33,300 nt of DNA from NCBI GenBank assembly GCA_003167275.1, contig PMTT01000268.1:9818-43117 (forward strand). The letters are read 5' to 3'. Within the stretch, counting starts at the first letter, position 1. Every line of letters begins with the position of its first letter. This DNA comes from Bryobacterales bacterium. Lineage in GTDB: Bacteria > Acidobacteriota > Terriglobia > Bryobacterales > Bryobacteraceae. A program made the position numbers and the translations under genes. Under the pieces are notes generated by a model. It did not search any database. It was given only the letters and a program-made list of their open reading frames with translations, and had not been told where the DNA came from. Shown one piece after another: positions 1-33,300 of the stretch.

Positions 1-2552
1 ACGATCCGCGAGATGTCGCGCCCAACGCCGGCGAGATCGCGGCCCTGCACCGAACCGTAAATATCCACCACGCGCCGGATGTTGTAGTGCGAGAGCGCTT
101 CCATTTCATTGCTGCGGTTGATCGACGCCACGTCGGCGAGTATCTCTGGACGAATCATTCCCGGTCCACTCACGGGAACGTTCTGCAGATCCGTCAACGA
201 TTGAATCGCGTACTGCGGCGTCTGCGTCACCAGATTGTAGTTCACGCCGTTTTGCTCGTTCAGAAAGAAGATGGGCGCGGTTTGGAAACTGCCGCTGAGC
301 GAAATCAGCAAGCCGGTCGCGATATCGCGCTGGCTGAAGCCGCCCTGTTGAGCCTTGGTTCGGTCCACCGTTATGTGAAACTTCGGGTAGTCGAAAGTCT
401 GCTGGACCCGCAGGTCGGTTAGACCGGGCACATGCCGGAACTGCTCCAGAACCTGATCCGCTACGTTGCGATTGGCGGCCACGTCAGCGCCTTCGATTTG
501 CACATCGATCGGCGCAGGCAGCCCAAAATTCAGGATTTGGGTGACCATATCGGCCGGCAGGAAATAGAATGTGGTCCCAGGAAACTCAACGGGCAGTTGC
601 TGGCGCAGCGTAGCGATGTAATCGGCGGTGGGATGATGTTCTTCGTGAAGCGAAACCAGTACGTCCGCCTCTGACGCACCGAGCACACCAGAAGCGCCGT
701 GCAGATAATTGATGCTGCTGTAAGGCAGCCCGATGTTATCAAGAATATTGTCAACCTCGTCTGCCGGGACCACGCGGCGGATGCTATTTTCCACCAGGTC
801 GCAGAGTCGCGCGGTCTCTTCGATGCGCGTGCCGGTCTTGGCGCGCACGTGCAGCATGAACTGGCCGTTGTCGGTGGTGGGGAAAAAGTCCTGGCCGAGC
901 CACGGAATCAGCAGCGTGCCCGAGAGGCACAAAACTAGAAAGCAAGGAATGAAGATGACGCGCCGGTGGACCAGCGTTTCGAGGAGAGTCCGGTAGCCGC
1001 CGCGGAGCCGTTCGAATCCGTGCTCAAATGCCCGCTGGAAGAGAACCAGAGGATTTCGCGAACGGCTTTCTCCAGGAGCCGGCGGTTTCAACAGATACAG
1101 CGCCAGGGTGGGAACCAACGTCCGCGAGAGTAGATAGGAGGCGATCATGGCGAAAACCACTGCTTCGGCCAGCGGCACAAACAAGTACTTCGGCACTCCA
1201 GTCAGGAAGAACATTGGCAGGAACACGATGCAGATACTGAGCGTCGATACCAAGGCAGGAACCGCGATCTGTGACGCGCCGTCGAGAATCGCCGTTCTGA
1301 TTTCCTTGCCTTCCTCCAAATTTCGATTGGTGTTTTCGATCTCAACGGTGGCATCATCGACCAGGATTCCGACGGCTAGGGCCAGGCCGCCGAGAGTCAT
1401 GATGTTGATGGTCTGCCCGAGGGCGCTCAGCACCAGGATGGAAGTCAGGATGGCCAGCGGAATGGAGACTGCGATGATCACCGTGCTGCGCCAGCTTCCA
1501 AGAAATAACAGGATCATGGCCCCCGTCAGGCACGCCGCAATCATCGCTTCGCGGACTACGCCGCTGATGGCGCCGCGCACGAAGATGGACTGGTCTGCCA
1601 GCGGTCGAACCTTCAATTGTGGTGGCAACGTCTGTTGAACCCGTGGCAACAACGCCTTAATCCCCGATACGACGTCCAGCGTGGATGCGCTTCCGCCCTT
1701 CAGCACGGTAACCAGCACTGCGCGGCGGCCGTCCTGCCGGACGATATTGGTTTGCGGCGCGAAGCCATCGCGGACATGGGCGACGTCTCGCAAGTACATG
1801 GTGGAATTGCCAACCACCTTGATCGGCAAGTCGTTCAGTTTGTCCACTTCGGTGGGGCTGGCATTCAAATCGACGTCATATTCGAATTGGTCGATCTTAA
1901 CCGTTCCCGAGGGCAATACCAGGTCCTGTAATGCGAGGGTGTTCGTTACGTCGGTGGCCGACAGCCCTTTGGATTGCAGCAGCGCGGGGCTCAGATCGAC
2001 CATGATCTGGCGTTGCTTGCCGCCGTACGGGTATGGAATGGATGCCCCGGGCACGGTGACGAGCTGTGTTCTCAAGAAGTTCAGGCCGATATCATTAAGG
2101 TCTTGTTCCGCAAGGCCGGAAAGCGCCAATTGCAGGATGGGAACTGACGAAGCGCTGAAATTGAAGACTAACGGTGGCTGCGTACCCTGCGGCAGTTGGC
2201 GCAGAATAGACTGCGAGACTGCGGTCACTTCCGCGTTGGCGGTATCCAGACTGGCATTTGGCTGCAGGTAGATCTTGACGAACGCCTGCCCATTTATGGT
2301 CACCGATTCGATGTGCTCGATGTTGTCCACCAGCGTGGTCAGGACGCGCTCGTACACCGTGGTGATGCGGCCTTCCATCTCTTGCGGGTTGAGCCCGGTA
2401 TATTGCCAGGCGACGGCGATGACCGGGATGTTGATGTTGGGAAAAATGTCCGTCGGGGTCCGGAGAATCACCACGGGCGCGAGCATCAGAATGAGAAGCG
2501 CAACCACTATAAAGGTGTAAGGTCGATTAAGAGCAAGTCTGACAATCCACAT
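1..2552 (-). CDS. RND efflux transporter permease (AcrB/MexB-type), 3' end outside window
   Basis: Open minus-strand frame from ATG at 2552 (MWIVRLALNRPYTFIVVALLILMLAPVVILRTPTDIFPNINIPVIAVAWQYTGLNPQEMEGRI...) to ...HYNIRRVVDIYGSVQGRDLAGVGRDISRI at the window edge; the codon phase at both ends matches. Absent from the ORF track because it has no stop in the window. Confidence 0.93.
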   Translation of the reverse strand, partial: MWIVRLALNRPYTFIVVALLILMLAPVVILRTPTDIFPNINIPVIAVAWQYTGLNPQEMEGRITTVYERVLTTLVDNIEHIESVTINGQAFVKIYLQPNASLDTANAEVTAVSQSILRQLPQGTQPPLVFNFSASSVPILQLALSGLAEQDLNDIGLNFLRTQLVTVPGASIPYPYGGKQRQIMVDLSPALLQSKGLSATDVTNTLALQDLVLPSGTVKIDQFEYDVDLNASPTEVDKLNDLPIKVVGNSTMYLRDVAHVRDGFAPQTNIVRQDGRRAVLVTVLKGGSASTLDVVSGIKALLPRVQQTLPPQLKVRPLADQSIFVRGAISGVVREAMIAACLTGAMILLFLGSWRSTVIIAVSIPLAILTSILVLSALGQTINIMTLGGLALAVGILVDDATVEIENTNRNLEEGKEIRTAILDGASQIAVPALVSTLSICIVFLPMFFLTGVPKYLFVPLAEAVVFAMIASYLLSRTLVPTLALYLLKPPAPGESRSRNPLVLFQRAFEHGFERLRGGYRTLLETLVHRRVIFIPCFLVLCLSGTLLIPWLGQDFFPTTDNGQFMLHVRAKTGTRIEETARLCDLVENSIRRVVPADEVDNILDNIGLPYSSINYLHGASGVLGASEADVLVSLHEEHHPTADYIATLRQQLPVEFPGTTFYFLPADMVTQILNFGLPAPIDVQIEGADVAANRNVADQVLEQFRHVPGLTDLRVQQTFDYPKFHITVDRTKAQQGGFSQRDIATGLLISLSGSFQTAPIFFLNEQNGVNYNLVTQTPQYAIQSLTDLQNVPVSGPGMIRPEILADVASINRSNEMEALSHYNIRRVVDIYGSVQGRDLAGVGRDISRI

Positions 2553-2775
2553 AATCTGCCTGATTCCCTGAATTGCAAACGCCCCGCCAACGGCACAACG
2601 CTTTCATATCAACAACTAACGCGCGGACGTCGGGGATGCGTGTCGTTGAGACGTCGCCTCCTGACCGGCGGGCGACCCCGATTTGGGTCCCCATACCGCT
2701 TTCGTGGTTGCTTTCGCGGCACAATTGCCGCGCAGAGAGGGTTGGCAACGCACGTGCAGTCATGCAGGTTGAGTT

Positions 2776-3699
2776 ATGACACCTTTTAAGAAAATCACTA
2801 AGAATCATCGGCTGGGGTTCATCGGCCTCGGGCACCTCGGGTCGCCGATGGCGCGCCGGCTGCTGTCCGCTGGGTTCCCGCTGGTGGTCTACAATCGCGA
2901 CAGTAATAAGACGAAGGCATTGTCGATTCTGGGCGCCAAGGTAGCGCGCGACCCCGGCAAACTGGCCGCCGAAGCGGATGTGGTGCTGTCCTGCCTGTCG
3001 GATGGAGCGGCCGTAGAGGCCATCTACCTGGGCGCGGGTGGCGTCCTGCGAAACGCCAGGCCCGGCACCCAGATTATCGAAATGAGTACCGTGGCTCCGG
3101 AAACCTCTCGGAAGCTCTACCGCGTTGCCCGGGAGTTCAGGCTCTCCGTGCTGGATGTGGCCGTCTCCGGCAGCGCTCCTGCCGCGGAGGCCGGGATGCT
3201 GACGCTTCTAGGCGGCGGCGATCGCCAGGACTTTGACGCTGCCGATGCAATTTTCGAAGTGATCGCGAAGCAGTGGTTCTACATGGGCCCGAGCGGCAGC
3301 GGCGTGGCCATGAAGCTGGTAGTGAACGCCCTCTTAGGTATCGGCATGCAGGCGATCGCGGAAGCTGTAACGCTGGGTGTCTCACTGGGTTTGCCGCGGG
3401 ATCTGCTGTTCGACACGCTAACCAAAACGGCTGTGGTCTCGCCCGTCCAAGCCGGCAAACTGGCCAGCGCTAAGGAGCACGACTATACGCCCCAGTTTCC
3501 GATTCGCCTGATGAAGAAGGATTTCGGATTGGCTTTGAGCGCCGCCGACCGCGCGGGCCTTTCCCTGCCTGCCACAGAAGCTGCGGCGTTTGTCAACACC
3601 GCGGAGGCCGCGAGCGGGGGCGAAGAGGATTTTTCGGCTGTAGTCCGGCGAATGGAACAAGAGACCCGAGCGGAAAACTCTCTGCCGCCGGCTGCATAG
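2776..3699 (+). CDS. NAD(P)-dependent oxidoreductase of the 3-hydroxyisobutyrate / tartronate-semialdehyde reductase (6PGDH-like) family
   Basis: GFIGLGHLGSPMARRLLSAGFPLVVYNRD N-terminal Rossmann motif; DVAVSGSAPAAEAGMLTLLGGG; KLVVNALLG; full-length 307 aa ORF. Confidence 0.88.
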   Translation: MTPFKKITKNHRLGFIGLGHLGSPMARRLLSAGFPLVVYNRDSNKTKALSILGAKVARDPGKLAAEADVVLSCLSDGAAVEAIYLGAGGVLRNARPGTQIIEMSTVAPETSRKLYRVAREFRLSVLDVAVSGSAPAAEAGMLTLLGGGDRQDFDAADAIFEVIAKQWFYMGPSGSGVAMKLVVNALLGIGMQAIAEAVTLGVSLGLPRDLLFDTLTKTAVVSPVQAGKLASAKEHDYTPQFPIRLMKKDFGLALSAADRAGLSLPATEAAAFVNTAEAASGGEEDFSAVVRRMEQETRAENSLPPAA

Positions 3700-3709
3700 G
3701 AGCAAATCA

Positions 3710-4156
3710 ATGATATCGAATCTATTTTCGACCGATCCCGATTGGAGCCTCACGGCCATCCGGGTGATTCTGGGAGTGGTCTTCTTCGCCCACGGCGCGC
3801 AGAAGATGCTGGGATGGTTCGGCGGGGCCGGCCTGAAGGAAACGCTGCGAACCATGCACGAGTTTCTCCACCTGCCGGTTCCCCTGGCTTTCCTCGCCGT
3901 GACGTCGGAGTTTCTGGGCGGCGTGGGGCTCATCGTCGGCTTATTAAGCCGCGTGGCAGCAATCGGGATATGCGTCACCATGTTGTCGGCGATCGTGATG
4001 GTACACGGCCGTTACGGTCTTTTCATGAACTGGTTTGGAGATCGCAAAGGTCACGGCATCGAGTATCACTTGTTGGCCATTGCCCTGGCGATCGCAATCG
4101 TAGTGCGGGGCTCCGGCGCAGTGTCGCTGGATCGCCTCTTATATATCTCGCAATAG
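3710..4156 (+). CDS. DoxX family membrane protein
   Basis: RVILGVVFFAHGAQKMLGWFGGAGL...; four predicted TM segments, typical DoxX N-terminus. Confidence 0.85.
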   Translation: MISNLFSTDPDWSLTAIRVILGVVFFAHGAQKMLGWFGGAGLKETLRTMHEFLHLPVPLAFLAVTSEFLGGVGLIVGLLSRVAAIGICVTMLSAIVMVHGRYGLFMNWFGDRKGHGIEYHLLAIALAIAIVVRGSGAVSLDRLLYISQ

Positions 4157-4168
4157 GAGTAATTCAAA

Positions 4169-5152
4169 ATGAACGTACGAAAACTGGGACAGAGTGACCT
4201 GAAGATCACGCCAATCGGCATCGGAGCTTGGGCCATTGGCGGCGGAAAATGGGAGTTCGCGTGGGGCGCGCAGGACGATGCAGAGTCCGTCGTCGCAATT
4301 CGCGCGGGCCTTGAGCGAGGCATCAACTGGATCGATACGGCCGCAGTCTACGGGCTTGGCCATTCGGAGGAAGTGGTCGGCCGGGCGGTCCGCGGCCTGA
4401 ACAAGCGTCCCTATGTCTTCACCAAGTGCAGCCTGGTCTGGGATGAATCCGGGACCATTTCCCACAACTTGCAAGCTGCCTCCGTCCGCAAGGAAGCCGA
4501 GGCCAGCCTGAAGCGATTGGGGCTCGATGCGATCGATCTCTATCAAATCCACTGGCCCGCTTGGAAGGGCAACCCGGAATCGGAATCGCCCGGGTCGATT
4601 GAAGAAGCTGTGGGCGAGCTGGCGAAACTCAAGGCCGAAGGCAAGATCCGGAATATCGGGGTCTCGAACTTCAATGCGCAGCAAATGGCGCGCGCCCTCA
4701 AGGTGGCGCCCATCACTTCGCTTCAGCCACCCTATTCGCTGCTGGCGACCGAGGTCGAGGACTCAACTCTGCCGTATGCGTACTATCACCACATCGGCGC
4801 AATCGTCTACTCACCCATGGCTTCCGGTCTGCTGAGCGGCGCCATGACGCGCGGGCGGATTGCGGCAATGCCCGAAGACGATTGGCGAAAACGGAGCGAA
4901 AACTTCCGGGAGCCGGCGCTGACCCGCAATTTGCATCTGGTGGAAACGCTGCGCGCCATCGGGCAACGTTACAAAGTGACGCCTGGCGCAGTAGCAATCG
5001 CCTGGACGTTGCGGAATCCGGCGGTCACCGGGGCAATCGTCGGCGTCCGCAATGCTCAACAGGTCGACGGCGTGATCGGCGCTGCCGAGATCCAGCTCAA
5101 TTCCAACGATCTATTGGAAATTGAGCAATCCATGACGTTGCAGGCGGCGTGA
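4169..5152 (+). CDS. aldo/keto reductase (cytoplasmic)
   Basis: LGQSDLKITPIGIGAWAIGG; GINWIDTAAVYGLGHSEEVVGRA; DLYQIHWP; IRNIGVSNF; PGAVAIAWTLRNPAVTGAIVGVRN. Confidence 0.93.
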   Translation: MNVRKLGQSDLKITPIGIGAWAIGGGKWEFAWGAQDDAESVVAIRAGLERGINWIDTAAVYGLGHSEEVVGRAVRGLNKRPYVFTKCSLVWDESGTISHNLQAASVRKEAEASLKRLGLDAIDLYQIHWPAWKGNPESESPGSIEEAVGELAKLKAEGKIRNIGVSNFNAQQMARALKVAPITSLQPPYSLLATEVEDSTLPYAYYHHIGAIVYSPMASGLLSGAMTRGRIAAMPEDDWRKRSENFREPALTRNLHLVETLRAIGQRYKVTPGAVAIAWTLRNPAVTGAIVGVRNAQQVDGVIGAAEIQLNSNDLLEIEQSMTLQAA

Positions 5153-5205
5153 CCCGAGGTGGGACAAACGATCGTTTTGTGTCGTCTGTCATTCTCGCGA
5201 GCCAA

Positions 5206-5233
5206 GACAGACCACAAGACCCGATGGTCTGTC
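5206..5233. promoter_or_regulatory. 9-bp perfect inverted repeat (GACAGACCA-10 nt-TGGTCTGTC) between the aldo/keto reductase and fdh genes; terminator or operator candidate
   Basis: Direct reading of the sequence; arms 5206-5214 and 5225-5233. No poly-T tract follows. Confidence 0.4.
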
Positions 5234-5348
5234 CCGCTCGGTGTCGATCCAGTGTCGATTGGTCGATACCCTGGGCCGCGGTGTGTGTAGCAAAGCGGCC
5301 TAAAATGCTTTGGGCTGTCGATTGCTTAGGGAGGCGCAGGCTTGAGCT

Positions 5349-8300
5349 ATGATTACGATCTCCATTGACGGGACTTCCCATGAAGTGGCACCGGGCGATC
5401 GCTTAATCGACGCGATCAATCGCGCCGGCGTCCCACTGTCGCAGGTCTGCTACCTCCCGATATTGGGGCCGATTCAGACCTGCGACACCTGCATCGTGGA
5501 GGTGGATGGCAAGCTGGTTCGCGCCTGCGCGACGGAGCTGTCTGCCGGCATGAAAATCTCCACTACGGCCAGCAGCGCACACGCCGCTCGCACCGAGGCA
5601 TTCGACCGCATTCTCCGCAATCACGAGCTCTACTGTACCGTCTGCGACAACAACAACGGCAACTGCACGGTCCACAACACCACCAAACAGCTCGCGATTG
5701 AACACCAGCATTACCCGTTTCAGCCCAAGCCTTACGAGGTCGACAACAGCAATCCGTTCTACCGCTACGATCCTAATCAGTGCATTCTGTGCGGCCGGTG
5801 CGTGCAGGCCTGCCAGGATCTTCAGGTCAACGAGACGCTATCGATCCGCTGGGAAGATCCGCATCCCCGCGTCCTCTGGGATGGCGGCGCGCCGATCGGC
5901 GAGTCGAGCTGCGTGTCCTGCGGCCACTGCGTGACGGTTTGCCCGTGCAACGCCCTCATGGAAAAAACCATGATCGGACACGCCGGCTTCCTGACGGGCT
6001 TCAGCAAACCAGTCTTGGGCAGCATGATCGACGTGGTGAAGGGACTCGAAGCGGAAACCGGCTACACCACGATCCTCGGTGTTTCCGAAGCGGAATCCGC
6101 TATGCGGACTACCCGCGTCCGGCGTACAAAAACGGTCTGCACTTATTGCGGCGTAGGATGCAGCTTCGATGTATGGACCAAGGAGCGCCATATTCTCAAA
6201 GTGGAGCCGGCCGAGGGCCCCGCCAATGCCGTCTCCACGTGCGTCAAGGGCAAATTCGCCTGGGATTTCGTCACCAACAAGGACCGCCTCACCAAACCGC
6301 TGATCCGCGAGGGTGACCGCTTCCGGGAAGCCACGTGGGATGAGGCTCTGGACCTGGTCGCCCACCGTTTCGGCGAGATCAAGGCCTCGCACGGTCCTGA
6401 CGCGTTGGCCTTCATCGCCTCGTCGAAATGCACCAACGAAGAAGCCTTCCTGATGCAGAAGCTGGCCCGCGCCGTGGTCGGGACCAACAACGTCGATAAT
6501 TGCTCGCGATATTGCCAGTCGCCGGCTACCATGGGGTTGTTCCGCACAGTCGGGTACGGTGGCGACTCCGGCTCCATCCACGATATCGAGCAGGCCGGTC
6601 TGGTGCTCATCGTCGGCAGTAACACCGCCGAGAGCCATCCTGTGCTCGCCACGCGTGTGAAGCGCGCTCACAAGCTGCATGGACAGAAGCTCATCGTCTC
6701 TGACTTACGGGAAAACGAAATGGCGCACCGCGCCGATCTCTACTTCCGGCCGACCCCGAGCACCGACATCGTGTGGCTGTGCGCGGTGGCCCGGTACATT
6801 CTGGACGAGGGCTTGGCCGATTCCGATTTCCTGAGCCGCTGGGTCAACGGCCTGGCGGAGTATCGCCAGAGTCTGGAGCCGTTCACTCTGGAATTCGCTT
6901 CCAAGACCTGCAATCTGCCGGTCGAAACGCTGAAACGCGTGGCCCACATGATTGCCGAAGCGAAGGGTGTCTGCGTCCTGTGGGCGATGGGGATCACGCA
7001 GCATAGCAACGGCTCCGATTCCTCCACGGCGATTTCGAATCTGTTGCTCGTCACCGGTAACTACATGCGGGCGGGCACCGGCGCCTACCCGTTACGCGGG
7101 CACAACAACGTCCAGGGGGCCAGCGATCACGGGGCGATGCCCAACATGGTATCGGGTTATCAATCGGTGGATAATCCCGAGGTTCGTACGCGCTTCCGGA
7201 GCGGTTGGGGCGTTGACCTGCCTGCCTCCAAGGGTCTGGACAATCACGAAATGGTGGACGCCATTCAAGCCGGCAAGCTGCGGTCGATGTATCTCTGCGG
7301 CGAGGAAATGAGCCTCGTCGACTCCAACGCCAACTACGTGAGCGAAGCGTTCCGGAAACTCGACTTCTTCGTGGTCCAGGATATCTTCTTTAGCGCCACC
7401 TGCCAGTACGCCGACGTCGTGTTGCCCGCCAGCCCCAGCCTGGAGAAGGAAGGCACCTTCACCAGCACAGAGCGGCGCGTGCAGAGGCTCTACCAGGTAT
7501 TCGAACCCCTGCCGGGAAGCCGGCCCGATTGGGTGATCATTCAGGATGTCGCCAACCGCCTGGGGGCAGGCTGGAAATATCGCCATCCTTCGGAAGTGAT
7601 GGATGAGGTGGCCGCGCTTACGCCCATGTTTGCCGGCGTCAATTACGAGAGGCTCGAAGGCTATAAGTCGCTGCAATGGCCGGTGGCCGCGGACGGAAGC
7701 GATCAGCCGCTCCTCTATACGAAGAACTTCGCGTTCCCGGACGGGAAGGCACGCTTGTATCCGCTAGCATGGCGCGAACCGCAGGAATGCAGAGATTCCG
7801 AGTTCGACCTTCATTTAAACAATGGCCGCCTGCTGGAACATTTTCACGAGGGTAATCTGACCTACCGTAGTCCCGGCATCCATGAAAAGACTCCCGACAC
7901 TTTCGTCGAGGTCTCCCCAGAGCTGGCACGCTCGCGCGGTATCGACAGCGGCAGCCTGGTGCAGCTTATTTCGAGGCACGGCCGCGTGCGGGTGCGCGCA
8001 CTGGTCACCGACCGGGTACAGGACGGCGAGCTCTACATGCCGATGAATTCCACCACCAGCCCCGTCAATCTGCTCACCGGCAGCCACACCGACCCTGCGA
8101 CGCACACTCCGGCATACAAGGAGACTGCAGTCCGCATGGAGGTTCTCGCACGGGTCGGCGAGAGTCCGTTGCCTCGCATCAATCATCGCTTCGGCCATCC
8201 AACTCCGCAGAGCGGCGTGGAGGTAGAGAGAAAATGGCGGCAGCCTGGTTATCGCTTCCCGGGCGAGCTGGTGCAGATCGAGACGAAGCGGGAGGGATAG
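5349..8300 (+). CDS. formate dehydrogenase alpha subunit (YrhE/YjgC-type, N-terminal 2Fe-2S and 4Fe-4S domains, Cys at the Mo ligand position)
   Basis: N-terminal 2Fe-2S plus CILCGRCVQACQ / CVSCGHCVTVCPCNAL ferredoxin motifs; CTYCGVGC 4Fe-4S site; NCSRYCQSPATMGLFRTVGYGGDSG active-site region; MGITQHSNG; C-terminal molydopterin dinucleotide-binding domain. Confidence 0.95.
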   Translation: MITISIDGTSHEVAPGDRLIDAINRAGVPLSQVCYLPILGPIQTCDTCIVEVDGKLVRACATELSAGMKISTTASSAHAARTEAFDRILRNHELYCTVCDNNNGNCTVHNTTKQLAIEHQHYPFQPKPYEVDNSNPFYRYDPNQCILCGRCVQACQDLQVNETLSIRWEDPHPRVLWDGGAPIGESSCVSCGHCVTVCPCNALMEKTMIGHAGFLTGFSKPVLGSMIDVVKGLEAETGYTTILGVSEAESAMRTTRVRRTKTVCTYCGVGCSFDVWTKERHILKVEPAEGPANAVSTCVKGKFAWDFVTNKDRLTKPLIREGDRFREATWDEALDLVAHRFGEIKASHGPDALAFIASSKCTNEEAFLMQKLARAVVGTNNVDNCSRYCQSPATMGLFRTVGYGGDSGSIHDIEQAGLVLIVGSNTAESHPVLATRVKRAHKLHGQKLIVSDLRENEMAHRADLYFRPTPSTDIVWLCAVARYILDEGLADSDFLSRWVNGLAEYRQSLEPFTLEFASKTCNLPVETLKRVAHMIAEAKGVCVLWAMGITQHSNGSDSSTAISNLLLVTGNYMRAGTGAYPLRGHNNVQGASDHGAMPNMVSGYQSVDNPEVRTRFRSGWGVDLPASKGLDNHEMVDAIQAGKLRSMYLCGEEMSLVDSNANYVSEAFRKLDFFVVQDIFFSATCQYADVVLPASPSLEKEGTFTSTERRVQRLYQVFEPLPGSRPDWVIIQDVANRLGAGWKYRHPSEVMDEVAALTPMFAGVNYERLEGYKSLQWPVAADGSDQPLLYTKNFAFPDGKARLYPLAWREPQECRDSEFDLHLNNGRLLEHFHEGNLTYRSPGIHEKTPDTFVEVSPELARSRGIDSGSLVQLISRHGRVRVRALVTDRVQDGELYMPMNSTTSPVNLLTGSHTDPATHTPAYKETAVRMEVLARVGESPLPRINHRFGHPTPQSGVEVERKWRQPGYRFPGELVQIETKREG

Positions 8301-8306
8301 AGTCCC

Positions 8307-8750
8307 ATGGCACAACCGATTCCATTGACGATTACGGCCAAGGGCCCAGACCCCGCGGAACGCCTGGAAGATGCGCTCGACAAGCATACCGATGCTATTG
8401 TCTCCGCGCTGGAACTTCTGCAGCTTTTGCACGACCGCGGTGTCCTGGACCTGTTGCGCGGATTGGTTGGCGCTGGGGATCAGTTAGTCGGCATCTTAAC
8501 GGCAGCGGCAGGCACTCCGGAATCCCTGCGCGGGGTGCGCAATTTCATTTTGTTGACGAAATTCTTTGCCAGCATCCCGCCGGACGTGTTGAACAGCCTG
8601 GTTCGCGCCGCCTCGGAAGGAGCCGAGCGCGAGAAGGCACAACGCGCGCCCGGAGTGCTGCAACTGCTGCGGCGGGCAGGCAGCGAGAACAGCCGCCATG
8701 CGATCGCGGTCACACTCGATCTGCTGGAAAGCGTCGGGAAGGCACTGTGA
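8307..8750 (+). CDS. DUF1641 domain protein (YrhD-like), formate dehydrogenase partner
   Basis: 147 aa ORF directly downstream of fdh; LLHDRGVLDLLRGLVGAGDQLV...; same gene order as Bacillus yrhE-yrhD. Confidence 0.75.
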   Translation: MAQPIPLTITAKGPDPAERLEDALDKHTDAIVSALELLQLLHDRGVLDLLRGLVGAGDQLVGILTAAAGTPESLRGVRNFILLTKFFASIPPDVLNSLVRAASEGAEREKAQRAPGVLQLLRRAGSENSRHAIAVTLDLLESVGKAL

Positions 8751-9195
8751 ACGTCGCGGTGGTCCCGGTACCGATCGGCCGGGTGGAAGGTTGCACTGCA
8801 TCGCATGCCGACGACCTGCTGGCAGTCGAGGAGGCGCTGGAAATTCGACTGGGAGGTCGCAGCCTCACCATCACCATGCGAACTCCCGGGAACGACTTCG
8901 AACTGGCGGCGGGCTTCCTGCATTCGGAAGGAATGCTCCAGGATATTTCCCAGATTCGGCGGATGGGTCGCCCAAGCGACGGTAGCATGGATGTCGTAGT
9001 GGTGGAGTTGGACGGAGAACCGCGCGCACCCGTGCAGGCACAGCGTAACTTTGTGATGACGTCCGCGTGCGGTGTCTGCGGGAAGGCTTCCTTGCAGGAT
9101 CTGGAAGCGAATACCTGCCCCATTCTGCCCCCGGACGACATCCAGCTCTCGCCGGAAATCATCCATGGGCTGCCGGATTCACTCCGCAGCGCCGG
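8747..9195 (+). pseudogene. fdhD: FdhD sulfurtransferase, 3' third missing (frame runs on to a stop at 9251-9253)
   Basis: GTG start overlapping the DUF1641 stop; VEEALEIRLGGRSLTITMRTPGNDFELAAGFLHSEGML...; NFVMTSACGVCGKASL (conserved CGxCG); homology stops at LPDSLRSA and the TGGLHAA / REDVGRHNAVDK part is absent. Confidence 0.85.
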
Positions 9196-9443
9196 GCCGC
9201 TCGCTTATCTATCTTCTGGAGGGCTCGCCAAACGCGGAAACGATGTCCGCTAACTTTGATGGACGGGCAATCCGGGTGACGATCCCGATGGAACAGATGA
9301 CCGACTGGGTGGAGAGCGACCGAGTTGGCGTCGAGGCCCGGTCGCAAACCGGCGGGCAGATTCTAGTCGAAAAGGACTTCCAGTGCCTGCATCGGCCTGT
9401 CGAACAGGAACCCGACGCCTATCCTCATCCACTTATGACCTGA
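9190..9443 (+). pseudogene. C-terminal fragment of a small DUF7009-like protein, fused out of frame to fdhD
   Basis: In the second frame: APGRSLIYLLEGSPNAETMSANFDGRAIRVTIPMEQMTDWVESDRVGVEARSQTGGQILVEKDFQCLHRPVEQEPDAYPHP; recalled family signature (VEKDFxCLxx...DAFPNP). Confidence 0.55.
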
Positions 9444-10689
9444 CCGGCGGAACAGCGCCCACGCCTTGGAAGCTGAAATCACGCGACTGCCGCTCGCGGG
9501 GAGGCCGCAGGAGCAGCGGGACTACCGCGCTCACGAGCGTTGCCAGGGCGAGCCAACTCATCGCGCCCTGATAATGGCCAGTGGCCTGGCGAATTCCCGC
9601 CACCAGACTCGGACCAAATACCGCGGCGCACCCCCAGGCCGTGAGCATCAGGCCGTAGATCGACCCGATTTGCGCCGCCCCAAAGTAGTCGGTGGCGAAT
9701 GCCGGCATGGTGCCGAAGCCACCGCCGTAGCAAAGCAAGATGAGAAACGCCAACAACGAGAGCAGGGCGAACTGATGAACCTGCGAGAGCAGTAGAAATG
9801 CCGCGGACTGAAGCAGGAACATCATCAGAAACACCGTCCGCCGGCCTACCGCATCCGAGAACCAGGCCCACAGAAAACGTCCCGAGCCGTTGGCGATCGA
9901 GATGAGCCCGACCATGCCTGCGGCCGTCGCAGCCGATACGCCCGAGATCTCCTGCGCCATGGGAGACGCCTGCGAAATGATCGCGATTCCCGCCGTCGTG
10001 TTCAGGAACAAGGTAAGCCACAGCGCGTACCATTGCCACGTTCCGAGCGCCTGCCGGAGTGTGAAATCCTGCGAGGCCGATCGGCCGGGGTGCGAGGCAG
10101 TGGCAAGGTATCCCGCGGGCGCATAGCCGTCGGGTGGATTCCGCATGAATAGCGCACACCCAAAGACGACGACCAAATACGCCAGACCCAGAACTTCGAA
10201 GGTGCGCCCGACTCCGACCGAAGCCATCAGCGAATTCGCCGCCGGAGCAGTTACCAGCGCGCCCGCTCCGAAGCCTGCGACGGCGAGACCAGTGATCATG
10301 CCGCGCTTATCGGGAAACCATTTCACCAACGTGGCGATCGGCACGATGTACCCCAAGCCAAGCCCCGCGCCGCCGATCAGGCCGTAGGTCAAGTACAAGT
10401 TACTCAAGCTGTGCGCCGAACCCGCCAGCATTGTGCCCAGTCCGTAGAGGACCGCGGCAGCAAGCGCCACCGACCGCGGGCCGCTTCGTTTCATCCACAA
10501 CCCGCCGGCAAACGCCGCGAAGCCAACGACGAAGATAGCGATCTCAAACGCATCCGTGACTTCGGCAATAGTCCAGCCGTGAGCATGCGACAACGGAATG
10601 CGGAATACGCTCCACGCGTACACGGCGCCAAAGGCGATCTGCATCAGCACGCCCGCGGCCGCGATGAGCCAACGCTTTTGTGTGTTCAT
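9433..10689 (-). CDS. MFS transporter, OFA (oxalate/formate antiporter) family
   Basis: RWLIAAAGVLMQIAFGAVYAWSVFRIPL; YGLIGGAGLGLGYIVPIATLVKWFPDKRGMITGLAVAGFGAGAL; 418 aa, 12 TM pattern. Confidence 0.92.
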   Translation of the reverse strand: MNTQKRWLIAAAGVLMQIAFGAVYAWSVFRIPLSHAHGWTIAEVTDAFEIAIFVVGFAAFAGGLWMKRSGPRSVALAAAVLYGLGTMLAGSAHSLSNLYLTYGLIGGAGLGLGYIVPIATLVKWFPDKRGMITGLAVAGFGAGALVTAPAANSLMASVGVGRTFEVLGLAYLVVVFGCALFMRNPPDGYAPAGYLATASHPGRSASQDFTLRQALGTWQWYALWLTLFLNTTAGIAIISQASPMAQEISGVSAATAAGMVGLISIANGSGRFLWAWFSDAVGRRTVFLMMFLLQSAAFLLLSQVHQFALLSLLAFLILLCYGGGFGTMPAFATDYFGAAQIGSIYGLMLTAWGCAAVFGPSLVAGIRQATGHYQGAMSWLALATLVSAVVPLLLRPPRERQSRDFSFQGVGAVPPVRS

Positions 10690-10701
10690 AATAAGTCTCC
10701 T

Positions 10702-12144
10702 CTATTTTCCGGTCGGCGTATAGCCGTCCGTCAATGTCTTCAGGAAAGCGACAATCTGATCTTCTTGTTGGCTGGTAAGTCCAAGGTTGCCCAGTTGCCT
10801 TCGATTCATGGTCTCGGGATGTTCGGGCGCCGGCCAACAAGTCACCTTCTCCCCGGGGGCGCCGGCCTGGCAGCGCGGCAAGACGTCGCGAGTGTTATAG
10901 AAGTGCACCACTTCCTTGAGCGATTTCAGATAACCGTTGTGCATGTAGGCCTTGACGAAATCCGGGCGCGGCCGCTTATCGACATTTCGCACCGTGGGTG
11001 TCTTATGTTTGCCTATGAAGGATTTCGCCCTCGGCGTCCACTCCCCATTCGGATTCGCCGGGCCTTCGAGAAATCCGCCCACGCCGGCATCGAGAAAGCT
11101 GGCGCCGGCCGGGTTGGCCGTAAATCCGGAGCCGTCAGGCTGGTTCTCTTGGTAATACGGCATCCCATGGTTCGGCGGCAGGCCCAGGTTCGAAGCCGTG
11201 AAATCGGTAAACAACGGCTCCTCGCCCGGACCTCCGTCGCGATGACATTCGTTGCAGTGCGTCGCGCCGCTGCGGAACAACTGGTAACCGGCGTCTTCGT
11301 ACGGAGTGAACTTCGCCTTGCCGGCCATGACGTAGTCGTACTTCGAGGAAAACGAATTCACTTCACTGGATCCTTCATACGCCGCGATGGCTTCGGCGAT
11401 CTTGTCGTACGTAGATTGCGCGATGCCTCGGTCCACCGGCGTTAGATGCACGGGCAGTGGATCCGCCTTCGGCGCTGGGCCTGGCCGATCGCAAGTCTCT
11501 TTAATGTCCGCCGGCCATCGCATGGCGAACGCTTGGGCGCCCCACAGGTGCTCCGCCATGGACCGATACGGCCTTCCGGATGCTCGATATACCACGCAGG
11601 CCGCGTCGATGAGCGCCATCTCATTCGGATCGAGAGGCGGCCCTTGCGCCTGCTCCGCGAGCGGACTATTGAGCCGCATACCGGTTGCGCGCATGTCCCA
11701 GAAGGCTCCGCCAACCAAGTCGCCCTGGAGCGCATTGTAGTGTAGCACCGGCGAGAAGCTGGCGTACCCATGGGTCTGAGGTACGCGCCCGTTGAAGCGA
11801 GAACGCACCGATCCCGGATAGGCGGCGGTAGTCCGATTGAGTTCGCTCACTGGTCCGGCGAATCCCGCTTCGGGCATATGACAGAAGGCGCAAGCTTCGT
11901 TCCTCCCGACAGACAACTGCCGGTCGTAAAAGAGCAGCTTGCCGAGCAGAATCACTTGCTGCGATGCGTCGAGGGTTTCATGCTGCACTCTCGTCTGGGT
12001 CTCGTCCTCAGTCCGATTAATTTCTTTCTCAACCGACTCAATCTCTTTCTGAGCAGCGGACCACTCGAGGGGTTCCGAACGAAGCGCCAGCATGACGCCG
12101 ATCGCGGCGATTGCTCCGGCAGTATACAGTGCTGTTGGTCGCAT
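10702..12144 (-). CDS. di-heme cytochrome c peroxidase / MauG family protein
   Basis: Two CxxCH heme sites (CAFCH, CNECH), LGKLLFYDRQLSVGRNEACAFCHMPEAGFAGP, KHKTPTVRNVDKRPRPDFVKAYMHNGYLKSLKEVVHFYNTRD. Confidence 0.9.
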   Translation of the reverse strand: MRPTALYTAGAIAAIGVMLALRSEPLEWSAAQKEIESVEKEINRTEDETQTRVQHETLDASQQVILLGKLLFYDRQLSVGRNEACAFCHMPEAGFAGPVSELNRTTAAYPGSVRSRFNGRVPQTHGYASFSPVLHYNALQGDLVGGAFWDMRATGMRLNSPLAEQAQGPPLDPNEMALIDAACVVYRASGRPYRSMAEHLWGAQAFAMRWPADIKETCDRPGPAPKADPLPVHLTPVDRGIAQSTYDKIAEAIAAYEGSSEVNSFSSKYDYVMAGKAKFTPYEDAGYQLFRSGATHCNECHRDGGPGEEPLFTDFTASNLGLPPNHGMPYYQENQPDGSGFTANPAGASFLDAGVGGFLEGPANPNGEWTPRAKSFIGKHKTPTVRNVDKRPRPDFVKAYMHNGYLKSLKEVVHFYNTRDVLPRCQAGAPGEKVTCWPAPEHPETMNRRQLGNLGLTSQQEDQIVAFLKTLTDGYTPTGK

Positions 12145-12244
12145 GATGGATCTCTCCTTATCTCTCCTAATGAAATAGAGTGCAAGGATGCTACCAGGCC
12201 CGGAGGTCGATTCTTCAGGAGGTTACGGGTGAGCTAGTAAGAAG

Positions 12245-12256
12245 CATGACGTCATG
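12245..12256. promoter_or_regulatory. 12-bp perfect palindrome CATGACGTCATG in the intergenic region upstream of the cytochrome c peroxidase
   Basis: Direct reading; self-complementary. Confidence 0.35.
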
Positions 12257-12285
12257 ACGACGCCGCCTGACGAAGGGACGTGCTC

Positions 12286-13290
12286 TCAGCCTAACCATTG
12301 GGGATTCTGGTATGTGCCATCGAACGTATGAGTTGTCTTGTACTGCTCATACTTGCCGGCTTGCGCGGCCTGCGCGGTCTTCGCCAGAAGGGCTTCGACT
12401 TCGGCGCGCTGCATGGGCCGGAAACTCCCTGCGGCGCCCACCGCCTGGTCGAGGATCCGCATCGAGTCGCAGCCCGTAATCACCACGCTCGTTGGTAAGT
12501 TCATAGCGTAGTGTAGGCATTCGACCGGGGAGGCAGTCTTGCTATCAAGTATGATGTGGTCGCCCATCGGCTTCATCCCCAACACGCCAATATCGCTCTT
12601 CACCAACACAGGTAGGACGTTCTTTTCGAAGCTGTCGTAGTGCGCGTCCATTACGTTCAACGGCATCTGCACGGTGTCGAATCGGAACTGATGACTGTCC
12701 GCGGTCGCCAGCATCTTCAAATGCACAGCGGGACTCTTGTGGCCCGTAAAGCCGATATAGCGGATCTTCCCAGCCTTCCTGGCGGCAAGCGCCGCTTCCA
12801 TGCCGCCGCCGGCCGCGAAAATGCGGCCCGGATCGTCCATGCGGATGACTTCGTGAAACTGCAGGAGATCGATATGACCGGTCTCGAGCTGGCGCAGCGA
12901 TTCTTCGATCTGCTGCGTGGCGGTTTTCTTGTCCCTGCCGTCGATTTTGGTCATCAGGAACGCGCGTTGGCGATAGCCGTCGCGCAGTGCCTTGCCCATG
13001 CGAAGCTCGCTCTGCCCGCCGTTGTAGGCCCAGCAGTTGTCGAGGAAGTTAACTCCTTGATCGATGGCCGCGCGCACGATGCGAATACTCTCCGCCTCTT
13101 CGAGGTCTGGACGGACAAGATGGTATCCGCCCAGCCCTATCATCGAGACCATTTCCTCTGTGTGGCCGAGTCTACGGCGGGGAACTTCTCCCATGGATTC
13201 CGCTCCTTTCGCGAACCGGGAGGCGCCGGCGAGCACCGAAGCGCCAGTAACTACTTCCAGGAATCGTCTTCTCATTGCGTCGAACGTCAT
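12286..13290 (-). CDS. aldo/keto reductase with twin-arginine signal
   Basis: MTFDAMRRRFLEVVTGASVLAGASRFAKGAES signal; RRLGHTEEMVSMIGLGGYHL; GVNFLDNCWAYNGGQSELRMGKAL; HIDLLQFHEV; IRYIGFTGH. Confidence 0.9.
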   Translation of the reverse strand: MTFDAMRRRFLEVVTGASVLAGASRFAKGAESMGEVPRRRLGHTEEMVSMIGLGGYHLVRPDLEEAESIRIVRAAIDQGVNFLDNCWAYNGGQSELRMGKALRDGYRQRAFLMTKIDGRDKKTATQQIEESLRQLETGHIDLLQFHEVIRMDDPGRIFAAGGGMEAALAARKAGKIRYIGFTGHKSPAVHLKMLATADSHQFRFDTVQMPLNVMDAHYDSFEKNVLPVLVKSDIGVLGMKPMGDHIILDSKTASPVECLHYAMNLPTSVVITGCDSMRILDQAVGAAGSFRPMQRAEVEALLAKTAQAAQAGKYEQYKTTHTFDGTYQNPQWLG

Positions 13291-13309
13291 ATCGCTCTTC
13301 CGAGCACTA

Positions 13310-13708
13310 CTAGGAACCCGCCGACTTTGCCGCTACTTGTTGCGCCCTCAAGACCTCGCCCAGCAGAAACACGTCCGTGAGCAGCGCGCGCAAATGAACC
13401 GAAGCATTCAGGTTGTCGATCAATTGCGAGCTGATCGCAGGTTGCGCCAGCACGAGTTCCATGGCCGACAACGAGTCGCTGGCGTCGCGCTCCAACACGG
13501 CCAGAAATGACGGCCGGCCGTCTCCCATCTCCTCCGCACAGCGGTCCGGCAGCCCGATGAGGGCATTGACTGCGCGATTCAGGAACTCCCTGATCTTTCT
13601 GCCAGACTCGCTGCCCTTGTCGCTCGCGAGACCCTGCGCCGCATACGCCAGCATGAACTCGTAGCATTCCTCGATAACCTCAAAGCGCTCCAGGATTTCT
13701 GCGGCCAT
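13310..13708 (-). CDS. hypothetical protein, 132 aa, alpha-helical
   Basis: Intact ORF packed between the cytochrome b and aldo/keto reductase genes, same strand; MAAEILERFEVIEECYEFMLAYAAQGLAS... Confidence 0.65.
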   Translation of the reverse strand: MAAEILERFEVIEECYEFMLAYAAQGLASDKGSESGRKIREFLNRAVNALIGLPDRCAEEMGDGRPSFLAVLERDASDSLSAMELVLAQPAISSQLIDNLNASVHLRALLTDVFLLGEVLRAQQVAAKSAGS

Positions 13709-13711
13709 AAA

Positions 13712-14575
13712 TCATATCTCCCTGTCCGTCCGGCTCGATCCTGACGGCGGTATTTCCACCGCCCAGCGCTGCGGGTCGTAGTGCTTCAGATAAAACTCTC
13801 GCCTCATCGTGCCAAAAACCATCGACTTTGTGATGTCCAGTTTTTCCGGCCGAATCGCGAAGTACACGTGCACCATCACCAGCGCGATGAGTCCGATGCC
13901 GGCCAGTCCGTGGAGCACATACATCAGGCCCCACGTCATATCGCTGAACAGATACGGATTGCGAGGGAAGAAGATGGTGCGGACCCGGGACATCATAAAC
14001 ACCCCGGTGCCGATCGCCGATAAGCCAGTCGCGATAATCGCGCCGTGATACAGCTTGTTCTCTAACGGATACTTTGCAAACTTCCGCGGCGGCGGCACAG
14101 GGCGGCCCATGAATCGCTGGACTCTTCTCCACGCATCCACCACGTCGGCCCTGTCCGGCCAGATCGCCCAGAAGTCCAGCCAGAATGAGGCATGAATTAC
14201 GTGAAAGATAATCGATACCGTCAGCACGGTGCCGGCGATCCAATGATAAGTCACCCAATTGAACTGCACACCGAGCTTGGGCATAAATGCCGTGATGAGC
14301 AGGGTGAGCATCGCCGCGGCCATAATCCAGTGAAACGATCGCGCCGCCAGCGAATGTCTGGGAATTCGAGCGGGCAGTTCAGCCGCGGGCACCGGAGCAT
14401 CGCTGCCGGCGAATTCCTCTGCGCGGGCGAAATATCGTACATAAGTGGCGTGCACCATGAGGAATAGCAGGCCCGCGATCCCGGCCACCCAAATCAGGAA
14501 CCACGCCACGTGGATGGGAACGCTCTGCCCCCAGGGACTCGTCGCTAATTCTGTAATCCGCTTCAGGATGTCCAT
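13712..14575 (-). CDS. cytochrome b561/formate dehydrogenase gamma-type membrane protein
   Basis: IPRHSLAARSFHWIMAAAMLTLLITAF; TYHWIAGTVLTVSIIFHVIHASF; YVLHGLAGIGLIALVMVHVYFAIRPEKLDITKSMVFGTMRREFYLKHYDPQRW. Confidence 0.85.
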   Translation of the reverse strand: MDILKRITELATSPWGQSVPIHVAWFLIWVAGIAGLLFLMVHATYVRYFARAEEFAGSDAPVPAAELPARIPRHSLAARSFHWIMAAAMLTLLITAFMPKLGVQFNWVTYHWIAGTVLTVSIIFHVIHASFWLDFWAIWPDRADVVDAWRRVQRFMGRPVPPPRKFAKYPLENKLYHGAIIATGLSAIGTGVFMMSRVRTIFFPRNPYLFSDMTWGLMYVLHGLAGIGLIALVMVHVYFAIRPEKLDITKSMVFGTMRREFYLKHYDPQRWAVEIPPSGSSRTDREI

Positions 14576-15579
14576 TTTGCTTCCTCCACTCCCCCAATTG
14601 CCCGCTTCACGAGGTTCCTCATCAAGGGGATCTTATAGGCGTTGAACTGTAACGGGACGGCTCCCTGCACGGCTAGTTTCCCGGCCATTTCGCCCGTTGC
14701 CGGCGTCGCTGTTTTTCCGCGTACGGCGTCTTCCACCGCCTTCAATCGCAGAGGACGCGCGGCGGCGCCGTTCACGGCAAGACGGATGCCCTCGATGGTG
14801 TCGCCGGAAACGTGCATCGCCGAGGCCACGTTCATCAAAGGAAAGTCCCACACGTTCCGGTCTCGCACTTTTTCGAAATAGAATCGCGCGCCCGCCCACG
14901 TGGACGGGATGCGAATGGCGGTCAGCAGGTCGCCAGGCTTCAGAATGTGGAGGCGCGTGATGTCGATGTCAGGCCCAATGAAATAGTCTTCGGCGTCGAC
15001 GATTCGTTCTCCCTTGGACGTTTGAATCACAAATTTGGCATCCAGGGCAATCAACGCCGGAGCCGAATCGGAGGGGTTCACCGCTACGCATCGCTCCGCG
15101 TGAAGGATGGCGTGCTCGCGGTTCCGGCCGGTGGGCGTATCGGCATAACAGATATTTCCGCCCGCACGGTAGCACGGCCAGCCGGAGCGGTAATACCAGC
15201 AGCGCGTGTCCTGCGACACGTTGCCGCCGATGGTGCCCTGGTTTCGGATCTGCGGTGAAGCGATCAATTCGGCGGCCTCTGCCAACAGACCGTAGTGCTC
15301 CCTGATGACCGGGTGCTTCACGATCTCGGTAAGGGTGGTCAGCGCGCCGATCTCGATGCCGCCGTCTGTCGTGCGAATGCCCCTGAGTTCCGCGACACCG
15401 CTGAGGTCAACCAGCACTTTCGGCCGCTTGATGCGGTCCTTGAGCCAGTCGAAGCTATCGAGCCCGCCGGCCATAATCCAGGCGTCCTCTCCATGCTGTT
15501 GGAGAAGATGCTGTGCATCAGCGGCGGAAGTCGGTTGAAGCAGGTCGAACGCGGGCATGACGTCTCGTATTACCGACAT
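14563..15579 (-). CDS. molybdenum hydroxylase FAD-binding subunit (CoxM/XDH medium subunit family)
   Basis: MPAFDLLQPTSAADAQHLL...; IMAGGLDSFDWLKDRIKRPKVLVDLS; AELIASPQIRNQGTIGGNVSQDTRCWYYR. Confidence 0.92.
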   Translation of the reverse strand: MSVIRDVMPAFDLLQPTSAADAQHLLQQHGEDAWIMAGGLDSFDWLKDRIKRPKVLVDLSGVAELRGIRTTDGGIEIGALTTLTEIVKHPVIREHYGLLAEAAELIASPQIRNQGTIGGNVSQDTRCWYYRSGWPCYRAGGNICYADTPTGRNREHAILHAERCVAVNPSDSAPALIALDAKFVIQTSKGERIVDAEDYFIGPDIDITRLHILKPGDLLTAIRIPSTWAGARFYFEKVRDRNVWDFPLMNVASAMHVSGDTIEGIRLAVNGAAARPLRLKAVEDAVRGKTATPATGEMAGKLAVQGAVPLQFNAYKIPLMRNLVKRAIGGVEEAKWTS

Positions 15580-15593
15580 AAGTCCTCTCGCAT

Positions 15594-18086
15594 TTAAATG
15601 TGCGCCATCAGGGGATGTTGCACCGGGCGCCCAGCTTCCAACGAAGTCAAAATCGTGTCGGCGTTAACCGGCGCGCGCCGAAAGATCTCGTCGCCCAGGG
15701 CGTCCGAGAGCGCGTTTAAGATAGAGGCGCACCCGCCTCCCACAGGGGGTTCGCCGATACCGCGGGCGCCCACCGGAGTCTCAGGGTCGGGAGTATCCAA
15801 CGCTTCCCATTGCATGTTCACCGGTACATCGAGAATCGTCGGTGGCTTATTATGGTGGAACCGTTTGGCGACCATCACTCCGTAATGCGGGTCGAAAACC
15901 CACTTCTGGCCGATGGCGTGGCCGATGCCGAGGATCGAGCGCCCCAGTACCTGCCCGCCGAGTGCGCGCGGATGGATCACCGTGCCCACGTCGGCGTACG
16001 CCAGGAAGTCCACGACGTAATACTTGCCGGTCTCGACGTCCACTTCGATTTCGGCGAAGCTTGCCACGTAGGAATGTGTCATGCCGTCGCGCGGGTAATT
16101 GTCCTTCGCGGCCGCTACCAATCCCTGTCCGGCCAGCGACGCTATGGACGCCTTGGTCACCTTGTTGACATCGGCCGGCGCTTCATGGCCATCGTATTTG
16201 CCGCCGAGTTCGATCGCGCGCCGGGCTGCCTGCGCCAGAGTCATACCGGCGGAGCCCTTGCGAAAGACTCGCTCGTTCGCGACCGTGTAGTCCTCCGGTG
16301 CGCCCCCCAGGCCCTTTGCGGCGATCTCCTGCAGTTTCTGCCGGGCATCCATCGCCACGGCGTGAGCGGCTCGCGTCATTGCGTGCGTGGTCTGGCTGCC
16401 GCCGGACACGCACGTGAACGGAAGATGCTTCGACGTGTCGCCCCACACCACGTCGCATTTCTCCCACGCGACGCCGAGTACTTCTGCGGCCGCACGGTGG
16501 ACGTCGATCACCGACTCCGTTCCCAGGTTTCCGATTCCGGACTGGAATCGCACCCTGCCTTCCGGCGTGATGACGAGAAGTCCGTCAAAGCCGACGGTGC
16601 CGCCAACGTAGCAACTCAGCGCCACACCGACGCCGCGGACCTTGGATCCGATTCGTTTGGGACTCCGCGCAGCCCTGCCCTGCCAGTTGAATCTCTCCGC
16701 GCCGCGTTGCAGCGCGTCCTTGAGAAATGCGCTGGTGGCGTGCTGCATTTGGCCCTGTACCAGCGGCCCGTATTGCGCTTTGCCTTCGGGGCAGTTGATG
16801 TAACGGATCGCCACCTGGTCCAGCCCTAGCTTTCGAGCGGCCTTGGCGATGATCGGCTCAATGATCGAAATGCCTTGCAGCCCACCAGGCGAGCTCTGCG
16901 CGCTGCGCGGCGGCGTGTTCGTCAGCACGGTCACCCCGCGCCAACGCATGGCCTGCGGCTGGTACAACAGCGAGACCATACGTCCCGACGTTGGGGAGTC
17001 GCCCTGCGCGTCGTAAGGCCCGTTGTCCGAAATCACGAACATGTCGAGCGCGAGGATACGTCCTTCTTTGGAAAAGCCCACCTTCATGCGCCCCTGAAAG
17101 CCGGGCCGGGCGCGTCCGATGAAGGTCTCCTCCTCGCGGCTGATCCGCATCATCACGGGGGCATTGGCCTTCTTCGACAGCAGCGCAGGAATAATCATGG
17201 TGACGCCGCCGGTGATCTTGCTGCCGAATCCGCCGCCCGTGTATTCGCTGATGAAGACGACCTTCTCCGCGTCCATATTCAGCCACCGTGCGATCGCGGG
17301 CCGGGTTTGCGCGGTGCTCTGGGTCCCGCTGTGAATGTAAACTTTGCCATTTTGCCAATACGCCATGGCACTGCGTGTTTCAAGGGTCTGATGGCTCACG
17401 TCTGGCGTGACAAAAGTCTCGTCCAGCACCAGGGCGGCACTCTTGAAACCTGCGTCGAGGTCGCCATACGACCATTCGTCAGGCGTCTTGCCCATCGGCA
17501 GTCGGCCGGATTTCGTTTCGGCGAAGTCGGCCTCGGTCCACTTCAGTTCCTTCACTGCGGGCCCAGTAGCGCCTGGCGGCGTCGTCCAGATGTTGCCGTC
17601 CGTTCTAGGGTTCGGGCCGCCGGGGCGCAGCGTATCGAGGGGATCGACCACGAACGGAAGCGGTTCGAAATCGATCTGGATTCGTTCGATCGCCTCGGCC
17701 GCAGTCAATTCGTCCACGGCTGCCACCGCGAGAATCGGCTCACCCTGGTAAACCGGCTCAATCGTGAGCCCTCGCTCGCCCCACTTGCTCGCCTTAATCA
17801 CCGTGCCGTTGTCGGTGAGTGTGTCGGCCGGCGCCGGAAGATCGTCCGCCGTAAGGATCGCCTTCACACCGGGCATCGCCAACGCTTCGCGGGCATCGAT
17901 ATGCCTCACCCGGGCATGCGGCAGCGGACTGAGCAACAGCTTGCAGAACAGCATGCCTTCGGCACGAAAATCTTCCGCGTATTTTGACCTGCCTGTGACC
18001 TTGGCTAAGAGATCGGTCGTCACGTAGTTCTTGCCGATCAGCTTGTATTGAGGCCCGTATACACGCTCGTTGGTAGCTTCAGGCAT
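15594..18086 (-). CDS. xanthine dehydrogenase-family molybdopterin-binding subunit (CoxL/XDH large subunit family)
   Basis: KVTGRSKYAEDFRAEGMLFCKLLLSPLPHARVRHID; GGGFGSKITGG; PVGARGIGEPPVGGGCASILNALSDALG; 830 aa. Confidence 0.95.
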   Translation of the reverse strand: MPEATNERVYGPQYKLIGKNYVTTDLLAKVTGRSKYAEDFRAEGMLFCKLLLSPLPHARVRHIDAREALAMPGVKAILTADDLPAPADTLTDNGTVIKASKWGERGLTIEPVYQGEPILAVAAVDELTAAEAIERIQIDFEPLPFVVDPLDTLRPGGPNPRTDGNIWTTPPGATGPAVKELKWTEADFAETKSGRLPMGKTPDEWSYGDLDAGFKSAALVLDETFVTPDVSHQTLETRSAMAYWQNGKVYIHSGTQSTAQTRPAIARWLNMDAEKVVFISEYTGGGFGSKITGGVTMIIPALLSKKANAPVMMRISREEETFIGRARPGFQGRMKVGFSKEGRILALDMFVISDNGPYDAQGDSPTSGRMVSLLYQPQAMRWRGVTVLTNTPPRSAQSSPGGLQGISIIEPIIAKAARKLGLDQVAIRYINCPEGKAQYGPLVQGQMQHATSAFLKDALQRGAERFNWQGRAARSPKRIGSKVRGVGVALSCYVGGTVGFDGLLVITPEGRVRFQSGIGNLGTESVIDVHRAAAEVLGVAWEKCDVVWGDTSKHLPFTCVSGGSQTTHAMTRAAHAVAMDARQKLQEIAAKGLGGAPEDYTVANERVFRKGSAGMTLAQAARRAIELGGKYDGHEAPADVNKVTKASIASLAGQGLVAAAKDNYPRDGMTHSYVASFAEIEVDVETGKYYVVDFLAYADVGTVIHPRALGGQVLGRSILGIGHAIGQKWVFDPHYGVMVAKRFHHNKPPTILDVPVNMQWEALDTPDPETPVGARGIGEPPVGGGCASILNALSDALGDEIFRRAPVNADTILTSLEAGRPVQHPLMAHI

Positions 18087-18717
18087 GGTTTACGCTCCTC
18101 ATATTCTCCGCGCCGCGCATCATCGCGGTGAGGATCTTGTCGTAGTCCTGACATCGGCATAGGTTCCCGGAAATACCGTGCGCCAACTCCAACCTGGTGG
18201 GGTTCGCGTTTGTCTTGAGGAATCCCACCGTGGCCATGATGAATCCGGACATACAAAACGCGCATTGGAATCCCTGCTCGTCGATTACGCCCTGCTGAAC
18301 GGGATGCAGGGTTCCGTCCTGGCTTGCGAGGCCTTCGATCGTCACGACGTTCCGACCCCGCACCGTGTGTGTGAGCACCGAGCAGGAGTAATGCGGCACG
18401 TCATCGATCAACACCGTGCAGGCCCCGCATTCGGCTCGGTCGCAACCCAACTTTGTTCCGGTTAGTCCCAACTTGTAGCGCAGGGTCCACGCCAGCGTTT
18501 CTTGCCTCATTACATCGGCCCGGCGAACTTGCCCGTTGACGTTCAAGCTAATCAGCCGCTCACCGGATCCGCCGATGCCGTGGACGGTGGAGCCGCGAAA
18601 CAGGTAGCTGGCTGAGCCAACGGCCGCGCCCGCGCCGATGACGCCTTGGATGAATCTGCGCCTGGAAACTGCTTTTGGTGTGTTTCCGAGAATCTTCAGA
18701 TGTGAATCATCAGACAT
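18079..18717 (-). CDS. 2Fe-2S subunit of molybdenum hydroxylase (CoxS-like) with Tat signal
   Basis: Probable start at 18717 (MSDDSHLKILGNTPKAVSRRRFIQGVIGAGAAVGSASYLFRG); CDRAECGACTVLIDDVPHYSCSVL; GISGNLCRCQDYDKIL. The longer ORF in the track (to 18939) overlaps the cupin gene. Confidence 0.93.
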   Translation of the reverse strand: MSDDSHLKILGNTPKAVSRRRFIQGVIGAGAAVGSASYLFRGSTVHGIGGSGERLISLNVNGQVRRADVMRQETLAWTLRYKLGLTGTKLGCDRAECGACTVLIDDVPHYSCSVLTHTVRGRNVVTIEGLASQDGTLHPVQQGVIDEQGFQCAFCMSGFIMATVGFLKTNANPTRLELAHGISGNLCRCQDYDKILTAMMRGAENMRSVNHA

Positions 18718-19192
18718 GTAAAGAATCCTCCAGGGGACGGGTCGGACGGTAGTTCTTCCCGTTCGTCTGTCCGCCAGACCAATATTCATCCGACAAATTG
18801 ACGACGATAGGTTGTGGAGTGCTCCTGACCACCACCCAGGTAAATTCCGTATCCTGCGAGAGGTTGATCTCCTTGTGAGGGAGATACGCGGGGACGTATA
18901 CGAAATCGCCCGGTTGAGCCGTCGCCGAGAATTCCCCATGGCGCCCCCAGCGGATCAGGCATGTGCCAGCCAACACGTAGACGACGGTGTCCTGCTTCCC
19001 GTGATGATGAATCGCCGTCTGCCCTCCGGCCGCGACGGTGAACAATCCTCCCCACATCGCCGATGGAGTCCCGTGCTCGCGGGTGATCGCGGCAACCCTG
19101 TGCGAACCGGGCGTTTGCGCGGTATCTTCACTGAATGTATCGGGCCGCACAACGCCGATCGCGTTTCCGTTCTGAAAAATCTTAACTGTCAT
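18710..19192 (-). CDS. cupin domain protein
   Basis: TVAAGGQTAIHHHGKQDTVVYVLAGTCLIRWG...AQPGDFVYVPAYLPHKEIN; overlaps the next gene's start by 8 bp. Confidence 0.85.
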   Translation of the reverse strand: MTVKIFQNGNAIGVVRPDTFSEDTAQTPGSHRVAAITREHGTPSAMWGGLFTVAAGGQTAIHHHGKQDTVVYVLAGTCLIRWGRHGEFSATAQPGDFVYVPAYLPHKEINLSQDTEFTWVVVRSTPQPIVVNLSDEYWSGGQTNGKNYRPTRPLEDSLHV

Positions 19193-19481
19193 CTCTCACC
19201 TCGGGATTGCAAGCGGAGCGCCAGCCATAAGTTGCTGTGCCTCCAGCCGGTTCAGACAATTTCTGTCCATTAGTGGTCGTCTCCTGTCGGCGGGCCGACG
19301 TCCCGCAGACTGAGACTGGTGCCGCCCGCCTCTCTTGGCAGCGGTCTGTTGCGGTGGAGCGGTTCGCAGGCGCCTTAATCCCCGAATACCGCGCCCAACC
19401 GGGCATGACGGCGTCGCTCTTTTGCCGCCGGCGCGGAAGGCCAGGTTCCGCATTCCGCGCCAGAAATCAAAACACTCCGAT

Positions 19482-20774
19482 CTATAGGGGCGTAACCACC
19501 GCTTCCTGTTTGGGAATGCTATCGAGCATAGACGTCGTCACTCCGAGATGCTGATTCATCAGCAGGTGCGGCGTATGCGCCATCCACTCCGCAAGCGAGA
19601 TGTCCTGGTATTCACTGGTCCTGAACATCTCGATAAACACCAGGTCGGAGTCGCCGGTGTTCTCGATGTAATGCGGGTTGGAAATCGGCACGTATCCCAC
19701 ATCCCCCTCTTCGAAATCCATGGTGCGCGCCGTCGTCGCCCCAACGAAAACACTCATGCGCCCCTTTCCGGTGATGTAGTATTGCCACTCGTCCGCGTTG
19801 GGATGCCAGTGCAATTCACGCAGCGCCCCCGGCTTGAGAGTGACGATGGCGGCGGAAATCGGGGTCACTGGAAAAGTCTTTGAATCGATGATTTTCACTT
19901 CTCCGCCGCGCGTCACCTTGGTGGGCTTCATCGCGCTGGCCTTGAAGTCGAAACGCTTGGGCACGGTCCCGGTTCCCTTCGCCGCCTCAGTCTGTTCCGC
20001 GTGCAGGTCGCCCGGGAGATCTGCTTGAAAGATGAACAGCTCCTTCTTGGGAACCGCGTCGAAGGTCGATTCGGATACGCTGAAATTCTTCGCAAGGACT
20101 TCCCTGGGAGTATGCGCGAGCCAATCGGTAATCAGGAATGTGTGGAACTCGTCGAAGTTTCCGTCGTCGAATACCAGCAGAAAGCGGCAGCCATCCGGAC
20201 CCAGCCCCTGGATGGAGTGTGGAACTCCGGGTGGGAACAGCCACAGGTCTCCTTCGCCCACGTCGCTCACAAAGCTCTTGCCGTCGTGGTCCACGGCGGT
20301 GATCCGCGCGCTGCCATTCAGCATGATGGCCCATTCAGCTTCCACGTGCCAGTGGAGTTCGCGGATTCCGCCCGCCGTGAGCCGCATTTCCACGCCCGCG
20401 AGGGTTGTCGAAATCGGCAATTCGCGCACTGTAACCTGGCGTGTCCAGCCGCCGCTCAGCACGCGCTTACGGGCCAGGGCGAAGGGATACTTGAACGGTT
20501 TTACGGTACCGCTATCGGTCGGCGGAGGCCACTCCGAATCCGGATTCTCCGCTGCCAGAGGGCGATTCTGCGGCCCGCGATTGCTCTCGTTCGGCGCCGC
20601 GTGGCTAGCTTGCTGCTGCGCCTCCGCCGTTTTCTCAACGGCCATAGTCAGCGTCGCGGCTGCGACAGCCGCGGAGCCTAGGCCAAAAATGTCTCGCCTA
20701 CTTATCTTCTTCTCGTCCTTTTCAATGTCAGACACGGTATCTCCTCTCAATTGAAGCGACCTGCCTTCTAACAT
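19482..20774 (-). CDS. bicupin oxalate decarboxylase family protein, Tat signal (a GTG start VSDIEKDEKK is also possible)
   Basis: SRRDIFGLGSAAVAAATLTM Tat signal; cupin 1 GIRELHWHVEAEWAIMLNG; cupin 2 ALRELHWHPNADEWQYYITGKGRMSVF; DWLAHTPREVLAKNF. Confidence 0.9.
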   Translation of the reverse strand: MLEGRSLQLRGDTVSDIEKDEKKISRRDIFGLGSAAVAAATLTMAVEKTAEAQQQASHAAPNESNRGPQNRPLAAENPDSEWPPPTDSGTVKPFKYPFALARKRVLSGGWTRQVTVRELPISTTLAGVEMRLTAGGIRELHWHVEAEWAIMLNGSARITAVDHDGKSFVSDVGEGDLWLFPPGVPHSIQGLGPDGCRFLLVFDDGNFDEFHTFLITDWLAHTPREVLAKNFSVSESTFDAVPKKELFIFQADLPGDLHAEQTEAAKGTGTVPKRFDFKASAMKPTKVTRGGEVKIIDSKTFPVTPISAAIVTLKPGALRELHWHPNADEWQYYITGKGRMSVFVGATTARTMDFEEGDVGYVPISNPHYIENTGDSDLVFIEMFRTSEYQDISLAEWMAHTPHLLMNQHLGVTTSMLDSIPKQEAVVTPL

Positions 20775-20805
20775 AACAGGCCCCTTCCGCCCATTTCCGA
20801 AACCA

Positions 20806-22258
20806 TCAAAACACGTAAGTTACATAAGTAAACGGGTAATTGTAGTCCTTGCCGGGCGCAGCTTGATTCAAGTACTGGCCAGTAAACAAATGACAAAAAC
20901 CGAAACCGTAGCTTACGTGCCGGTTTTGCTTATATTCCGCGATCAAGTCCAGTTCCGCGCCGAGATGGCTACTTGTAGCTCCCGGGTGCGCAGCTATGGA
21001 GATAGCGCCACTCGATGCATACACCGCATCGTTTTTCGTCGCCAGCCAGACATCCTCAAACATCTCTGTGAACGTCCACTGTTTTCCGGCCTTTTCGTCA
21101 ACGCCGGCGCGGATGTCGCGGATGTTCCTCCAGCCGAACTGATCGGCGAAGTCCATCTTGTCGTGTGAGGAAGGATAGATCTGGTCGTGAGTGCCCCAGG
21201 TGTTCCCGTTTGGGTTCTTGGTGCCCGAGGCGTAGTTGTACTCCGCAAACACTCTAGGCTGGGTGTGCGAATGATTAAAGATGTAGCCCGCGTTCCAATG
21301 CCCGGCCCAGGCATCGATGGAATAATGCCCCAGCGAGCCGGTCTGTGTGTTCATTTCGACGTCGTAATCGAAGTCGCCATGTAGCATGCCGGCTAGGCGT
21401 GCGCCTCCAGTGACTTCGCTTAGATGCCCGTGGCCCGCAGTCTCGGGCAGGGCCACGTTGCCCGGAGCGACCCGCCATAACAAATAGGGCTCTACTGTGG
21501 CGTGCGGAATCAGGTGGGAAAAGCCGCTGTAAATTCCATAGATGTTGTTCCCTTCAATATGATGGTCGATCTGGCCGTCGATGGCGTCAATCACCGATGC
21601 CGCGAAGATGCTGACGTTGACACCTGGGTGATGGAGATCGACCCTGACCGTGTCAAATGTCCGCCCCATGTTGAGCCAGTCGGAAGGTCCGATGACTCGC
21701 TCGTCGCCAAAACTGAGCATCTGGCGGCCGGCGACGAAATCGATCCAGCCTTCGGACGAATTGCCAAGCTTCACGTAAGCCTCCCGAATATCCCAGATGT
21801 TTTGATAGGGAGGCGCGGTAGCTACGTGGTGATTGAAAAAGCCACGCGAATCCTGTGTTACTCCGACGAACTCGAGCCAACTCGTGGGCTGGATGTAGAC
21901 TCCCACGCGCAGTCTGAGTCAAATCGTATACGTCGTTGATGGGGGCGTACCCCAGTCCATCCTGGCTTTCAACTCGATCGCGAAACTGTCCGCCGACTTG
22001 GATCCAGTGGGGAAGAAACTGGTTCAGTCTGGTGATCGGGTACAGCCACCCATCGGGATTGGGTCCCGATACCCGTAGGTCTGAAGCTGCATGAGCCGCC
22101 CCGGGAGCATCTGGGTGGAAAGTGCCGGCAGGGGGATTCGCGGCCGGTTGAGCGATGGCGTTGCCGAGGAGAATAGCGCTCAAAAGAAGAATGCGTTGGA
22201 CGCCTCTTCGTTTGCGCCGCGGTCGTTCCTTGAAAGTGTTTGCCAAGGTGGTGCTCAT
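20806..22258 (-). pseudogene. outer-membrane porin (alginate_exp-type beta-barrel), interrupted by a frameshift near 21905-21915
   Basis: N-terminal half in one frame (MSTTLANTFKERPRRKRRGVQRILLLSAILLGNAIAQP...FRDRVESQDGLGYAPINDVYDLTQT), remainder in another (RVGVYIQPTSWLEFVGVTQDSRGFFNHHV...GRQMLSFGDERVIGPSDWLNMGRTFD...FTYVTYVF). Confidence 0.75.
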
Positions 22259-22647
22259 AATCGATGGTAATAACAGCAACTCTGATGCCACGGCGCGTCA
22301 CATAAGCAAGCCTTAGTTTCTAACACTTCCTAAGCCGGCCGAGTCCATATGTCGACCCTGAGTGACCTCCAGTCGGCGGAGTCCGGGGGCAAAGGAAAGA
22401 GCCTCCAGGAAAGTGCAAGTTGGATTTCATGATCGGATCAAGAGGATGAATCGCCGCGTCGGGGTGGAGCACACCGAGAGGGCGGATCGGCCCGCATGTG
22501 GGACAGGCATTAAGATTTTTCAGAGAGGCACTTCTCAGAGGAGGGACGACAGATGACACGCTCGAACCGATGTCATACCAAGAGTTCGCTGGCGCGCCCC
22601 GGGAAGGGGCGACGCCAGCGCCTGATTTTCACAGCCATCGGAGATGA

Positions 22648-23160
22648 CTACATCCGCCCGACGGTCTCCGCGAGGAACCAGGTTCTTCGCTCGGTCTGAT
22701 CGATCCATACTTCAATCATGCTGGTGCTGGCGACATCCTTATAACGCCCGCAAATCTCGTGCGTTAAGCGCAGAAACCCCGTCAGACGCCGGCTGTCTGC
22801 AAGCAACTCGCCGAGCATATCGTCCGGGCTGACGACGTCATTGTTGTTGTCCGCCAGCCGCTGATGCCCGGATATATCGCTGATGGAATGTAGAGTGGTT
22901 CCGCCGATCTTCCGCGCCCGCTCGGCTATTTCGTCAGTCATAGCGAAGAGTTGGTCGGCATGCTCGTCCAGCAATAGATGATAATCGCGGAAGTGGCGTC
23001 CGCTCATGTGCCAGTGGAAGTTTTTGGTTTTCAGGTAGAGCGCGAAAACGTCTGCCAGCAGCCCACGGAGTGCGTGCGAGATCTCCGCAACTCCATCGCG
23101 GCTGAGTGCAAGTTCCTGCTCTGCCCGATCTTCAAATGTGACAGTTTCGCTTTTGTTCAT
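22648..23160 (-). CDS. dps: Dps/ferritin-like DNA-protection protein
   Basis: LRGLLADVFALYLKTKNFHWHMSGRHFRDYHLLLDEHADQLFAMTDEIAERARKIGGTTLHSI. Confidence 0.93.
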   Translation of the reverse strand: MNKSETVTFEDRAEQELALSRDGVAEISHALRGLLADVFALYLKTKNFHWHMSGRHFRDYHLLLDEHADQLFAMTDEIAERARKIGGTTLHSISDISGHQRLADNNNDVVSPDDMLGELLADSRRLTGFLRLTHEICGRYKDVASTSMIEVWIDQTERRTWFLAETVGRM

Positions 23161-23313
23161 GATCGCTTAGTCCTTTCCGTTCGACCCACAGATCAAGAGC
23201 AATCCAACCGCCGATCCATCGGTTCGTGCTCCAAGGTTCGCGACTCCTAGAGTCCCCAGCGGATCAGTCGGCAGCTTGAGATCGATCTAAGAGTGAATAC
23301 GTGAGGTCAACTT

Positions 23314-24033
23314 CTATCTGGCGGCAGCGCGCCACGTAGCGTCTTTGTGAAACGACGCCATCGCGCCTCCGAGCGCCGCAGTGCTGTCGCCGAGGTCCTT
23401 TTCGTATACCTCGCCCTTCTCCGTGACGACGAATGTCATCACGCCAGAAGACCGATATTCCGCCGGGTATGCGACCCCGGCGAATCCGACAGCAGCGTTG
23501 GTCTTGTGCGGCGGCAACACGCGGAAGTAGTAACCATGCAATGCCACGGGATTCGCGGCGTCGGTGCGATCGCGCTTTTGGGAGGCAAATTCGTGGCAAA
23601 CCGAAATTGCTGTGAACTCGTTCTCGCCGATTCGCCGGAACCGAACCTCCTGCTGGCCGGCATCCGCGTCGAAGAGCCAAGCCCCATTCTTCTCGACAAT
23701 CGGAATAGGGAACGGCCAGTTCTCGGCTCCGATGTAGAGGGTCACCGATGCATCACGCTCACGGTGCAGGCGGTGCATCTCCTGGTATTTTTGGACGAAG
23801 ACTTCACGGTCGGCCTTATCCTGGCTGTCGTCATGCGAAGAAGCGAGATCGGTCGATCCACCCAAGATTTTGTTTATGGCCGCTTCGTTGTTGTCCTGCA
23901 CCGCTTGGAAAAGACTCTGGCCAGCCTCGGCGGCCGACGGAAATGCCAACTGAGCGGATGGTTGCGCCATGGCGGCGCCAGTCCCTATGGAAATCGCAAG
24001 TATCGCGACTGGAATCATCATTGTTTGTTTCAT
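23314..24033 (-). CDS. DUF2950 family secreted protein (short form)
   Basis: Signal peptide; FPSAAEAGQSLFQAVQDNNEAAINKILG; HGYYFRVL; GFAGVAYPAEYRSSGVMTFVVTEKGEVYEKDLG. Confidence 0.85.
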   Translation of the reverse strand: MKQTMMIPVAILAISIGTGAAMAQPSAQLAFPSAAEAGQSLFQAVQDNNEAAINKILGGSTDLASSHDDSQDKADREVFVQKYQEMHRLHRERDASVTLYIGAENWPFPIPIVEKNGAWLFDADAGQQEVRFRRIGENEFTAISVCHEFASQKRDRTDAANPVALHGYYFRVLPPHKTNAAVGFAGVAYPAEYRSSGVMTFVVTEKGEVYEKDLGDSTAALGGAMASFHKDATWRAAAR

Positions 24034-24054
24034 CGTTTGATCTCCTCCCGAGCT

Positions 24055-25053
24055 CTATCGCCGGCCTCCGCCGCCGTGAAAGCCGCCACCAAAACCGCCT
24101 CCGTGGAAACCGCCAAAGCTGGATTGCCCACGAGAAGAATTGCTTGTCGCAATACCGCCATGACCGAATCCGCTGAACGCGCTGGAATGTGCGCCGGACA
24201 TTACCCGCGATCCACTGGAACCGCGAAAGCCCGCGGAATGATCAAAGTTGGCGCGACTCGAATGAAAGTCGCTGCGATTGACGATCGCCCTGCTATGGGA
24301 GATGTACGTATTGTGGTTGTAGACCACCCTGCCGCCGCCGTGCCAATCGAAGCCCCAATGGTTCCAGCCCCAACCGAAGCCGCCGAAGAAGCCTATACCG
24401 AAACCAAGTCCGAAAGCAATTCCGGGACCTCCCAGGAAGAGCCCGGGATACGGATACCAACCCGGGAAGACAGCGAGCGGGTCTCCGTAAACTAGCCAAG
24501 GATCGTATTGAGGTACGTACACCATGTCGGTTGACGTGGGTTGAATGTCAATGTCTTGTCCGCGAGTGCTCACTTTTTCCTCGGCCGTCGTTTGCAGATT
24601 CCCAGCTTGCTTAGCCCGCTGTCGCATGGTTTGAATCGCCTGCGTCAATTCCGGTTGCTGATTGATGTAAGCGTCGCCCAGTTCCGAGGTCCAGGCCAGA
24701 TTCTGATTCATGTTGGCGAGTACCGCTGGGAACTGTGCCAGAGCTTTGACACCGGGATCCCATGCTTGCTTGTCGACCTCTTTCGGCAGACTGTCACCCG
24801 TGAGGTCTTTATGCTGTTGCACCCACCTCTCGGCCTCCACTATCTGATCCGGGTATGCGGCAGCCGGCAGGATCTGCGCAATCAATGCGTCGGGGTATAG
24901 CGCGATGGGCGCCACGAGCTGTTGCAATTGGTCCTGGCTCTGCTGCACGGCCTGCGGCGGCGGGGTGTTCTGATAGGCGAACCCATCTCGTGCACACACG
25001 TTTACCAAGCACCAGGATAGGAATAGCGCCATGCCTTGTTGAAACCACTTCAT
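24055..25053 (-). CDS. DUF3300 family secreted protein with Gly/His/Ser-rich C-terminus
   Basis: DQLQQLVAPIALYPDALIAQILPAAAYPDQIVEAERWVQQHKDLTG; DMVYVPQYDPWLVYG; C-terminal GGFHGGGFGGGFHGGGGRR. Confidence 0.9.
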   Translation of the reverse strand: MKWFQQGMALFLSWCLVNVCARDGFAYQNTPPPQAVQQSQDQLQQLVAPIALYPDALIAQILPAAAYPDQIVEAERWVQQHKDLTGDSLPKEVDKQAWDPGVKALAQFPAVLANMNQNLAWTSELGDAYINQQPELTQAIQTMRQRAKQAGNLQTTAEEKVSTRGQDIDIQPTSTDMVYVPQYDPWLVYGDPLAVFPGWYPYPGLFLGGPGIAFGLGFGIGFFGGFGWGWNHWGFDWHGGGRVVYNHNTYISHSRAIVNRSDFHSSRANFDHSAGFRGSSGSRVMSGAHSSAFSGFGHGGIATSNSSRGQSSFGGFHGGGFGGGFHGGGGRR

Positions 25054-25091
25054 AATGATTCTCCTTTCAATCGAGACGCGCTTCTGTCACG

Positions 25092-25634
25092 CTATTTCTT
25101 CGGGCTGGGCGGAAAGCGATCGAACATCTTCTGGACCCCTTTGTCGAGAGCCTTGATGTTCTTTTCGGATTTGTCCGAAAGCGTGTCACTAGCGGACCCG
25201 CGCCAAATCAGCTTCTTCGTGCTGGCGTCGAAGAGATCGACAACCAGAGTGCCGACCCTATAAGTGTCGACGGTGGTCGTTGTGTCTCCGAATCCCCCGA
25301 ACCCGCGCCACCGCCAACCGCCGCCAAGGCCGTCGTAGAAGGTGTTGAGAGTTTGTTGGTTTTGGGTGGTCTCAACCGCGACGACCGCCACGTCGCCGCC
25401 CGAGTCCACCTGCTCCCATCCTTTTGCGGCGAGGGCTGAATTAACAGCTTCTTTGATCCGGTCGACCCATAGCGGGTCCGGTGTCTGGACCTTCTCCCAC
25501 GAATACGTTCTGTAGTGCCCGAACTCCGAGTCTCGGTCGTAGTCTGTCTTTACCTGCTGCGCGAATGATGCCGTCGCAGTAAAAAGCATGGCTCCAAGGA
25601 AACCAACAACCGTAGGGTGTGCGTTCATATTCAT
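25092..25634 (-). CDS. DUF4136 family secreted protein
   Basis: VKTDYDRDSEFGHYRTYSWEKV; GTLVVDLFDASTKKLIWRGSASDTLSDKSEKNIKALDKGVQKMFDRFPP. Confidence 0.9.
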   Translation of the reverse strand: MNMNAHPTVVGFLGAMLFTATASFAQQVKTDYDRDSEFGHYRTYSWEKVQTPDPLWVDRIKEAVNSALAAKGWEQVDSGGDVAVVAVETTQNQQTLNTFYDGLGGGWRWRGFGGFGDTTTTVDTYRVGTLVVDLFDASTKKLIWRGSASDTLSDKSEKNIKALDKGVQKMFDRFPPSPKK

Positions 25635-26255
25635 CTCCTATCTTGGAAGTATGCAATCGTGCGGCCAAGCGCTGAAGTGCTGTAGGTCAAACGCTTGGCC
25701 AGGTCCGCAGCCGGCCGCTGCTTGTTGCTCGCGACGGCGGGGTGACAGACGTGTCGCCAATTATCGGTGAAGATCGGCATCCCGGCTTCTTGCACCCAGT
25801 TTTGCGGTTCCGGCAGTAATGCGGGGATCATCCCGATAAAGTCTTAGCGATGTATCAGAGCGGATAAGCCGTGCCGATTCGTAGAAGGGACTGCGATGTT
25901 GAGCAGGGCCCCCCGGCTGTCGACGACACTCAATACACACGATGTGCATCTTGAACAGATCCCACTTTTGCGATCTGGAGAAGTTCCCGCCGCTCTTCTT
26001 CCGATTCACGCGGAGCACCCGTGCGGGAGCGTCGTTGCCAGTCGCAGCTAGCGCGGGAGGTCGTGTTTTCGGTCGATGGGCGTCCAGACGTCGCGTGAAG
26101 GCCATACTTCGACGCAAACGGGCAAGGACCGCGAAAAATGTCGGATGTGGATCAACCACGAATCGTCCAGAGGGATTGCTGCTGTCCCGAGCTGCCTTGA
26201 GCGCCTGCAGGTAATGCTGCGGCCGGTTCGAAGTCGCCGCTGTCCTCAGCAGGTC

Positions 26256-27216
26256 TCAGGCTGTTCTCCGCCGGGACTCCTTGAGGCTGAGGCGAGACAG
26301 CGCCGCCTTGATTGCCTCGGCACTGCCCTGTAAACCTTGTTGTTCCGCGTCGGACATCTCGGGTTCGATCACGCGATGAACCCCTTCCCGGCCAATGACA
26401 CTTGGCAAGGAAAGCGTAACGCCGAATGTTGGGTTGTAACAGCCGACAGGAATCACAGCTCTCTCATCGCGCAATACCATCTCAGTGATCGCGCGGAGAC
26501 CATCCCGATGCCGTATTGGCTGGCCCCAATACCCCCAATACCCTCAATGATCGTGATGTTAGCGTAACGGACTTCCCGTTCGAGCTCCTCCCGCACCGTT
26601 TGCGGCGATGGGCTTTTTTCAAAAGAGGTCCAATACGTTCCTGCCACCCGCTTGCGCCGATGACCACAGGAACACTGACGACACACCATGTTCACCTAAG
26701 ACCAGCGCCTGCACGTCCGATGCACTGACGTTTAGACGCTTCGCCAGGTGAAACCGGAACCGTAACGAGTCGAGAGATGTTCCAGTGCTCAGCACGCGCT
26801 CGTGCCCCAATACACGAACGACGTCGGCCAGCGCGTCCGGCGGATCGGTAACGACCAGAATCACCGCCTCAGGAGCTGAGTAATGGATCTTCGGGACGAT
26901 GTCCTGAAAGATCGCAGCATTCGCCTCGAGCAAACGGAGGCGCCCGACGGGGTCGTTGCGGTCGGTTGCGCCCCACCCTTCTCGTTGACTCCGGCAGTGA
27001 TCATCACCACGGACGAGCCAGTCAAGTCCGAATAGTCGCCCTCGCGCACCGAAATCGGCGACGACAGGACCGCGCCGTATTGAACATCCGTCACCACACC
27101 CTGAGCCCGCTTGCGGTCCCGGTTGACCAGCACGACCTCGCGCGCACTCCCCGCATAACCAGCGACAAGAGGCACGCCGAACCGACCGCGCCCGCTCCAA
27201 CAACCCCGACCTTCAT
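26256..27216 (-). pseudogene. L-lactate/malate dehydrogenase family, multiple frameshifts
   Basis: Successive frames read MKVGVVGAGAVGSACLLSLV / SAREVVLVNRDRKRAQGVVTDVQYG...VVMITAGVNEKGGAQPT / DRNDPVGRLRLLEANAAIFQDIVPKI...GTSLDSLRFRFHLAKRLNV...LGEHG / YANITIIEG / VLRDERAVIPVGCYNPTFGVTLSLPSVIGREG. Confidence 0.88.
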
Positions 27217-27334
27217 ATTTTTCCTCCTATTTCATCTTTTCTCAAAGCCAGTTGGTAGTCGTCCCAGCATAGAATCTCTGCACTCCTTCCAACTCGGGAC
27301 AGTACGTCTACGACCACGTGAGCAACAGCGACTC

Positions 27335-28615
27335 CTACTGTGCTTCTCCTGCTTCCACGCGCTCGAGTGTGCTCAACGAGAGACGTGCGTGCGGCTCATG
27401 GCCTGAGCGATAGAGGAGGAGAGTAAGCACAAACCCGCAGCCAGCAGCGCCTGAGCCACAAAAGAAAACCGCCGAATAGCCGAACTTCCCGACAATAGCT
27501 CCCGCAACTGGGCCTGTAAGCCCCATTGCCAGATCGAGGAATGCCGTGTACACCCCGAGTGCAGCCCCGTGATTCTGATCGGCAACCATTTTGAGAGCCT
27601 CGACTCCGAGTGCTGGAAACACCAGGGCGAACCCACACCCGCTGAGAGCTGCCCCCGCAAGGGCCACATCGTGAGTGGTGGCGGACCACAAAACTAACAA
27701 TCCGGCAGACTCCAAGACAAATGACGCCATGGCAACCCGGAATCCGCCCCAACGATTAATGGCGCCGGCGAATAGCAGGCGAGTGACGATGAAACAGGTG
27801 CCGAACAGTATCAGCGCGAGCGCAGGGTCAGTCCAGTTCCGACTGGCATAGTACAGCCCGGTAAAGGTCGCAATCGCAGCAAATCCGACCGTGCCCAAAG
27901 TCAGTCCCAACCCGTGAAGCGACACTCTGCCGAACACCTTCGAAAACGCCAGATGAGCGCCGCGTAGTATTGGCACTCCGGCTACTGGAATCGCGAGAGC
28001 CAGGTTCAGCACCGCTAGTCCTGAGGCGGCCGCACCGATCGATTCAAGCCCATACCTGCTTTCAAGCCAAATACCAAGAGGGGCCCCCGCTGCCATGGCG
28101 CCATAGGATGCTATTCCACTCCAGGAGATCACCTGTGCGGCATATGTTGCGTCGACCCGTCCCAACCCCCAGGTAATCGCACCCGTCGCCACACAGCTTT
28201 CGCCACAGCCAAGGATCAGGCGACTTATCAGAAGAACCACAAAACAGGCAACGGCTTTGGATTGGAGCGACGCTGCAACAATCAAACAGAGTCCACTAAG
28301 CAAACCGATCGCCTGACCGATCAAAACAGTGGCACGCGGACCTAAGACATCGGCCATTCGGCCGGCGTTCGAGCGAGTGGCAAGGGTTGCCACGTATTGC
28401 GAGCTGATTGCCACCCCAGCCCAAAAGGGAGAAAGGCCCAAATGAAGATGAATGAAACCGGGCAAGACTGCTAGGAGAAGGCCGATCGTCAAATAATAGA
28501 AGAACACGAACAGAGATGTTTGAATGATTCGAATTGTTGTCGACGTTGCGATCAGGTGTCTCAGAAAGCCTCCAGGTAGTTGCCTCTGGACAGCCGAGAA
28601 GGCGGCTTCATCCAC
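27335..28615 (-). CDS. MFS transporter
   Basis: 426 aa with ~12 hydrophobic segments; [57 protein letters not shown]. Confidence 0.85.
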
Positions 28616-28954
28616 GGTTCAACAGGACTGTCAGCAGGAACCAAGCAATCGATCTACCGTTTGTACGGGATCTCTTCAGGCTGCTGTCGCGAACACATTG
28701 GGGGGGTGGATCGTGTCGACCTAGCGCCGTCCCCTGTCCATTGGACGCCTTGCAAACGACCGTCGAGGCTGGATTTCAATATCTGGGATTGCGTCGGCAG
28801 TGCCGCGCCATCTACAACGATGGAGTTAATTAGACTCTTGCCCTCAATCGCTCTGTGTTTGGCATCGCAGATGCTTCAGAGGATGGCGTGCAGTTCGGAG
28901 CCCGCCTGGATTTGTTACGCGGAAACCGACAAGCAAATTAGGAGACTGTTATCA

Positions 28955-29282
28955 ATGAGCTTACCTCTTGAAGGAATCAAAGTAATTGACTTTACAGGCG
29001 TGCAGGCGGGCCCAGCCTGTACGCAACTGATGGCTTGGTTCGGCGCGGACGTGCTGAAAGTAGAACGCCTCAGCGGCGGTGATGTGACGCGCCGGCAACT
29101 GCGTGACATTCCTGACGTAGACGCTCTATACTTCACGCAACTGAATAGCAATAAGAAATCTCTCGCGGTGGACACCAAAACGCCCGAAGGCAAAAAGATC
29201 ATGGAACAACTGATCCGAGAAGCCGACGTATTGGTGGAGAACTTCGCCCCTGGCGCAATGGACCGTATGGGGTTCTCCTGGG
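28955..29282 (+). pseudogene. frc: formyl-CoA transferase N-terminal fragment, truncated at the IS3 junction
   Basis: [109 protein letters not shown] closely matches the recalled E. coli Frc N-terminus; AGGAG ribosome-binding site just upstream; homology ends at 29281/29282. Confidence 0.9.
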
Positions 29283-29284
29283 CG

Positions 29285-29990
29285 CTTCCGCCACTGACGC
29301 GTAATCCTTCAAGTAGACCTCCTCGTATTTCAGAGAGCGCCACAGCCGCTCGACGAAGATGTTGTCCATGCACCGCCCCCGCCCATCCATGCTGATGGCG
29401 ATCTGGCGCTCCGCCAACACTCCGGTGAACTTCTCGCTGGTGAACTGCGAGCCCTGGTCGCTGTTGAAGATCTCCGGCAGACCCCGCCGCAGCGCTCGCT
29501 TCAGCGCCTCCACACAGAACTCCACCTCCATCGTCAGCGACAGCGACCAGCTCAGGACGAACCGGCTGAACCAGTCGATGACCGCCACCAGGTACAAAAA
29601 ACCTGGCGCCATCCGGATATACGTGATATCCGTGCTCCACACCTGGTTGACGCGATCCACCGTGGTGCCTCTCAACAAGTATGGGTAGATCCGGTGGCCT
29701 TCCCCGGGCTGGCTCAGCTTGGGCTTCGGGTAAACCGCTTCGATGCCCAGCAACGCCATCAGCCGCGCAACCCTCTTGCAATTCACTTCATGGCCCATGG
29801 TCGCCAGCCACTCCGTCATCCTCCGCCTTCCATAGAATGGCGTCCGGGTGTACTGTTCATCCAGCAATCGCATCAGCAGCAGGTTCTCTTCGCTTTCGCT
29901 TACTGGTTCGTAGTACAAGCCTGCGCGGTTGACACCCAGCAGCTCGCATTGCCGCCGAACACTGAGGTCCGGATGGCCTTTTTCTACCAA
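29285..29990 (-). CDS. IS3-family transposase OrfB (DDE), C-terminus lost
   Basis: [38 protein letters not shown]...[64 protein letters not shown]. Confidence 0.93.
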
Positions 29991-30004
29991 TCCACGCCAA
30001 TCCT

Positions 30005-30295
30005 CTAATCGAGCATCCCCACTTTTTTTTTGAGCCAGTCCAATTCGACTTTCAGCCGGCCGATCTCTTCATAGAGGGCGGTGTTGTCCGCCTCACCGCT
30101 ATGCGTCTTGCGCGTCCGGCCATCCACGAAGAGTTCCGGCATCTGCTGGAGCGCCGTCTTCCTCCACTTCGCGATCTGAATGGGATGCACCTTGAACTGC
30201 GATCCCAACTGGCTGAGCGTTTTTTCACCGCGGATCGCTTCGATCACCACCCGAGCTTTGAACTGAGCACTATGCTGTTTTCTCGTCGTCGTCAT
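30005..30295 (-). CDS. IS3-family transposase OrfA (HTH)
   Basis: MTTTRKQHSAQFKARVVIEAIRGEKTLSQLGSQFKVHPIQIAKWRKTALQQMPELF...LKVELDWLKKKVGMLD. Confidence 0.93.
   Translation of the reverse strand: MTTTRKQHSAQFKARVVIEAIRGEKTLSQLGSQFKVHPIQIAKWRKTALQQMPELFVDGRTRKTHSGEADNTALYEEIGRLKVELDWLKKKVGMLD
30022..30031 (-). promoter_or_regulatory. A9-G slippery sequence, candidate programmed -1 frameshift site between orfA and orfB
   Basis: Minus strand reads CAAAAAAAAAGTG at the LKKKV codons near the orfA end; standard for IS3 elements. Confidence 0.6.
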
Positions 30296-30369
30296 CGACC
30301 CTCCTTGTCAACGACTCCGCCGAAAATCTTAGCTTATTGCTTGGTCTGAAATCCTGGGACCACTATAAT

Positions 30370-31165
30370 ACGGGCTCATCGCTAGGAGCGGGAGCACCGT
30401 CTTGGCGACGCTTCCTGGAAGATATTGCCCACCGCTTTGCTCCAAACCTCGTCACTCGTATTGAGAAATACTTCTCCCGCAACGATCCTTGGGGCGCTGC
30501 AGATGTAGTGTGCGGAAGTCCCCCACGGCCGGAGTTAAACACATTTGTACGTGACAGACTGGAGATTTTAAAGCCAGCACCTTATCACCTGCTCATGTGC
30601 AAGAGCGCCTGGGCCGCTATCTTTACTACGAACTACGACATGATTGTTGAGCAAGCTTACCGAAACAAGCCTTTGGCTGCACAAAAATCGGTACCTGTCT
30701 ACCAATTCTCGAAGGACTACAATATCCACGATAATTCCAAGGTCCATCTTTTCAAGCTTCACGGAAGCATCGACCAAATCCACCTGCCAGACGACGTTCT
30801 AGTTTTGACTACCAAAGATGTCACGGACACGTTTCGTCAGCGGTCCTCGATGCTGTCACAAATTCCCAGATTGCTCATCGACTACTACTGGGTATTCATC
30901 GGATACAGCTTCGCAGATGGCATTCTACGTCAGCTCCTGAATGAGGTGAAGCGGACCAACCGCGACACCATGCCAAGAGAATCGTTCGCGATCCTGCCGC
31001 ACCCGACGGAGGAGGACACTGAACTACTTCCCCGTATAGAATCTCGATAATAGCTGGAACTTGCGAGCGATTGTTTGAAGCGATTGATGGAGTTGTATCC
31101 AGAAACGCGGCGGGTCATCTCCGAACTCGGAAGGTCGGTGAGGACGTCCAGAGCGGAGGCGTGAC
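30370..31165 (+). pseudogene. SIR2-like domain (SIR2_2 type) protein, N-terminus lost at the IS3 boundary, frameshifted downstream
   Basis: GSSLGAGAPSWRRFLEDIAHRF; AIFTTNYDMIVEQAYRNKP; HLFKLHGSIDQ; YYWVFIGYSFADGILRQLL; then a frame change to YRISIIAGTCERLFEA and again to LMELYPETRRVISELG. Confidence 0.8.
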
Positions 31166-31694
31166 CATGTATTTTACCTCATCGACACGAGTCGCAATGG
31201 ACGACCAGTTCGAGATTGTTGGACCAGTTGACCCCGACACCTCTAGCAAAGAGTTCTTTCTCGGCGGCGATCCCAGTTGGCGGAACATTGCTGCCGACGT
31301 CGATTTTCGTCGAGACGCTATCACTGACCGAATCAAAGAGGAAGTCTGGACAGCGCTCGACACCGCTCCTGCCAGGGCCACCGTGATTTCGGGTCCTGCC
31401 GGCAGTGGAAAGAGCACGATCCTTAGGCGAGTGGGGTGGGAGATTGCGACGGGCATCGACCGGCCTGCGCCCGTGATTATGTTGAGAGAGTTCTACCGTT
31501 CAGGCAATCGTTATGCTGACTCGTGGGATATCAAGCTGATTGGCGAAATTGCGCGGGAATCCGGTAGGACAGTTATTGTTTTGATCGATAATCTCGAAGT
31601 TCAATATCGGATGGCCCGAAATCTGTATTCTGCATTGAGGGGCAGAGATCACTGCTGTCCAGGACATGAGTTTTCAATTCCGGCCAAGGCATAG
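31166..31694 (+). pseudogene. P-loop NTPase (STAND-like) domain, probably the middle of the same protein as the SIR2 domain; C-terminus lost
   Basis: DQFEIVGPVDPDTSSKEFFLGGDPSWRNIAADVDFRRDAITDRIKEEVW...ATVISGPAGSGKSTILRRVGWEIA (Walker A) ...RTVIVLIDNLE (Walker B-like). Confidence 0.75.
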
Positions 31695-31806
31695 GATTCA
31701 TGGAAGTTAACTGGGCTTTTGAGATTTTTCGATTTCAACTTTTTCTGGTCGCGCAAGCGCTTGCAGGGTGGATCTCGGCTTCCTTGGCGATTGCCGACAA
31801 TGAGGA

Positions 31807-32859
31807 GTGAACCTTGGCCAGACTGTTTTCTCTCAGCTCATGGAGCATCTTCCCCGGTACGAGTTTCAGAAGTGTGTAAGTCGGTATCATGGCGATCATC
31901 AGCAGAAGAGCTTTTCCTGTTGGGACCAGTTTCTCGCGATGAGTTTCGCTCAGTTCACTTACCGTGAAAGCCTTCGTGACATTGAGGCGTGCCTCGGCTC
32001 AATCGGTGGCAAACTTTACCACATGGGATTTCGTAGTAAGGTGGCGCGCTCGACTTTGGCAGACGCCAACGAGTTGCGCGATTGGAGGATCTTCGCGGAT
32101 TTTGCGCAAGTCCTGATCGCCATCGCTCGCCCGTTGTATGCCGGCGATCCGATCGGGATCGACTTGGATGCGAGTTTGTACGCATTCGATTCGACCACTA
32201 TCGACCTCTGCCTTTCGCTGTTTCCGTGGTCTGACCGGCGCTGGATTGCCCGTTCGACATGAGAGTGGGAACCACGCGGGTCTTAAACGCGGCAGGGAAG
32301 TTCTCGCCGAATCGCAACATGGCAACCGGCGCCGGGCTTGAGCTGCTGCCGCACTGGCTGAAGGAGGTGCTGCCGGAGCCGTCCGTGTCAGTGGTAACCA
32401 GGTTCCGCAAGCACAAGGGCGCAGTCAAGATGCACACGCTGCTCGACCTGCGTGGAAATATCCCAACGTTTATCGGCATTACAGAGGGCAAAGTGCACGA
32501 CGTGAATATGCTCGACGAGATCCTGCCAGAGGCCGGGGCGTTCTACGTCATCGATCGCGCCTACCTGGATTTCGAGCGATTGTATTGTACGTCTTCACGC
32601 TCAGTGCGGCCTTTTTCGTGGTTCGCACCAAATCCAACGTCTTGCTCCAGCGTCGCTACTCCCATCCCGTGGACAAGACCACTGGAGTCCGATCCGATCA
32701 CGCCGTCATCCTTACCTCTCTCGACTCCGCCAAAGCGTACCCGGAGCAACTGCGCCGCATAAGCTATCTGGATGTAGCAACGAGGAACCGGTTCAAGTTC
32801 CTCACCAACAACTTCAGGCTTCCGGCACTTACCATTGCGAAGATCCACAAGTCTCGACC
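31807..32859 (+). pseudogene. IS4-family transposase (DUF4372 N-terminus) interrupted by an insertion, frameshifted, C-terminus missing
   Basis: MNLGQTVFSQLMEHLPRYEFQKCVSRYHGDHQQKSFSCWDQFLAMSFAQFTYRESLRDIEACL...LDASLYAFDSTTIDLCLSLFPW | FRKHKGAVKMHTLLDLRGNIPTFIGITEGKVHDVNMLDEILPEAGAFYVIDRAYLDFERLY | VFTLSAAFFVVRTKSN...RFKFLTNNFRLPALTIAKIHKSR. Confidence 0.88.
32230..32396. other. ~167-bp unidentified segment inserted in the IS4 transposase gene
   Basis: Lies between the FPW codons (ending 32229) and FRKHKGAVK codons (from 32403), which are normally two residues apart in this family; GTGGT occurs at both edges. Confidence 0.6.
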
Positions 32860-33300
32860 CTCTGTGCCTACAATCGTGAGACACCTACCCCACCGGTAAT
32901 TACTGTCGAGGGCGGGGAAGGAAATTGAGGATGAGCAAGACCAACGTGAAGAGGATAGATGTTCCGTTGCCGAAACTGGTGGCCGCGGAGCGGAGGGAAA
33001 GTGAACCCGGCGAGTCGGCCGCAACGCCCGCGGACGGCGGTGCGGTAGAGGGTTCGAGGCCGGCACGGCCGGACCCGGAGGTGGCGGCAAAGGCGACGCG
33101 GCGGCATTTCACCGCCGAATACAAACAGCGCATTTTGCGCGAATTGGATCTTTGTAGGGACGAAGGTGCGATTGGCGCTTTATTGCGCCGGGAAGGTTTG
33201 TATTCGTCCCACCTGACGACTTGGCGGCGACAGCGGGACCAGGCGGTGCAAGCGGCGTTGGCTCCGCATAAGCGGGGGCCCAAGCGGGCGTGGAACCCGT
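32860..33300 (+). mobile_element. second IS3-like element inserted into the IS4 remnant (left end only)
   Basis: IS4 transposase homology stops at KIHKSR (32859), about 70 bp before the new transposase start. Confidence 0.6.
32931..33300 (+). CDS. IS3-type transposase OrfA-like protein, runs off window
   Basis: Open frame MSKTNVKRIDVPLPKLVAAERR...ATRRHFTAEYKQRILRELDLCRDEGAIGALLRREGLYSSHLTTWRRQRDQAVQAALAPHKRGPKRAWNP; no stop before 33300, so absent from the ORF track. Confidence 0.85.
   Translation, partial: MSKTNVKRIDVPLPKLVAAERRESEPGESAATPADGGAVEGSRPARPDPEVAAKATRRHFTAEYKQRILRELDLCRDEGAIGALLRREGLYSSHLTTWRRQRDQAVQAALAPHKRGPKRAWNP

Follow-up and report, generated by a model that had tools for sequence, protein, structure and literature searches.

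Do the genes gathered at this locus of a peat-soil acidobacterium form one pathway for oxalate, or do they only share an address? Within the window, the whole 33,300-nt stretch of DNA analysed here, profile searches of the encoded proteins recovered two converging gene blocks and confirmed the families named in the initial annotation: an OxdC-type bicupin, a formate dehydrogenase, the S, L and M subunits of a Mo hydroxylase, a cytochrome b, a 132-aa open reading frame, a Tat-signal aldo/keto reductase, a di-haem peroxidase, a GarR-like reductase, a DoxX protein and a further aldo/keto reductase. That annotation had also placed all of these in a single oxalate-processing locus with the exported Mo hydroxylase as a pathway member. 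The conversion of oxalate to formate and then CO2 is supported, whereas membership of the Mo hydroxylase is not, and the locus genes constitute two modules rather than a single pathway. Module A comprises a porin, a Tat-exported OxdC bicupin, a monocarboxylate MFS carrier, a ForCE-type formate dehydrogenase and FdhD; module B is a five-gene cassette for a Tat-signal 2Fe-2S subunit, a Mo subunit, a FAD subunit, a cytochrome b561 and the 132-aa protein (u132). With a probability of roughly three in four, we read the locus as two functional modules interleaved at one address, module A for oxalate catabolism and module B for an exported molybdenum enzyme.

The molybdenum cassette

All five cassette genes lie on the reverse strand. 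The S subunit (18079..18717; PF01799/PF00111) is a 2x[2Fe-2S] protein with the Tat signal SRRRFI, and its Tat and Cys motifs are conserved in orthologs. The gene in fact begins near 18717 rather than at 18939 and overlaps the 3′ end of the gene for the small cupin. The molybdenum subunit L (15594..18086; PF02738/PF20256/PF01315) shows the loop signature AQS[SAQ]PGG and the catalytic motif GEPP, and the FAD subunit M (14563..15579; PF00941/PF03450), with 5y6q_B as its best PDB match, has the four-Cys loop of the PaoB/aldehyde oxidase type, whose Cys residues are conserved in orthologs. The Tat signal is present on S only, L and M starting without one. The b561/FdhI-type membrane cytochrome (13712..14575; PF01292) retains haem-ligand-type histidines in its orthologs, and a PDB search gave no relatives at E 0.01.

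The last product, u132 (13310..13708), is a conserved protein represented by 53 rows and 19 invariant columns in alignment A1, with an AlphaFold2 model (pLDDT 92.9) that is a helical bundle. Searches of Pfam and NCBIfam gave no family and those of the PDB no significant match, the best of the PDB matches listed being FliS-like export chaperones at a non-significant E of about 0.1, and u132 is thus a new protein family, encoded next to the cytochrome gene in 25 of 26 genomes. Identity as a NarJ/TorD-type chaperone was rejected on the same family searches and on the lack of a TorD-like fold among the PDB matches listed; weak matches to HepT and HTH models were scattered over a few members and taken as chance.

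By analogy with PaoABC, whose subunits are exported together (PMC4273604), S, L and M would assemble in the cytoplasm and then leave jointly by means of the S Tat signal. Electrons would run through 2Fe-2S, 4Fe-4S and FAD centres to the cytochrome b561 and on to the quinone pool, while u132 would assist from the cytoplasm, most likely as a chaperone for maturation or export. For the substrate, an aldehyde or an N-heterocycle is most likely.

Equivalog models identify L neither as PaoC (247 bits against a cutoff of 1180) nor as the xanthine dehydrogenase subunit XdhA (333 against 780), and the active-site loop Arg, which the compared 4-HBCR, PaoC and 5y6q proteins share, is missing in L orthologs (AQSSPGG). 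A more specific version of module B would make the cassette an exported, xanthine-dehydrogenase-like hydroxylase of periplasmic nucleobases or N-heterocycles, with the oxalate locus a chance neighbour. In one clade, as seen in five loci, IscU-like, MocA-like and XdhC genes come after the cassette, with those for PreT, PreA and dihydropyrimidinase behind them, and L scores equally high with the XdhA and 4-hydroxybenzoyl-CoA reductase models. This pyrimidine neighbourhood is nevertheless restricted to a single part of the tree, L stays below the cutoff with every XDH model, and the missing Arg argues against such an enzyme, so that we regard this version as possible but rather unlikely. For module B in its general form, we put even odds on the five genes encoding an undescribed class of exported, quinone-linked Mo hydroxylase, marked by an Arg-less AQSxPGG signature and a helper from a new family and widespread in Acidobacteriota, in effect a Pao-type enzyme with its acceptor encoded in the operon. 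Our literature search for a periplasmic Mo hydroxylase with a cytochrome b561 found no paper.

The oxalate and formate genes

The bicupin (19482..20774, reverse strand) scores 524 bits with TIGR03404 (cutoff 254), and alignment to Bacillus subtilis OxdC shows that the HxH, Glu and His metal ligands are kept in both cupin domains. Its lid reads FDEFHT vs FSENST in B. subtilis, with the position of the proton-donor Glu (Glu162) preserved, and a lid Glu is present in every variant listed for OxdC orthologs; this residue and the lid have a role in making the enzyme a decarboxylase rather than an oxidase (PMC6850040). Family match and catalytic residues together predict a Tat-exported oxalate decarboxylase. 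The bounds first drawn for the locus were too short, leaving outside an alginate-export-type porin (20806..21906, reverse strand; PF13372) that lies upstream of oxdC, adjoins oxdC in seven other genomes and is part of the oxalate module. Comparison of its reading frames with those of the relative G031 places a frameshift near 21.91 kb, with the 5′ part in another frame.

At 9433..10689 on the reverse strand is an MFS monocarboxylate transporter of the SfMCT type, a candidate formate importer. It passes the SfMCT L-lactate model NF049980 (425 vs a cutoff of 320), as do its relatives adjoining ForCE or OxdC, among them proteins 54-58% identical that lie beside ForCE in three genomes and beside OxdC in a fourth. 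The protein had been called an OFA transporter; it falls below both oxalate/formate antiporter models (TIGR04259, 183 vs 335; TIGR00890, 223 vs 375), and an OxlT/OFA identity was rejected, leaving the antiporter role without support from a family model.

On the forward strand, the formate dehydrogenase (5349..8300; PF13510/PF10588/PF04879) reaches 817 bits with TIGR01591 (cutoff 666) and is of the ForC type, with a fused NuoG-like N-terminal Fe-S part and a Cys-Gln active site (NCSRYCQSP). A ForE/DUF1641-like partner (8307..8750) owes its label to its position, such a gene being found directly 3′ of ForC in nearly all relatives; the DUF1641 model itself has no match in the window protein and a weak one in the G031 ortholog (15 bits vs a cutoff of 21). 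The fdhD gene (8747..9253) is present as claimed but not intact. It covers profile positions 1-124 of 237, its C-terminal half having been lost through a 483-bp deletion relative to G031, and it is the sole FdhD match in the genome. With its sole fdhD truncated and its porin out of frame, this genome may lack a working formate step, and its module A may be in decay, unless both lesions are assembly errors.

Taking oxalate and formate as substrates from family membership, we propose that oxalate would pass the outer membrane through the porin and be split by periplasmic OxdC into formate and CO2, that the SfMCT-type carrier would bring formate in as a monocarboxylate, and that cytoplasmic ForCE, matured by FdhD, would oxidise it to CO2 with electrons passing to menaquinone. 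Alternatively, OxdC could be an acid-resistance enzyme that consumes protons, the formate dehydrogenase merely disposing of formate at a locus that does not serve growth. B. subtilis OxdC is described as a low-pH stress enzyme (PMC8254039), and many OxdC homologs of the class have no formate dehydrogenase or carrier nearby; Tat export, however, would put proton consumption outside the cytoplasm, and the association with porin, carrier and ForCE genes in several genomes suggests that the electrons of oxalate are put to use. We therefore judge an acid-resistance role unlikely.

Distribution and separability of the modules

Co-conservation in relatives, set beforehand as the test of a single pathway, was found for OxdC and formate dehydrogenase but not for the Mo hydroxylase. 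Parts of module A are grouped without the Mo enzyme in distant Acidobacteriota (G188, G324, G035 and G330), with ForC/FdhD/porin/OxdC synteny in G324 and G188. Among 299 genomes of the class, 47 have ForC, and OxdC and ForC occur together in 22 vs 9.9 expected (Fisher p=2e-5, kinship ignored); since ForC is concentrated in one family, the association is partly phylogenetic. The corresponding counts with L are 6 vs 4.0 expected for OxdC and 2 vs 3.0 for ForC. Across 396 Acidobacteriota genomes, L is found in 40 and u132 in 26, and the complete cassette, conserved through the phylum, was found in dozens of loci that lack oxdC, among which 24 span 22 kb or more. In G035, the porin, OxdC and MFS genes are on one contig and the cassette is on another.

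Oxalate genes adjoin the cassette only in the window and in G031, which has full synteny with the window locus at 77-96% identity. The window L is nested within the cassette tree beside those of loci L021 and L057, in whose available sequence oxalate genes were not seen, and it is only in the window lineage that the cassette sits between oxdC and the carrier. From the cupin to the Tat aldo/keto reductase, the genes in both the window and G031 run in one direction and are spaced by -13 to 19 bp; this close packing speaks against two separate modules, in that they may form one transcript and may by now serve one physiology. A scan for promoters and terminators gave no excess over chance, and Rfam and tRNA searches gave no matches.

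The GarR/3-hydroxyisobutyrate-dehydrogenase-like reductase (2776..3699, forward strand; PF03446/PF14833) is loosely tied to the formate module, with a 67% identical relative adjoining ForC in G330. The DoxX gene (3710..4156, forward; PF07681) and the neighbouring aldo/keto reductase (4169..5152, forward; PF00248), both at most putative members of the module, and the di-haem cytochrome c peroxidase/MauG-like gene (10702..12144, reverse; PF03150) hold the same positions in G031 only, the small cupin (18710..19192, reverse; PF07883) is at its place only in these two genomes, and the Tat-signal aldo/keto reductase (12286..13290, reverse; PF00248) is near the cassette only in G031 and two further loci, L057 among them.

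A single pathway, in which the exported Mo hydroxylase would make oxalate from glyoxylate or another C2 aldehyde in the periplasm, OxdC would split it and formate would be oxidised, both oxidations feeding the quinone pool, has in its favour the same-strand packing from cupin through carrier, the G031 synteny and a FAD subunit closest to aldehyde oxidase, but it is very unlikely and was dropped as the main explanation, given a cassette free of oxalate genes in all other loci examined, the separate contigs of G035, the lack of genome co-occurrence and the fact that no family model indicates glyoxylate.

Comparison with known systems

Soils are rich in oxalate. In the literature found, oxalate use by Acidobacteria is treated merely as a possibility (PMC10192776). 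The recurring porin-OxdC-carrier-ForCE set of module A would give a route that decarboxylates oxalate outside the inner membrane, and an oxalate/formate antiporter would therefore be unnecessary. The window carrier resembles OxlT as a related MFS protein (183 bits with TIGR04259), yet it remains far under that cutoff and passes the lactate-carrier model instead.

Like PaoABC of Escherichia coli, the cassette enzyme has three subunits, a Tat signal confined to the 2Fe-2S subunit and a four-Cys loop in the FAD subunit; unlike it, the cassette has AQSSPGG where PaoC has an Arg (AMRAPG), and its operon includes a dedicated cytochrome b561 and u132 and lacks PaoD. The terminal electron acceptor of PaoABC was not identified in PMC3958847, and the cassette, besides adding an unnamed protein family, offers a handle on which partner accepts the electrons of such enzymes. 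The formate dehydrogenase matches B. subtilis ForCE, in which Cys-Gln replaces Cys-His at the Mo site, the Fe-S N-terminus is fused and a DUF1641 partner is present (PMC8808070), in its FdhA with a fused NuoG-like part, its Cys-Gln pair and the small partner encoded alongside; it differs in the linkage of the Acidobacteriota genes to oxalate genes in some genomes and in a window partner too divergent for the DUF1641 model. Finally, the bicupin shares with B. subtilis OxdC (YvrK, the type of TIGR03404) both cupin metal sites, the lid Glu and a match of about 400 bits across nearly the whole mature length, but is set apart by its Tat signal, its DEFHT lid in place of SENST, and its linkage to a porin, an MCT-type carrier and ForCE.

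Gene content of the window

The window lies on contig C276 of the 11.5-Mb acidobacterial genome G000. The gene content listed in the initial annotation, which had drawn two converging blocks, one with an exported Mo hydroxylase, into one oxalate/formate/C2-acid locus, is real, with five amendments. The carrier proposed as an OFA transporter is assigned by family models to the SfMCT-type monocarboxylate MFS transporters and not to the OxlT-type antiporters, the DUF1641 label is backed by position and not by a model match, and fdhD is present in broken form. The start of the Tat-signal 2Fe-2S subunit (S) of the Mo enzyme was corrected to near 18717. The oxalate/formate set also includes a porin of the alginate-export type, which lies immediately upstream of oxdC and beyond the coordinates initially described. 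Everything reported here derives from sequence.

By comparison with G031, another acidobacterial genome, the window (8747-9253 and 9254-9443) has a 483-bp deletion that takes out the C-terminal half of FdhD and, in the small gene beside it, the N-terminal half; no second fdhD copy was found in G000. The porin shows a frame change near 21.91 kb (window near 21910), where G031 has a single continuous frame. Either difference could reflect genuine decay of the formate/oxalate module or an error in the assembly. Elsewhere, 30337-31694 holds an ORF with a SIR2-like domain and then an nSTAND NTPase ORF, which resemble parts of a SIR2/STAND anti-phage defence gene and adjoin a transposase; a DUF4372/DDE transposase at 31807-32762 is apparently split over two ORFs.

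Oxalate decarboxylase and formate dehydrogenase

The window bicupin bears a Tat signal and aligns with Bacillus subtilis OxdC. Its two cupins both retain their metal ligands, and it also has the lid Glu, without which OxdC loses decarboxylase activity (PMC6850040). The formate dehydrogenase resembles the B. subtilis ForC family, both having a Cys-Gln site and a fused Fe-S N-terminus; B. subtilis ForCE reduces menaquinone (PMC8808070).

Of the 299 genomes surveyed in the class, 63 have OxdC, 47 have ForC and 22 have both, versus 9.9 expected by a statistic that ignores phylogeny; physical linkage is more telling for this association. ForE, ForC, FdhD, porin, OxdC and an MFS gene lie inside 9.3 kb in G324, the first five are also linked in G188, and porin-OxdC-MFS is present in G035, a member of the window's own family. 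The window-type MFS (54-58%) adjoins ForCE in G330, G298 and G267, with FdhD also there, and adjoins OxdC in G259, whereas those adjoining OxdC in G324 and G035 are more remote from it (36%). In the simplest working model, oxalate would be decarboxylated in the periplasm, and the formate imported as a monocarboxylate and oxidised by ForCE. G188 also carries a second, divergent Tat-signal OxdC adjoining a TSUP-type permease gene (locus L209, 17803-19116).

Distribution of the Mo cassette

The 80 loci closest to the window Mo subunit (best 80 of 460 candidates) carry the order S-L-M-cytochrome b-u132; the 132-aa u132 ORF is present in 55, and many of the others end at a contig edge. The closest named full-length relative of the Mo subunit among these best 80 (89%) is in a Candidatus Solibacter MAG. 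Within the view allowed by contig ends, where 24 of the 80 loci span 22 kb or more, oxdC is seen in none of the best 80 of 460 except L039, which is itself contig G031:C326. Only G031 matches the window in the layout of both blocks, spread across two contigs of a MAG that, in a partly contaminated set, has 10% contamination. In G035, the cassette and OxdC are on different contigs. Across 396 genomes of the phylum, 40 carry the Mo subunit (L) and 26 carry u132, which adjoins the cytochrome in 25 of these 26. Co-occurrence of the cassette did not exceed chance with either OxdC (6 observed, 4.0 expected, p=0.25) or ForC (2 observed, 3.0 expected, p=0.75). A quick-method tree of L places the window beside L021 and L057; because no oxalate genes were seen in the sequenced stretches of either, linkage of the cassette to oxalate genes looks derived. 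Two or three close Mo-subunit paralogs per genome occur in G571 (C44:101817-108249, near-tandem) and G068.

The protein u132 (13310-13708, minus strand) has 19 invariant alignment columns over 53 members and no family in Pfam or NCBIfam. AlphaFold2 predicts a helical bundle (pLDDT 92.9) with no significant PDB match, the top hit being a FliS-type export chaperone (E about 0.1), and no signal peptide is apparent. Our best guess, held at slightly under even odds, is a cytoplasmic maturation or export helper.

Comparison of the Mo enzyme with known hydroxylases

The catalytic GEP motif is retained in L. The active-site loop of PaoC, aldehyde oxidase 5y6q and 4-hydroxybenzoyl-CoA reductase contains an Arg that is absent from the common variants of the cassette orthologs, which read [AS]QS[SAQ]PGG, so a substrate cannot be transferred from these enzymes. 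In one clade (L048, L049, L053, L074, L080), IscU-like, MocA-like and XdhC genes lie downstream, and after them come the reductive-pyrimidine genes for PreT, PreA and dihydropyrimidinase, a set named from sequence alone and incomplete in some loci; because of these neighbours, an N-heterocycle is kept open as a candidate substrate. The cytochrome b561 retains its histidines and would be the obvious electron acceptor. The FAD subunit (M) has a four-Cys loop like that of 5y6q, and S conserves its Tat and 2Fe-2S Cys motifs. PaoABC leaves the cytoplasm as a trimer via the signal of PaoA (PMC4273604), and S-L-M is therefore likewise likely to be exported as a trimer on the signal of S.
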